From positions 15,031,601-15,095,600 of the forward strand of contig CM049319.1 of assembly GCA_026874595.1 (NCBI GenBank): a DNA stretch of 64,000 bases, written 5' to 3'. Positions 1-64,000 of the stretch are shown piece after piece. The notes below the pieces were generated by a model. It was given only the letters and a program-made list of their open reading frames with translations, had not been told where the DNA came from and did not search any database. The position numbers and the translations under genes were made by a program. Position 1 is the first letter of the stretch, and every line of letters starts with the position of its first letter. This DNA comes from Sipunculus nudus (lineage: Eukaryota > Annelida > Sipuncula > Golfingiida > Sipunculidae).

Positions 1-325
1 TCCGTGAAGAAAGGAGCCGCGAGTACGTAGATCCGATAATTTTTCTGTTGAGGCCTTCATGAGATAACCGCCCCTCCCACTTTTGTTTTCCTCTTACCCC
101 TCTGCACTTTACTTCATGTAAGTTTGGGTATCTGACAATGACAGTATGTGTATTCTTTCACGTACCAGATTTTAACCGCTGGTAAGTGACAAATCAGAGT
201 CTCTGGCGTGCACGACTGACCAACATACATTACAAGGACTTAAATAAAGGCAGTTATTTAAGGTATCATGACGGAAAAAAACATTTAAAAATGATCGCCT
301 CCTGAAAAGAAAGTGTAATATATTA

Positions 326-617
326 GGCCAAAAAAAAATAAGGTACGGTTCTCAGGCACTTTTTTTCAGAAATCAGTGCGGGCGGGCGGTATTTTATTTT
401 TGACATTTTTTTGAGTGTCTCGATAAAAATGTCATATGATCAGGGAAAGGTATGAAAATAACAATTTTTTTGCTAAACAGGGAAAAGCACTACATAAATT
501 GTAATATTTATCTTCTTGAAAGATAAAAAATCAAAATAAAAATTGTTGATGGGGGGGGGGGGGGGTAAAAATTGACGCGGGCGCTGCCTGAGAACCATAC
601 CTTTTATTTATTTGGCC
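326..617. mobile_element. Harbinger-like MITE with TTA target duplication
   Basis: A 292-bp non-coding element bounded by imperfect inverted repeats. The left end reads GGCCAAAAAAAAATAAGG followed by a TCTCAGGCA block. The right end is its reverse complement, ending in TTTGGCC. It is flanked on both sides by TTA (323-325 and 618-620), which fits the 3-bp TWA duplication of PIF/Harbinger elements. An oligo-G run at 549-566 lies inside. There is no coding capacity, so it would depend on a transposase elsewhere. A diverged relative lies at 16,070-16,423. Superfamily assignment rests only on the ends and the TSD. Confidence 0.7.
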
Positions 618-924
618 TTATCATCTCATGTTCATTTGGAACAGTAAATAATGAGCATACGACTACTACAGTTACAACTAATAAAACTCTTACAATTATT
701 GTTACTGCTACTAGGGAAACATTAGTATTTTACCTCCACTAAGAGGATTTTTCTGTTGTTGCTAATATACCAAAGAAATGACGAAATCTAATATAATTCT
801 CACTTTTAAAATAAAATTTTGAGGAAGAATCATTTTTTCAAATTATATGGTACATGAATAAGAAAAATGTTAACAATTCTATATATCGAATAAAGAAAAC
901 CTCTCGAAAAGTATATACACGAGT
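618..924. other. AT-rich spacer, nothing recognised
   Basis: AT-rich sequence with no coding frame, repeat or conserved module that I can identify. Confidence 0.5.
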
Positions 925-1295
925 GATTATCGATGGCTATGACAAGGATCAATATGATTATCAGTGGCTATAATAATGATCACATATGATTATTAGTGAC
1001 TATGACTAGAATCAATATGATTATCGATGGCTATAAATATATGACAAGGATCAATACGATTATTAATGGTTCTTACAAGAATCAATGTGATTATTGATGG
1101 CTCTGACAAGATTCAGTATGATCATTTATGACTCAAACAAGAATCAAAATCATTATCATTTATATTCGATGGTCCTGCCAAGGATTAGAAACTTAATACG
1201 ATCTGAATAAAGTGGAATCGAAATGATTATCGATTGCTCTGGAAAACATCAATATGATTATCATTATATATATTATTGATGGCTCTGCCAAGGAT
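925..1295. repeat. Diverged tandem repeat, roughly 50-bp unit
   Basis: A run of imperfect copies of a unit built on GATTATCGATGGCTATGACA followed by AGGATCAATAT. About seven copies are visible with substitutions and small indels (GATTATTAGTGACTATGAC, GATTATTGATGGCTCTGAC and so on). It looks like an old minisatellite with no coding content. Confidence 0.7.
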
Positions 1296-1766
1296 GAGCA
1301 AAATAATAAAGTGGTATAACAACTAAATATATATAACAACTATATAATATATAATCCCTATCGCGGGCAAAACAAAGTGGCAATGCCGTCAAGCATTTGT
1401 TTGGTTAATAAAATAGACTTGTCACAAAGTATTGATATTTTAATTATAAACCTTTTTTTTTGGCGATTTAATATTTTACTGAATGTCTTCCTAGTACTGT
1501 CATTTTCCTTCAAAGTCCTGGGCCTTAACGGATCGACCGAATATAGAAAAGATGTTGAGGAGTAAATCACGTCCAGTGAATGCATGGGTGTTCATGGGAT
1601 GTGTGTTTTTTCCATAGTTTATATTACAAATATTACCAAAAGCAATACAAAAGGCACCAGTGCAGCACACACAATGACCATGGGAAAACCTTAATTTATC
1701 CCTAATATATTCATTGAGACAAGAATGGTGTCCGGATAGATGGGCTGAAACTATGATAGTCCTATA

Positions 1767-1930
1767 GGTCGGCCCCCTTTCTGTGCTCGGAACATATCCC
1801 ATACGCCCCCCTACCTTACCTGTACTATGGTGTTATTTAAGTTCGAACAATACAGAAATGCAGTTCACAAGGTCAGCTGCAAGTACACGATAGACACTGA
1901 CTTGTTCAGTCTTTTGGGCTGACACCCCCA
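1767..1930 (+). repeat. Module A copy 1
   Basis: A long left-cluster form. It starts at GGTCGGCCCCCTTTCTGTGC, passes a TGTACTATGGTG block, and ends in AGTTCACAAGGTCAGCTGC and AAGTACACGATAGACACTGA. Here the two half-sites are separated by 2 bp (AGTTCA-CA-AGGTCA) instead of the usual 3. It is closest to copies at 6.03, 12.86 and 17.49 kb. Confidence 0.7.
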
Positions 1931-2262
1931 CATAACTTAAAAATGGACTATTCCTGATTTATAAGTCAATGATTCCTTAGAAGTATCAAATTTGGTATTT
2001 GTTTAAGGCTAAAATAGGGCCTTTTTCATAAATCAGTGTTAGAGGATGATTTTTATTTTTTAATTATTTGATTGTAAATATTCAAGGGTGATTTGGGGTC
2101 AACATGAATATAAGAAAATGTATTTTTCATGCCAAACAGGTAAAAAAAACCTTATAACAAATGAAATTATACCGATTTTTTTTAATTTTATTTTCTTGAA
2201 AGAAATATCCGAGTGACTGGATTTTTATTGTTAAAATTTATTAGAAATAACAGATGACAGGG

Positions 2263-2297
2263 GCCATGTCACTTGGCCACAAGATTCAGAAGAACTA
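2263..2297 (+). repeat. Module F copy 1
   Basis: A short conserved string, GCCATGTCACTTGGCCACAA followed by GATTCAGAAGAAC. It recurs at 6,446-6,480 on the same strand and at 35,611-35,644 on the opposite strand, where the flanks are unrelated. Confidence 0.55.
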
Positions 2298-2407
2298 CTG
2301 GGGCACAGTCGACATAATCTTGATAAATCATTAGTATGGAGAATGTGTAGACATGTGAGAGCCAATAACGTCATGTGTATCGATCAATGTTGGTCATTCC
2401 TGATGAT

Positions 2408-2475
2408 GGGACGTCACCACACACCGTCAGAGGTCAGCAGCCGTCGCTTTCCGACGAACCGCACCGCACTGACCG
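2408..2475 (+). repeat. Module B copy 1
   Basis: GACGTCACCAC, then CCGTCAGAGGTCAGCAGCC, then CGTCGCTTTCCGACGAACCG with CACTGACC downstream. It carries the AGGTCA half-site and most of the CTCF-like core, though the first positions differ from copy 7. The 7.74-kb copy is its direct partner. Confidence 0.65.
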
Positions 2476-3010
2476 AGTTACAATCGTACAATCCTTAAAT
2501 AATCACTGCAGGTTATCCCTAAATATTCGGTTATGGGGTAAAATTGATAAACAATAATAGTTGTATGGGATCCTCTCTCTTTCTCTCCGTGAATATAAAT
2601 TTCCGTATATATGTAATTAATTTTAACTTAATTATTTTATTCTTTCCTAAGTAACCATTGATCCTCTCTCCGTGAATATAAAGTCCCATATATAAATGTA
2701 ATTAAATCTGAGTTGATAATTTTATTCTTTCCTAAGAAACCATATATGGAATATGAAATTGTCGAAAAGAATAATAAAGATATCATCAATATATAACATC
2801 GTATTTTAGTTGCATCTCAATAGAGGGGGTGGAGTGTTTTTCCTGTGTGTCAGTTATGATGTACAAGAATGATTCATTCAACAAAGATATTTTACTCTAT
2901 ATCAATACATTATATATTTAAAATCAATCCAAGAAAAGGAAGATCCATTACTGGCTCCACATTTAGAAGAGACGCACAGTGTATGTCAGGATCTGGGGAG
3001 TGACATGGCC

Positions 3011-3115
3011 AGTGTCTTTCGTGGACTCACCGCTCACCAACTTCTTGGGTTTAATTCAGTTTAAATGAAGGAGCTCTGTTGCCACTGTCGTACTAGTGAC
3101 GTACTCGAGTGTACT
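3011..3115 (-). repeat. Module A copy 2, diverged
   Basis: On the plus strand this reads GTCTTTCGTGGACTCACC, then a degenerate core, then GTACTAGTGACGTACT. The two blocks keep the usual order but the half-site pair is damaged. Its partner in the neighbouring unit is the better preserved copy at 8,225-8,320. Confidence 0.5.
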
Positions 3116-3330
3116 GGTGTTGGACCAAGAACATAATGGGTAGTGACTTACACTCGTGTGAGGGTTGTAGCGGGGGTTAAATCATTACGAGATCAATGCT
3201 GGTTGTTTGTTCTCTGCCCGCTGGAGCGCTTCCCTTGTCAGTTAGCATGTGGTGACGCTAGTGACCTCTAGTGAATCAATTTGGCCACCGGTGTGTCGAC
3301 AATTAGATGGATAACGCTTCAGAAACCCTC

Positions 3331-3397
3331 CCGGGGGGTGGGGGGGGGGGGGGGGTTATCAGAAATCGATTCGGATGACCCCCCCCCCCCCCCCCCC
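3331..3397. repeat. Oligo-G run followed by oligo-C run
   Basis: A G-rich run at about 3,331-3,355 is followed 23 bp later by a C run at 3,379-3,397. The two could pair as a hairpin stem, or form G-quadruplex or i-motif structure. Run lengths may be imprecise from assembly. Confidence 0.7.
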
Positions 3398-3957
3398 TCA
3401 AGTTTTTTTTTTTATATTTTGCTAGTTGTAACACTGTTATAATACAAATTATACCTGAATATGCAGGAACCGCGGGTTAAGTGATGTAGTGTTGCCAAGT
3501 ATGAGGCAAAATTTAACCAGTTTAATTGAAGCACCTAAAAAATACATAAGAAATTTCTTTAATAAATCAAATAACATCGAGAGTTTGTTATAACGTTATG
3601 TTTCATATGCAAAACAAAAGGCTTTTTTCAATATTTCCTGGTATACTTCATTAATTGTTCATTATTTGAATTATTATATTAATTGGAGGATTGTCTCCAA
3701 TTTTAACAAAATAATGACAGGCTTCAAAATAATTTTATACTTTTAATCAGAAAATGCCTTATATCTAGCTGCAAGGTTAATTTCCGTAAACATTTAAAAT
3801 TAGTATAAAAATCCGGTGAATTATAAAAAAAGTTAATTTTGTTTTTGTTTATATTTTTGAGTTATGCGCCACGCAAAGACGACAGCGATACCTAGAAAAT
3901 TAATTTCCATAATCTTTCGCCTGTCTACATCCTAAAACCCCTTATTGGAACATTGAA

Positions 3958-4016
3958 TCGTCTGATGCTGACCGACGGGCTACAGACTGCATGAGAGTCA
4001 TTGAGTGCAGGGCTGG
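3958..4016 (+). repeat. Module C copy 1, truncated
   Basis: Starts with CGTCTGATGCTGACCGACGG, continues with ACAGACTGCATGAGAGTCAT and TGAGTGCAGGGCTGG, then breaks off into AT-rich DNA. The palindromic half of the module is missing. Its partner is the complete copy at 8,919-9,030. Confidence 0.6.
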
Positions 4017-4904
4017 ATATTATAATATAATGTATATTATCATTTAATTATATATATCATTATATATATAATGATACAATAAGTCGATACCTGACAGATA
4101 TCGCTTTACGTATTTCACAATACGTATATTGCACCTGAATAAGCTGACCGACACCCACACCTGTTGTATATAGAAATGTAAATAAGTTTAATCTCATATA
4201 ATATATTTCTAAACAATAAATAAACTCGATTAAAAAAGATTATAGGTATATTAAAATGCCATTAAACTTTTTCCTTACCAGTGAAAATACATCTCTGATG
4301 TCTTACAGCGTGGTGCTTAGAAACATTTTAAATGTCTGATGTAATTTGTCATTGAATGATCAAATATCGTCAACGTATCGATACAGGGATACCTTACGAT
4401 ACCAGTACGATATTCGACTTTGTATCGCAATGTATCGGTGAACCAGTTAACCCGTTCAGCCCTTGTGTGGCAACAAATAATACAGATGCGGATCCTGTAC
4501 GATTATTCTGCCTTGGCGGAGGTATGCGCTCCAATGAGTATGATCCAATATATTCCTATTTCATATTGCTTTATTATAATAATTTTTATTCTTAGGGATA
4601 TTTTTCTCAGTTTTAATCTCAACCTTATCTTTATGAAATTCAGCTAAAAAGAAGAGTAAGCATGTATGTTGATATAAATTACCAACTTTATTCTGTTTTT
4701 ATTTTGTTACCCCATTTTGCTATGACTGTATATTGAAAATGTTACGTTGCTGTGTAAAATGAGATTTGCTGGATTTCATAGCTTACTACAATAAGGCTAT
4801 CGGGTACACTTAAGCTTACGCCAATTAGTGCCCATATCATTTGTGTAACATTTTCTGGTATCTGGAATAAGGTCCGACAGTCGTGACATGTGGCGTGGTC
4901 AATT

Positions 4905-4975
4905 TCTTTCCTGCACTAAGAGCTGACCATTATGAACCGGACAGTACTTCCAAGTGATGACGTAAGTGTATGAGT
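4905..4975 (-). repeat. Module A copy 3, short form
   Basis: TTTCTTTCCTGCACTAAG leads into CTGACCATTATGAACCGG. On the minus strand this is GGTTCA-TAA-TGGTCA, a DR3-spaced pair. A TGATGACGTAAGTG block lies downstream. It aligns with 10,855-10,950. Confidence 0.6.
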
Positions 4976-5099
4976 AATGGTCCGAGAACAGATAGGACAG
5001 TCACCTTGGGATATTGTGGTTAATGGTTACAAGGAATACGGTCAGAGGTCACTGAGGCCCGTTTGCTGTTTGTATCTTGTATATGCGTGTGGGGGTGGG

Positions 5100-5132
5100 T
5101 CGGGGGGGATTGAGGGCTGGGGGGGGGGGGTT
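5100..5132. repeat. Oligo-G-rich tract
   Basis: G-rich simple sequence at the position that matches the long G run at 11,037-11,063 in the neighbouring unit, so the tract is part of the duplicated segment. Confidence 0.6.
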
Positions 5133-5317
5133 AAAAAGTTAAACATCCCATTTCTTGGTATATAAAGAATCAACTTTGAAAGAAAGTTTGATTTTTGAAT
5201 GTTTTATAAATATTGAGAAATCATGAAAATCTATGAAAAAAACTTCGTATCATATGATACTGAGGAACATGGTTAAAATTAACCACTTTTTTGTTGAACC
5301 ACTATTATAGCAGGTAG

Positions 5318-5365
5318 TATGACGTCACAGCGTCCAGTGTTGGCAGGGCTGCCCTGACGTGACCC
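5318..5365 (+). repeat. Module B copy 2, degenerate
   Basis: ATGACGTCACAGCGTCCAG keeps a perfect TGACGTCA. The downstream part is eroded but retains a GACGTGAC end. It aligns with 11,261-11,306 and, through the TGACGTCACAGC start, with the copies at 32.7 and 40.0 kb. Confidence 0.5.
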
Positions 5366-5579
5366 CACAGACTGATCAACAGACAACAGACTGATCTATC
5401 TGGGGTTATTAACGTCAACAGACGAAGGAAATTCTCCGGAACAAATCAATAAACGGTAAATATGTTTGTGTGCTGAATATACCTGTCCAAGGTGAGCAAC
5501 AGACTGGAATGTGTATGTTGATCACTTTAATTCTGTGTCAGTGATTACTTGGTATAAATGCAACATCTCTGCCTCTTTT

Positions 5580-5785
5580 TTCTTACTCTTTGATGATGCC
5601 GGTGATGATGCTCTTAATAATAACATAATAGTATAATAATAATAAATATGCTAATGTGCAAATAATGACTATAACAGAAATGAGAAAGATAACGATCTTA
5701 AAATCAAATTGGTGATGATCTTGATAATAACTATGAACATAACGATGATAATAATGATGCTGACTGTTCTGATAATGACTAATTA
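5580..5785. repeat. GAT/ATC-rich imperfect trinucleotide tract
   Basis: Degenerate GATGATG and ATAATAATG repeats. The same kind of tract follows the matching duplicated position at 11,510-11,830. Confidence 0.6.
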
Positions 5786-6025
5786 ACAATTCTATATGAA
5801 TCGAATAAAGAAAATATATTAAAACGTATATGGACGCCTAAATCACGCCCAGAGAACGGGGATTCAAGTGACGTGTTTTTTCCATAGTTTATAGTACATA
5901 TACAACCGTAAATAATGCAAAGGGCACCGGTTCAGCATACACGGTGATCCTAAGAAAATCTCTGTTATATTCGCGGTTACTTGAATAGAGTCCGGTTATT
6001 CGGACTCTAAACATGATGGTCCCAG

Positions 6026-6185
6026 AGGTCGGTCCCCTTTCTGTGCTCGGAACATCACTCATACGCCCCCGTACCTCAGCAGTACTACGGTGTTGAATAA
6101 GTTCAAATGATACAGACGTGTAGTTCACAGTGGTCAGCTGCAAGTACACGATAGACACTGACTTGATCAGTCTTTTGAGCTGCCA
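6026..6185 (+). repeat. Module A copy 4
   Basis: A well-preserved long form: GGTCGGTCCCCTTTCTGTGC, then CAGCAGTACTACGGTG, then TAGTTCACAGTGGTCAGCTG, then CAAGTACACGATAGACACTG. The half-sites are AGTTCA-CAG-TGGTCA (DR3). Confidence 0.75.
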
Positions 6186-6445
6186 TCCCCATATGACTGA
6201 AAATGGACTCTCCCCAATTTGTTAATTTAATGATTCCTCGGAAATGTTAAATTGGTTATATGTTTAAATCGAACGTAAGTTTATTTAGAAATCAATGCAA
6301 GAGATGATAAATTCTAAAGGGTGATTTTGGGACAACAAGATAATTTAATTTTTCTATCTTACTAAACAGGTAAGGCACATCATAATTTTTCATAATCATC
6401 ATAATCATCAAACTTGATCAGCTTTGAACATTACACACGACAAAC

Positions 6446-6480
6446 GCCATGTCACTTAACCACAAGATCCAGAAGAACCA
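6446..6480 (+). repeat. Module F copy 2
   Basis: GCCATGTCACTTAACCACAA followed by GATCCAGAAGAACC. Sequence after it departs from copy 1 for about 1.1 kb, suggesting an insertion here or a deletion in unit 1. Confidence 0.55.
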
Positions 6481-6484
6481 GATG

Positions 6485-7270
6485 GGGGCAAAATATAAAT
6501 GTTGCTATTTTATTATGAAGTCTTCTGATTCTTATAAGGCCTTTGGTTCCTCGTCAGCTGAAATGTCAAATTATGCCATAGTGTGTAAATTTAGGAGAAC
6601 AGTCGCTTAACTTTCATGGGCACCTGCTGATGGAACAGACTATTGTAATATTTATGTATTAATTATGTAACTATGGACATGTATGTAAGAATGATTGAAG
6701 TATATTCCGACCTGTAACTAAAAAAATGTAGCACATTTCCACTTAAAAGTGTACGTAAGTGTGCTCCCTACGGTATTCCGGGCCTCTTTGAAGCAATTTT
6801 AGAATTCACATGGACATGACATACATATTTGATCATAGTTCACTCTTCGCTCCTTAGATGGCAGCAGGGTTAGGGTCTGCAGTTTTCGTCTGTCTGCTGC
6901 CTTATGTTCTGTTCTTGGGTCGTTGCTCGCTGTGCCAGCCCATCCCATGACCTATGATACACACGTCCTTGATCTAGGACAACTGTACTGACCTGACCTG
7001 ACAATGCTTGGCAGGTCCTGGAAGTCGATCACACCCCCGCAGTTGATACGATTCCAGTCTGGTCAAACTGAGGTGGTAACTGCTAAATGATTGTTTGGGT
7101 AGGGAAGGTTATGATCGATACTCTGTCATACCCACACAAAATGGACTTGACCTGTGTGAACAAGCCGTACGGTAGTGGATTTAAAACATTGCATTATATC
7201 AAATTGTTAAATGACACAAGTTTGAATAAAAATTAATATAATAATGGTATGTTTTTTTTTTCAAATTTAT
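6485..7270. other. Spacer, nothing recognised
   Basis: AT-rich sequence absent from the matching place in unit 1. It ends just before a (TC)n tract. I see no ends or coding content that would identify it as a known element. Confidence 0.4.
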
Positions 7271-7275
7271 TTTGA

Positions 7276-7278
<3 letters not shown>

Positions 7279-7343
<65 letters not shown>
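7279..7343. repeat. (TC)n microsatellite
   Basis: An almost pure CT dinucleotide run of about 32 repeats, ending in TGTCTGTC. Confidence 0.95.
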
Positions 7344-7345
<2 letters not shown>

Positions 7346-7740
7346 GTCTTATATTTTTAAAAGGTTTGTTTAAGCTTTTCACTGAAAGGTAAATTACGTC
7401 TTTATTGTTATTGTTATTTTATACGTCTGGATTGTGATCAATAAACCATGTATGAGTCATTTGTAAAAACAAATTTAGTTGACTCTATAAATGGAAAATG
7501 CAAATGTATGGAATTCCTGCAAACGATGAACTTGTGGTGCTGAGGTACATACTGTGGGTATATACTCTGGCGGTATATTTGTTACTGACTAAATGATCGT
7601 CTCGTCGAATGCAACCTCCAGGCAGGGGCTAGATCTATACTGGGGCATAATTGACATAACCTAGATAAATCATTTGTATGGAAAATTGGCCGACAGGTGC
7701 GAAGCGATTGCGCCATATGTGTAGACCAGTATATGATGTG

Positions 7741-7805
7741 TCGTCACCACATACCGTCAATGGCCAATAGATATCGCTTTCCGACGAACTGCACCGAATT
7801 GACAG
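7741..7805 (+). repeat. Module B copy 3
   Basis: CGTCACCACATACCGTCAA, a diverged centre, then ATCGCTTTCCGACGAACTG and CACCGAATTGAC. The AGGTCA half-site has mutated to TGGCCA here, while the flanking TTTCCGACGAAC block is shared with copy 1. Confidence 0.6.
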
Positions 7806-8224
7806 TTTCAATTGCATGGTGCTTCAATTAACTACAGCGGGTTATTCCGCGATATTCGGTTAAAGGACAAAATTGATAAACCAAGAATAGTTGTTGTTTA
7901 TCCTCTCTCTCCGTGAATATACATTCAAGTATATATGTAATAAATTCTAGGTCGAATATTAACTTTCCTTAGTAACTATATATGGAATAAAAAATAAAAG
8001 AAAAAATAATAAAGGTGACATCATCAGTTGCATCTTAATAGAGGAAGTGGAGTGCTTTTCCTGTGTGTCAGTTAAAGCGTACAAGAATGATTCATGCAAC
8101 AAAAATATGTACGAGTCTATATCAATATATTATGTATTAAATTTAAAAAAAGGACTATCCAATTTTTGTTCCAAATTTAGAAGATTTGTAGAGTGTATGT
8201 CAAGTTCTGAGAGCTGACTAATAT

Positions 8225-8320
8225 TTCGTTGTCTTTCGTGGACTCACCAGTGACCATTATGAACTTCTTGGGTTTACATGTATGACCTCTGTTGCCACTG
8301 TAGTACTGGTGACGTACTTG
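8225..8320 (-). repeat. Module A copy 5
   Basis: GTCTTTCGTGGACTCACC, then AGTGACCATTATGAACTTC, then GTAGTACTGGTGACGTACTT. On the minus strand the pair reads AGTTCA-TAA-TGGTCA. Confidence 0.7.
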
Positions 8321-8621
8321 TGTGTACTTGTGGTGGGTCAAGAACATATTGGGCAGTGACCTTACACTGGTGTGTGGGTTGTAGCGGTGGTTAGTCATTA
8401 CGGGATCAATGCTGGTTGTTTGTTCTGTGTCCACTGGAGCGCTTCCCTGGTCAGTTTGCACGGGTGACGACAGTGACCTCTAGTGGCCGAAACTAAAACC
8501 ATTATGCTACCGGTGTCAGATAAATATCGCTTCAGATAACCGGGGGAGGGGGACAGGGTATCTAACACATGTTGCTCAAGCCCAGCCGAGTTTTTTTTTT
8601 ATTTTTTGCTTGTTTTAACAC

Positions 8622-8641
8622 TGTATATATATATATATATG
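8622..8641. repeat. (TA)n microsatellite, short
   Basis: About nine TA repeats after a T-rich stretch. Confidence 0.85.
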
Positions 8642-8918
8642 TTAGTCCAAAATTATACCTAAGTATGCAGAAACCACGTTAAATGATGTGGGGCTGCCAA
8701 AAATAAGCCACGCTATAAATTTACTGGTGTGATTGAAACATATAAAAATACTAAAGAAAATCCTTTAATAAATTAAATGCATCGAGTGTTTGCGAGTGTT
8801 TCGTGTGCAAAACGTTCCACTGTACTTTGCTATTTTTCATTAACTGTTCTAGACTGTGATTTCCCAGTCTTATGTTTTTATGGGAGGATTGTCTCCAACC
8901 CAACCCTGACGAGATTAT

Positions 8919-9030
8919 GGACTCGTCTGATGTTAATCAACGGGGTCAGTACAGACTGCATGGGAGTCATCAAGTGCAGTGCTGGAAATCCCCTTTCCAA
9001 GGTCAACGACCTCAAAGAACGTAGACGGCA
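8919..9030 (+). repeat. Module C copy 2, best preserved
   Basis: GGACTCGTCTGATGTTAATC, then GACTGCATGGGAGTCATCAA, then GTGCAGTGCTGGAAATCCCC, then AAGGTCAACGACCTC and an AGAACGTAGACGG tail. The AGGTCA-A-CGACCT segment is an inverted pair of receptor-type half-sites with a 1-bp spacer. An open frame crosses it, but the frame is not kept well enough across copies to call a protein. Confidence 0.7.
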
Positions 9031-9049
9031 GACCAGATGGACGGTGTAG

Positions 9050-10030
9050 TCACGTGATCGATAGCATCCCATCATTCTGTTCGGTCAACTTGTACCCATT
9101 GTACCGCCTCTTTCTTTGCTGAGATATACTCCCAATAATACAGATAACAATCATATTTACAACCTAATGTGTTTAAAGCAAACACCTTTTTTTATGATAA
9201 TGAAAACAGTTAATGCAATTTAATTAGAATATTAATCTTTTTAGAACATTTATACATTACGATGCTAAACAATCGATTAATACCTATAGTTTTATAAACA
9301 TAGGCAACTATCTACGTAACTAATTAACTAAAACTTCATTGATGTTTTGAGATAATATGTTCTGGAGATTTTTCGAAAACTTGAAAAAAAATCTTTTTTA
9401 GACAAAGATTTTGTTTCATACATATATATATATTTATTTATATATATAATATGATTTTAACTGTGGTGTTTACATGTGCCGTCAGCGTAAATATGTAAAT
9501 GATCGAAAATCGCCCCAGGAGCAATTTTCTTGGACGCATATTTGGGGTCTGCGTGAACTCAGGGAATCCCCGGTAAAATGACATCATTCAAGAAACATTT
9601 TTTTAGTAAGACCCCCTAAATTCACTGTGTATAGCTATATAATTCTGCCAGTTCGTGCATATACTCGCAACAAAGCTTGTCGTCCTCAGTAATAACAAGA
9701 GCACTTTTTTTTATTTTAGTCTGTAATGTTGTTTTCGTTTTCATTGCTTTCTAGTTAGTATACACCAATCCTTTATATACCGTGACACTGAAGGGGTGAT
9801 AAGAATAACCAAACTTCAAGGATACTAATGTTGACTCTGGGCGGAAGAACGTCCTCTGCCCGGGAAAGGATCCAGTTTATACAGTCTCAGCAAGGAGATA
9901 ATATATAGGATTTTATAAGGCTCTTATGGTCTCCGAAAACTAACCAAATCGTTATGACGTCACGCCACAGGGCGGATTCGCGCTCTATATCAGTTAGTAC
10001 CGGGCTTATCAGCGAATTCGCCCTTGTAAA
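9050..10030. other. AT-rich spacer, nothing recognised
   Basis: No coding frame or known repeat ends. A short ATATATA tract lies near 9.42 kb. Confidence 0.4.

Positions 10031-10036
<6 letters not shown>

Positions 10037-10087
<51 letters not shown>
10037..10087. repeat. (TA)n microsatellite
   Basis: About 25 uninterrupted TA repeats. Confidence 0.95.
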
Positions 10088-10090
<3 letters not shown>

Positions 10091-10479
10091 AATAAGCTTA
10101 CTCTCATATGATATATTTCATAACTATAAATAAATAAACTCGATTTACAAACGATTAGGTATTGGGAATCCAGATGATCAAATATGGTCCAAGTTTCGAT
10201 AAGACAACATCTGACGATACCGATCCGATATGTTCGATATTTTACTACGAGGTTTCCTTACACCGGTGTATTGTTTCAGTCCCAGTGCTGATCTCAGTAG
10301 GCATTTGCTGGTCAGAGACTCTCTAATGTCGGAGGGCCGAAATGGCGCTAAGTTTGGGTCCAAATAAAAAGGGACGATCAAGCAGGATTGTTTTGCCTTG
10401 ACGGAGGTATGCGCTCTACTGGGGAAATTCAGTTTACTTTATTTCATATTAATTTGTTACAATATTATTTTTTCTTTTG

Positions 10480-10520
10480 GATATATATATATATATATAA
10501 TTATATATATATATATATGA
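10480..10520. repeat. (AT)n microsatellite, interrupted
   Basis: Two AT runs split by an AATT. Confidence 0.85.
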
Positions 10521-10854
10521 TTAAAGTATTGTTAACAAATCGATTTCATAAAACATTAAAAATGCCACAATTTTAATCTTTGTAAGGTACAGCTATATAC
10601 GAGGAGTATATATATGTATTTTCATACGACTATTAGCATTTTGAGATGACTGCTTTGTATTCAGGAAATTTTTTTTTATTTTCAATTTGACAATGCTGTT
10701 AAATATTAAATACTTTGGTTATGACGCCAATAAACGTGTGGTGTATATTTATACTATATTATAATGTCACTAAGTGCGCATGTCCGCCGGAGGTTGTGCT
10801 CCAATTCCTGGTATATCTTGGCAAATCCAACAGCCTTGACATGTGGCATCGTCA

Positions 10855-10950
10855 GGTTCATCCTTGAACTGAATACTGACCATTATGAACCAGATATTGC
10901 TGCTATGGAGATACAATTGTATCTCAATGGTGCTTCCAACTGATGACGTA
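10855..10950 (-). repeat. Module A copy 6
   Basis: ATACTGACCATTATGAACCAG gives GGTTCA-TAA-TGGTCA on the minus strand. A CTGATGACGTACTT block follows. Between them sits a self-complementary insertion, AGATACAATTGTATCT, that is absent from copy 3. Confidence 0.65.
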
Positions 10951-11036
10951 CTTAAGCAGTCACCTTGGGTTACAGTGGTTACAAGGAAAGGAATACGGTC
11001 AGAAGGCGTTGAAGGCCGGTTTGCGTCTTATAATGC

Positions 11037-11063
11037 GGGGGGTGGGGGGGGGGGGGGGGGGGG
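11037..11063. repeat. Oligo-G tract
   Basis: About 25 G with one T interruption, capable of G-quadruplex formation. Confidence 0.9.
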
Positions 11064-11260
11064 TGGCACTGTAGAAAGTAGAGGAGTGTCAAAGGTTAAC
11101 CTTCCCATTTCATGGTATGAGGTATATAAAAAATAAATTTAAAAAATAATTTCCAGTGTTTTTAAATCTTTTAAAAAATCATGAAAATCTATGAAAAAAA
11201 TAATCGCATAAATGCTTAAATTTAAAGGCTTTGTTGAACCACAATAGAGCAAAGCAGATG

Positions 11261-11306
11261 GGATGACGTCACAGCGCCCAGAGTTGTCAGGACTGCACAG
11301 ACGTGA
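11261..11306 (+). repeat. Module B copy 4, degenerate
   Basis: GGATGACGTCACAGCGCCCA, then GAGTTGTCAGGACTGCACAG and ACGTGAT. It keeps the perfect TGACGTCA and the ACTGCACNGACGTGA end of full-length copies, but not the AGGTCA. Confidence 0.55.
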
Positions 11307-11509
11307 TCGCGCAGACTGATCAATAGACAACAGTCTGACCTACCTGGGTTAATTAACGTAAATAGACGAGGAGGATTCTCGGGTGCAAATCAATAGACAG
11401 AAAATTTGTTAGTGTGCTGTGAGGATGTCTATGTGTTTCACTTTTGTGCTGGTTTAGTGTTACATGGGGAAATGCACCATCGCTGCCTCTCTTTCCTTAC
11501 TTTCTTGAC

Positions 11510-11667
11510 GATGGTGGTGATGATGATGTTGATAATAATGATTGACGTAACGGTGATACTAATTATGATAAATGTGTCAATAATGACATCGCATTAATGA
11601 TGATGATGATGGTAATGATGAAAATAACATCATTATTATCATCATAATTATCTTGGTCATTATATAC

Positions 11668-11698
<31 letters not shown>

Positions 11699-11830
11699 AA
11701 TCAATGATGTTGATCTTTATTTTACCTATGGTGATCCTGATGATCTTGAAGTTGACGATAATGATGATAATGATGATGTTGACGGTGACGAAGACGATGA
11801 TGATGATATTAATAGTATAGGTCTTATTAA
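11510..11830. repeat. GAT trinucleotide repeat tract
   Basis: (GAT)n, purest at 11,667-11,696, with imperfect flanks. An open frame of Met, Asp and Asn runs through it and is an artefact of the repeat. Confidence 0.85.
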
Positions 11831-12019
11831 TGATGAGGTTTATGATGATTTGATGTTCATTAATTTATGTCGCTATGGCCAATATACATGTAGTTTTAAA
11901 TGATAAAACTCTTAACATACATAATTAGAATGTAAGCCTGTAAGGTGTAGATTACCTGTATTTCGAATCGACATTTATATCTTGGCCTTGGAAGGTGAGA
12001 TCTTACTTACCTCACTATA

Positions 12020-12099
<80 letters not shown>

Positions 12100-12105
12100 G
12101 GGGGG
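12020..12105. repeat. Compound (TA)n-(GA)n microsatellite
   Basis: (TA)n at 12,020-12,057, then (GA)n to about 12,098, then oligo-G. The same compound arrangement occurs at 60,223-60,317. Confidence 0.9.
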
Positions 12106-12659
12106 GCGGGGACGGTACCATCGTTGAATGTGGAATAGCCAGATGATATGAGTTGGTACTCCAACGTCATAAGCGTTGACAAATATGGATGAAAAACAAG
12201 GAATTCTGAAATCAATTACGCCATATTTTCGAAGAAAATTATATTGTTAAGAGAACACTAAAATAAACATATTTATGTTTTATATAAAATAATAATATTT
12301 CTAAAGTTCTGTGAGTAACGAAGATATTTGGCCTGTTATTTTTTGTTATCACTTAGGCCACGCCAAATATATGTTTTATGGACTCTTTGACGGAAATAAA
12401 GCAAAGGAGGGTGATTTTCTTTCGAAAATGTATCAGTCGAGACATAAAGCCTGAAATTTCACCAACTTGCAGAAGGGTACAAACAAATAGTCCTAGAGGT
12501 CACACTTTCATTACTCATACACGTCCCGGGTACAACGGTGTTAATTAAGTTTGTGGAGAATTAGGGTAACACCCAATAAGTTATCCATTATTTTTAGGTT
12601 ATATGGATCATGAATCTGAACAGTTTTGAATTTTTATTAATGGAATAAAGAAACTTGTT

Positions 12660-13060
12660 GAATAGTATATTCACAAGTAAATCACGTTCATGGGCATGAT
12701 GCATGAGCGTTCATGTGACGTGTGTTTTTTCTACAGTTTATATTCCATATATATTACCGTAAACAATACAAAAGGCACGGGCACAGCACACAAAGTGGTT
12801 CTGGAAAATACTTAATTATCTCTGTTATATTCGCGGTAATAATGATAGTCTTATATATAGAGGTCGGCCCCCTTTCTGTGCTCGGAACATCACTCATACG
12901 CCCCCGTATACCTTAGCAGTACTACGGTGTTAAATAAGTTCAAATGATACAGACGTGCATTTTACAATGGTCAGCTGTAAACTTATACGCTGATTTGATC
13001 GGTCTTCTGGGCTGACCCCCAATGGACTAAAATAGACTCTTTTGGACTGTTAGTGTACGA
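12660..13060. repeat. Segmental duplication, left cluster unit 3 (partial)
   Basis: Repeats the start of units 1 and 2: the AGTAAATCACG leader, CAGTTTATATT, AATACAAAAGGCAC, then module A. Similarity stops near 13,060, about 200 bp before the foldback-like element at 13,260. Confidence 0.65.
12859..13020 (+). repeat. Module A copy 7
   Basis: GGTCGGCCCCCTTTCTGTGC and AGCAGTACTACGGTGTTAA are intact. The 3' core is weakened to CATTTTACAATGGTCAGCTG, so only the TGGTCA half-site is kept. Confidence 0.65.
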
Positions 13061-13259
13061 GATCCGGGTGTGATATAGTGTATATGCGTCTAATTACTAC
13101 TTCTTGAACAAATCCATTACGGGAGGAACACTTTGAGTGCATCTGAATCATTAATTTAACCATTTTAATGAGGACCTGTGCTCACTACGGGGTAGAGATT
13201 ATTGATGCACAACACAAAACGGAACGAGAAAAAAAATAGGGAGAGAAATATCGTTTCCA

Positions 13260-13513
13260 TACGGTGGCTCGTATAGGACATGCACAAAATTATTTTTTAT
13301 CTCGTTCCCACGCGATAGTATCTCGTGGCCACGCGATAATTATCTCGTTCCCACGCGTTAGTATCTCAAGGCCACGCGATAATTATCTCGTTCCCACGAG
13401 ATAGTATCTCGTGGCCACGCGATAATTATCTCGTTCCCACGAGATAATATCTCGTTCCCACGCGATAATTATCTCGTTCCCACGCGTTAGTATCGCGTGG
13501 CCACGCGTTAGTA
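13260..13513 (+). repeat. Left inverted arm of foldback-like element
   Basis: A 38-bp unique tip is followed by about ten units alternating TCTCGTTCCCACGCGATA with TCTCGTGGCCACGCGATA. Many units are themselves palindromic around GTGGCCAC. Confidence 0.8.
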
Positions 13514-14147
13514 TGCCATGCTATAGCTTAAACCCTCATTTGGACAAGAATGTCTGTGGTCTGTTTTATATCGAGCGTCGATGCAGCTTAAATTGTCTGT
13601 ATGTGTTTCGTTGTATGTGTGTTTGCGCCGAATGCTTTGAGGTAAATTTCAGCAGTTTTCATTGCGTTGGTTCACCATTTCAATGCGTTGGTTCAACTAG
13701 CCCATTTTTATTTGTTCATGGAAAACTGTATTGAGTTTGTTTTAGGGTAAGGGTGATATAAACCCTTGTGTACCAAACATGAATTTAGCTGAAACACTTG
13801 TTTGTATTTTACCTTCCCAGAAATCTTATTTTTTAGGACTAGGGTTGGGGTTATTTAATTTCGGGTATACCGAACAGGGTAAACAACATGTCGGTTTGTG
13901 TTATGTCTCAAGGGAGAAGCTTAAAACATAAGGTCTCAGCCATGCCACTTCATTATGACTGGGGAGAGGGGTTAAGAAGACCTTTATACGAGAAATTTGC
14001 TCATTCTTCCCCTTCACATTTTTCTTTCTACAATAAAACTTCAGTTATGTATTCATAGGCGGCGAAACCGTTGGGGGGGGGGGGGGCTGGGTCAACATAA
14101 TGATGGGTATATAAACATCCACTCTATTATTATTGGGTATTTGCACC

Positions 14148-14150
<3 letters not shown>

Positions 14151-14204
<54 letters not shown>
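14151..14204. repeat. (AT)n microsatellite
   Basis: About 27 AT repeats inside the foldback-like element. Confidence 0.95.
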
Positions 14205-14206
<2 letters not shown>

Positions 14207-14526
14207 TCTTCTGCTCAGTACTTGGAGTACCATATAAACAGGGCCGCAGACTACGGGATTTGCGGTGAAAAAAGTTGATATTCTGTGTGAAAATGAATCC
14301 ATTGCCAGACAAATAGCAAATAATCTCCCTTCAAGGAGGTACTGTTTCACTTAAAAAGCATTGACCAATAAAATGCACCAGAATGCAGTAGTACCCGTAC
14401 AGTTTTTCAAAATTTTCAAAACCTTGAGAGGATGAGACCCCCTCCCAACCACCCATTCCCCCCCCCCCGTCGGGGACTACCCCATCAAATCCCCCCTACC
14501 ATTTGTGTCAGGCTACGGCCCTTATT

Positions 14527-14528
<2 letters not shown>

Positions 14529-14563
<35 letters not shown>

Positions 14564-14632
14564 TGATATATATATAATATATATGTATATATAATATACA
14601 TATAATAAAAAACTAGTATATATATAATATAT

Positions 14633-14711
<79 letters not shown>
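14529..14711. repeat. (AT)n microsatellite cluster
   Basis: Several AT runs; the longest, from about 14,640 to 14,711, is nearly pure. Confidence 0.95.
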
Positions 14712-14713
<2 letters not shown>

Positions 14714-15017
14714 TATTTGGATATAATATCGGGCCTCCAATGAAAATTTGGTTTCGCCGCCAATGGTAATTTTTATTGTAAACATTTATTATGAAAAATA
14801 TTTTACCGGAACTAGCCCCCCCCCCTTTTCCCCGCTCACACATTCTCCAGACAAACATGGCCCACGAGTGTTATACGAGTGCCCGTTGTATCATTTCAGG
14901 TCTCAGCATATTAATTCCATTCTAAATTCATGCAAATAATTGACCATAGTCTTCATTCAGTGTATAGAAGCATGCCTCAAGGATTTAAGATGTAGGTCTT
15001 ACTGTATTATCTATCTA

Positions 15018-15400
15018 CATTTATCTCGTTCCCACGCGATAATTATCGCGTGGCCACGCGATAGTATCGCGTGGGAACGAGATAATTATCGCGTGGCCAC
15101 GAGATACTAACGCGTGGGAACGAGATAATTATCGCGTGTCCACGAGATACTAACGCGTGGGAACGAGATAATTATCGCGTGGCCACGAGATACTAACGCG
15201 TGGGAACGAGATAATTATCGCGTGGCCACGAGATACTAACGCGTGGGAATGAGATAATTATCGCGTGGCCACGAGATACTAACGCGTTGGAACGAGATAA
15301 TTATCGCGTGGCCACGAGATACTAACGCGTGGGAACGAGATACTATCTAGTGGGAACGAGATAAAAATAATTTTGTGCATGTCCTATACGAGCCACCGTA
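15018..15400 (-). repeat. Right inverted arm of foldback-like element
   Basis: About 15 units of the 21-22-bp repeat in reverse orientation (CGCGTGGGAACGAGATAATT, CGTGGCCACGAGATACTAA), ending in the same unique tip as the left arm. It has more units than the left arm, showing array expansion or contraction since insertion. Confidence 0.8.
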
Positions 15401-15836
15401 TTTCCACGACAACATGGAGGTCATTTTTTCAGAAACATTGTACAAATGCTGATTCATGGCTTTCTTATGGAAATAGCGTTTACATCAACTTCCTCTGTCT
15501 CTGACAAATGAATGTTTTGTAGGTGTAATTTTTTATTTAATAAAACCAAATTGTTAGGAGATCCCAAGTCAGATATATAGTTAGGTAATTCGGGGAAAGT
15601 CAGAAATATCCTAAACTGCTACTAAAATTGCATAGTGGTCTCAGAAAAGAAAAATTATACATTTAATCTGTTGTAAATTTTTAAATATGTGCTTACTTCC
15701 TAATTATCCCATTTATTTATTTCAGTATTAAATTTATTCACCCTTGTGGCTCTAGTAAAATTTAGGTCTGTATCGGACAATATATATACTTCATTTGGCA
15801 GACAAAGTGGAAATAAATGCAAAGTACCTCATCTAC

Positions 15837-15890
15837 CCGCCAGAGGTCAGAGTCTTCACCCACACACGAAAACTGCACTGATTTGACCGG
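15837..15890 (+). repeat. Module B copy 5
   Basis: CCGCCAGAGGTCAGAGTCTT, then AAAACTGCACTGATTTGACC. Keeps the CTCF-like start, the AGGTCA and the ACTGCAC...TGACC end, but lacks the upstream TGACGTCA. Confidence 0.6.
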
Positions 15891-16069
15891 ACTGTGTTGG
15901 CCGAGGTCTTGCGGTCACTGTTGAACAAACATCTGGACTGATTTCATTTATACTGGGTCGGTTGAATGACCACCCTCAATACCTGGTTTAAAGATAGCCT
16001 CGCTATTCGTTCGACCTCTGTAAAAACTAGCTGGCAAAGTCCACAGAACCCCTTTGAAATTGTTATGCT

Positions 16070-16423
16070 TAGCCCCCCCCCCCCCCCCCCAAAAAAAAAT
16101 TGAGTTCTCAGGCACTCTTTCAGAAACAGTGCGTAAGGGCGTTTTTTTTTTTTTTTTTTTTTTTTTTACCTTTTTTGTATATTTCGAAAAAAAATGACAT
16201 ATGATGAGGAAAATGTATGATATTAACAGATTTGTTTTGCTAAACAAGTAAAAGCACTACATTACAAAGGAAATCTGATCGAAATTGTATTTTAATGTCC
16301 GAGCGGCTGAAGCTCAAAATTGGTCATTTTATGTTGAAAACAAAAATAAAAGATTTTGATTGGGGGGGGGGGGGGGAAGAATTGACGCTCGCGGTGCCTG
16401 AGAACCTCAACTTTTATTTGGCC
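16070..16423. mobile_element. Relative of the 326-617 MITE, diverged
   Basis: Shares TTCTCAGGCAC, AGTGCG, GACATATGATGAGG, TTTTGCTAAACAAGTAAAAG, an oligo-G run, TTGACGC and GTGCCTGAGAACC in order, ending in TTTATTTGGCC. Oligo-C (16,074-16,090) replaces the left tip, and oligo-T (16,142-16,167) has expanded inside. No clean target duplication remains. Confidence 0.65.
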
Positions 16424-16784
16424 TTGCACCTTTTTAAAGATCAAATTAAATCTTATTGATATCAAAGTTTTGTTCGATGTTATTTATATTTAGACACTAC
16501 ATATATTTTAGATTTTTTTCATTTTAGAGATTATGTTATGATGAACTAATCTTTTCCAATAATGAAGTGGAAAACATCAGAAATACTTTCTGAGTCATTC
16601 CTTGTCGCGTTAATATAAAAGGCTTAACAATAACAAATCGTTCGACAAGTATACCGTAATAAAGTCATTCAAAGGACAGTTCCACTTTGCTGAGGGAAAA
16701 GTTGCAAAAACAATGGCAGAAGGGAGTCCGGGCTAAAAAGGACGAAACGGACGTGTAGTCACGTGACTTCCCACCAGCTGTATA

Positions 16785-16893
16785 TCATCTGCTTCATGGA
16801 GGTCATTGGCCTTGGGAAGAGGGATTTCTGGCCCTGCACTTGATGACTCCAGTGTGGCCCGTACGTCATCTTTTACCATCAGACGAGTCCATA
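16785..16893 (-). repeat. Module C copy 3
   Basis: Plus-strand reading: ATGGAGGTCATTGGCCTTGG, then GGGATTTCTGGCCCTGCACT, then CAGACGAGTCCATAATCC. On the minus strand the palindrome is AGGCCA-A-TGACCT, with a perfect TGACCT right half. Confidence 0.65.
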
Positions 16894-17280
16894 ATCCTAC
16901 AAAGGGAGAAAAAAGGAAGAGAAAATGCTCCCACTGAATGAAGGATAACCATGTATTTGTGCATGGTCCCAGGGTCCGTAGAACATTTTTGTTTCTGGTA
17001 TCTTCTGAAGTATTTTTTTTTTCTTTCGTTTCGTTGGGAGAATGCCAGTTTATTACAAAAACCATTTCATAACAAAAAGTCCTTGGACAATGATTAAACA
17101 TGTAACGATGATATTGATATTTTGTTATTTAGTTGCTTTGAAATGCATTATTTATTTTTCAACAAGCTGCAGGTTAACATGTCTAAATTAACTAAAGAAT
17201 TCATTTCTAGACTTCTAATCCTGATATATTTCTGATATTTTGAATATTGTTTGTGCCGTAATATTACCTGAACAACCAAG

Positions 17281-17297
17281 CCGCCCCCCCCCCCCCC
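17281..17297. repeat. Oligo-C tract
   Basis: Fifteen or more C in an otherwise AT-rich stretch. Confidence 0.9.
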
Positions 17298-17487
17298 TTC
17301 AACACACCCACACGCCAATGGGTCCGGCAACCAAAGATATTTGACCTTTCTAAATTATATCTTCAGCATTACGCCCGATGTAGCTTTCCCCATCAAAATA
17401 TATTGAGATAAGTCTCTCTTCAAAAACACCGGTTAAATGATACTTCACTGGAGTACAATTAACGGTCTGCCATGATACACCAAGAGG

Positions 17488-17645
17488 TCGGCCCCCTTTT
17501 TGTGCTCGGAGCATCACTCATACGCCCCCGTACCTCACCAGTACTACGGTGTTAAATAAGTTCAAACGATACAGACGTGTAGTTCACAGTGGTCAGCTAC
17601 AAGTACACGATAGACACTGTCCTGATCAGTGGTCTGAGCTGACAC
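17488..17645 (+). repeat. Module A copy 8
   Basis: Full left-cluster form: GGTCGGCCCCCTTTTTGTGC, CACCAGTACTACGGTG, TAGTTCACAGTGGTCAGCTA, CAAGTACACGATAGACACTG. The pair is AGTTCA-CAG-TGGTCA. It has the same layout as copy 4 at 6.0 kb. Confidence 0.75.
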
Positions 17646-18303
17646 CCCCATTTTATTTAATATAGACTCTTCCAGTTTTGTGAGACAAATGAATACTTGA
17701 TGTATAAGATCATGCATATATGTCTGAGAACAATTTGCCCTTGGGGCCTCTGAAAAGTTGTCCCGGGAAGACATGGCCGAACTATAAATGAGACGCATAA
17801 TGTTTTAACCCTTTTTGACTCGATCACAACTGCAGTAGAGATTTAAAGACTGGTCAATTAGTGTGTTATTTAATTTAAATCCAATTTTGTGAAAAATTGA
17901 AAAGGTGATTTCTTGGATTTGATTCTGGTTGATTCAGACAAGTTTAACCCATAATATTAAACGAGTGCCGAACTTTCAAACACGTGCTGTAAAGGTTTTT
18001 TTTTAAAGTGGCTTCCACAAGGAATAATATATGACATTTGTAGAGGTAATTTTTGCATGTCAAATGAATGAATAGGTGATTAAGAAAGAATATGAAGATT
18101 GTGTTGCCATGCTAAAGGAAATTTTTAATAAAAACACTTAAAAATATGGTTTAACTTTTAATCAATGGGAGTTAAATAATAAAAAAGAATGATGGCTCTG
18201 TCATATTTTATTTCATTTCTATGAGAATTAGAATATGGTCAATAACACAACAGTTACAATATCTTAGGCTCAAACGGTTAAGAAAACAGACATACAAGGT
18301 GGT

Positions 18304-18305
<2 letters not shown>

Positions 18306-18347
<42 letters not shown>
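18306..18347. repeat. (GA)n microsatellite
   Basis: About 20 GA repeats with one A interruption. Confidence 0.95.
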
Positions 18348-18509
18348 CATGCTTTTTTTGTATAATCTTCCATATGATAATCAACCCTGTTTCATCATAC
18401 ATGACATGATGTCGATCACATTATATGATTAAACAAATATCACGCTCATTATATTTTGCGCTTTACAACAGACCCTTACTTATGACAATAGTGAAAAATA
18501 GCAGAAAAA

Positions 18510-19004
18510 CAGGTTAAATGGGTTTTATTGGCTGACTGAAAGTCATCTGAGCTATACCGATCACTTTTTGACCGTCGTCCGTCTGTCCGTCCGTTAACAG
18601 GGCACACATCTTAACCATTAGACATAGAAACCCCTTACTTTAAATCCAGAGAGGTCTTGAAAATTTCCTTTGAAACCTGATAATTAGGTCTCTGCAACCT
18701 AAATTTTCTAAGTTATGGGGCCTGTTTCGGCACCTCAGAATAATTAACAATTTAATAAAAAAAATCTCCTGTATCTTAATAATCAATGCATGGATGTCAT
18801 AAATCAATGCATGCATTGCCAAAAATATTGATCATAACTAGTTTCATATCTCTCGGAAGAGTATAATGGCGCAACCTGTATTTTTTTTTATTTTTCATGC
18901 ATTTCCCCTGATATATTTAGACTGCCACAATACAGCTAGGTGTCAGTTTCTCATCAGTGGTTCCCATCTAGTGTCTTGAAACCTTATATGTTTATTGATC
19001 ATGA
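18510..19004. repeat. Interrupted dispersed repeat, left part
   Basis: Contains a GACCGTCGTCCGTCTGTCCG tract and the unit CTAGGTGTCAGTTTCTCATC...CTAGTGTCTTGAAACC...TTTATTGATCATGACTA. That unit resumes beyond the retrotransposon at 26,574, in the same orientation, so the Ty3 element landed inside this repeat. Similar GTCCGTC tracts are common in bivalve genomes as I recall, which is part of the taxonomic hint. Confidence 0.65.
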
Positions 19005-19008
19005 CTAC

Positions 19009-19766
19009 TGTTACGGAACCTAGTATAAACAGATCACGTATGCGTAATGAACACAAATTCTGTAATGTCTAGGGAAATGAATAAAGAAGTCAGTGTTTTT
19101 TTTTTGTTAACAAATAACTGTATTATAACAACCCTAACATTACAATACACAAAATCAATACAATTATACAGTAAAACAGCGGTATAACAAATCAATATAA
19201 TCACATAGAAAAATAATGTGCACAGTACTTGGATACCAACACCGTCACAACGATAAGTTCTTTATATGTACACTCTCGGAGAATGACAGTCCAGTGTAAA
19301 GCTCTTGTGACAATCAAGAAAGTAAACTGAAGTCCAAATGCATAAAATCCAGGAGAAAGTCTTCGAAAATCTATAATTGTCGCATTCGTCGGATAAGGTA
19401 CTAGAAACTGACACACGCGTCTACGTCCGCTGGAATCTGCTCTGCTCTCTCTGGCCCCTGGCTCTAAAACACAGCCCCTTTATATACTCTTCACCCCAAG
19501 CCAAGAATTTTCCACTTCTCGAACAGTCTTAAGGGTCCTACACAACACAGTTAACACGCATTTCAGGAATTATCGAGAAGAACATAGCCGTGTGTATCCC
19601 TACATACCAGGGTCATCACGTGACCCACGACCAGGCGTGAAAGCCCAAAGCTAACATGACAACGAGAGTTCAACCAGTACGGATTAAACATAGAATGTAA
19701 CAAACGGCGAGGGTGTCACAACTCGAGTTACGCCCGTGTCACACAATAAAAAGAGCACCTGTAACA
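19009..19766 (-). repeat. 3' LTR
   Basis: A 758-bp LTR. On the minus strand it begins TGTTACAGGTGCTC and ends GTTCCGTAACA. A TATATAAAGG box lies at 19,478-19,487. It matches the solo LTR at 60,981-61,783 along its whole length, and the 5' LTR except for the terminal 180 bp or so. Confidence 0.92.
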
Positions 19767-19777
19767 CTCCCCCTCCT
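19767..19777 (-). promoter_or_regulatory. Polypurine tract
   Basis: AGGAGGGGGAG on the minus strand, directly abutting the 3' LTR. This is the expected plus-strand DNA priming site of an LTR element. Confidence 0.85.
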
Positions 19778-19899
19778 GTAAGAAAAAAAGAAAGTTTTCC
19801 ATGAAAACTTTCTTTTTGCGATCACAATCACTAAATCCTTACAACATCTCAAAAACCATCTTATATACAACATTACATAAACATCCTGTTTACAACATT

Positions 19900-20430
19900 T
19901 CATAAACATCTCGATAAGCAATCAGCAAGTACATTGTCTTTCCCTTTAATGTGTATGATATCAAGATTGTTATCCTGTTAGAACAAACTCCATCTCAACA
20001 ATCTTTGATTTTTACACTTTAACTAGTTCATGAACGTGAGGGGATTGTGATCACTGAAGACAATGATAGGCCTGACTGATGAAGTAACATAAACTTCAAA
20101 ATGTTGCAACGCCAAAATCAAAGCCAAACATTCTTTTTCAATAGTGGAGTAGTTTTTCTGGTTTGCATTAAACTTTCTTGAGAAATAACAAATTGGATGA
20201 TCTATGCCATCATTGCCTTCTTGTAACAACACAGCACCAGCAGCAGTATCACTAGCATCTACGGCTAACTTAAAAGGTACAGACAAGTCTGGAGCTGCTA
20301 AAACTGGTGAACTTTGCAGAATTGCTTTCAAATTCTGAAATGCATTTTCACACTGAACACTCCATACAAATTTTTGTTTCTTCTTTAACAAATTAGTCAA
20401 AGGTTCAGCTACAGCAGAAAATTTGGACAA
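19900..20430 (-). pseudogene. RNase H domain of Ty3 element
   Basis: Encodes the segment after RT: a connection region (FVWSVQCENAF, SSPVLAAPD), then RNase H motifs LAVDASDTAAGAVLLQ, YSTIEKECLALILAL and FSDHNPLTF, ending IHIKGKDNVLADCLSR. The catalytic D of VDASD, the E of EKE and the D of FSDHNPL are visible. A small frame break lies near 20,420 where it joins RT and another after 20,023. Only about 130 bp separate its end from the polypurine tract, so no integrase follows it. Confidence 0.88.
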
Positions 20431-21509
20431 AACTTCCTGTAGTATCCAACCATACCAAGAAAACGCATTATTTGCTTTTTGTTTTCTGGTCTAGGAAATG
20501 CAGAAATAGCACTCATTTTAGCATCAACAGGTTTTACCTGACCCTGCCCTACAATATGACCAAAAAATGTTACTTGTGCATGACAAAACTTAGATTTTAC
20601 TAAGTTGACGGTCAGACGTGCTTCACTGAGTCTTTCGAAGAGGTCGCGAAGAATTTGCAACTGTTTCTCCCAGGTGTCGCTGTACACTATAAGGTCACCA
20701 ATATATGCGTCGCAGCCCTGAATGTCCTTGACAACCATATGGATGAGGCGCTGGAACGTGGCTGGCGAGTTCTTCATGGCAACCGGCATAACTTTATACT
20801 GGTACAGTCCTTGCGGCGTCACAAGCGGACACTTCTTTCGCTCGTTCTGTCAGCGGAACTTGCTAGAATCCTTTTAGTCAAACTTGGAGACATATCTGGA
20901 GCTACCGACTCTATCAATACAATCATCGATCCTCGGAATCGGGAACGTGTCAGTCTTGGTGACTGAGTTCAGTTTTCGATAATCTGTGCACATACGGTAA
21001 CTTCCATCAGGTTTTGGCACAAGAATACACGGTGAACTCCAGTTACTTTTACTAGGTTCAATAAAATCATTGTCCAGCAAATATTGAATCTCATCCTGTA
21101 GATACCTTTGCTTTTCTGGATTCAGTCTATATGGATGTTGCTTGACTGCGCTTGCCTCGCCAACATCGGCGTCATGGCACAACATGTTATTTCGCGTTGG
21201 AATGTCACTAAACAAATGTTCATAATTCCGCAGCAGGTTCTTGAGGTCTTGTTGTTGGTGTGCGGTAAGGTGTGACAGTTTGGCATCCAGGTTGTTAAGC
21301 ACGTCTGAGTTTTTTAATGGTACTGAACCACACTGAATGTCTACATCACACTTACAATCAGTATCTACTTTAACTGGGTCAGGGTCAGTTTTTACACAAT
21401 TAACAGCAGTAACATTTTGTACAACATCTGATGTGCTATTTTTGTCATAATATGGTTTCAACATGTTAACATGGCACAGTTGTTTCTTCTTACGTCTATC
21501 TGGTATCAA
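20409..21509 (-). pseudogene. Reverse transcriptase domain of Ty3 element
   Basis: The N-terminal part (20,874-21,509) shows FIEPSKSNWSSPCILVPKPD, YRMCTDYRKLNSVT and FPIPRIDDCID, ending at the SKFD catalytic aspartate. Stops and a frameshift lie at about 20,822-20,874. The second part shows TPQGLYQYKVMP, SPATFQRL, FFGHIVGQGQ and MRFLGMVGYYRKFCPNF. The active-site motif reads YIGDLIVYSD where YxDD is expected, so the first aspartate of the pair is glycine. With the frame breaks this means the enzyme is dead. Confidence 0.9.
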
Positions 21510-22070
21510 CAGTATGTAATTTAAATCACTGACTTTCTTGTCAACAATGTAAGGACCAAAATACCTAGCTTGCAGAGGTCTGCCAGGGATGGGAAGTAAG
21601 ACAAGGACCTTTTCACCAGCTTAAACGTCCTACTTACAGTGTGCTTGTCATACTTTGTTTTCATTTTACTTTGTGCAGATTTTAAATTTGACTTTGCAAT
21701 CTCTCAAGCATTGTATAGTTTAGTGCGAAAGTCTGAGATATACTGCAGTAAACTAACAGAATCAGGATTTACACACAGGTTTTATTTTAAGCAGTTTTAA
21801 TGGTCCGCGAACGGAGTGTCCAAAAACTAGTTCAAAGGGACTGAAACCCAAGGACTCTTGAAAGGATTCTCTGACAGCAAACAGCAATAGGTGGATTCCT
21901 TCATTCCAGTCTTTCTGTGTGTCATAGAAATAAGTCCTGATCATGTTTTTTTAATGTTTGGTGAAAACGCTCGAGGGCGCCCTGACTTTCAGGATGGTAT
22001 GGCGAAGAGCTGTACTGTTTTATACCTAGCTCAAGCATAACTTGTTGGAATAAGCCAGTATCCATGTCCA
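21510..22070 (-). pseudogene. C-terminal integrase remnant, upstream of RT
   Basis: Shows YHPESQGALERFHQTLK, carrying the glutamate of the DDE triad, then WNEGIHLLLFAVRES and SLGFSPFELVFGHSVRGP, then a GPY/F module (YFGPYIVDKKVSDLNYILL) that runs in frame into the RT segment through QLCHVNMLKPYYD. The HHCC zinc finger and both catalytic aspartates are missing: similarity ends abruptly near 22,070. At least two frameshifts (near 21,945 and 21,600-21,760) are present. Its position 5' of RT is the key evidence for Gmr1-type order. Confidence 0.88.
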
Positions 22071-22923
22071 GATTTTACATCAATTTGTTATACAAAATAG
22101 ATGATGCATCCTTAATCTGAAATCTAGACTTTAAACAATTGTCTTTGCATTTGGGAACTGGTTATAACTTTGTGTAAAGTTACCTGGCCTGATCTGGTAT
22201 ATGGACTGTAACCCTGTACTTGTGTCATGTCTCACATATTACATAATATGGCTGGGAGTAAAGCAAGGGCTTGATTACCTTTGATCTTGTAATAGACAGT
22301 GTATGGCGACAGCTGGCTCTGTAGGTGACTCAACTGACCTAGAACTCCTCAAAGCCTAAGGTGGACTCCTTATCTAATTGTAACTCCATGTGCTGCCTAA
22401 TTGTAAATGACATTGACCACTGGCTGGTCCCTGTTTGGTCACAGCATACAATGTGTTGATGATTGCTATGAGAAACAAGGCTCTGACCATGTCTAGATCT
22501 CAATGAACATCCTGAACCTAAAGCTACATGGGTCAGATAACCCTTTTACTCCATTGACCTGATAAGTCTCAGGTTCAGCTAATTAGCAGATTGTGACTGG
22601 AAAAAAATTTAACCAACAACACATCTCAGTCGTTTGATGGCTTGTGATTAGCCAATACTATTCTAAAGGGTCACTTTGGGTAAAAATACTGTGAAGAAGT
22701 CTAATTTTTTTCTTTACTTTTTATATATATATTTAAGTAGAAACAGACACAATAAACCAAAGGTTTGTTTATTTCCCCTGTAAAATATGAAAACATATTT
22801 AAGGTGTGTTAAATTATTATGTATAAATTAAATCCATCTAACCAATCAAACCTGTCTTTAAAAATATTTCATGAAAAATATTTGGTGCGGGTGCGGGTTC
22901 TGTTTTTCAGCCCCCGCAGGGCC
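22071..22923. other. Foreign sequence replacing integrase core
   Basis: About 850 bp with no similarity to retroelement protein in any frame. It sits where the protease-integrase linker, zinc finger and DD part of integrase should be. It ends in GGTGCGGGTGCGGG and CAGCCCCCGCAGGGCCC. I found no inverted ends or target duplication, so it could be an insertion with deletion, or a fragment of another element. Confidence 0.5.
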
Positions 22924-23260
22924 CTAATACAAACTAGGAATTTCCTGACTTTCCGGATCAGTGTCCTGATCGAGTGACGGCTTTTCTGTCACTATTTGTA
23001 CAGGCTGTACTTTGTCGCCTGCAACATCATTGCCTAGTAGCAACTGAATTCCCATAAAGGGTAAAGTAGTTCTTATGCCCACAGTAATATTCCCAGAAAT
23101 CAAATCTGACTTTAAATGGATACTGTGAAGCGGAACTGAAGTGTGCCTGTCTAAAAACACACCATTAACAAGTGCATATAAGCACCAGTAAATGACCTAT
23201 TAGAAAATGGCAAAGTGTTTGCTAACATGAGAGTCTGGCCTGAACCAGTGTCCCTCAAAA
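22924..23260 (-). pseudogene. Aspartic protease region of Ty3 element
   Basis: ILRDTGSGQTLMLANTLPF carries the retropepsin DTGS active-site motif at about 23,226-23,265. A frame break near 23,151-23,170 is followed by VPLHSIHLKSDLISGNITVG and MGIQLLLGNDVAGDKV, typical of the protease C-terminal half (LLGNDLAG). The reading frame stops where the foreign sequence begins. Confidence 0.82.
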
Positions 23261-23939
23261 TTCTAATAGGGGTAGAATCTGAAAAATCACTTGAAAGTGA
23301 TACAAAACCATCATGTATGAATGGCTCAAATAACTCCATTTCAGGGTCAAGAGAGGAATCTACTACCTCAACCTCATCAAACAAAGAACTGACATTGACA
23401 GTATCAGTCATAAACTCTTTCTCAGAGTCCTTTAAGGAACCTTCATCCTTTTTATCATCAAACTCCTCATGGGAGTCAACAGAGGAATTTTCCTCAGAAA
23501 CAAACTTCTGTTTGTCATAAGAGGACCTGGCCTCATTTGAAATACTCTCGCAAGAGTCATAAAAGGACTTAGCCTTATTTAATTCCTCACAGGAATTAAC
23601 TGAGGTTTTTACACCACAAGCTACGGATTCTTCTTTGGATTTAGACGGCACTTGGGCCTCCGTAGCATCAAACTCTTTATTGGAGTCAATATAGGAGTTG
23701 TACCCCTTATTTACATGAAAAGAGCCTAGCTCTTGTACTATGCTATGCATAGATTTTGAAACAAAACCAGATGGTTTGCTATTTGGTTTGTTCGCAAGTT
23801 TCCTTCTTGCAGTAATTACAGATTTTCTTTGAAAATGACCGATCTTTGTTGGACTTAGACACAGTGGACGTGGATTGAGATGTAGCAATGGACTTTGCTG
23901 AACTATCAGGACTACTAGTACTGGGTGACTGCGCTTTAA
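23261..23939 (-). pseudogene. Gag-Pol linker with zinc-knuckle remnant
   Basis: A Ser/Glu/Lys-rich linker of about 190 residues, with repeated short motifs such as NSCEELNKAK, DSCESISNEA and VDSHEEFDDKK. It follows a CNYCKKE zinc-knuckle start near 23,810-23,830. The knuckle is frameshifted, so its later Cys/His residues are lost. The repetitive acidic linker is low-complexity and has no assigned function. Confidence 0.7.
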
Positions 23940-24855
23940 GGGGGAACATGACACTTTACTGGCGCCCCCTACTGATGACACTGCAAATTAAAAACATCTG
24001 GTTTAATTATATTATCAAGAGGCTACATATTTTGCCGTTTGTGACTTTTTATGTCATGAACAACGTCATCGCTTCAGGGCATCATTTGAGAAAAGTAACT
24101 ACGATGAATAATAATTGTAGAAATGCTCAGTGTGACAGCTTTATGTAATTATTTTTTTTAATAGTACCAAAGTTTTACAAAGAAATTTTCACCATAATAT
24201 CACCAGAGGAGGCTCAAGTGCAGGAATATACCAACGGCTATGTTGTCGACTGTCAGTTTTGACAGTTGCAAGTAGATGACAAAAAAGAGCATAGATATCA
24301 CCATATGATTGTAAGTGACACTGATGGTGTAATTCTGAAGAGATAATTAGGATATACCCATAGTTTTTAAGTGCTGATATTTATATTTCTTTTTATATGG
24401 GCACCTTAAAAGCTGATCATATATTGTTGACGCCAGAAGCCATTTATGTGTGGACTTGCTCTCTGTCTCACAACCACCAGCGCCACCTTTGGGTTTTTCT
24501 CTAAACTAATAATGTCCAAAATTTTCATATTTTGGCCTAATATTTAAAAAACTAACCCATTGACCTACACATTTTTGTCTATAAATAAGATGAATATTTA
24601 ATTCTGCATGTTTATTGAGAATATTATGAAAAATACGTTGGTCAGTTTTCTAAAATATTTAACTTTTGTTTCCCCCTTAGTTATAATATCATATAAAAAC
24701 CCACCACAAGAGTCAATTTTCAACTTCATATACTGCAAAAATAAGCACATTGACCCCCAAATTTCATTTCATAATTTTAGAAAGTATGTCTTGTAGATAT
24801 CATGTGCAAATTATCTTAGAAATTCCATTGGTAGTTTAAAGCGTCATGTTCCCCC
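23940..24855. mobile_element. Nested inverted-repeat DNA element in TTAA site
   Basis: A 916-bp insertion with 19-bp inverted ends GGGGGAACATGACRCTTTA (one mismatch). It lies exactly between TTAA at 23,936-23,939 and TTAA at 24,856-24,859. Gag coding sequence resumes on each side. No transposase-like frame is present. TTAA flanks suggest a piggyBac- or Kolobok-type duplication, but because TTAA is symmetrical a TA duplication with ends starting AGGGGG cannot be excluded. Confidence 0.82.
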
Positions 24856-24856
24856 T

Positions 24857-25862
24857 TAAACTTCTTTTGACCATACTGATTTACATTCTTGTTTGTGAAT
24901 GACTGGTTTGATTTGCTAGTAAAGGACATTTTGTGTGTTAATGAATAATCATCAGCTAATTGAGCAGCAATGTCAAGTGTTTCAGGACTTTTCTCATCGA
25001 GAAAAGTTTTAACAATTAATGCAGCGCTTAAATTCTTCAAGCAAAATCAACTGGCGCAAAGTGTCATAATCTTTCATTACATTTTTAGAACTACACCAGC
25101 GATCAAACAACTGCTCTTTTGTCCTAGCAAATTCGACGTAGGTCTGTTCTTTGCGCTTTTCCCAATTTCTGAATTTCTGGCGGTAAGCCTCTGGATCTAA
25201 CTCATAACCTTTTAGGATTAACCGTTTTACCAAGTCATAGTCAACAGCAGCTTCTACTGAAAGCTCTGTATATATTCCTATGGCCTTGCCAGTCAATACA
25301 CTTTGTAACAGCATAGTCCAATTTTCCTTAGGCCATTTTAAATTTTCAGCTACCTTCTCAAAGTGTAAGAAATATCTATCAACCTCTTTTTCTTGAAAAG
25401 GTGGGACAAGTCTAATGTGTTTAGTAACATCAAAACTGTGAGTTGGGGCAGCACGTAGACTATGTTCTAGTTTAAGTCTTTCTAACTTCAGTCGTTTTAA
25501 CTCAATATCTTTTTTTCTAGTCTTTCTCTTTCTAACCTTTCATGTTCTTCCCTTTCTTCTCTCAGTTTTTTCTTTTTCTAATTCTAACTGTTTTAATTCT
25601 AGTTCATGTTGCATTTCTAACTTTTTCAATTCTAGTTGCATAACAAGGCTGTCATTTTTTATGTTTCAACTCCACTCTCTTCAATTAAACCTTTGCTAAC
25701 TAGATCTTGCATTATTTTAGCAATGATATCAGGCTTTCTCAAAGCACTTTTCACACTAAGCCCCAAGTGTTGTCCCAAACGCAACAACTGTTCTTTTGAC
25801 AACTGTTCAAGTTTATCAGGGTCGGGATCGTCAACAAATGTCTCAGGTTTGAAATCTGACAT
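24857..25862 (-). pseudogene. Gag with SCAN-like domain, interrupted
   Basis: Starts at the ATG at 25,862 with MSDFKPETFVDDPDPDKLEQ, a helical N-terminal region (LRLGQHLGLSVKSALRKPDI). Next comes a Lys/Glu-rich coiled coil around 25,470-25,640 and then a capsid-like stretch: FDVTKHIRLVPPFQEKEVDR, LLQSVLTGKA, YRQKFRNW, YVEFARTKEQLFDRWC, LRQLILLEEFKRCI. That last part resembles the SCAN domain, which published work derives from Gmr1-like Gag. Frame breaks lie near 25,659 and 25,010-25,040. The nested TTAA element cuts it at its 3' end. Confidence 0.85.
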
Positions 25863-25970
25863 GTTATGATGTCAAAACAATAACAAAAAACCACTGAGAT
25901 AAATCCTGTAAACAATGTTCTGTAATCTTGTAAACAATGTATGATAAAACATTATGTCAAGGTCAAGGCC

Positions 25971-26569
25971 TTATAACAACAAATCAATACAATCACATAG
26001 AAAAATAATGTGCACAGTACCTGGATACCAACACCGTCACAACGATAAGTTCTTTAAATGTATACTGTCTGAGAATGACAGTCCAGTGTAAAGCTTTTGT
26101 AACAATCCAGAAAGTAAACAAAGTCCAAAGGCATAAAATCCAGGAGAAAGTCTTCGAAAATCTATAATTGCCGAATTCGTCGGATAAGGTACTAGAAACT
26201 GACACACGCTTTTGCGTCCGCTGGAATCTGCTCTGCTCTCTATATCTCTGCCCCCCTGGCTCTAAAACACGGCCCCTTTATATACTCTTCACCCCAAGCC
26301 GAGAATTTTCCACTTTTCGAACAGTCTTAAGGATCCTAAACAACACAGTAAACACGCCTTTCAGGAATTATCGAGAAGAACATAGACGTGTGTATCCCTA
26401 CATACCAGGGTCATCACGTGACCCACGACCAGGCGTAAAAGCTTAAGGCTAACATGACAACGAGAGTTCAACCAGTACGGATTAAACATAGAATGTAACA
26501 AACGGTCCGGCGAGGGTGTCACAACTCGAGTTACGCCCGTGTCACACCATAAAAAGAGCACCTGTAACA
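25971..26569 (-). repeat. 5' LTR, truncated at its inner end
   Basis: Matches the 3' LTR from its TGTTAC start through a TATA box (26,276-26,285) to TTGTTATA, then departs. The last 180 bp or so present in the other two LTRs, and any primer-binding site, are absent. Instead a 108-bp unrelated segment leads to the Gag start. The element could not have been copied in this state, so the loss came after insertion. Confidence 0.85.
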
Positions 26570-26573
26570 CTAC

Positions 26574-27090
26574 ATACAACACCAAGGTGTCAGTTTTCTA
26601 TCTCTGGGCTCATCTAATGTCCTGAAACCTCATACATGTATTGATCCTGATTAGTTTTATCAGTCCCGGATATGTGGTGGCGCCGCCTGTACTTCTTTCC
26701 TATTTTTAACGCAATCTCCCTAGATTGTCAAATTACAGCAAAGCTATCAGTTTCTTATTATAATGTTGTTTCATCTAGTGTCGTGAAACCTCAGATGTTT
26801 ATTGATCATGTCTAGTTTCATCAGACCCCAAAGACTGCTGGCCCCACTTGTATTTTTTCTTGTTTTTCCAGTTTTTTTTTATTTTCTATTTTTTAAACCG
26901 TATATAATGACAGAATTCATGTCAGTTTCTCAGCTGTGGTATTATCTATAGTGTCCTTAAACCAGTTGTGTTTATTGATCAAAATCGGGTGCCCTATAAT
27001 GATCACCCCTCTCCCTCCGTCTGTTCCCCTTACAGTTTATCTGTACATCCGCCTGCCACAAATTTGTTTCCGGAAGATAACTCAAGCTTG
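26574..27090. repeat. Interrupted dispersed repeat, right part
   Basis: About three tandem copies of a 160-180-bp unit: GTGTCAGTTT, ATCTAGTGTCNTGAAACCTC, TTTATTGATCATG, TTTCATCAG, GTGGCGCC and a T-rich run. It continues the sequence left of the retrotransposon and ends in a CTCCCTCCGTCTG tract. The GGCGCCACCT piece also occurs at 50.7 kb. Confidence 0.65.
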
Positions 27091-27776
27091 GATTAATAAA
27101 TGAATTGCCCACAATAAAGCAAGAAACCATTTGATTTTAGGGTCATGCATGTGGTCAAATGTAAAGGTCACAGAACCAACTTATTTGAAAAAAAAAGATT
27201 GTTGACGCATTTTAAGCCGAGTAGGTTATAATTTGAATCAGCGCAGAGACTAAAACATGAGCTTTTTTTATTGATATGGCACGAATGTTCTGGGAAACAC
27301 CTCTCAGTTCTTTTTTTTGTGGAGGTAACCTTTTCTAATTCTAAATCTAAATATGTACATCTCCGTTTTGGTTAAGAAGCACGTGCATGATATGGTGGTA
27401 GCACTCTCTTCCTTTCATGTGTTTTTCTATCCTAATGTCACCAATGCCCAGTGTCTGTCGCACCTGCGGGTCCTGGGCGTATAATCATCCCAATCCTGGG
27501 TCATAACACCGAGGAACCTCATTTTCCAAGATACACGACTGTGGAGCGCAGCCTTCCCATGAAGCCTGCTCAGCGCTTACCTTGCATGAATGAGATTTGA
27601 ACCTGACGCCTCCCGGGTTTGAGTCCTTGCTTTATCCCCAGACCCGAAAGCCGGTACCACTCGTTTTTTTATAATGCCCTATTTTTTTAGGTAATGCACC
27701 TGTCAAATTATATACTATGTCAATAACATATAAGTTCCACACACAGCCATTTCCCAGTATACGTACATAGGTATAG
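27091..27776. other. Spacer, nothing recognised
   Basis: No coding frame or repeat ends identified. Confidence 0.4.
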
Positions 27777-27788
27777 ATTGGAAAATAT

Positions 27789-29296
27789 AAAAAAAAATAT
27801 AAAAATATAAAAAAAACTAAAATAGTTGTGTTTACAAATGGGGGAACTTTGAGAAAATATGAAAAATGGTTTTATAAAGGTAAACGCTTAGAAGCTGTCA
27901 ATTATTATAAACACCTGGGAGGTACATTTACAAGTTTACTAAATTGGTCCAAAATGAAGCAGAATCTAATTTGTCAAGCAAACAAAGCTTTAATAATAAT
28001 CAAACAATTTATCTCAAAATACAAGCAACTATCTACTTGTAAATCCTTCTTTCTTTTTGATAGGATGGTCCTTCCAATTCTATGCTATGGTAGTGAACTA
28101 TGGGGTTTTGAAACATGTGACAATATTGAAAGTGTACATACCAAGTTCTGTAAATATATTCTCCAAGTGAATATGAATACACCAGTTGCTGCAGTACTAG
28201 GAGAATGTGGGCGGTTGCCCTTGAAGATTCATTATATAATAAGAGCTATAACTTATTGGACTAAATTGATAAATATGACAAATAATAGATTACCAATTCA
28301 ATTGTATAATAAATTATATCGCTTAGATGAAGCAGGAAAACAGAACTGGGTAACTATTATAAAGAAAATATTATTTTCGCAAGGATTTGGCTATGTTTGG
28401 ATTGAACAAGATGTAGTGGATGTTAAATTATTTATCTTAGTATTGAAACAGAGATTAAATGATTCTTTATTGCAGGATTGGACGAGTAGTTTATCTAAAA
28501 ATCGTCGATGAAACACATACTCAACTTTTAAATTAACTTTAAGCACTGAAAAATATTTAACAGTTCTACAGAATGTTAACTATAGGAAAAGTCTTTCAAG
28601 ACTAAGATGTTCATCACATAATTTAGAAGTAGAAAAAGGAAGGCATAGTAATACTCAATGGGATGCAAGGTTTTGTAAATATTGTCTAAGATATGGGGAA
28701 GCTGCTGTGGAAGATGAGCATCATTTTATCATGAAATGCCTATTGTATACAGACTTGAGAATCAAGTATATATTGATGATTTAAGAACATTTACATCTCT
28801 GATGGCAGATAATAATGCCCATACAATAAAACAATTAGCAACCTATGTACACTATGCCTTTATTAGGAGAGCTGATGAATTGAAAGCTATCATCTAAGTA
28901 ATCTATTTATTTCACTTACTTATTCATCTGCCAATTAAGAAATAGATAAACTGTTTTCCATATATGCATTGTACTACTGTTTGTTTTATATGTTCACTTA
29001 TTTATTATTATTATTATTATAATTGGTATTATTATTGTTATTATTCATGACCTCTGAATGAAATGAAACATGTGATTACAAAATTTCTGCTTGTGATTAG
29101 ATATTGCAAACATGGGTTTTTCATACAACATTTTCATACAAGATTGTGTTTTTAATGCATGTTTTGTTAGTTCATGTTATGCAGTTACATTTTGAAAATA
29201 TTGTTGAATTTTTATGATTCTTAACACATGCTCTTTGTGGAACCATGGGCCTGAGGCCTTTTATTTCAGAATAAATTTCTATTCATTCATTCATTC
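27789..29296 (+). mobile_element. 5'-truncated non-LTR retrotransposon (LINE)
   Basis: Flanked by an exact 12-bp duplication, ATTGGAAAATAT, at 27,777-27,788 and 29,297-29,308. The insert starts inside ORF2, carries the C-terminal coding region, and ends in AGAATAAATTTCTATTC plus (ATTC)n, the short-repeat 3' tail of several LINE clades. Truncated 5' ends with long duplications are the signature of target-primed reverse transcription. The clade is not assigned. Confidence 0.9.
27828..28897 (+). pseudogene. LINE ORF2 C-terminal fragment
   Basis: Begins after the catalytic RT motifs. Visible are YYKHLGGTFTS, FDRMVLPILCYGSELWGFE, VHTKFCKYILQVNMNTPVAA, GECGRLPLKIHYIIRAITYW, all typical of the RT thumb region. 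After an in-frame TGA at 28,509-28,511 the same frame continues with YRKSLSRLRCSSHNLEVEKG and a C-x2-C...H...C cluster (FCKYCLRYG, EDEHHFIMKC). A frameshift near 28,770-28,784 precedes the last piece (FTSLMADNNAHTIKQLATYV), ending at TAA 28,895-28,897. It lacks endonuclease and the RT active site. Confidence 0.88.
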
Positions 29297-29308
29297 ATTG
29301 GAAAATAT

Positions 29309-30015
29309 GGTGGACCTATCCTTAATTCTTTCTGGGGTTTATGTGTGGATATTAGTAATTTAATGGTTGTGGCATTACCAATCATATTCAGTCAATGGAC
29401 ATGTTGGAGAAAAACGAAATATCAACTGTTATTTTAATTTGATCTCTTAACATTTTTAATTTTTAAACTAAACAATATGTACAAAAACAACATGAAAAAC
29501 ACGAATTTTTGCGATGTGCGAGTTGTAAGGAAAACTAGACATTACTTGCGACGATTTACTTCAGAATTCACTTACAATTAGTAGATAGTCGATTTAAAAT
29601 AATATTCATGAACTGCAAAATTCACATACATAACATTCAATGCATAACAGAGTTTATCATGGACTAGATTGTCAATGTATTACATTTATTTTTTAAATTC
29701 ACACTTACTATAAAAATCACAATTACTCTAACTGTTAAAAAGCTGTGTCGTAAGAGCGCGTTTTAAACCCTCCACCATGTTCATGTTTCTCAGGCAGTCC
29801 GGCCGTTCATTCCAGATTTTAACCTGTATACACTGCGGAGGTGTGCTCGTAGCTGGGTGTCTTTGCTGTTGTTATACTTGTTTATAAAGGTACAGGGGTG
29901 GCTGAATATATTATAACCACCCAGCACTGAGGATGCGTGACCAATTGGCAGACGATGCATTGGCTTTAATTCAGAAGAGTCAATTATTACGAGATTCAGG
30001 GGTGTCAGCTCTGAC
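29309..30015. other. Spacer, nothing recognised
   Basis: AT-rich, no element ends or coding content seen. Confidence 0.4.
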
Positions 30016-30020
30016 GAGTG

Positions 30021-30120
30021 ATTCGGTCAGTCTCATTTGTACACTTACAGATGACCACTATGAACCAGGCAGTGTTTAAAGTGTGGACTCCCTTTACAAT
30101 GCTGTACTGGTAACGTACTA
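30021..30120 (-). repeat. Module A copy 9
   Basis: TTCGGTCAGTCTCATTTGTA, then CAGATGACCACTATGAACC, then GCTGTACTGGTAACGTACT. On the minus strand the pair is GGTTCA-TAG-TGGTCA. It is preceded by a GGTGTCAGCTCTGACGA segment, shared with copy 15 at 43.3 kb. Confidence 0.7.
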
Positions 30121-30439
30121 ATATGTACTAAAGATGGTCCATGCAGTAATGGGGAGAGCACCAATTTTTGGACATGTCATAGAGAGAGAACAGTTTAATT
30201 CTGGATTTTTCAAGAAATGGACCCAACACAATGGTGTTCACCTCGAGGCTGTAATGATTTCTAGGAATACGCCGTAACACTATTTTCTGTCACATTCCAT
30301 TCTCTTCTTTTGAATGTTTCACTCACTCTAAACACATAATTTAAATCTACAGGATGGAAATTATATCAACATAAATCACTCTCAGTAAGACTTTCACACA
30401 CTTTGTTCATTATGGAGAATAAGTTCAAAGGGACATAAT

Positions 30440-31010
30440 CAGGAGCTAAAGTATGGCTATTCTTTCACACTATCGGTTCAATTTTGCTTTATACAAATGT
30501 TTTCCAGCAAAACCATCCCAGCACACGGTCTCATTTCCTCGCATACGGCTGATTAACACCATGTTATGGCTCTGCGTGTTGGTAAACACAGTCTGTTTAC
30601 CAAAACAATGCCGCGTGACCGGAGGTCCAATTAAGAGGGGCTACACGCTGTGTTTCAGCCAGCAGAAACATGTATTACATTTTTTGGACCAATTCAGACC
30701 GGGCATATCCTGATTGACTCGTGTTTTGGCTCAGCGATGCACATCGCCCAAGGCGCTGTGTTTATGCATGTTGACACCTTTCATCGCGCCGGGTCCACTG
30801 TTTTTAACATTTGTTTACAGGAGAAAGCAAACGGTTTCAGGACAACGCCACGTCCTTTTTTTGGAAGGTTTTAAACCATTGTTTGTGGTTCAAACGCCCT
30901 ATCCTTTTTCCAGACCAGAAGACATTTTCATACTTATCTTTTTAGTCTCCCTGGGTTAAACAGGCCTATTTAAAAATCCTAAATCCGTCCCTGATAATAA
31001 AAAAAAATAT
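30440..31010. other. GC-richer block, unidentified
   Basis: Higher GC than its surroundings, with overlapping open frames of 74-86 codons in different frames, none with a recognisable domain. The right edge, read on the minus strand, starts CAGGGACGGATTTAGGATTT. That resembles the CAGGGGCGGATCTAGGATTT at 62.83 kb, so it may be the end of a dispersed DNA element. Confidence 0.4.
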
Positions 31011-31339
31011 GAAAATTAATGCATGCGCAACGTACGGTCTTCCTGAGAGAATACGGCCGAACCAGAAATGTGAGAGAAAAAAGAAAGATTTTAGGAATAA
31101 GAAAATCGAAGCATTATCCGGTGCCATTTAAACGCATCGCAGTTATATATATACAAAATAACTCTAATTCTGAAGAGTTGAAATTATACAATATTGTGTA
31201 TACATGTGCAATCCATTTTAATTCTAAGTGTCACTATTTACGTATGTACGGTCTAGATTCCAGGAATGTCTTCAAAACTGAAACACCTATTAGAAACCCC
31301 TTCCAGAGAATTGATGCTTCTGTTTCCCATTGGAAGATC

Positions 31340-31398
31340 ACAAGCAGTGCTGGAAATTCCCTTTCAAGGGTCAGCGGCCTCCAAGGACGCAGACGATG
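31340..31398 (+). repeat. Module C copy 4
   Basis: GCAGTGCTGGAAATTCCCTT, then AAGGGTCAGCGGCCTCCAAG, then GACGCAGACG. The upstream GGACTCGTC part is missing. The palindrome is GGGTCA-G-CGGCCT. Confidence 0.6.
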
Positions 31399-31621
31399 TA
31401 AACAGAATAAGCCTCAACTCCTAAAGTCCTTTCGGTCCCCTCAAGTTTTTGTATTTTCTCCTCTCCCTTGTTCTTTCGTATAATACAGCTAAAATCATTG
31501 TCCTCTATATTTCTTGTGCTGATAAGGAATGAATTTATTAAATTTTTTTAATATGTTTTATACAACTCATACATGAATATGATCTTGTCACAAATATATG
31601 TGTTCCCACTATAAAGGTTAT

Positions 31622-31622
31622 G

Positions 31623-31690
<68 letters not shown>

Positions 31691-31830
31691 GTAATAATAA
31701 TAAAGTAATAATAATAAAGTAATAATAATACTTTTATAGCAGCAGCAGCAGTAGTACTAGTAGTAGTTTTAGTAGTAGTAGTAGCAGCAGGAGAGATAGG
31801 AGTAGTGCTTGTATAGCAGCAGTAGCATCA
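31622..31830. repeat. (TAA)n followed by AGC/AGT trinucleotides
   Basis: About 35 TAA/AAT repeats to 31,732, then (AGC)n, (AGT)n and (TAG)n imperfect runs. Confidence 0.95.
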
Positions 31831-31986
31831 TTTTAACGTAATAAATAGATCCATCGTTTCCAGGTAGGCCTTTCTGATATAGAATGGATATAATTTTTTA
31901 TATGTTTTATACAATTCATATATGAATATGATCTTATCACAAATATATGTGTTACCACTTTGATGGTTATGATAAAAATTTTAAAG

Positions 31987-32008
31987 AGGAGCACCCCCCC
32001 CCCCCCCC
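31987..32008. repeat. Oligo-C tract
   Basis: A run of about 20 C. Confidence 0.9.
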
Positions 32009-32447
32009 GAAGTCCTCTGAGCCCGCTGAATTCAAAACTCAGGAAGCCTAACATTAAGTGCACTCTGTCATGTGACATAAACCTGCCACATTTGATACAT
32101 TCAGCTGCGGGCAGTGGACTATTTTGTTGGCGTTTCAGGTGTGATAGAGTCACCCATAGGTGTAAGAAAGGTCACCAGGGGTCAACAGTCACATACCAGG
32201 CAGGAAAGTACTGGTTGAGTTCAACCGGAGTTTTTCACCTGGAAAACAATATTCACTCAAAATTCGTTTTTACACCTTAACGGTTAAACTTTAAGGTTTG
32301 AAGTCTTCTACATTCTGGAACTGTTGAAAGAGTACTCGTGGACTAGGTGTTGAATTGCCTAATTCTAAACTCTTGGCAACATATATTTACATATATATAT
32401 ACTAAAATACCATATCCAGGTGAAATATCATATTCCTAGAGAAAACT

Positions 32448-32452
<5 letters not shown>

Positions 32453-32489
<37 letters not shown>
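32453..32489. repeat. (TA)n microsatellite
   Basis: About 18 TA repeats. Confidence 0.95.
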
Positions 32490-32492
<3 letters not shown>

Positions 32493-32705
32493 TATATATA
32501 TAAATCGATATGGCTTAACAACTAAAAAAAGTCACTAAACCAGATTTACGGCGTAATACGATATGGCTTGTGTAACTGTATAAATAACTATTCAATGTTT
32601 GTCAAATATTGCCTCTCGATTATCCATGTTAATTAACACGAATTGACCTTAATAAACTCTGGCGTATTCGATTCCTGATGACCTTCGGCCACGAGGCGTC
32701 CCTGT

Positions 32706-32785
32706 GTCATGACGGTGCAATCCGCCTGAGGGTGAAGGCTGCTGACCTCTGGCGGCATGCTGTGACGTCATCCTGTCTGGCGCTT
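32706..32785 (-). repeat. Module B copy 6, full length
   Basis: On the minus strand: CAGACAGGATGACGTCACAG, CCGCCAGAGGTCAGCAGCC, then GGCGGATTGCACCGTCATGA. It matches copy 7 at 39,973-40,050 over nearly its whole length although the two lie on opposite strands with unrelated flanks. Confidence 0.75.
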
Positions 32786-32819
32786 CGAGTGGGGATCAAA
32801 ATACTTTGCTGCTGGTGAA

Positions 32820-33610
32820 CCAGTCAAAGATGGGTCGCACTGACTCAGGCCCGCCAGGGGCTCTCTAATTCTCACCATCACGGACAGTAAGGCCTCTGCC
32901 TCTGACTAATACGTTGATACCATTTAGTTCATTATTCATCATCTGAACTTCTAAATGTTTGCAGTCCATAATGGTCATGCACTAACCTGGTACATGTCAA
33001 AATATTCCGATTCCTATTACATCCTATTTTATTTTGTTTTAAGTATTTTTTTGGCTGTGCATTAGGTTAAAATTTTGTGGAGGGTTAATGTTTCATGCGA
33101 GGAACAACATACTACATTTGTACTCTTATTGTAAAGTGTATTTTCCGAAAGAAACTTTTTTTGTATTGACTTTTTTTTCCACAAAGAAAATAATTTATTA
33201 TGAGCTATCAGTGCCCACATAGGCACTACCAACACTGCAGGGCTGTGTCGTAGATATTACATCGATGTGACATAGCTTTATATAACCGCAGCAGTTCTGC
33301 CAATGTTAGCAACTTATTTTCAAGTGGAATTAAAATAATAAGTGATCCCACATTTGCGTCATCTCTTTTCACATTCCGTGACATCTTACTTTCAGCAGCC
33401 AGTCACAGCTGGACCTTGTCTCTGCCTATCAAGGAGAGTGACCAAGAAAACTTATGTTAAATCATTCTCTCTAAAAATGTATGTGTATCTTTATTTTCCT
33501 TGCCTTTGAATATATTCATTTTAAATACAAAAGACGATATTATTTGCTAGTAGTTGCTCAAATTGTGTGTATATCATATACAGGCAAAACAGCTTTTCAA
33601 TGCTTGGGAA
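32820..33610. other. Spacer, nothing recognised
   Basis: A TCCATAATGGTCA near 32.97 kb resembles one half of the module A core, but too little is left to call a copy. Confidence 0.4.
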
Positions 33611-33617
33611 TTCAGGG

Positions 33618-33650
33618 AAAGAGAGAGAGAGAGAGGGGGGGGGGGAGGAA
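33618..33650. repeat. (GA)n plus oligo-G
   Basis: A short GA run leading into about 11 G. Confidence 0.9.
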
Positions 33651-33753
33651 GGCAAAGAGGGAGATTTGGTTTGTGGATTAGGATAAATATACATCTTTTT
33701 AAGACTTAACTGCATACTTTACAGAAACAAGTCAGCAGGTATACATTGATATA

Positions 33754-33835
33754 AGAGAGAGAGAGAAAGAGAGACAGAGACAGAGACAGACCGAGAGTGA
33801 GTAAGTGAGTGAGTGAGTGAGTGAGAGACTAGACA
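33754..33835. repeat. GA/CAGA/GTGA simple repeats
   Basis: Purine-rich (GAGA), (GACA) and (GTGA) runs. Confidence 0.9.
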
Positions 33836-34277
33836 GACAGAGACACAGGCTGATAAGGGACAAGAAGCTATAACTATAAGCAAACAAATGTTAGCTATAT
33901 ATAGTGCTTTAGTGAAAAATAAATAAAGCTTGAAAACAAAGGTTAAAGCTCTTCAACAACGACAAAGAGAGACAGTGAGAATGTTTTCCACAGGCAGTTT
34001 ATAACTATATGTCCCCTATCGAATGGAAGATCGACACCAGGAGAGCTTCAGCAGAGATTCTGAGAATGCTACATATTTAACTAGGATGGTCAATGGCTGG
34101 TGATGACCAGCACGTAATCGATTCTGACCGCCAGTGCCTTCGAGGGCAAACAAACCCAAGGCTAAGTCACACTTAACCCAATTAAAGCTTGTAGCTCCTG
34201 CACAATATTTATACTTAGCGGTCGTTACCTTCTGCGTTCAGAAGTGTTGTTTGTACTCTAGGTGCATAACCTGTGCT

Positions 34278-34345
34278 TCAGTGACGTCATCTGAAGCCGT
34301 AAAGTTTATAATGGTCAGCACTTAGTATGCGAAAGAGACTGACCT
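34278..34345 (+). repeat. Module A copy 10, short
   Basis: CAGTGACGTCATCTGAAGCC, then AAAGTTTATAATGGTCAGCA, then GCGAAAGAGACTGACC. Carries AGTTTA-TAA-TGGTCA and, uniquely among A copies, a complete TGACGTCA just upstream. Confidence 0.65.
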
Positions 34346-34694
34346 CCATACCCATCACCATACCTGACACCCCTATTTGTTCCGAAGTAGATTTTCCCAT
34401 TAATGTGCAAGTTGTTAGATCCAAAAGACCTGAGCATTCAACAAAGTCTGTTTCATCCCCTTGTCTCAAAATACTTTTGCTATAAAATTTTTCATTAGTT
34501 ACATTTCAAGGGAAACATAATGGTGTGGAGGATCAAAGGGTCCAATTTTCAACAAGGTAAACAAATACCTATACCATACACATTATTTAAGAAACAGAAT
34601 TATTTGAAAATATAAGAAATCAGTCTACATTTTACGACATATAGACCCACTCATGACGGTCAAGGTCACATGCAAAAACAGCCTCAGTTGACAG

Positions 34695-35233
34695 TAGACT
34701 GGTACCCTGCTCTATTATGGCCCTCAGCCAAGCATAGAGACAGGCGTACAACGCCATCTTAAGTACTCCCAGTTGCAACTCCTGACTTACCTGTAGACTG
34801 GTTCCAACTCAAGACTGCACGCTTATACCGATTGTCATGGATGTTCACGCGATCCTGTCTGGTTATCCGTGAAGATTTCTTATAAATTTACTTTCTTTAG
34901 TTATTAATAGTTTCCGATTATTGAAAAATGAGTCGTTGCAAAAAAAAAATTTACTGATGGATGTATAGATGATACGATATACTGAATCTTTGATATTCCA
35001 CTGTACGTGGCATACGTTTATTATCAATATCTATTAATCTAAAAATAAATGTCACACGTAATGCACAGCCAACTTTTGGTAACTTCTCATATCAAATGAA
35101 ATGCATTTTTTATCATTATAATATAAACTGGAGTCGGAACCAGTCTGCTGGGAGTACTTAAGATGGCGTTGTACGCCCGTCTCTATGATTGGCCTAGAGC
35201 AGCGTTGCCATAATAGAGCGGGGTACCAGTCTA
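34695..35233. mobile_element. Mutator-like MITE, copy 1
   Basis: A 539-bp element with long inverted ends (about 80 bp aligned, then a 20-bp gap, then 20 bp more) starting TAGACTGGTACC. It is flanked by an exact 9-bp duplication, AGTTGACAG, at 34,686-34,694 and 35,234-35,242. Long inverted ends with 9-bp duplications fit Mutator-like elements. It encodes no transposase. Confidence 0.85.
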
Positions 35234-35242
35234 AGTTGACAG

Positions 35243-36540
35243 CTGCTGATTGGATGATTTCATGTAAACACTCTAAAAAATATAACCAGCTAAAACAAAG
35301 ATGGTTACTCATGCAGGGACACATTATACCTGTCGGATCATTGTGAGGAGATTAAAAAGTTGTGAAACATTGTAGAATTTTTAATTGCCATGTTTGGTTT
35401 TCACTTCCATATGTAGCATATTAATTTAACACAGTAGTACCTGCTTGCTTAACATTAAATGTTAACTGCTCGGCAGAGCACTTGAGAGTTACAAGATTAG
35501 AACTCCATAATGTGGCTTGATATTCTGAGCTCAAATATAGGCTATTATAGTCTGTAATAGTCTATGTAAATCTCATAACAAAGACCAATATTTAAATTTT
35601 GCAACCCTCTGGTTCTTCTGAATCTTTTGGCCAAGTGACATGGCGTCTACCATTTAGGTTGCAGACAAATGTATTTTTTAGAATATTTATGACCAGTTAT
35701 AAGCCAACCAGGAGCGTTTACGTGCAGTTGTTTGAGCATGTGACTGGTGACCTTAACCATCATAAATGGGGTTAAGGGGTTGAAAAAAATGGATTGTTTC
35801 CTCCGATATCGATTAAATTGCATTGCTTTAATATTTTACAAAGTATGATTATAATTTAATTATAGTGAATTAGGCCAACAACCCATTCCTTCATTGCAAC
35901 ATGCCATCTGAAATTAATCTGTTAGTTTATGAAAATATTGCAAAATTTCTATGGGCACCCTTTTGTGGAACAGACTATACTTACATTGTACATGTATTTT
36001 ATTTTATTGTACAGGTTTTTAACACTCTATAGCAAACCACCTCTGCGGTATCTATTGGAAGTTTGGTAATATACAAAAAGACCGAGCGAAATATTACCTT
36101 TTATGTAAATATAAGGTATCATGATCTAGCCAAAAGTTATGTATTGAGTAAATGTTAAAAATTTAATGCTACATTTACAAAAAAAAAGATTGTAAAAGCA
36201 CCTATGGAAAATGTGAATGTGAATAAAAGTGATGGTAATTTAGTAATAACGTTCTAAAGTTATTTTATAGAGTTTATACATTTCAATGTTCTTTTTGGCG
36301 ACCATTTGCTCTAAATTATACAATGTAACTCTTCATCAATTTGCTAGCTCATATTAATTCATTAATTGAAAAGGAAAATGATCATACAGTTATGAGATTT
36401 TTTCCTTTTAATATCAGACTAGTCTAATAAAACAGGGGTGTCAGGTATGTATAATGAGTGCATGGCCAAGATTTTTAATTCTCTAAGCACATCGTCATGA
36501 ATGTATCATAGCGTTATAAATGTTAGTGACAAATGTACCC
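35243..36540. other. Spacer with one module F copy
   Basis: Apart from module F at 35,611-35,644, this AT-rich stretch holds nothing I recognise. Confidence 0.4.
35611..35644 (-). repeat. Module F copy 3
   Basis: Minus strand GCCATGTCACTTGGCCAAAA followed by GATTCAGAAGAACC, 30 kb away from and inverted relative to the other two copies. Confidence 0.55.
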
Positions 36541-36545
36541 CCTAC

Positions 36546-36691
36546 AAGTCGCTGAACCCTCTGTTCTCGGACCATTACTCATACACACAATTACGCCTCC
36601 AGTTCAAAAGTCTATAATAAGTTCAATCGTTACAAGCTCCACAGTTCAAAGTGGTCAGCCTTAGTGCAAGAAAGAAACTGGCCAAGCGGCA
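36546..36691 (+). repeat. Module A copy 11, ends at MITE
   Basis: CTCTGTTCTCGGACCATTAC echoes the CTGTGCTCGGAACAT part of the left-cluster copies. It is followed by ACAGTTCAAAGTGGTCAGCC (AGTTCA-AAG-TGGTCA) and AAGAAAGAAACTGGCC. The Mutator-like MITE copy 2 begins just after it. Confidence 0.7.
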
Positions 36692-36700
36692 TGTCACTCG

Positions 36701-37238
36701 TAGACCGGTACCCCGCTCTATTATGACACCGCTGCTTTATGCCAATCACAGAGACGGGCGTACAACGCCATCTTATATACCCCCGGCAGACTAGTTCCAA
36801 CTCCAGTATGTATTATATATGATAAAATTAATCTTTTCGTTTGCTCAGAGAAGTTACCAAAAGTTGGCTGTACATTACGTGTGACATTAATGATTAAATT
36901 AATAGATATTAATAATAAATCACTGCTACGCACAGTGGAATATCAAAGATCCAGTATAACGTATTATCTATACATCCATCATTCAATTTTTGTGCAACAA
37001 CTCATTCTTCAATATTTAAAAATTAGAAATAACTGAAGAAAGTTATTTTATAAGAAATCTTCATGGATTATCAACCAGGATCGCGTGAACGTCCATGACA
37101 ACCGGTATGACGGTGCATACTGGAGTTGGAACAAGTCTACAGGTAAGTCAGGAGTTGCAACTGGGAGTACTTAAGATGGCGTTGTACGCCTGTCTCTATG
37201 CTTGGCTGAGGGCCATAATAGAGCAGGGTACCAGTCTA
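36701..37238. mobile_element. Mutator-like MITE, copy 2
   Basis: A 538-bp element in the opposite orientation to copy 1, with the same TAGACYGGTACC ends. It is flanked by an exact 9-bp duplication, TGTCACTCG, at 36,692-36,700 and 37,239-37,247. Similarity to copy 1 extends through the interior, so both derive from one family. Confidence 0.85.
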
Positions 37239-37432
37239 TGTCACTCGCTGCATGTGTTTATCCTTCGAGCCCAAACGAGGCTTTGCACTCCACTCGGAAA
37301 ATCTTGCCTGATCCCGCGGGACACAGGATATATAGGCTCGGATGTATTTATGGCCCTTAGTAAAAATACGATTTCGAATGAGGAGTTCCGAGTTCCGCCG
37401 CGTTCCGAGTGTTTGCACACACCACGCCCCGT

Positions 37433-37460
37433 AGAATCGTACTCACAAGAGTGCGATTCT
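37433..37460. repeat. Module E copy 1, hairpin
   Basis: A 12-bp stem (AGAATCGTACTC paired with GAGTGCGATTCT, one wobble) around an ACAA loop, followed by GCCAGTTAGGG. Related ACTCACAAGAGT segments at 48.80 and 57.06 kb have lost the outer stem. Confidence 0.55.
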
Positions 37461-37519
37461 GCCAGTTAGGGATTGTGGGTTAACAAATATTTTCCAAAAA
37501 AAATTCACGTTGGCTTCCC

Positions 37520-37930
37520 AATACACCAGTGGCGTAGGCATAATTTGCTGTGAAGGGGTAGATTTAGTCCCATCAAGTTGTGAGGTAATGATTGTTTCAA
37601 GGTAAATTATGTGAGCATGAAAGTTTACGGTAAGAACTCATCGGACTAATTGATATTTCGTGAGCATGCGCATGTACAATATAAACATATGTTTTTTTTC
37701 TTGAACTGAATGCGACCAATCTTCCAATAAGTAACTCTCACAGGTGTGGACATATGGATAAAGGATTGTAACTTTGAAGATTGATGTAGAGTTAATTTTT
37801 TTTCTTGTGATTGAAACAGGTTTTGGGTGAGGTATGTATAATGTTTGAAAATATGATCATTGTTACAAGGAATATGACGCATACAGTGATCTTGGCATAT
37901 TTTTATCCAAGTTCGTTGCAAGAATCAGTG
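37520..37930. repeat. Dispersed repeat with GTGGCGTAGGCATAA start
   Basis: ACCAGTGGCGTAGGCATAAT, then GATTGTTTCAAGG, AAATTATGTGAGCATG and AGCATGCGCATGTACAATA. It aligns with 44,962-45,200 and 57,165-57,350. All three follow module E or its remnant, so they travel in one duplicated block. Confidence 0.6.
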
Positions 37931-38057
37931 TCTAACTACTAGTATATATTGCTAGTTTGCATAGGAAAGCTAAATTGTGAGTGCGTTAGGGGTGGGGTTA
38001 TACTAGATACAGCCTGCAGAAATATAAACACCTGGGTCGTGCTAAACATCCGAGCCC

Positions 38058-38117
38058 AGATGGGGTCGTTGGCCTTGAAAAGTGGATTCCCAACACTGCA
38101 CTCGACGACGCCCGGTG
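38058..38117 (-). repeat. Module C copy 5, partial
   Basis: Minus strand: CGTCGAGTGCAGTGTTGGGA, then ATCCACTTTTCAAGGCCAAC, then GACCCCATC. Palindrome reduced to AGGCCA-A-CGACCC. Confidence 0.6.
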
Positions 38118-38119
38118 TA

Positions 38120-38262
38120 GCAGGCCAGAATAACCCCCTTTGATTGTATACCCGGGTACAATCTGGCCTAGCCCAAACTATACCCCTTGGGTCTAAAATG
38201 GGCTAGGACAGATTATACCCCAGGGTGTATTCTGGCTAGTCTATTTATACCCCCTTAGGCTA
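38120..38262. repeat. TACCCC-rich imperfect tandem and inverted repeats
   Basis: A near-palindrome centred on CCCGGG (38,142-38,163), then repeated pieces such as CTGGCCTAGCCC, TATACCCCTTGGG, ATGGGCTAGGACAGATTATA and ACCCCAGGGTGTATTCTGG in both orientations. It can fold extensively. Confidence 0.6.
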
Positions 38263-38303
38263 GATTATCAATACCTTATATATCGTTGCTTTTAATAGCT
38301 GCG

Positions 38304-38307
<4 letters not shown>

Positions 38308-38368
<61 letters not shown>
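38308..38368. repeat. (AT)n microsatellite
   Basis: About 30 AT repeats. Confidence 0.95.
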
Positions 38369-38369
<1 letters not shown>

Positions 38370-38559
38370 TCTTCATTTCAGAATATTGGCATACCTGAAT
38401 GTCACATATGTTTCATAAATAATCACTTAAAGAATGGTAACATAAACTGTCTTTTGTCTCTTCGATTTTGTAAGGTTTTTATTACATTTACAATTTCAAG
38501 TGAACGAAAGAGGGCATTCCCAAATAGTCTTAAGACCTGATTTTGTGAAGGACTGTTAC

Positions 38560-38602
38560 TTTATTTGTCTGTGCCTGTCTGTCTGTCTGTTGGTCGGTCT
38601 GT

Positions 38603-38638
<36 letters not shown>

Positions 38639-38705
38639 GTTTCTTTTTATTATTTCTTTTTTCTCTCTCTCCTTCTTTCTTCTTTTCTTCCTGTCTTTCT
38701 GTCTC
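38560..38705. repeat. Pyrimidine-rich tract with (TC)n
   Basis: (TCTG)n, then (TC)n at 38,609-38,635, then mixed CT-rich DNA. Confidence 0.9.
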
Positions 38706-38828
38706 AGACATTCTCTTACAAACACACACACAGTTGCCGAGGTTTTATATGGCCTTTGAGTTGACTGCCTCCTCTGTACCGGCAGCCTGTACTGTATACC
38801 TAATTTCTCACATGCATCTCCGTACGTC

Positions 38829-38920
38829 GTCAGTACTGTAACCCCACATGAGGTCATACAGACAATCCGTGAAGTTCACTGTGGTCAGCCGTAAGTATGT
38901 GAGAGAGACTGACCGGTCAA
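38829..38920 (+). repeat. Module A copy 12
   Basis: GTCAGTACTGTAACC, then GAAGTTCACTGTGGTCAGCC, then GTAAGTATGTGAGAGAGACT and GACCGGTCAA. Pair AGTTCA-CTG-TGGTCA. This is the first copy of the right-cluster type, with GAGAGAGACTGACCGGTC after the core. Confidence 0.75.
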
Positions 38921-39059
38921 CTGTCCTTGGTAAAGATCTAGATCATTGCGTGCGAGTAAACATGCACTTTACGTCAACAGCAGCTAATCAATGCGACATG
39001 TCTCCTGGGTATTCCTGGCTAACAGCAACATGTATCACTGTATTCACTTAACAGGAGAC

Positions 39060-39965
39060 ATTCAACTGCCCATTAAACCTAGTAATTCTAATTATATCGA
39101 TTCCTTTTGAAAAGTCTCTCACCATATTTGTGAAAGATGTGTTAGTTAAATTTTATCTTTAACTTATAACTGTCTGTATAAGTCACCGATTATTTTTATT
39201 CTGTTTGTATGATAAAGGGGTACATAAATTACGGTTTTTTTTAAATTCAAAGTAAATCTTAAATATATATCCTGCGCTACATAGCGTACATTTTATAGCC
39301 GTTTCGCCAACAGCTTATGTATTTTTATTGAAATTTTGCAGTACATAGTAAATATTATTTTTTCTCTAAGTATGTCTTGGTGTATACTAATTATCAGATA
39401 GGATAACTAGTGATATAACTATAATCCACTTTTTTGGAGGATAAAAAAATCATTTTATATCCTTGTGAAAGTTCACCGGATTCTTGTACAGTGTTCATTA
39501 TGAACTATTGGTATGTTTCCCGTTCTTGCGTTTGCACATGTCCGGACGACTAGGGAAAGTTGGTCCGCGACGACGTTTCCTTGGGGCGAGTTCATCATTT
39601 GTTATAGTTTCTGATAAAAGGCACTGTGGTAAAAATGATATGAATTTCCTAAGAATGTATTTGAAAATATGAAAAATGAAATCTTTAGGACGTACTAGGC
39701 ATCATTCAAGACAGTTCAAGACTAAACATGGGTCTTTCTGAGACGGGGTCGCAGAGAGGAGTTGCGTGACAACACCTTGAGTGGCAACACCATCTGTATT
39801 AATAAAGCTTGGCAAATATATGTAAGTAACTGAACTGTGTATCTTAGTAATTGTCTGAGCACATGGGGGTCAGGGAACCCGTTGGATATTCTGGTTATTG
39901 GAATACTAAGTAACCTCGGAGTCAGTTCGACCTCATGTTTGAATGACTAGCTGTTGGATCAACTC
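39060..39965. other. Spacer, nothing recognised
   Basis: AT-rich, no repeat or coding content identified. Confidence 0.4.
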
Positions 39966-39972
39966 ATCGAGG

Positions 39973-40050
39973 TGCCAGACTGGATGACGTCACAGCCTAC
40001 CACCAGAGGTCAGCAGCCTTCGCTCCAGGCAGACTGCACCGACATGACCC
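39973..40050 (+). repeat. Module B copy 7, full length
   Basis: CCAGACTGGATGACGTCACA, then ACCACCAGAGGTCAGCAGCC, then GCAGACTGCACCGACATGAC. It contains a perfect TGACGTCA. CCACCAGAGGTCAGCA agrees with 15 of 16 positions of the CTCF consensus CCASYAGRKGGCRSYR (T for G at position 11). Best copy of the family. Confidence 0.75.
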
Positions 40051-40265
40051 GTGAAGGTCACCTGAAATCGAACACTGAATGACTTAATGCGGTCAGTTCA
40101 CCATGAAAAAACTCCAGCTGCGGAGAGTAATGTCTGACAGGGCAAGGTATGACTATATGTACAGAATGTAGCTTACCTAAGGCCATATATGCACACGCAA
40201 CAACGCCAGGAATCCGTTACTATGGCTTACACGTGCATTGATACAAAGAAGTGACAAATAGCTGT

Positions 40266-41115
<850 letters not shown>

Positions 41116-41120
41116 ACCGT

Positions 41121-41125
41121 ATATA

Positions 41126-41167
<42 letters not shown>
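41121..41167. repeat. (AT)n microsatellite
   Basis: About 20 AT repeats. Confidence 0.95.
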
Positions 41168-41172
<5 letters not shown>

Positions 41173-41387
41173 TAATTTTGTTAAAGCCTTTGACACCATA
41201 GGCATATATACTTCCATTTCCCTGTGATACTTGAAAGTGGTTGTATATATGTGTGAATGCGTTGTGTATATACGTTTATGCGTAGGAGTGTGTAATGGTG
41301 AGTCTTTGTGCTTGTGGTCAGAAACGTTGCAGTCCTTTAAGTGCCTTGTCTTTGCTGTAGCCGTTACTTTCACACATTCCCGTGACT

Positions 41388-41480
41388 GACCAGTACCATA
41401 AAGCTATACCAGGACCTGTCATCAGATCATATCAGTTCATATTGGTCATCCTTAAGTACGCGAAAGAGACTGACCGGTTA
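41388..41480 (+). repeat. Module A copy 13
   Basis: GACTGACCAGTACCATAAAG, then TATCAGTTCATATTGGTCAT, then CTTAAGTACGCGAAAGAGAC and TGACCGGTTA. Pair AGTTCA-TAT-TGGTCA. Confidence 0.75.
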
Positions 41481-41489
41481 CTCATTAAG

Positions 41490-42180
41490 TAGTTGCATGT
41501 ACAACAAGCTCTGCAGAGAGAGCTGTTTCAGCGAGTGCATGTCCAGGGATGAATCTGGTTACTCGACAGCACCCGAGTGCTTATTAGGCCGCGGCTGTTT
41601 CAAACATGCATTGGGCTTCAAATTGAAAAGGAACAAATCGAAGAAGCCCAGATGGATTTTTTAAAAGTCATTACAACATAATCGAGGTTTATAATTTACA
41701 ATAACAACTTGCATGCCGGAACGGATCAAGAATTTTTAGAAGGGATGGGTTTATTGTTCATACCAAGGGACCGATGCAAATAAAAAAAACTAAAGGTGGT
41801 TTAGCCTTTAAATAAAATTAAACACGTAAAGCCCAACAAAAAAATACAATTTCTTGCATCTACGAGGAGGGTAGACACCCTAACCCCTATCCCCCGGACC
41901 CATATCCATATAAAACATAAGATTTATTTACTGTGATTCTACACTTCATTGTTAAATATTAGGTATTATTTCAATCACCAAAAATCTCAAACTTAGTATT
42001 ATATATCGGTTTTATATATAAAAGACGTTTGTCATATGACAGCATATGGCGCAATGAATAGTGCCAAAACGATCGGCTGTCTATATTTTTATGTTTATTT
42101 TTGAAACCCCCATGCAATGACCAGACTTTGGGTTAAATACTTCGCGGCCAATGACTTCTCTGACTTTCAGTGGTTCCCTG
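41490..42180. other. Spacer, nothing recognised
   Basis: No identifiable content. Confidence 0.4.
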
Positions 42181-42187
42181 AGTTCAC

Positions 42188-42276
42188 ATAGGTCGCTGCC
42201 CTGAAAAAGGGGGGTTCCAGCACTGCACCCGATCACACCAAGCATGTCTACCATAACTGAGCAACGGAAGAGTCCA
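42188..42276 (-). repeat. Module C copy 6
   Basis: On the minus strand: GGACTCTTCCGTTGCTCAGT, ATGCTTGGTGTGATCGGGTG, CAGTGCTGGAACCCCCC, then AGGGCA-G-CGACCT. The start echoes the GACTCGTCCGTTGCCCAG of copy 7 at 53.8 kb. Confidence 0.65.
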
Positions 42277-42861
42277 TATTTCCTGACAAGGGTTTCAGAT
42301 TTCAAGACACAAGTCTCATATGCACACAATACGTTAAAGATTATAAAGTATTTAAGCCACTAGGTTAATTAAAACTTACTGTGTATTATGTACATCTGGA
42401 AGAGCATGTACATTTTTTTTTCTGGTTTTAAGTGCTGTGCAATGCCATGATTTATTCTGCAAAAATGTGACGTGATTCAATCCCTGAACTTGCTGTGGGT
42501 ACTGATAATCGATAGTTTTATCATTTACACAAAACTGTTATGCGACCTATAAATTCTTCTTATTATTTTTTTTTTTTACAAATTTCAAAGATTACGTATA
42601 GTGGACATAACGTTTGTGACCGTAACAAGTTATCGGGTAATATTAAGTCACATAATCAACTGAGTCACTTGTCCAATGGGTCACTTATTTACAGGAACTA
42701 TCCAGCTGTAAAAGCGCTATAAAACATGTCTTGTTGTAATTGATAATACGGTCAGAAGAAATATTAGGGACACTGACGTAGTCCCCGTTACCGTTACAGC
42801 CCTTGAAATGCTTGTCGTTGAGGTGAACGTGCTCTGAACACTGGTATATACACACCTTGTG

Positions 42862-42965
42862 CGTCACCAGTACCGATACGTCAATAAAGTTAAACGGTCA
42901 CGTCCATACAGTTCAAACTGGTCAGCCGTAAGTATACGAGAGAGACTGACCGGTCACTCATCAGT
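42862..42965 (+). repeat. Module A copy 14, near consensus
   Basis: CGTCACCAGTACCGATACGT, CAATAAAGTTAAACGGTCAC, ATACAGTTCAAACTGGTCAG, CCGTAAGTATACGAGAGAGA, CTGACCGGTCACTCATCAG. Pair AGTTCA-AAC-TGGTCA. Copy 15 lies 380 bp away on the other strand. Confidence 0.8.
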
Positions 42966-42993
42966 AATAACTACAAATAGCAGAAATACCCCC

Positions 42994-42997
<4 letters not shown>

Positions 42998-43043
<46 letters not shown>
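42998..43043. repeat. (CT)n microsatellite
   Basis: About 23 CT repeats. Confidence 0.95.
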
Positions 43044-43047
<4 letters not shown>

Positions 43048-43339
43048 TCATTTCTCTCTCCATTTCTTACCTTTCGTTCCGTCAAACAGAAATATAAATT
43101 CCGCCCGGATCGGTATCCTGCATGTAGACGGATAAAAGGAAATGGGTAAAGCTTCGGTTTAGTTTGGGAACAGAACAACATTATATCAAATCACTTATCG
43201 ATGCTTCATCAAGAGATAGGATTGCTAAGGAATAAGTCACTAAAAGAGGGTCTATTAGTTTCTAAAAAGAAATCCTTTACAGACATAGAAAATGTATTTT
43301 TTTAATTATGAGGTGACGCAAGGGTGTTAGCTCTGACGA

Positions 43340-43505
43340 TTGACCTGGCCGGTCTTTTTCGTTTACTTAAGGTTGACTGTTATGAACTGACCGGGTTTTT
43401 ATGTATGAACTTGTACTACCATGTAGCACTGGTCACGTACTGGATTGTAAGTGTGATGTACCGAGGATGCAGTGACCCCACGATCACGGGAGAATAGATA
43501 CCCCC
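43340..43505 (-). repeat. Module A copy 15, long right-cluster form
   Basis: CTGGCCGGTCTTTTTCGTTT, then AGGTTGACTGTTATGAACTG, then TGTAGCACTGGTCACGTACT, then GATGTACCGAGGATGCAGTG, ACCCCACGATCACGGGAGAA. It is the reverse complement of copies 16, 19 and 23, including the TGCATCCTCGGTACAT part. The second half-site is CAGTCA rather than TGGTCA. Confidence 0.75.
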
Positions 43506-43509
43506 ATGT

Positions 43510-44860
43510 TATCAGGTTATGCAGTGTCCCGGAAACACGACAGGCGCTGTTTCAGTTTCACCCTCTACCGAGACAAAACAGTTTAACTGTCTGAAGTTAA
43601 CAAATAAATGTGTATTATAGGATTGTGTGACAAAGCTTTTAATTATCTCATAAATTGAATATGTATTGATCTGATATAGACTATTGTCCTTTCTATCATT
43701 TTGTATCGGCCTTTTTAAACTAATTACAAAATAACAATTTTATATGGTCATGCTTAAAAGTTATAGATTAAACGAGAGATAATGGCAATGAGGCTACGAC
43801 AGCAGGAGTAATTAAATTTGGGATAATTCTTCAATGATTCTTGTGATTTTTAGCCTGCAAAATGGATGATTTAACTACGTACATGTCAGTGAGAAAATTC
43901 TCACACCCAAACAAGAATGATGGGTCTATACTGACATCTACTGGGGAACACTGGAACTAATCCTGCATGACGGTACATGTACATGTTCTCTCAACATCAG
44001 CTGAATATACTATTTGTTAATTTTTTAACCAAATTTACTTCAGTTTGTTATTATTCCAATCGACACATATTATGTCAGACATTGTATACTTGATACGAAA
44101 TCCCAGTATAATCACAGCAGTGAATTTCAAATTTATGTTTTTGCCGTTGAGTTTTGCCAGTTGGGGCTCTGAATAATGATGGGTGGAGGGCACGTGATAT
44201 ATTTATTTTTCAGATATAACATCTATAAATGCCCTTAAGTCTGGGCCTCTTTTGGACACCTTTAAAAATAATTTCATAAAAATATGAACTGATTTAATGG
44301 AATTATCTCTTTTTCCATAAAACGTTACCCTGCAACATAGCCCATAAAGTTTATAACTATGGCATATTTTGTAGGAACAAATAAAGAAAACATTGAAACA
44401 CCCTTTTTTGAGACACAAGCAATGAATGAAACTTATTAAGTAAGGCCTACTATAAGCTGGATTCATGCAGAGAAAGTAACCAGCACATTATTTTTTTTTT
44501 CTTTTTCATAATTAAACATCAGCTGAAATATCCGACTGCATTGTGTAACAAGATCACGTTACCTCCAGTATTGGAATTTCCATTTTAAATGACCTTTGTG
44601 CACTCAGGAGGGCCCGCCTCTGTTTCGGTAAAGAAAAACATCTCACTTATAAAGTGTGGTATTTAACTGATTGAAAGAAAAATCGCCAAATTTAAAACGT
44701 CAAACCCTGGAGGAACAGACCCTATATATAGTTATCCATTCTGTGGCTTGATTCACTGTGTGTTGATTTGACCTTGACATATTTTTAATCTAAACCTATT
44801 CTGTTGTGTGAGCTAACAGCCTAATCATTTCAAAGTTTTCTGTTAAATATGTTGTACACA
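43510..44860. other. Spacer, nothing recognised
   Basis: AT-rich sequence with no identifiable element. Confidence 0.4.
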
Positions 44861-44867
44861 CTGCGCA

Positions 44868-45200
44868 GAATCAGATTAATAAAAGTACGACTTTGCCATT
44901 AGGGCTTTTGGGTATTAAATCCAAACCTAACAATGCAGTGGGGTTTCTAAATATACATGTACACCAGTGGCGTAGGCATAAATGCAGTAAAGAGGGTTTT
45001 AAAGTCCTACACATATGTTGGATTAGGATTGTTTCAGGGCAAATTACATAAACATGGAGGTATTTGTGGTTAGGACTTCATGGAATAAGTTATATTTTCT
45101 CAGCATGCGCTTGTGAAATGTGAACAGAAGGTGGATCCTTAATTGAAATGTGAAAAAGTTTGATCTTTTTAAGTTTGACTGTGGAGACAAGTAGTCCTGG
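44868..45200. repeat. Module E remnant plus GTGGCGTAGGCATAA repeat
   Basis: CGCAGAATCAG and GACTTTGCCATTAGGGCTTT are what remains of module E. Then ACCAGTGGCGTAGGCATAAA and the dispersed repeat seen at 37.52 kb. Confidence 0.55.
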
Positions 45201-45429
45201 CCATCCCAAACGTTCCCAACTGGAAGAGGTTCTCTTTTTTTAGTAGAAACGACCTCTGCATATATTTGTAAAGCGCGAATTTTATCAAACGTTGCATCGG
45301 CCTTGAATCCGTCCTCAGATGGCCTATGTGCAGATTGTTATACTGTTAAGTCTCAGTGGAAAATGAAACAGATCCAGCACATGTCCGGTTTCTGGAACAT
45401 TCCATTACATGAGTGGGTGTCTGTTCTCT

Positions 45430-45595
45430 TGTTATCGTGAGGTCACTGCTTCCTCGGTACATGGCCAGTACATATAGCCGGTACTATATTGTAATACAAG
45501 TTCATACGTTAAACCCTGTCAGTTCATAACAGTCAACCGTAAGTACACGAAAAGACAGGCAAGGTCATTCGTCGAAGCTGACACCCCTGCTAGAC
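45430..45595 (+). repeat. Module A copy 16
   Basis: GGTCACTGCTTCCTCGGTAC, CGGTACTATATTGTAATAC, GTCAGTTCATAACAGTCAAC, CGTAAGTACACGAAAAGACA, ending in AGCTGACACCCCTGC. Pair AGTTCA-TAA-CAGTCA, as in copies 15, 19 and 23. Confidence 0.75.
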
Positions 45596-45798
45596 CTGAC
45601 AATGGAATATGGATAAATTAGTATTTACAAATCTGTTTTCAAACATAATAAGATAAAATTGTCCTTTAATGGAATATTCTTGGTTGGCTTCACTAATTTC
45701 ATATATTTTAGCACTCTCTATACTGCATGGTGGCTCAGCTTCTGTGCAAGTCTGATAGAAACGTATAAGTAAAGACATTGTGTGCGCGTATATACATG

Positions 45799-45804
<6 letters not shown>

Positions 45805-45830
<26 letters not shown>
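45805..45830. repeat. (AT)n microsatellite
   Basis: About 13 AT repeats. Confidence 0.9.
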
Positions 45831-46611
45831 ACTATATATAAACATGTGTGTGTGATAAAAATAGTAAATGCATGATTTAACAGATGAAAAAATACAAATG
45901 TATTCTCCAACTATTGTCGGATGACAGATATACCCACTGAAAAGAATAAGAGGAACGTGATTACAAAAAAAAGACAAGCTTGCAATATTCCTGCATGTCA
46001 TTGCATACAAATGACATTCATATTACAGCTTTAAGTATAACTACCGTAAAACCACGTCGGAAGACCCCCGGTCACGACCATATATTTAATGGTCCCGGAA
46101 GTCCAGTTTACGACTTGTCGTGAAAACTGTCACAAGAATTCCGATAATAATTCTTCTTAGTTTAACCGAAGAGTTGATCGTGTTATAGCACGTATGTGCT
46201 AACTAAACTTTTTTAAAAGCTATCTTACTCTATTACTATATTAATCTATTACTGAGACATAATGTAACCTGATATCATCCATTTACTGAATATGACAATG
46301 GAACTGTATAGGGTCCCTACCTACTAGTTTGATGTCAAAGAGTAGTCTTCCAGTTTTTTCGACCTCTTGATTTCACTTGAGGATATAAAATCATTATAAG
46401 ACGTTTTGAAACAGAGAATGGAATGAAAATAACTGTATAATAATATCAAACATATAATAATATATCATTGTACAAACTCAAGTAAACAGAAAATGTGTTT
46501 ATATGATTTCGTCATCATAATATTGGTAATATTGCAGGGGGTTGTGTGCGAGCAAAGGAATAAATTTAGGAGATTGCGGATATTCCCTGGGGCAGCTAGA
46601 TATTAAGCACT

Positions 46612-46735
46612 GGTGAGTGACCGGTCAGTCTCTCTCGCGTACTTACGGCTGACCAGTTTGAACTGTTTGGACGTGATTGTTTGAACTTTATTGACGGAGC
46701 GGTACTGGTGACGTACTGGATGAGTACCAGTGGTA
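46612..46735 (-). repeat. Module A copy 17, near consensus
   Basis: ACTGGTGAGTGACCGGTCAG, TCTCTCTCGCGTACTTACGG, CTGACCAGTTTGAACTGTTT, TTTGAACTTTATTGACGGAG, CGGTACTGGTGACGTACTGG. Reverse complement of copy 14 over about 110 bp. Confidence 0.8.
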
Positions 46736-47515
46736 AGAGCACGTTCACCTGACGCAAGGTCGTATCCTATTCTTATCTTTTAAATGCATGCATGATCAGT
46801 TTCTTTAAAACATATTTGGGCCTCTCCGATGAATGAAAATATGCTGATAAATGACCCTTTGGTCATGGTGCTCAGCTGATGACCTTAACTGACAAATTTA
46901 TGATTTAATATCACATGAGAATTTTAAATCTGAGATTGAAATGGAGGGGGGGGGGGGAGTTAAACATAGCGCTGACAGAGTAGACAGATTTTGCTGCAGA
47001 GAGTTTCAAACAAAATAAAAAATACACTTTTACAATCCATTTAAAAAAATACACACATCAGGAATATAAAAAAAACTTACAACAGTTCAAAATTCATCCT
47101 GCAAATGCAAAGCATTTGTCTTCTGACGTCACAACGTACTAGTGGAATAACGCTAAACTGAACCGTACCCATATCCCTGCCCGTATCCGGCCATGCATGT
47201 GGAACTGGAAACACAGCTTAATTGCTTCTTGGGTAACTAGAAATTAAATACTAGTAGTTATAAGTATTAGCAGGAACTGGGACCGTTTTGTGAGAAGAAC
47301 ATTGAAATAAAGGAATAATGTTTCTCTGCTTTGAGTTAGAAACCAAGCGTGCGCGATATAGTAGGAACCAAGCTGCCAGCCAGCATGCAGTGCAGCCTAC
47401 TCGGAGGACAGCCAGACCAGAACGAGGCGACCATGCAGGAAGCTACAGTTCCCATACCAACGAGCCGCAAAACTAATAAGCCGACGCTGCTTGGCAATGC
47501 CAAAGAATGTTTTTT

Positions 47516-47610
47516 TTTTCCTTTTGGACGAGTCCACGTGCCATAAAGGGGGCTTCTCACCCACGCATTCACTGACGTATTGGAAATCCCCACCTTCATG
47601 CCAGACTCTC
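47516..47610 (+). repeat. Module D copy 1
   Basis: TTTTGGACGAGTCCACGTGC, CATAAAGGGGGCTTCTCACC, CACTGACGTATTGGAAATCC. Related copies are at 55,979 and 62,040. Confidence 0.6.
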
Positions 47611-47947
47611 TGTGCACCAACACCGACTGTTGGGAATTTTATCGAAAAAAAAAATATTTCCACGAAAATGATTAAGATTATTATGGTCAGAATTAATGGC
47701 CACCACACCAGTTATTAAAATGACTTTTCATTTCACTACCATAGACCTCATGGGATGTATGATTAAAATTACGAAATCTTTATACATTATCCGGGGACGG
47801 ATACATTTTGCTTTAGGGAAGAAATTACATTTTCAGCAGGGGTTACTCCAATCTTTAAGACTTAAACCTTTAATAAAGTCGTAGAACTTTTAAGGTGTGA
47901 GTCTCTAGGAGTAAACGGAAAACCCTTTCCTTCTCAAATCCTGGAAT

Positions 47948-47963
47948 CCCCCCCCCCCCCCCC
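47948..47963. repeat. Oligo-C tract
   Basis: About 16 C. Confidence 0.9.
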
Positions 47964-48499
47964 ACCCTTATCTCTTAATTATATCAATGGATCCATAATG
48001 TATAATTTTTAGAGTATGACCGATAAACTTAATATTTCTACATATTTTTATAGTCTTATTCCATTATTTCACTCAGTATCAGAAATATATTAGGTCTGGT
48101 GAAAGATTCCACGAAAAGGTCAATGTCTGCATGTGCTCTGTAGCGTCCTCTCGAATTCGGAAACCCCGTGCGTGTATGGTCTTTCGGGACTTATTCAAAA
48201 CGTCTATGTATTTACTGTATAGGTTATGTCAGTCAAGGAGGAATTTAAAGTTAAGTTTACATATCATTAACAAAAAAAATAAATTTAAGAAATATATCAC
48301 CACTTCATTGATTTGTAATATCTGGTATTTTAATTTTATTTAGGCACCTCCGCGCATGGCAGGCCTGCACACATCCAGTGGATAAGCTCAATGTGTGTGC
48401 TATCCTAGAACAGTCCCTTTATATGCACACCTTAAAGTATCTGATCTTTTTGTCCTTTGTTTATTTCAACAATAGTTACAGACTTACAGTACATCTCAG

Positions 48500-48560
48500 T
48501 GCGCCAGTACCATAAAGATTAAATGAGTTCAAGCTGGTCAGACTTGGGTGCGGCCAGAGG
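48500..48560 (+). repeat. Module A copy 18, partial
   Basis: CAGTGCGCCAGTACCATAAA, then GAGTTCAAGCTGGTCAGACT. The pair has 3-bp spacing (AGTTCA-AGC-TGGTCA). Its downstream half is replaced by GGTGCGGCCAGAGGAAACTG. Confidence 0.65.
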
Positions 48561-48797
48561 AAACTGCGGGTCCTGGGTGACGTCATAATCCGACCCCCTT
48601 TCCGCCAATGGACCCGTCCGTTAAGGTTGAGGCTGAAGGCCTGTTGTTTGCTCTGAAAAGTCGGAGATGGTCATCTGTGGATAACAAATAATAATCACTG
48701 CTTCAGATGACTTAACCTTATTACATCTTTGTAGGGATAACACATTTTTACTCCTGCGCTCGATATGTCTTAGCAGCATGATTTCGACACACTGCAC

Positions 48798-48860
48798 AGA
48801 ATCACACTCACAAGAGTAGGCCCGCGACAATGCTGGTTAGGGTTTTGGGCATAGAAACCC
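48798..48860. repeat. Module E copy 3
   Basis: CAGAATCACACTCACAAGAG, then TAGGCCCGCGACAATGCTGG, TTAGGGTTTTGGGCATAGAA. Same as 57,057-57,120. Confidence 0.55.
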
Positions 48861-49334
48861 TAGTCACAGGCATTTGACGTGTTACTCAACCACAGGCGCT
48901 TGAATTGCTATTAGTGTAGATTTCGGCTAAATTTGTTACTTTTCTGGGTCATTTCCTTTCATGTAATACTTATCTAACATTTTCCTAGCGTTTTTCGCAC
49001 TATATGGTCCATCCCTTCATTAAATATTAAGTAAATAATACTTGCCCGAAATGGGCATATTGGGTCTTTTTTTAATATATCATGCCAAAGACATCAACAA
49101 ATTGGTTACAAAAAGGCAAACTAGCACATTTATAAAACATTAAACATGCATAAGTTTTTTTTATAAAACCAGTCTGTTCAAATAATCAAATTATCTTAAT
49201 TTGACATCTTTTTTTTTATTATACCTTTGTACATAGGACGGATTTATCAACTGTTCCTTGTCTCAGTGAATGGTGAAACTGAAACTGCATATGTCCGATT
49301 TTCCGAACATTCCATTATGTCGGGTGGCCTTCTC

Positions 49335-49490
49335 CCGTGATCGTGGGGTCACTGCATCCTCGGTACATCACAAATACACACCGGTATGTGACCAGTGCGA
49401 CATGGTAGTACAAGTTCACCCTGTCAGTTCATAACAGTCAGCCGTAAGTACACAAAAAGTCCGGCTGGGCCATTCATTAAATCTGACACC
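49335..49490 (+). repeat. Module A copy 19
   Basis: CGTGGGGTCACTGCATCCTC, CCAGTGCGACATGGTAGTAC, GTCAGTTCATAACAGTCAGC, CGTAAGTACACAAAAAGTCC. Pair AGTTCA-TAA-CAGTCA. Same long form as 58.1 kb. Confidence 0.75.
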
Positions 49491-49755
49491 CCTGCGTCAT
49501 TTGATAACTGACTCTCCCGATTAATAGTAGTACCATTTCTGTGTATGTAAAGACATATATTTGAATAACTGATAAATCCTCTTTAAGTGACGTATTTAAT
49601 ATCTCCTGATAAATCCGCGTTAAGTGATTTGCTTTTACCTTCTGTTCCACAACTAAAGTGGCAGCTTAGCATATTTTCTCCAATTTCCAGCGTCTAAATA
49701 CAGGATACTTACTAGTTCCGTGCCTGGATGTACATGTCTGTACAATTTAAACGAA

Positions 49756-49757
<2 letters not shown>

Positions 49758-49803
<46 letters not shown>

Positions 49804-50045
49804 CAGAGAGACAGAGAGACAGAGAGAGACAGACAGACAGAGACAGACAGACAGACATACAGACAGACAGAGAGACAGAGGCAGAGACAGATAGAGACAA
49901 AGACAGAAAGACAAACAGACTAAGAGAGAGACTCATATGCAGATAAGGAGAGAGAGATATACGGGACTTTTTTTGTAAGCCCTGAAACAGGAGAAAGACA
50001 CAGACGATCGGACAGACAGACACAAAGAACAAGGAAGGGAAATTC
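49758..50045. repeat. (GA)n/(GACA)n with conserved flank
   Basis: (GA)n and (GACA)n, then ATACGGGACTTTTTTTGTAA, GCCCTGAAACAG, ACAAGGAAGGGAAATTCCCG. The flank recurs after GA tracts at 58.6 and 60.3 kb. Confidence 0.8.
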
Positions 50046-50199
50046 CCGGAATATACTTTCTTTTTTCGGCAACATGTGAAAATTTACCAAATTTTGTTAA
50101 AGAGAGAGGGAATGAATTGAAAGAAAAAGAAACTAAAACTGGCCTTTCACTCATTTGAAAAAAGACGCACACTGAAGGAAATCAAAGGAACAAACAAAC

Positions 50200-51030
50200 A
50201 TTTAATATTAACATCATTTTTCAGAGATGACATGAAGATAGCTACAGTGAAACATAGCCTGACGACCACCCCTGGCTGTCACGACCACATTTGTTGGTCC
50301 TGAACTTTCATTTTGCGACAGTCCCGTTTAATAGTTCCAATAAAATTGGTCCTAGAAGTGGTTGTGTTTGCTTGAATTCATTGTATCCCCAGACAAAGTC
50401 GGGATGCTATGGTTTCACGATGGTCCCGCCGCCGCCGCCGCCGCAGAAAAACCTTGTGAGCGGGATAACTCAAAAAATATTTCACTGATCTTTTTCAAAC
50501 TTTACATTTGTATAGATATAGGTAAGGGGACGAAGCCTATTTAAAATGGGGTCATGACCTATGCTAGGAAAGTGACCTTGACCTTGAATAGGTCCATTTT
50601 TGCTGAAAATAACACAAATTCTTAAATATCTCAAGTAAGCTTGCTTGGACTGGTCCAAAAATCAAGGTGACCGAAGATTTTGGATAGCCTTGCGATATAC
50701 CGAAAACTGGTGGCGCCACCTATTATCCTTTTCTTGTTTTTACGCCTTTTAATACCCCCATAATTGCCACTTGACAGTACTGTAAGCATTATAAGTCAAA
50801 AACTAATGGACAGATTTCTTTCATATTATGCACATCTAGAGAGATGGGTTATGGGATGAGGTCTATTTACATTTGGGTCATGACCTTTATCATGAGAGTG
50901 GCCTTGACCTTTAATGTGTCCATATTTGGTGAAAACCACACACCTCTTATGATATCTCCAGTGTTGATAGCCATATGGATTTCAAACATGACTTATGTAT
51001 GGCCCACCACTAAAGTAAGAACCCTATAGG
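50200..51030. repeat. Start of receptor-site-rich repeat block
   Basis: Contains a short (CCG)n run at 50,427-50,444, then stretches such as AAAGTGACCTTGACCTTGAA (two adjacent TGACCT half-sites), GGTGGCGCCACCT and GAGTGGCCTTGACCTTTAAT. It looks like diverged copies of the repeat that becomes regular from 51,044. Confidence 0.6.
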
Positions 51031-51965
51031 TTCTAGGGTCATGAGGTCAAAGGTCAAGGTCACTGGACTCGCATCTTAAAAGATACTGTGGATGCATTTT
51101 AAGCCAAACTTTCATCCCAGGTCTTCCACCTTGAATGTATAGCTCACTTGCCAATAGTGGATGATCCATACCAATGTTGGGGTCACAAGGTCAGAGGTCA
51201 AGGCCACAGGATCTATCTGTCAAAAAATTAGTTTCTGGATGATAATTCCTGCTTTTATTAATGTATTGATTTCAAACTTGACTTATATATGTCCCATTGA
51301 AAAAGCAAGACTCCAATTGATTTTGGGGTCATGAGGTCAAAGGTCAAGGTCACGGGACACATCTTTAAAAAGATTGTGGATGCATTTTCAGCCAAACATT
51401 TCATCTCAGACCTTTCATCTTGCACATATAGTTCATCTGCCAATAGAGGAAGACCCCTATCAATTTTTAGGTCACAAGGTCAAAGGTGAAGGTCACAGGA
51501 GCCATCTGTCCAAAAATTAGTTTCTGGATGATAATTCCTGCTTTTATCGATGTATGGATTTCAAACTTGACTTGTATATGTCCCATTGGAAAAGCAAGAC
51601 CCGAATTGATTTTGGTGTCATGAGGTCAAAGGTCAAGGTCACAGGACACAATTTGAAAAGATGTGGATGCATTTTCAGCCAAACATTTCATCTCAGATCT
51701 TTCATCTTGCACATATAGTTCACCTGCCAAGAGAGGAAGAACCCTATCAATTTTGAGGTCACAAGGTCAAAGGTGAAGGTCACAGGAGCAATCTGTCCAA
51801 AAATTAGTTTCTGGATGATAATTCCTGCTTTTATTGATGTATAGATTTCAAACTTGACTTGTATATGTCAAGCAAGAAAAGCAAGACCCGAATTGATTTT
51901 GGGGTCATGAGGTCAAAGGTCAAGGTCACAGGACCAACATCTTCAAAAAGATTGTGGATTGATAG
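51031..51965 (+). repeat. Tandem array with triple AGGTCA every ~144 bp
   Basis: A unit of about 288 bp made of two related halves. Each half carries AGGTCA-N-AGGTSA-AGGTCA. Starts are at 51,044, 51,188, 51,334, 51,477, 51,623, 51,764 and 51,910, giving spacings of 144, 146, 143, 146, 141 and 146. Shared flanks are GGATGCATTTTCAGCCAAAC, TTAGTTTCTGGATGATAATT and TTCAAACTTGACTTGTATAT. The triple site combines DR1 and DR0 spacing, and TCAAGGTCA is an NR5A/ERR-type extended site. No conserved open frame crosses it. Confidence 0.9.
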
Positions 51966-52239
51966 ATGGAAGAAACAATAATTGCTTGCCAAGTGTCAGT
52001 ATATGCTGCTAAAAATGGGGGCCTATTCTTAAAGGGGGGGGGCTACTATGTCTGGGGAATCTCTGGCACCTGCGGTGCCAAGAAATGTCTAGTTTAATAT
52101 AAATTTATGTTAATGTATGTAATTAATTCTGAACTGCATATGCAAAAGAAAACGTAGATATAGTTTGAGCAAGGATTGTCCTATTTTTCTGTAAAAAAAA
52201 GGTGGGGTCATCATTTGATTGTTTCAATTTGTCTGCTGA

Positions 52240-52325
52240 GTGGTCATTCACTCCAGTCACTTTGCGGAATCCGATCTATTTGGTGATAAAAGTGACCTTA
52301 ATATTGCACAAAGTCCAGTAACGCG
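52240..52325 (+). repeat. Module G copy 1
   Basis: GTGGTCATTCACTCCAGTCA, TGCGGAATCCGATCTATTTG, GTGACCTTAATATTGCACAA, AGTCCAGTAACGC. Other copies are at 58,726 and 63,604. Confidence 0.6.
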
Positions 52326-52904
52326 TTTTTTTTTTCTTCAGATTTATTTTCATTATAATGTTGGCCCTTGGGAATGGCGAGTAAAGGCGATTTTTTTTTT
52401 GAATGGCATTGATCTTTTTTTTAACATTTTTTTGTATCAGTGTTTATATCATTGTAAAAGCTAAAATTTGTCAAACAATAATCTGTCATCTGTCTAGTTT
52501 CCACCCACAGTATATCCGATGCTATAATTACCGCCAACCGGGTTAACCAATACGCGGATATAGATTTATCTGTTTGGCACAATAATGAATGGAGTATTAT
52601 TGATCAAGTATAACTGTCCGAGCAAAGGCATGCAGTACGTTTAACCGGGAGGGGGGGGGTCGTAACGGTTCCTTACGAGTATACAAGACAAGGATAGACA
52701 GAAAGAGGGACAGGAAAAACTGAAGCAGACAAAGAGAGAAAGCATGACGCGAAACAGAGACAGGGAGACAGAAAATATGAGAGAAAATGAGACAGAATAT
52801 CAGAGAGAAAGAGAGAAAAGGAGAAGCACGTTACAAAAAAGTTGACACAAATTTTGCTGTTTGTACAAAGCTTGTATCTCATCTTGTAACGAGGTACAGT
52901 TGAC

Positions 52905-53020
52905 ACTGGTGAGTGACCGGTCAGTCTCTCTCGTGTCCTAACAGCTAACCAGATTGAACTGTACGGACTGATCGTTTTAACTTTATTGACGGAGCGGTAC
53001 TGGTGACGCACGGGTGTATA
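52905..53020 (-). repeat. Module A copy 20
   Basis: ACTGGTGAGTGACCGGTCAG, TCTCTCTCGTGTCCTAACAG, CTAACCAGATTGAACTGTAC, TTTATTGACGGAGCGGTACT, GGTGACGCACG. Pair AGTTCA-ATC-TGGTTA on the minus strand. Confidence 0.75.
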
Positions 53021-53069
53021 CCAGTGGTCAAAGCAAATTCTCTAATCCAACCAGGTATTAAGTAATGAT

Positions 53070-53155
53070 GAGTGGCCGGTCAGTCTCTCTCGCGTACTTA
53101 CGCCTTACCCGTTTGAACTGTACGGACGGAGCGGTACTGGTGACGTACATGCAGG
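53070..53155 (-). repeat. Module A copy 21, internally deleted
   Basis: GGCCGGTCAGTCTCTCTCGC, CTTACCCGTTTGAACTGTAC, GGACGGAGCGGTACTGGTGA. The TGATCGTTTGAACTTTATTG segment present in its neighbours is missing, so the two blocks lie closer together. It sits about 50 bp from copy 20 in the same orientation. Confidence 0.7.
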
Positions 53156-53189
53156 GTGTGTACCAGTGGCCTTATCCTCTGAATGTTTT

Positions 53190-53835
53190 ATTCATTTCAA
53201 CAAGCCTTGTTTTGCAATGTTACATTGTAACAAATGTACAGGTTCTAATAATAAGTGACCTTGAGCCATGACACTCAGCTGCATGATAAGCCCAACATGT
53301 AACACTACTTTAGATCTTAATATCTGAACAACTGCTGGATACAATCTGATAAAATTTTACCTGCATATTGAACATTATATTTAACATTACCGCTGCGAAT
53401 TTCCTGCAAAATATAACAATATAAAAAAAAACTTACAACCGTTGAAATTTGGATCCTGCCAAATGCCAAGCCTTTGTCTTAAGACAAAAGCCATTAAGTG
53501 TCTCCAGATGCCTAAATTTTCTACAACTGTAAGTTGTTATAAAAAATACTGAATTACAAGTGTAACAATCAGTCTTATGTAACGGATGAAAATTTTCAAT
53601 TATAAATAGGCATTACAATTTGAGGGATTGAAACGCTTCAAATTTTCTCGAGATAAATTATATATCACTGTACAATTACACATACCTCGATGTTGGTGTA
53701 CATACATCTACCAACTACATATTATACGCAGGAAAATTTAATCAGTGGTTAGTGGCAGAAATATGTTTGACGGCCTGGAATATATTACTTGTGTGTGAGA
53801 CCTATAGCTTGAAATCTGAACTCTCTGTCATTGAT
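53190..53835. repeat. Trailing part of A (-) unit, then spacer
   Basis: CTCTGAATGTTTTATTCATT, AAGCCTTGTTTTGCAATG and GTGACCTTGAGCCATGACAC to about 53,480 align with 59,720-59,930 and 60,410-60,560. The rest is unrecognised AT-rich DNA. Confidence 0.55.
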
Positions 53836-53837
53836 TT

Positions 53838-53940
53838 AGACTCGTCCGTTGCCCAGTAACAGTAGACGGGCTGGGTGTCATCAGGTACAGTGCTGGAAAT
53901 CCCCTTTCTAAGGGCAGCGACCTCTACGGACGAAGTAGAT
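53838..53940 (+). repeat. Module C copy 7
   Basis: GACTCGTCCGTTGCCCAGTA, GGCTGGGTGTCATCAGGTAC, AGTGCTGGAAATCCCCTTTC, TAAGGGCAGCGACCTCTACG, GACGAAGTAGATGG. Palindrome AGGGCA-G-CGACCT. Nearly as complete as copy 2. Confidence 0.7.
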
Positions 53941-54544
53941 GGGCCTACTGCAAGACGGAGGGGCCACCGAGAGGTGCTGCCGTTTGCGTTGGAGGTTTTA
54001 TTTTATTTTTTTTATTCATTGCGTCATATTATGAAATACTCCTCTCATTTCTGAATTGAATTCTCCTTATTTGGTTAAATACACTTTAGGTTTATATTAT
54101 TATTAAGACCGTTTTGAATTTATAAATAATTTCGAAAAAAAGATGACTAAGAGGAGTCACTTATTCCATATAAAAAGACATGTGCGCTGAGCGACTAATA
54201 ACGCCAAAATTGTTCCACAACTCAACGAAGGAGTAACTTTAAGTCTTAAGAATCAGGAAGTAACACAAATTAATTCTCCCAGTAAAGAGATTTAAATCCC
54301 CTACACCCACTTGTATCCGCCTCGATATGCATGCTCAAAATAATATACTCCATGCAGGCCCCGTGGACCTCCCCTTTGGATCCGTCACTAATATAAACAT
54401 CTATTTCTCGGAATCACGGAAATGTGTATTTTAGATAAAAAAAAACTTCTGCCTCATCTTTTTTACGTATTTTTCTGTCAGATCCACTTGGTTTATTATA
54501 CCTCAAAACTGATTTAAGAGAGTGTCTTATTATATCTAAACACT

Positions 54545-55190
54545 GACCTAACAGAAGCGGATCCAGAGGGGGTCCAGGGGGTCCGGACCCCCCATGCAAC
54601 CCCTTTCAGCCACAGCAACTTTTTTAAAGGTGCCAATTCACCAACCTTTTGAAAAAGAATTGATGTGATTTCTTGCTTCCACTGTGTATATATTAATGAT
54701 CTAAGGGTATTTTTGGTTGTGAAAAATTCATATAAGGCCTTTGTGCATGAAGGATGTGTGAACTTGTTTATTAACAACATGCTTGTAAACTCAGAAATGT
54801 TGACAAACGTAAGATGGTAGGTTGCATATACTAGTATGCGGAGGCAGAAAGATTATTTGTTGCAAAATGCCATTTGCAAAGCTCTGGCTTATCTGACTTG
54901 TTGCCGGATGCCTTTGTTGAATTTGTTTTGATTATTTTGGCGGCCCCCACATATTATAAACACTTTGGTATATACAAAACAAGCAGCCTGTGTGTGGTGA
55001 TATCCACTTTTTGGGATAGTTTTTATGAAAGATCCAAGGGATAACCTTTGGTTTACAAGGGTCAGATAGGTGATTGGGACCCTTTATGGTTTCAGACCAT
55101 TTTTGTGGCCTTGACCTTTCTTTAGGTATAGTCAGTCCTACTAGATGTACCCCTCCTTTTCCGTAATCCTGGATCCATCCATGGCGTACA
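54545..55190. mobile_element. Possible dispersed element with GGATCCAG ends
   Basis: Begins AGCGGATCCAGAGGGGGTCC and ends AATCCTGGATCCATCC, so GGATCCAG is inverted at both ends. The GCGGATCYAGG start is also seen at 62.83 kb. No duplication or transposase was identified. Low confidence that the two ends belong together. Confidence 0.35.
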
Positions 55191-55978
55191 AGTTTCAAAT
55201 CGTCTCCTGCCAAGTTACCAGATCAGCTCCTGGATGTGATTTTCTTGAAAACTCTATACAGACAGTAGCAATTGACTTAAGATAGGTCCATCTATTTCGT
55301 GTACGTATGACTGACCAATATATGCACTTTTTATTAACAGGAACCTATATGGAGTGTAACTTTTTTTACAACCATATATATATTTATATGTATATATGGT
55401 ATATCCACAGCGATATAATATTTCAGTATAAGCCAATACAGCCATGTGCTCTCAAATGTGTATTATTTGTTATAGATATTTCTTCCCTATAAGACCATAT
55501 ACATCCTAGACTGGTGTACACACACACACATATATATAATTAACAATACAAGAATGTATATGGTGATATATCTTAAAATTTGCACATATTATACTCGTTT
55601 TAACTATCATAGTTTAGTTCAAATTAAACCTTACGAAACTACGACTTAGCCGCACGGTCGCCGTACAAGTTGAAGCACGGTAAATCTATCCGTATACCCG
55701 TTTCCCTGCCCGTACCCAGACAGACGGAAACACAGCTTAATTGCTTAAATACTAGTAAATTTAAGTATTAGCGGCTACTGGGACCCTTTTTGTGAGAATA
55801 ACATTCAAATATAAAAATAATGTTTTTGTGCTTTTGCGCGATATAGAAGGAACCAAGGTGCCAGCCAGCATGCAGTCAGCCTGCTCGGAGGACAGCCAGA
55901 CCAGAACGAGGCGACCATGCAGGAAGCCGCAAAACTGTTAAGCCAACGTTGCTTGGCAATGCCAAAGAATGTATTCTT

Positions 55979-56075
55979 CCATTTGGACGAGTCCACATGC
56001 CATAAAGGGGGCTTCCCACCCACGCATGCACTGACGTATTGAAAATCCCCCTTCCTCACGCCAGAATGTGCAAAA
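55979..56075 (+). repeat. Module D copy 2
   Basis: ATTTGGACGAGTCCACATGC, CATAAAGGGGGCTTCCCACC, GCACTGACGTATTGAAAATC, CCCCTTCCTCACGCCAG. Confidence 0.6.
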
Positions 56076-56664
56076 GACACCGACTGTTTAGAATTTTATT
56101 CGAAAGAAATATTATGGTCGGAATTAATGGCCACCACACCAGTCATTAAAATGACTTTTCATTTCACTACCATAGACCTCATGGGATGTATGATTTAAAT
56201 TACTTTATCTTTATACATTGTCCGGAGGCAGATACGTTTGGTTTTAGGGAGTTTAAATTCCGCTAAATGAAAGAAATTACATTTTCAGCAGGGTTTACCC
56301 CAATCTTTAATACTAAATCCCTTATTAGAAATCCCTTGCGTGTATGGTCTTTCAGGACTAATTTAAAAATGTCTTTGTATTTACTGTAAAGTATATGTCA
56401 GTCAAGGAGGTTTTTAATTAAAGTTCACATATTATTAAAAAAAGTAAATGTAAGAAATATTACACGACTTAATTGATAGGTTGAAATTTAATTTTATGTA
56501 TGCAACTCCGCGCATGCAGGCCTTCGCAAATCCAGTGGATAAGCTCAAAAATGGGTGTGCTATCTCTGAACAATCTCTTTATGCACACATTAAGGTATCT
56601 GATCTTTTTGTCCTTTGATTATTCCAACAATAGTTACAGACTTACAGTACATCTCAGTGCGTCA

Positions 56665-56710
56665 GTACCATAGAGATTAAATGAGTTCAAACTGGTCAGA
56701 CTTGGGTGCG
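56665..56710 (+). repeat. Module A copy 22, partial
   Basis: CGTCAGTACCATAGAGATTA, then GAGTTCAAACTGGTCAGACT. Same truncated form as copy 18, with 3-bp spacing (AGTTCA-AAC-TGGTCA). Confidence 0.65.
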
Positions 56711-57056
56711 GCCAGAGGAAACTGCGGGTCCTCGGTGACGTCACTGTACCAATCCCCTTTCCACCAATGGATCCGTCCGTTCAGGTCGAGGCATTATGGC
56801 ATATCGTCTGCTCTGAAACGTCGGAGATAGTCATCTGGAAACAAATCATAATCACTGCTTCAGATGACTTAACCGTAACATCTTTGTACGGATTACAATT
56901 TTTACTGCTGCGCTCGATATGTCTTAGCAGCATGATTCCGATACACTGCACAGAATCTAGCGACAGCCTGTCACCCCAAACGTCGATTTTGGGTGAACTG
57001 AAGTCCAGTCCGTCAGTTTATTTCCGAAGGCCTGAGTGTCAAGTTGTCATGGCTAC

Positions 57057-57120
57057 ACAGAATCACACTCACAAGAGTAGGCCTGCGACTATGCCGGTTC
57101 TGGGTTAGGGTTTGTGGGCA
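57057..57120. repeat. Module E copy 4
   Basis: ACAGAATCACACTCACAAGA, TAGGCCTGCGACTATGCCGG, TTAGGGTTTGTGGGCATAGA. It is followed by the GGTGTAGTATAAATGCAGTA repeat. Confidence 0.55.
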
Positions 57121-58094
57121 TAGAGACCTTAGCCCCTCAGTGCACCGGGACTTCTAAATACACCACATAGTGGTGTAGTATAAATGCAGTAAATTAAAGA
57201 GGGTAACGTAGTCCATTCAGATACGTTGGATAAGAATTGTTTCAACACAAATTACATAGAATTGGGTGTATTTGTGGTGAGGAATTCACACAACATAATA
57301 ATTTGTAAATTAAGTATATATATGCATGTGCAATATAAAAAGAACAGGATTTTCCTTTAAATGTTACAAATTTTGATTTTGAAGTTTGCCATTTTAGTGA
57401 AACAGCCCGGGCCAACCCGTCCAGAGTATGAGATTTTGAGTTTTTGTGTACAATCAAATAGATATAAAAATGTATGTATCGGGTGTCGTATGTCCATCTA
57501 GCCTATCTCATGACTTTTTAAATAATTTTTTAACATGCAAACAAAATATCTGATGGATTAAAATTTCTCCCAGTTAATGTTTGTAATGCCATTAACATGC
57601 CATCAGGGCGAATTGTTCCAGTATGTTTTTGGTATACACTTGGAAAATATATTTTGCATTCACGTGTGCAGGTGTACTATACCGGTCTTATTATGACAAG
57701 CAAAGATGAATTAAAGCAGGTTTCTTTTGCTCTGTACTTGAAACTGAAGGTAAAAATACTTGCAAGATCTAACATCTAATGTTAATTATGCCCGAACTGG
57801 GCATAATGGGTCATTTTTTAAATATAGCATAGCCAAAGACATTTAAAAATAAGTTAAAAAAGGCAAACTAGCACATTTATAAACATTTCTAATGCATTCG
57901 TTCTTTTTTTTATAAAACCAGTCTGTTCAAATAATCAAATGATCTTAATTTGACACCCTTTTATATTATACATGTGTACGTAAGACGGTTTTATAAACTG
58001 TTCCTTGTCTCAGTGAATGGTGAAACTGAAACTGCGCATGTCCGATTTTCAGAACATTCCATTTTGTCGGGTGGTGTCTATTCTCCCGTGATCG

Positions 58095-58250
58095 TGGGGT
58101 CACTGCATCCTCGGTATACATCACACATTCACGCCAGTACGTGACCAGTACTATATGGTAGTACAAGTTCATACGTAAAACCCTGTAAGTTCATAACAGT
58201 CAACCATAAGTACACAAAAAGTCCGGCTCGGCCATTCATCAAATCTGACA
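58095..58250 (+). repeat. Module A copy 23
   Basis: GGGGTCACTGCATCCTCGGT, CCAGTACTATATGGTAGTAC, GTAAGTTCATAACAGTCAAC, CATAAGTACACAAAAAGTCC. Pair AGTTCA-TAA-CAGTCA. Confidence 0.75.
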
Positions 58251-58502
58251 AATCTGACTCTACCGATTAATAGTAGTACCATTTCTGTGTATGTAAAGAA
58301 ATATTTAAATAACTGATAAATCCTCTTTAAGTGACGTATTCCGTATCTGCTGATAAATCCGCGTTCAGTAATTTGCTTTTACGTTCTGTTCCACACCTAA
58401 AGTAGCAGCTTTACAAATTTCCTCCAACTTCCTCTGTCTAAATACAGGATACTAACTGGTTACGTGCCTGGATTTACATTTCTGTACAATTGGAACGAAA
58501 GT

Positions 58503-58710
58503 TTGGAGAGCGAGAGAGAGAGAGAGGGGGGGGGGGGGGACAGAGACAGAGAGAAAAATACAGACAGACAAACAGACTAAGAGAGAGGGACACAGACAAG
58601 GAGAGAGATATATACGGCACCTTTTTTGTTAAGCCCTGAAATAGTAGATAGTCACAGACAGAAGGACGGAAAGAAAGACACAAAGAACAAGGAAGGGAAA
58701 ATCCCGGAAT
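58503..58710. repeat. (GA)n/oligo-G/(GACA)n with conserved flank
   Basis: Counterpart of 49,758-50,045. Ends ACAAGGAAGGGAAAATCCCG. Confidence 0.75.
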
Positions 58711-58725
58711 ATATTTTTTGCATGA

Positions 58726-58820
58726 GTGGTCACCCACTACATTCACTGCATGTGCGGAATCAGATCCATTTGATGATACAAAGTAACCTTAATATTTCGC
58801 CACCAAAGTCCAGTCACGCC
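58726..58820 (+). repeat. Module G copy 2
   Basis: GTGGTCACCCACTACATTCA, TGCGGAATCAGATCCATTTG, ATGATACAAAGTAACCTTAA, CACCAAAGTCCAGTCACGCC. Confidence 0.6.
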
Positions 58821-59434
58821 ATTTTTTCTGATTTCTTTTCTTTATAATATTGGTCCTTGGAATGGCGGTCCAGTCGTACAAGCTAATTATTGGGGTGGAT
58901 TTGTGTTTCAAATCGAATTTATCCTTTTGTTTATTTTTTATATTATTGTTGATATCTTTGTAAAAACTAAACTTGAACAGTCAAACTATAAGCTGTCAGC
59001 TGTAAGGTATCCACCAACAATATCTCCTGCTGAAATCACCGCCAACCAACACGGAATATAGATGATTGGTACTAATGAAAGGAGTATGATTGATCAAGTA
59101 TAACTGTCCGGGCAAAGGCATGCAGTACGTTTAAAGGGGGATGTTTAACGGTTCCTTGCAGTACGTTTAAAGTGGGGATGTATATAACGGTTCCTTACAA
59201 GTACACAAGACAAGGATAGACAGAAAGAGGGACAGGAAAAACAGAAGCAGACAAAGAGAGAAAGCATGACGCGAAACAGAGACAGGGAGACAGAAAATAA
59301 GAGACAAAGGGAGACGGAGAAAACCAGAGAGAAAGAGAGAAAAGGAGAAGCACGTTACAAAAGTTCACACAAATTTTGCTGTTTGTACAAAGCTTTTATC
59401 TCATCAAGTAACTATAGGTATAGTTAACACTGGT

Positions 59435-59545
59435 GAGTGACTGGTCAGAGTCTCTCGTGTCCTAACAGTTAACCCGATTGAACTGTACGGACTGATCGTT
59501 TGAACTTTATTGACGGAGCGGTACTGGTGACGTACAGGGTGTGTA
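59435..59545 (-). repeat. Module A copy 24
   Basis: GGTGAGTGACTGGTCAGAGT, CTCTCGTGTCCTAACAGTTA, ACCCGATTGAACTGTACGGA, TTTATTGACGGAGCGGTACT, GGTGACGTACAGG. Counterpart of copy 20. Confidence 0.75.
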
Positions 59546-59599
59546 CCAGTGGTCAGAGCACGTTCTCCCATCCAACAAGATATTAAATAATGATGACTG

Positions 59600-59705
59600 A
59601 CCGGTCAGTCTCTCCTGCGTACTTACGACTTACCAGTTTTAACTGTACGGACGTGATCGTTTGAACTTTATTGACGGAGCAGTATACTGGTGACGTACAG
59701 GGTGT
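59600..59705 (-). repeat. Module A copy 25
   Basis: GACCGGTCAGTCTCTCCTGC, GACTTACCAGTTTTAACTGT, CGTGATCGTTTGAACTTTAT, GCAGTATACTGGTGACGTAC. Counterpart of copy 21, but without its internal deletion, so the deletion in copy 21 came after the duplication. Confidence 0.75.
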
Positions 59706-60217
59706 GAACCAAAGGCCTCATCCTCTGAATGTTTTATTCATTTCATCAAGCCATGTTTTGCAATGTAACGGTGTTACAAATGTACAGGTTCTAATTATAA
59801 GTGACCTTAGGTCATTGCACTCCGCTGATAAGCACAACAGGTGACACTACTTTAGATCTTAATATATCTAAACAACTGCTGGATACAATCTGATAAAATT
59901 TTACCGATATTGAATTGTACATTAGAATAGAGTTTCTTGTTGACCATCAGGACTGCTAGTCGTCGTCTTTATATTAGAATCTTTTCGTGATCATTTGGGT
60001 ATAATAGATCACAAGTCGTATATGGTTCAAGAAGAGGCAGGCCCCATTGGCCATCTGTATTCAAATGAGCGAAGGTGCGTCGGGTTTTATACCACATGCC
60101 GGAATTACAATTTTGGACATCAGATTTTCTAATCAATTTAGTTTACCAACGCTTTAAGTAAGGAACAGTTAATTTGCGGTATTCTTTGAAAACATCATGC
60201 ATGCATGTTCTACATGC

Positions 60218-60410
<193 letters not shown>

Positions 60411-60980
60411 TATTCTCTGAATGTATTATTCATTTTATCAAGCCATGTTTTGTATAATGCTCAGCGAACTATAAAGATCTTATTAACAGGTGACCCTTGG
60501 ATGATGGCGCTCAGCTGATGAGCACAACCGGTAACAGTGTGACTTAATATCAAAATCATCTGAGAATTTCAGCTCTCAGAAAAGGGCTATAGGTAGACGT
60601 CACAGCAGGGTCATGCAACTCATTTTGCCTAAGATTGTACACAAGGCAATTTTGAAATCTTTAAACAAAACTCGGTCGGATATTTCTACTAAGCTCTACT
60701 CCATTGCCATTATTCTACGCTAATTTCTTCTCATTTCACTGTCATTTGTTTATCGAAATCTGAAGACAGTTGAAATTTTGAAATGGACATTTGTAATTGG
60801 TCACAATAACATAGAAAGTTTTCACCGCAAATATTGATGATCCTGATTGTTGAAAGCCAGCAGTACCTAAAACAGACTGAAAGGATGGCGGCTTTGTTGT
60901 CTTGTGGTGAAAATTTTAAGTTTTTGTAAATAAATAAATGTTAACATATATTAAAACATCAAAATACCGAATGTTTATGG

Positions 60981-61783
60981 TGTCACGGGTGCTCTTTTTA
61001 TTGTGTGGCGCGGGCGTAACTCGTGTTGTGGCGCCCTCGCCGGGCCGTTTGTTACATTCTATGTTTAATCCGTACTGGTTGAACTCTCGTTGTCATGTTA
61101 GCCTTCTATATTCACGCCTGGCCGAGGTAACGTGGTGAGCCTGGTATGTAGAGATACACAGCGCTGTTTTTCTAGAGAATTCCTGAAACGCGTGTTTACT
61201 GTGTTGTGCAAGATCTTATAGACTGTTCGAGAAGTGGAAAATTCTCGGCTTGGGGTGTGAAGGTTTATAAAGGGGCTGTGTTTTAGAGCCAGGAAGGCAG
61301 AGAGAGCAAAGAAGATTCCAGCGGACGCAGAAGCGTGTGTGTCGGTTTGTTGGACCTTATCCGACGTGTGCGGCAATTATAGATTTTCTTCAGACTCTTT
61401 TGGACTTCAGTTTACTTTCTGGATTGTTACAAGAACTTTACACTGGACTGTCATTCTCCGAGAGTATACATTTAAAGAACTTATCGTGGTGACGGTGTTG
61501 GTATCCAGGTACTGTGCACATTATTTTCTGTGTGATTGTAATGACTTGTTGCTATACCGCTGTTTTACTGTATAATTGTATTGATTTAGTGTATTGTATT
61601 TTTAGGGTTGTTTTAAGAATAAATTATAGTTATTTACTAACAAAAAAACACTGACTTCTTTATTCATTCCCCTAGACATTTCACGCTGCCTAGTGTTACA
61701 GAATCTGATTTTTTTTTTAATCTCCGTTACAGAATTTGTGTTCATCACGCATACGTGAACTGTTTATATTAGGTTCCGTAACA
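60981..61783 (+). mobile_element. Solo LTR of the Ty3 family
   Basis: An 803-bp solo LTR, beginning TGTCACGGGTGCTC and ending GGTTCCGTAACA. It is flanked by ATGG at 60,977-60,980 and 61,784-61,787, a 4-bp duplication of the same length as the full element's. It has a TATAAA box at 61,266-61,271 and AATAAA at 61,618-61,623. No internal sequence is present, so it most likely arose by LTR-LTR recombination. It preserves the LTR 3' end that the 5' LTR of the full element lost. Confidence 0.9.
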
Positions 61784-62039
61784 ATGGTAAAAACCTTTAA
61801 AGATAACTGTCAGGAAATTTTAAGTGCCAGTGTACTAATCCACTTTTCCACTGTATTTTGATATTAATGATAGATTTAAGTTTATTTATTATCTATAGAA
61901 TCCCTTGGAAAAGCATTAGACTGACTTCATTGAACAAAGCTACTCCATCTAAAAATTACTTTGTTATAACGTATAAAGGTCATTGTCTTTGCAGAGGTCA
62001 TTGGCTGCCGCAGCATGTCGTCGTCAAAAAATGAATTTT

Positions 62040-62130
62040 TCATTTGGACGAGTCCGCATGGAAATATAAGGAGCTTTCCCACCTACGCGCTGACATACTA
62101 AAAACCCCCTTCCTTCATGTGGGATTTTCT
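62040..62130 (+). repeat. Module D copy 3, diverged
   Basis: CATTTGGACGAGTCCGCATG, TAAGGAGCTTTCCCACCTAC, GCGCTGACATACTAAAAACC, CCCTTCCTTCATG. Preceded by GCAGAGGTCATTGGCTGCCG. Confidence 0.55.
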
Positions 62131-62279
62131 AACTAACCAGGGCCCACTGTGGAGGGACTAAGTCAGTCCGAGGAATATTTCCCCGAAAAATATTATAAAG
62201 CTTGTATTAATTAATGATCTCCACGACACTAACAACCATTCTTAATTAATTTTAACACGAAAGAAGAAAATATAACTCA

Positions 62280-62825
62280 GAGCCCATCACACACCAATTC
62301 GCGAGAAGACAGGACAATAAAGAGAGTAATAGTCAGGTGGCCTATCAAAATGATAGGGACATACCGGACAAAAGAACCAAACTTTTTCCATGTGTTATTC
62401 ATGGCCTTAACTTTCAATTTTTTATAGCAGCCACTTCCTCAAAGCGAATATGGCAACCATCTTGGATTTCAAGATAGCCGTCATGTAGAAACACATATAT
62501 TCTTATATCTCGGCTTCTATAGGTAACTTAGGAAAACAATCTTAGTGTCTAAACATACATTTTCATGGATACGGAATAAAAATTATGCTATCCAAATTAT
62601 CAAAATAATGATTATTCATTTAAATGCAATCATTAACTAGTAACAAAAGTCATAATTTGTCCTTTTCTTATTGTTCTGAGGCTTAAGCTTAGGCTTATTA
62701 CGAAATAAAGAAGGGGCACCAAGTGGAGACTATATATATACTTGAGACTACATGTGAAGACTAGTGTTATTAAAGTTTTGATAGGTGAATGCTTCGTATT
62801 TGTGACCTTTGTGTCTTAAAATATA
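62280..62825. other. Spacer, nothing recognised
   Basis: AT-rich, no identifiable element. Confidence 0.4.
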
Positions 62826-62827
62826 GA

Positions 62828-62960
62828 CAGGGGCGGATCTAGGATTTAGGAAAAGGGTGTGTCCAACCAAGGAGGACTAATGAAAAACCTAAAAAAAAGT
62901 CCAAAAGTCCGGGAAAAGGGGGTCCAGGCCGCAAAATTTGCTCACATTAATTTTCCGAAA
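62828..62960. repeat. End of dispersed GGCGGATCTAGG element
   Basis: CAGGGGCGGATCTAGGATTT, AAAAGGGTGTGTCCAACCAA, GGGGGTCCAGGCCGC. It shares its start with the right edge of the 30.44-31.01 kb block. The partner end was not found. Confidence 0.4.
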
Positions 62961-63076
62961 CTAAACCATCAGATTTACCAATTTCTTTCTACTCTGTACT
63001 AACTAACAGGATAAACGTCTCCTGGGGGCTGACCTCGATTTTGATTTGACGGTTAGAATTGTAACTAGAGAGAGAG

Positions 63077-63079
<3 letters not shown>

Positions 63080-63147
<68 letters not shown>
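63080..63147. repeat. (AT)n microsatellite
   Basis: About 33 AT repeats after a short GA run. Confidence 0.95.
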
Positions 63148-63149
<2 letters not shown>

Positions 63150-63298
63150 ACCATGAAGTCATGAACTAACAGAAAAATAAAAATAAAAATGGGCTTTTGC
63201 TCTTCTGAACACAGATTGTGAAACGACCTGCAGACAAACATTTAATATTATCTCCATCAGACGAGAGTGTGAAACAACGTCTGACGATCAGCATCAAA

Positions 63299-63317
63299 CC
63301 CCCCCCCCCCCCCCCCC
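63299..63317. repeat. Oligo-C tract
   Basis: About 19 C. Confidence 0.9.
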
Positions 63318-63603
63318 GTCTCTCCCTCCCCGATTACGATGGCACTATATTGTCCAGGACAATAATTTTAGAACTGTCTGGAAAGACTAACTCAAACACG
63401 ATTATACCCGGTCATTGTGGTGGCTGTGTTGACGAAAATCCACTTTAAAAAAGTTTCTGTAATTTGTTGAACATGAATTTCCATTAACTGCATATATGCA
63501 AAAGAAAATGTAACAATCGACTTGAATATGGATTACACCTTTTTTTTGTTAAAGGGGTAGTGACTCATTTCATGGCTTTAATCTGTTTCCTTGCTGCACT
63601 AAG

Positions 63604-63697
63604 AGTGGTCATTCACTGAATTCAGTCTTTCCTGAAATCAATCCAGTTGATGATACAAAGTGACCTCAACATATCGCCAACACATGCCGGTCACGCA
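63604..63697 (+). repeat. Module G copy 3
   Basis: AGTGGTCATTCACTGAATTC, CAATCCAGTTGATGATACAA, AGTGACCTCAACATATCGCC, GCCGGTCACGC. It runs directly into an inverted module B. Confidence 0.6.
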
Positions 63698-63755
63698 AGT
63701 GCACTTTGTCAGAGATCGAGGCTACTGACCTCTGGTGTTCTGAATCGGTACCATA
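63690..63755 (-). repeat. Module B copy 8
   Basis: Minus strand: ACACCAGAGGTCAGTAGCCT, then AAAGTGCACTTGCGTGACCG. The TGACGTCA part is missing. The CTCF-like core differs at its first position and at the same T-for-G position as the other copies. Confidence 0.6.
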
Positions 63756-63810
63756 CTATCCTGTGACCTTGTTCCATGTGTGGGCTGGTGGATCAGTTTC
63801 ACGGAGGGAA

Positions 63811-63828
63811 GGGGGGGGGGGGGGGGGA
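63811..63828. repeat. Oligo-G tract
   Basis: About 18 G with G-rich flanks. Confidence 0.9.
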
Positions 63829-64000
63829 GGGAGGGGCACTGCTTAGCGTTTATATTCATTATTATAATGTTAGCTTTATTCAAATTCCCATGACAAATGT
63901 CATACTGACATAGCCTATCTCTTCGTAATTGAGCGTATCCACTATTACTTAGTGGGGCTAAAATTTAAATTACAATGAGTATAGTACGTACTTGGTCAGA

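Follow-up and report, generated by a model that had tools for sequence, protein, structure and literature searches.

The locus-private non-coding repeat arrays that we know of are all mammalian (Firre, DXZ4), and these serve in chromatin organisation, as enhancers or in the nuclear retention of RNA. Firre-type loci carry their repeats within one lncRNA, read on one strand; DXZ4 units are tandem and arranged head-to-tail. Protocadherin and olfactory-receptor clusters consist of tandem units of few kb, each with one conserved non-coding promoter element. For Dxz4, CTCF sites of one shared polarity have been described. In the Firre study (PMC4820808), local repeats are sequences that recur at a single locus with other sequence in between and are absent elsewhere. 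The same study lists 13 local repeats for Firre, eight of them confined to that locus; the repeat R0, with 40 occurrences, recruits CTCF, YY1, SP1 and RAD21, binds CTCF although it lacks a canonical motif, and is able to function as an enhancer (PMC4820808). Titles and abstract openings of the mollusc literature mention no comparable array.

The stretch of Sipunculus nudus DNA analysed here (64,000 nucleotides, "the window") contains 26 copies of a ~130 bp core, the module, on both strands between 1785 and 59709, according to an iterated profile search started from 15 motif-bearing copies, and 27 in a wider profile run with nhmmer (Table 1), close to the about 25 dispersed copies of the initial annotation. 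The profile search finds 57 copies, a few of them weak, over C14:14,974,894-15,121,640 (147 kb), with neighbouring modules a median of 2.0 kb apart. Three further copies are located ~100 kb left of this main array (C14:14,872-14,876 kb). Five DNA probes against the whole 1.43 Gb genome gave 43 matches, all 43 inside one ~240 kb C14 region, with only 5-11 candidates scored per probe, so that very diverged copies elsewhere could be missed. Thousands of genome-wide copies, the mark of an ordinary inactive repeat in the initial annotation, are not present among these matches, and over the whole genome the 15-mer by itself exceeds its control only slightly (524 vs 489). Since all probe matches fall into one region, the modules form a local repeat array of ~60 diverged copies of one non-coding unit, private to this locus, and no SINE-like genome-wide repeat. 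Like local repeats in the Firre sense, they recur non-contiguously within one locus and, at the limited sensitivity of the probes, are absent from the rest of the genome.

Table 1. Module copies and block B copies in the window. "Genome probe" marks copies with a genome probe.
Feature	Position	Strand	Basis or distance
Module copy, weak, partial	185..261	-	nhmmer 22.1 bits
Module copy, group 5	1785..1921	+	nhmmer; grouping
Module copy, group 4	2992..3129	-	profile search; grouping
Module copy, internally deleted	4879..4986	-	profile search
Module copy, group 5	6045..6182	+	profile search; grouping
Module copy, group 4	8215..8342	-	profile search; grouping
Module copy, diverged	10831..10956	-	profile search
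Module copy, group 5	12880..13014	+	profile search; grouping
Module copy, group 5	17504..17641	+	profile search; grouping; genome probe
Module copy, own group	30006..30143	-	profile search; grouping
Module copy, diverged	34255..34357	+	profile search
Module copy, group 3	36566..36696	+	profile search; grouping
Module copy, own group	38807..38928	+	profile search; grouping
Module copy, own group	41361..41487	+	profile search; grouping
Module copy, group 1	42831..42965	+	profile search; grouping
Module copy, group 7 (CAGTCA)	43329..43465	-	profile search; grouping
Module copy, group 7 (CAGTCA)	45454..45580	+	profile search; grouping
Module copy, group 1	46606..46734	-	profile search; grouping; genome probe
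Module copy, diverged	48468..48568	+	profile search
Module copy, group 7 (CAGTCA)	49359..49484	+	profile search; grouping
Module copy, group 1	52904..53033	-	profile search; grouping
Module copy, group 1, internal deletion	53061..53161	-	profile search; grouping
Module copy, weak, partial	55283..55351	-	profile search
Module copy, diverged	56627..56727	+	profile search
Module copy, group 7 (CAGTCA)	58110..58246	+	profile search; grouping; genome probe
Module copy, group 1	59426..59558	-	profile search; grouping
Module copy, group 1	59589..59709	-	profile search; grouping
Block B	3914..4020	+	792 bp from module 2998-
Block B	8878..9050	+	543 bp from module 8230-
Block B	16758..16935	-	577 bp from module 17512+
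Block B	31255..31398	+	1119 bp from module 30016-
Block B	38029..38193	-	615 bp from module 38808+
Block B	42152..42322	-	526 bp from module 42848+
Block B	53793..53966	+	625 bp from module 53070-

Successive rounds of local segmental duplication, together with inversion, have built up the array. Colinear alignments over 0.5-3.2 kb across the module connect 52 module pairs (pair identity 61-97%), a long flank homology from which this origin of the copies follows; the flanks had been taken as unrelated in the initial annotation, which the alignments contradict. Its suggestion of a SINE-like family fares no better. Many insertions of a transposable element (SINE, MITE or other) would account for dispersed copies on both strands at ~2 kb distances, but are extremely unlikely given the single region of all probe matches and the kilobases of flank common to many copies, on which grounds SINE and MITE are disfavoured. 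Many genome-wide copies, unrelated flanks and a pol III head derived from a small RNA, as expected of a SINE, are all lacking; for the head, the window was searched for tRNA and Rfam matches, and no tRNA was found in it.

On the whole, the core (~130 bp, in one subfamily up to ~330 bp) is better kept than its flanks in diverged units. Among 16 non-overlapping pairs, with each unit used once at most, the core is better preserved than the flank in 13 and not in the other three (mean +6.9 points, Wilcoxon p=0.0010, sign test p=0.021), and it has fewer gaps in 14 of the 16 (p=0.011). In the full set of 52 pairs, which overlap, the core is better in 44, or in 43 with other flank limits. Within duplicates the paired comparison favours the core, though pooled pairs of at least 72% identity have about equal mismatch rates in module (0.144) and flank (0.137). 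That a short core has kept its sequence better than the DNA around it suggests a functional DNA element, not ordinary repeat debris. G+C content is 43-49% from -150 to +150 and 30-40% beyond (41 best copies). Neutral debris, i.e. an old functionless segmental-duplication array with a core that seems better preserved through gene conversion, elevated G+C or the use of the core itself to find the copies, would agree with the equal pooled rates, with seeds picked by motif and with copies explained by duplication. We regard it as quite unlikely, because the paired test favours the core, copies outside the window are equally conserved, and modules make up the highest self-comparison peaks (up to 33 matches), vs up to 14 for other repeats.

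The half-site pair RGTTCA-N3-TGGTCA, with at most one mismatch, occurs 17 times in the window; shuffles give 0.72 +/- 0.87 and never more than 4. Of the 17 matches, 13 have no mismatch, and two (22504, 32963) are located outside any module. The variant CAGTCA is present in four window copies (43338-, 45458+, 49366+, 58119+), as had been noticed before. GTACGTCACCAGTAC, with at most two mismatches, is found 14 times vs 0.06 in shuffles. The spacer comprises nine triplets among 25 copies, and the 15-bp length of the DR3-like block is constant in 18/20 window copies and 21/21 copies outside the window, in line with the fixed 3-bp spacing and variable spacer of the initial annotation. Information content is 1.57 bits in the first half-site, 0.62 in the spacer, 1.49 in the second half-site and 0.92 over all columns, and 1.54, 0.97, 1.47 and 1.02, respectively, in the outside-window copies alone. 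The latter are not among the 15 seeds, which lessens the bias without removing it, as the profile that found them had been built up from those seeds. With half-sites that stay, a spacer that varies and the paired test, the earlier proposal of an element under constraint gains support. RGTTCAN3TGGTCA is exact in only 18/41 best copies, and GTACGTCACCAGTAC equals the DR3-like block in conservation (1.36 vs 1.35 bits). GGTCA occurs 35 times in 12 subfamily representatives vs 9.2 +/- 2.7, counts that are not independent since the representatives are homologous. Outside the core it is the sole raised motif of six tried (9 vs 3.6; reached by 12 of 1000 shuffles).

Relaxed direct repeats in modules have a spacing of 3 in 31 cases, vs 0, 0, 1, 0 and 1 at spacings 0, 1, 2, 4 and 5. 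DR3 response elements and the module have in common a pair of hexamers with a 3-bp gap, and the first hexamer of the module is mostly AGTTCA or GGTTCA; the second hexamer of the module, mostly TGGTCA or CAGTCA, differs from theirs. The strict DR3 response element RGKTCAN3RGKTCA is present in two of the 57 modules of the main array and in one of the three left-hand copies, and three strict copies do not establish a vitamin-D-receptor reading. The VDR-type DR3 assignment of the initial annotation is therefore weak, while its caveat that TGGTCA is off consensus was justified. Oyster possesses NR1J receptors, to which the vertebrate NR1I group (VDR, PXR, CAR) is homologous according to PMC4070562, and this would suit a dedicated vitamin-D-receptor-type DR3 array, as would the dominant spacing of 3. 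Such an array is nevertheless very improbable with strict sites so rare, another module block equally conserved, and homologous copies in which one ancestral spacing explains all.

Module-crossing ORFs (e.g. 52676-53041-) resemble one another at the protein level. A coding exon is rejected, as module mismatches show no codon phase (0.165/0.177/0.168), so that the codon-wise substitution of a protein-coding gene cluster is missing. Indels are not in threes, any one frame is open in at most 9/41 copies, and the dN/dS-like median is 0.88 across 173 frames. A Pfam search of 111 of the 145 longest usable ORFs (2,043 in total; 34 of the 145 removed by hand, retroelement frames among them) yields six families, only FLYWCH (6.4e-6) being credible. 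In 136 of 188 G+C-rich ORFs right of the array, 15 families appear with E-values no higher than 0.1; the best is 0.004, and none is credible. Three muscle-myosin exons of the host were also compared with PDB chains: for two of them a squid or scallop chain comes first, and for the other a Myosin-6 chain does, with squid in third place.

A second array-private block, block B, occurs in 12 places for 57 modules, and its probe (window:8850-9060) has 6/6 matches inside the array. In all 12 cases the nearest module is on the opposite strand, with block B 526-1906 bp downstream of it; order and polarity are constant, though the eight seed blocks had been chosen from that downstream place. Such an arrangement is easier to reconcile with a transcribed unit than with a free DNA element. 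A serious rival is accordingly a cluster of non-coding RNA genes, in which the module, reversed relative to the orientation of the initial annotation, would be a promoter or first exon, block B 0.5-1.9 kb downstream would be a further exon, and the copies would be paralogous genes, some of them dead; we consider it possible, though somewhat unlikely. The private block B and the raised G+C, which also suits exons, agree with it, as does RNAalifold on 38 copies, with z about -3.1 on both strands and a hairpin of TGGTCAG/CTGACCA type. Against it, the consensus fold of the 41-copy alignment predicts 0 pairs, which tells against the hairpin RNA gene TGGTCAG...CTGACCA, the two fold results being at odds and the fold evidence negative for the most part; inspection by eye shows the hairpin broken in group 7 and in a number of group 4 copies; block B folds with z about -0.9 only, on both strands; and most modules have no block B. 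Moreover, GTAAGT is no constant splice donor, with GCAAGT, TTAAGT, CTAAGT or ATAAGT in many copies, and Rfam has 0 matches in the window at gathering score. The permissive Rfam list for the window is mainly low-complexity; a sub-threshold snoZ178 match (26.7 bits vs 100) lies across the end of copy 42831-42965 and an adjoining CT repeat.

The most likely reading, to which we give about an even chance on sequence grounds, is an expanded array of protein-bound cis-elements. The core would be a putative protein-bound element read as double-stranded DNA, with short putative binding motifs at nearly fixed spacing (GTACGTCACCAGTAC, AGTTCA-N3-NGGTCA, TAAGTAC, ACTGACC), and a nuclear-receptor-type factor is one candidate for the GGTCA half-sites. 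Strand balance and the 0 pairs predicted on 41 copies suit action at the DNA level. Many copies might jointly form a single, composite element of regulatory or chromatin-domain type, because on its right side the array stops where a CpG-retaining stretch ends: CpG o/e amounts to 0.75-1.09 over the array's last 20 kb vs 0.33-0.59 over the next 12 kb, with the step at window coordinate 90,000 and the last module copy, a weak one (25.1 bits), ending at 90,040. The left CpG edge is soft, and within the array the ratio varies between 0.51 and 0.91 among 10-kb bins. The CpG loss right of the array may reflect just a methylated gene or repeats.

Compared with the known systems, the array shares with Firre (R0, RRD) non-contiguous repeats that are private to one locus. 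It differs in its ~60 copies, in having no known lncRNA gene and in using both strands equally (29 plus / 28 minus), so that the single-strand reading of a Firre-type lncRNA is absent. Unlike the DXZ4 macrosatellite, the units are diverged, interspersed and inverted, and CTCF sites in each unit, as in a CTCF-bound macrosatellite, are missing. The strict CTCF consensus CCASYAGRKGGC occurs twice in 264 kb and in no module, and CTCF is rejected as the binder for want of a canonical site in modules; the short core AGRKGGC is found 9 times in modules, where shuffles give 3.4, but 7 of these are one and the same AGGGGGC string in group 5 copies. Units of few kb with one conserved non-coding element each resemble protocadherin or olfactory-receptor clusters, from which the array is distinguished in that no coding exon family was found in it. 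If the cis-element reading holds, ~40 good variants would provide a natural mutagenesis series for reading a binding code. A further, rather unlikely proposal from our analysis is an invertebrate counterpart of Firre and DXZ4 of independent origin: a both-strand locus of ~60 modules that would mark and hold a chromatin domain, bound through nuclear-receptor-like half-sites rather than CTCF, its right end being the edge of a CpG-retaining (germline-unmethylated) domain. An array of ~60 copies with a measurable conserved core would show that such loci arise outside mammals.

The motif pair RGTTCA-N3-TGGTCA, on which the initial annotation based a dispersed module, is real: the window contains 17 matches, 13 of them exact, against 0.72 by chance. 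Genome-wide (1.43 Gb, 153 contigs) we count 524 exact copies of the 15-mer, a density of about 0.02 per 64 kb, and 489 of its reversed control. Of three muscle-myosin exons from this genome, one ranks squid chain 3i5f first and scallop 2ec6 second, another ranks scallop chains (2ec6, 1dfk and related entries) first, some ten bits ahead of the leading vertebrate chain, and the third ranks a Myosin-6 chain first and 3i5f third; we read this as pointing to an animal host, probably a mollusc. An iterated profile from 15 seeds detects 26 copies of the module, a non-coding core of about 130 bp present on both strands, in the window, and 57 copies when the search is extended by 100 kb of sequence on either side. 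The best chance match on reversed sequence reaches 13.6 bits (E 0.0074), which leaves some doubt over the weakest of the 57 copies (16.9 to about 22 bits). With a covariance model built on the sequence of 41 copies alone, 55 matches are obtained at E up to 1, the lowest scoring 8.2 bits. Contig C14 was read from 14,870,601 to 15,195,600, minus 14,878,601-14,891,600; two stretches beside the array possess no module copies, and of the left-hand outliers the probe of subfamily group 4 reached two, while the covariance model detects three in all. Five subfamily probes searched against the whole genome yield 12, 9, 12, 5 and 5 matches, all 43 within C14:14.87-15.11 Mb, one of them at chance level (E 5.9); as 5-11 candidates were scored per probe, restriction to a single locus applies to recognisable copies.

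Features of the module locus and other features, with positions
Feature	Position on contig	Position in window coordinates
Array with 57 module copies	C14:14,974,894-15,121,640	
Left-hand outlier copies	C14:14,872-14,876 kb	
Stretches with 0 module copies	C14:14,891,601-14,971,600 and 15,125,601-15,195,600	
Two 43 bp-period tandem arrays		13297-13514 and 15034-15363
Widest module gap inside the window		17.5-30.0 kb
Ty3/gypsy-like element		19455-26505
Its 253 bp end repeats		at 19,455 and 26,253
Its frames		20.0-21.6 kb
Large inverted pair		34695-35233 / 36701-37238
Tandem array of 287 bp unit		50974-51959
Inverted stretches related to the Ty3/gypsy-like element		about 61.0-61.5 kb
Last module copy (weak)		89,931-90,040
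CpG drop	C14:15,121,601	90,000
Muscle myosin gene exons	C2:44,849,337-44,852,248	

The flanks, earlier described as unrelated, are not so throughout: 52 module pairs align colinearly across the module over at least 500 bp and up to 3.2 kb, with 61-97% identity, and the remaining pairs fall short of this length. Average-linkage clustering at 52% identity divides 41 copies into ten groups, and a group 5 copy (+) followed 1.2-2.9 kb further by a group 4 copy (-) recurs five times. The widest module gap in the window holds a retroelement inserted in the array, which looks like Ty3/gypsy from frames recognised by eye and has end repeats 95% identical; related inverted stretches lie further right. 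The arms of a separate large inverted pair are 87-89% complementary, the inner ends about 1.5 kb apart.

Modules form the highest peaks in self-comparison, with lower peaks at other repeats, and their G+C content reaches 43-49%. The core is more alike than the flanks in 13 of 16 duplicate pairs in which no unit is reused (by 6.9 points on average; p=0.0010 in a Wilcoxon test and 0.021 in a sign test), and gaps are rarer in it in 14 of the 16 (p=0.011), the pairs sharing unit ancestry and thus being incompletely independent. Counting against constraint on the core, pooled pairs of at least 72% identity have about equal mismatch rates in module and flanks, perhaps because recent pairs supply long flank alignments. 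The most conserved 15-base stretches over 41 copies are GTACGTCACCAGTAC and AGTTCAtAaTGGTCA; conservation is much the same in copies outside the window, where the DR3-like stretch ranks 6th of 119.

GGTCA occurs 35 times in 12 subfamily representatives (9.2 expected) and CAGTAC 17 times (2.9 expected), the representatives being homologous. Outside the core, where subfamilies are hardly alignable, GGTCA is found 9 times against 3.6 expected, a count reached by 12 of 1000 shuffles; five other motifs tried there are not enriched. The spacing of 3 is usual and strict DR3 exceptional; nuclear-receptor binding at these half-sites is no more than possible. Half-site pairs with spacings of 0, 1 and 2 number 22, 17 and 28 in 264 kb, all but one outside modules. 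The window also contains a tandem array whose 287 bp unit bears AGGTCA runs (GAGGTCAAAGGTCAAGGTCACAGG) and two mutually inverted 43 bp-period arrays, up to 93% complementary, with ATCTCGTGGCCACGCGATAA-like palindromes.

A protein-coding module is rejected: mismatches are even across codon phases, indels do not come in threes, and no frame is open in most copies, some being open in 9 and 8 of 41 (about 5 expected). A dN/dS-like ratio over 173 aligned open frames has a median of 0.88 and a minimum of 0.28. On C2, four adjacent exons of a muscle myosin gene align to roughly one and the same part of the head (profile positions about 109-153), which suggests alternative exons.

Within the window, Rfam gives no match at gathering score and none credible below it, and no tRNA is found. 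No consensus fold is predicted on the 41-copy alignment; RNAalifold with 38 copies yields z -3.1 on both strands. Block B, a second block of about 175 bp, was located 12 times, in two cases as a short and weak match, and all six matches of its probe lie inside the array. On the strand opposite to the nearest module it always follows downstream, at 526-1906 bp, a regularity partly built in, since its eight seeds were picked from that position. Nothing else speaks as strongly for a transcribed unit as this constant polarity, and on its account we retain a cluster of non-coding RNA genes as a possible, though rather doubtful, reading of the array.

At the place of the last module copy, CpG o/e drops from about 0.9 to 0.38 and remains low through the next 70 kb read. 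Values are 0.75-1.09 over the array's final 20 kb, 0.33-0.59 across the following 12 kb and mostly 0.1-0.4 further on; in 10-kb bins they are 0.51 to 0.91 within the array and 0.15-0.46 to its right, and the left-hand step is soft. In the oyster, methylated CpGs concentrate in young repeats and within the bodies of genes with moderate expression, according to an excerpt of PMC4378273; by this analogy the right side, where the ORF search named no gene, probably represents a gene or repeat domain methylated in the germline.

Within the reach of the probes, the module is a local repeat by the definition in the excerpted text of PMC4820808. We infer that the array might work like the Firre and DXZ4 loci; it differs from Firre in being strand-balanced and without a known lncRNA, and from DXZ4, as portrayed in an excerpt of PMC6985041, in its dispersed and inverted units.
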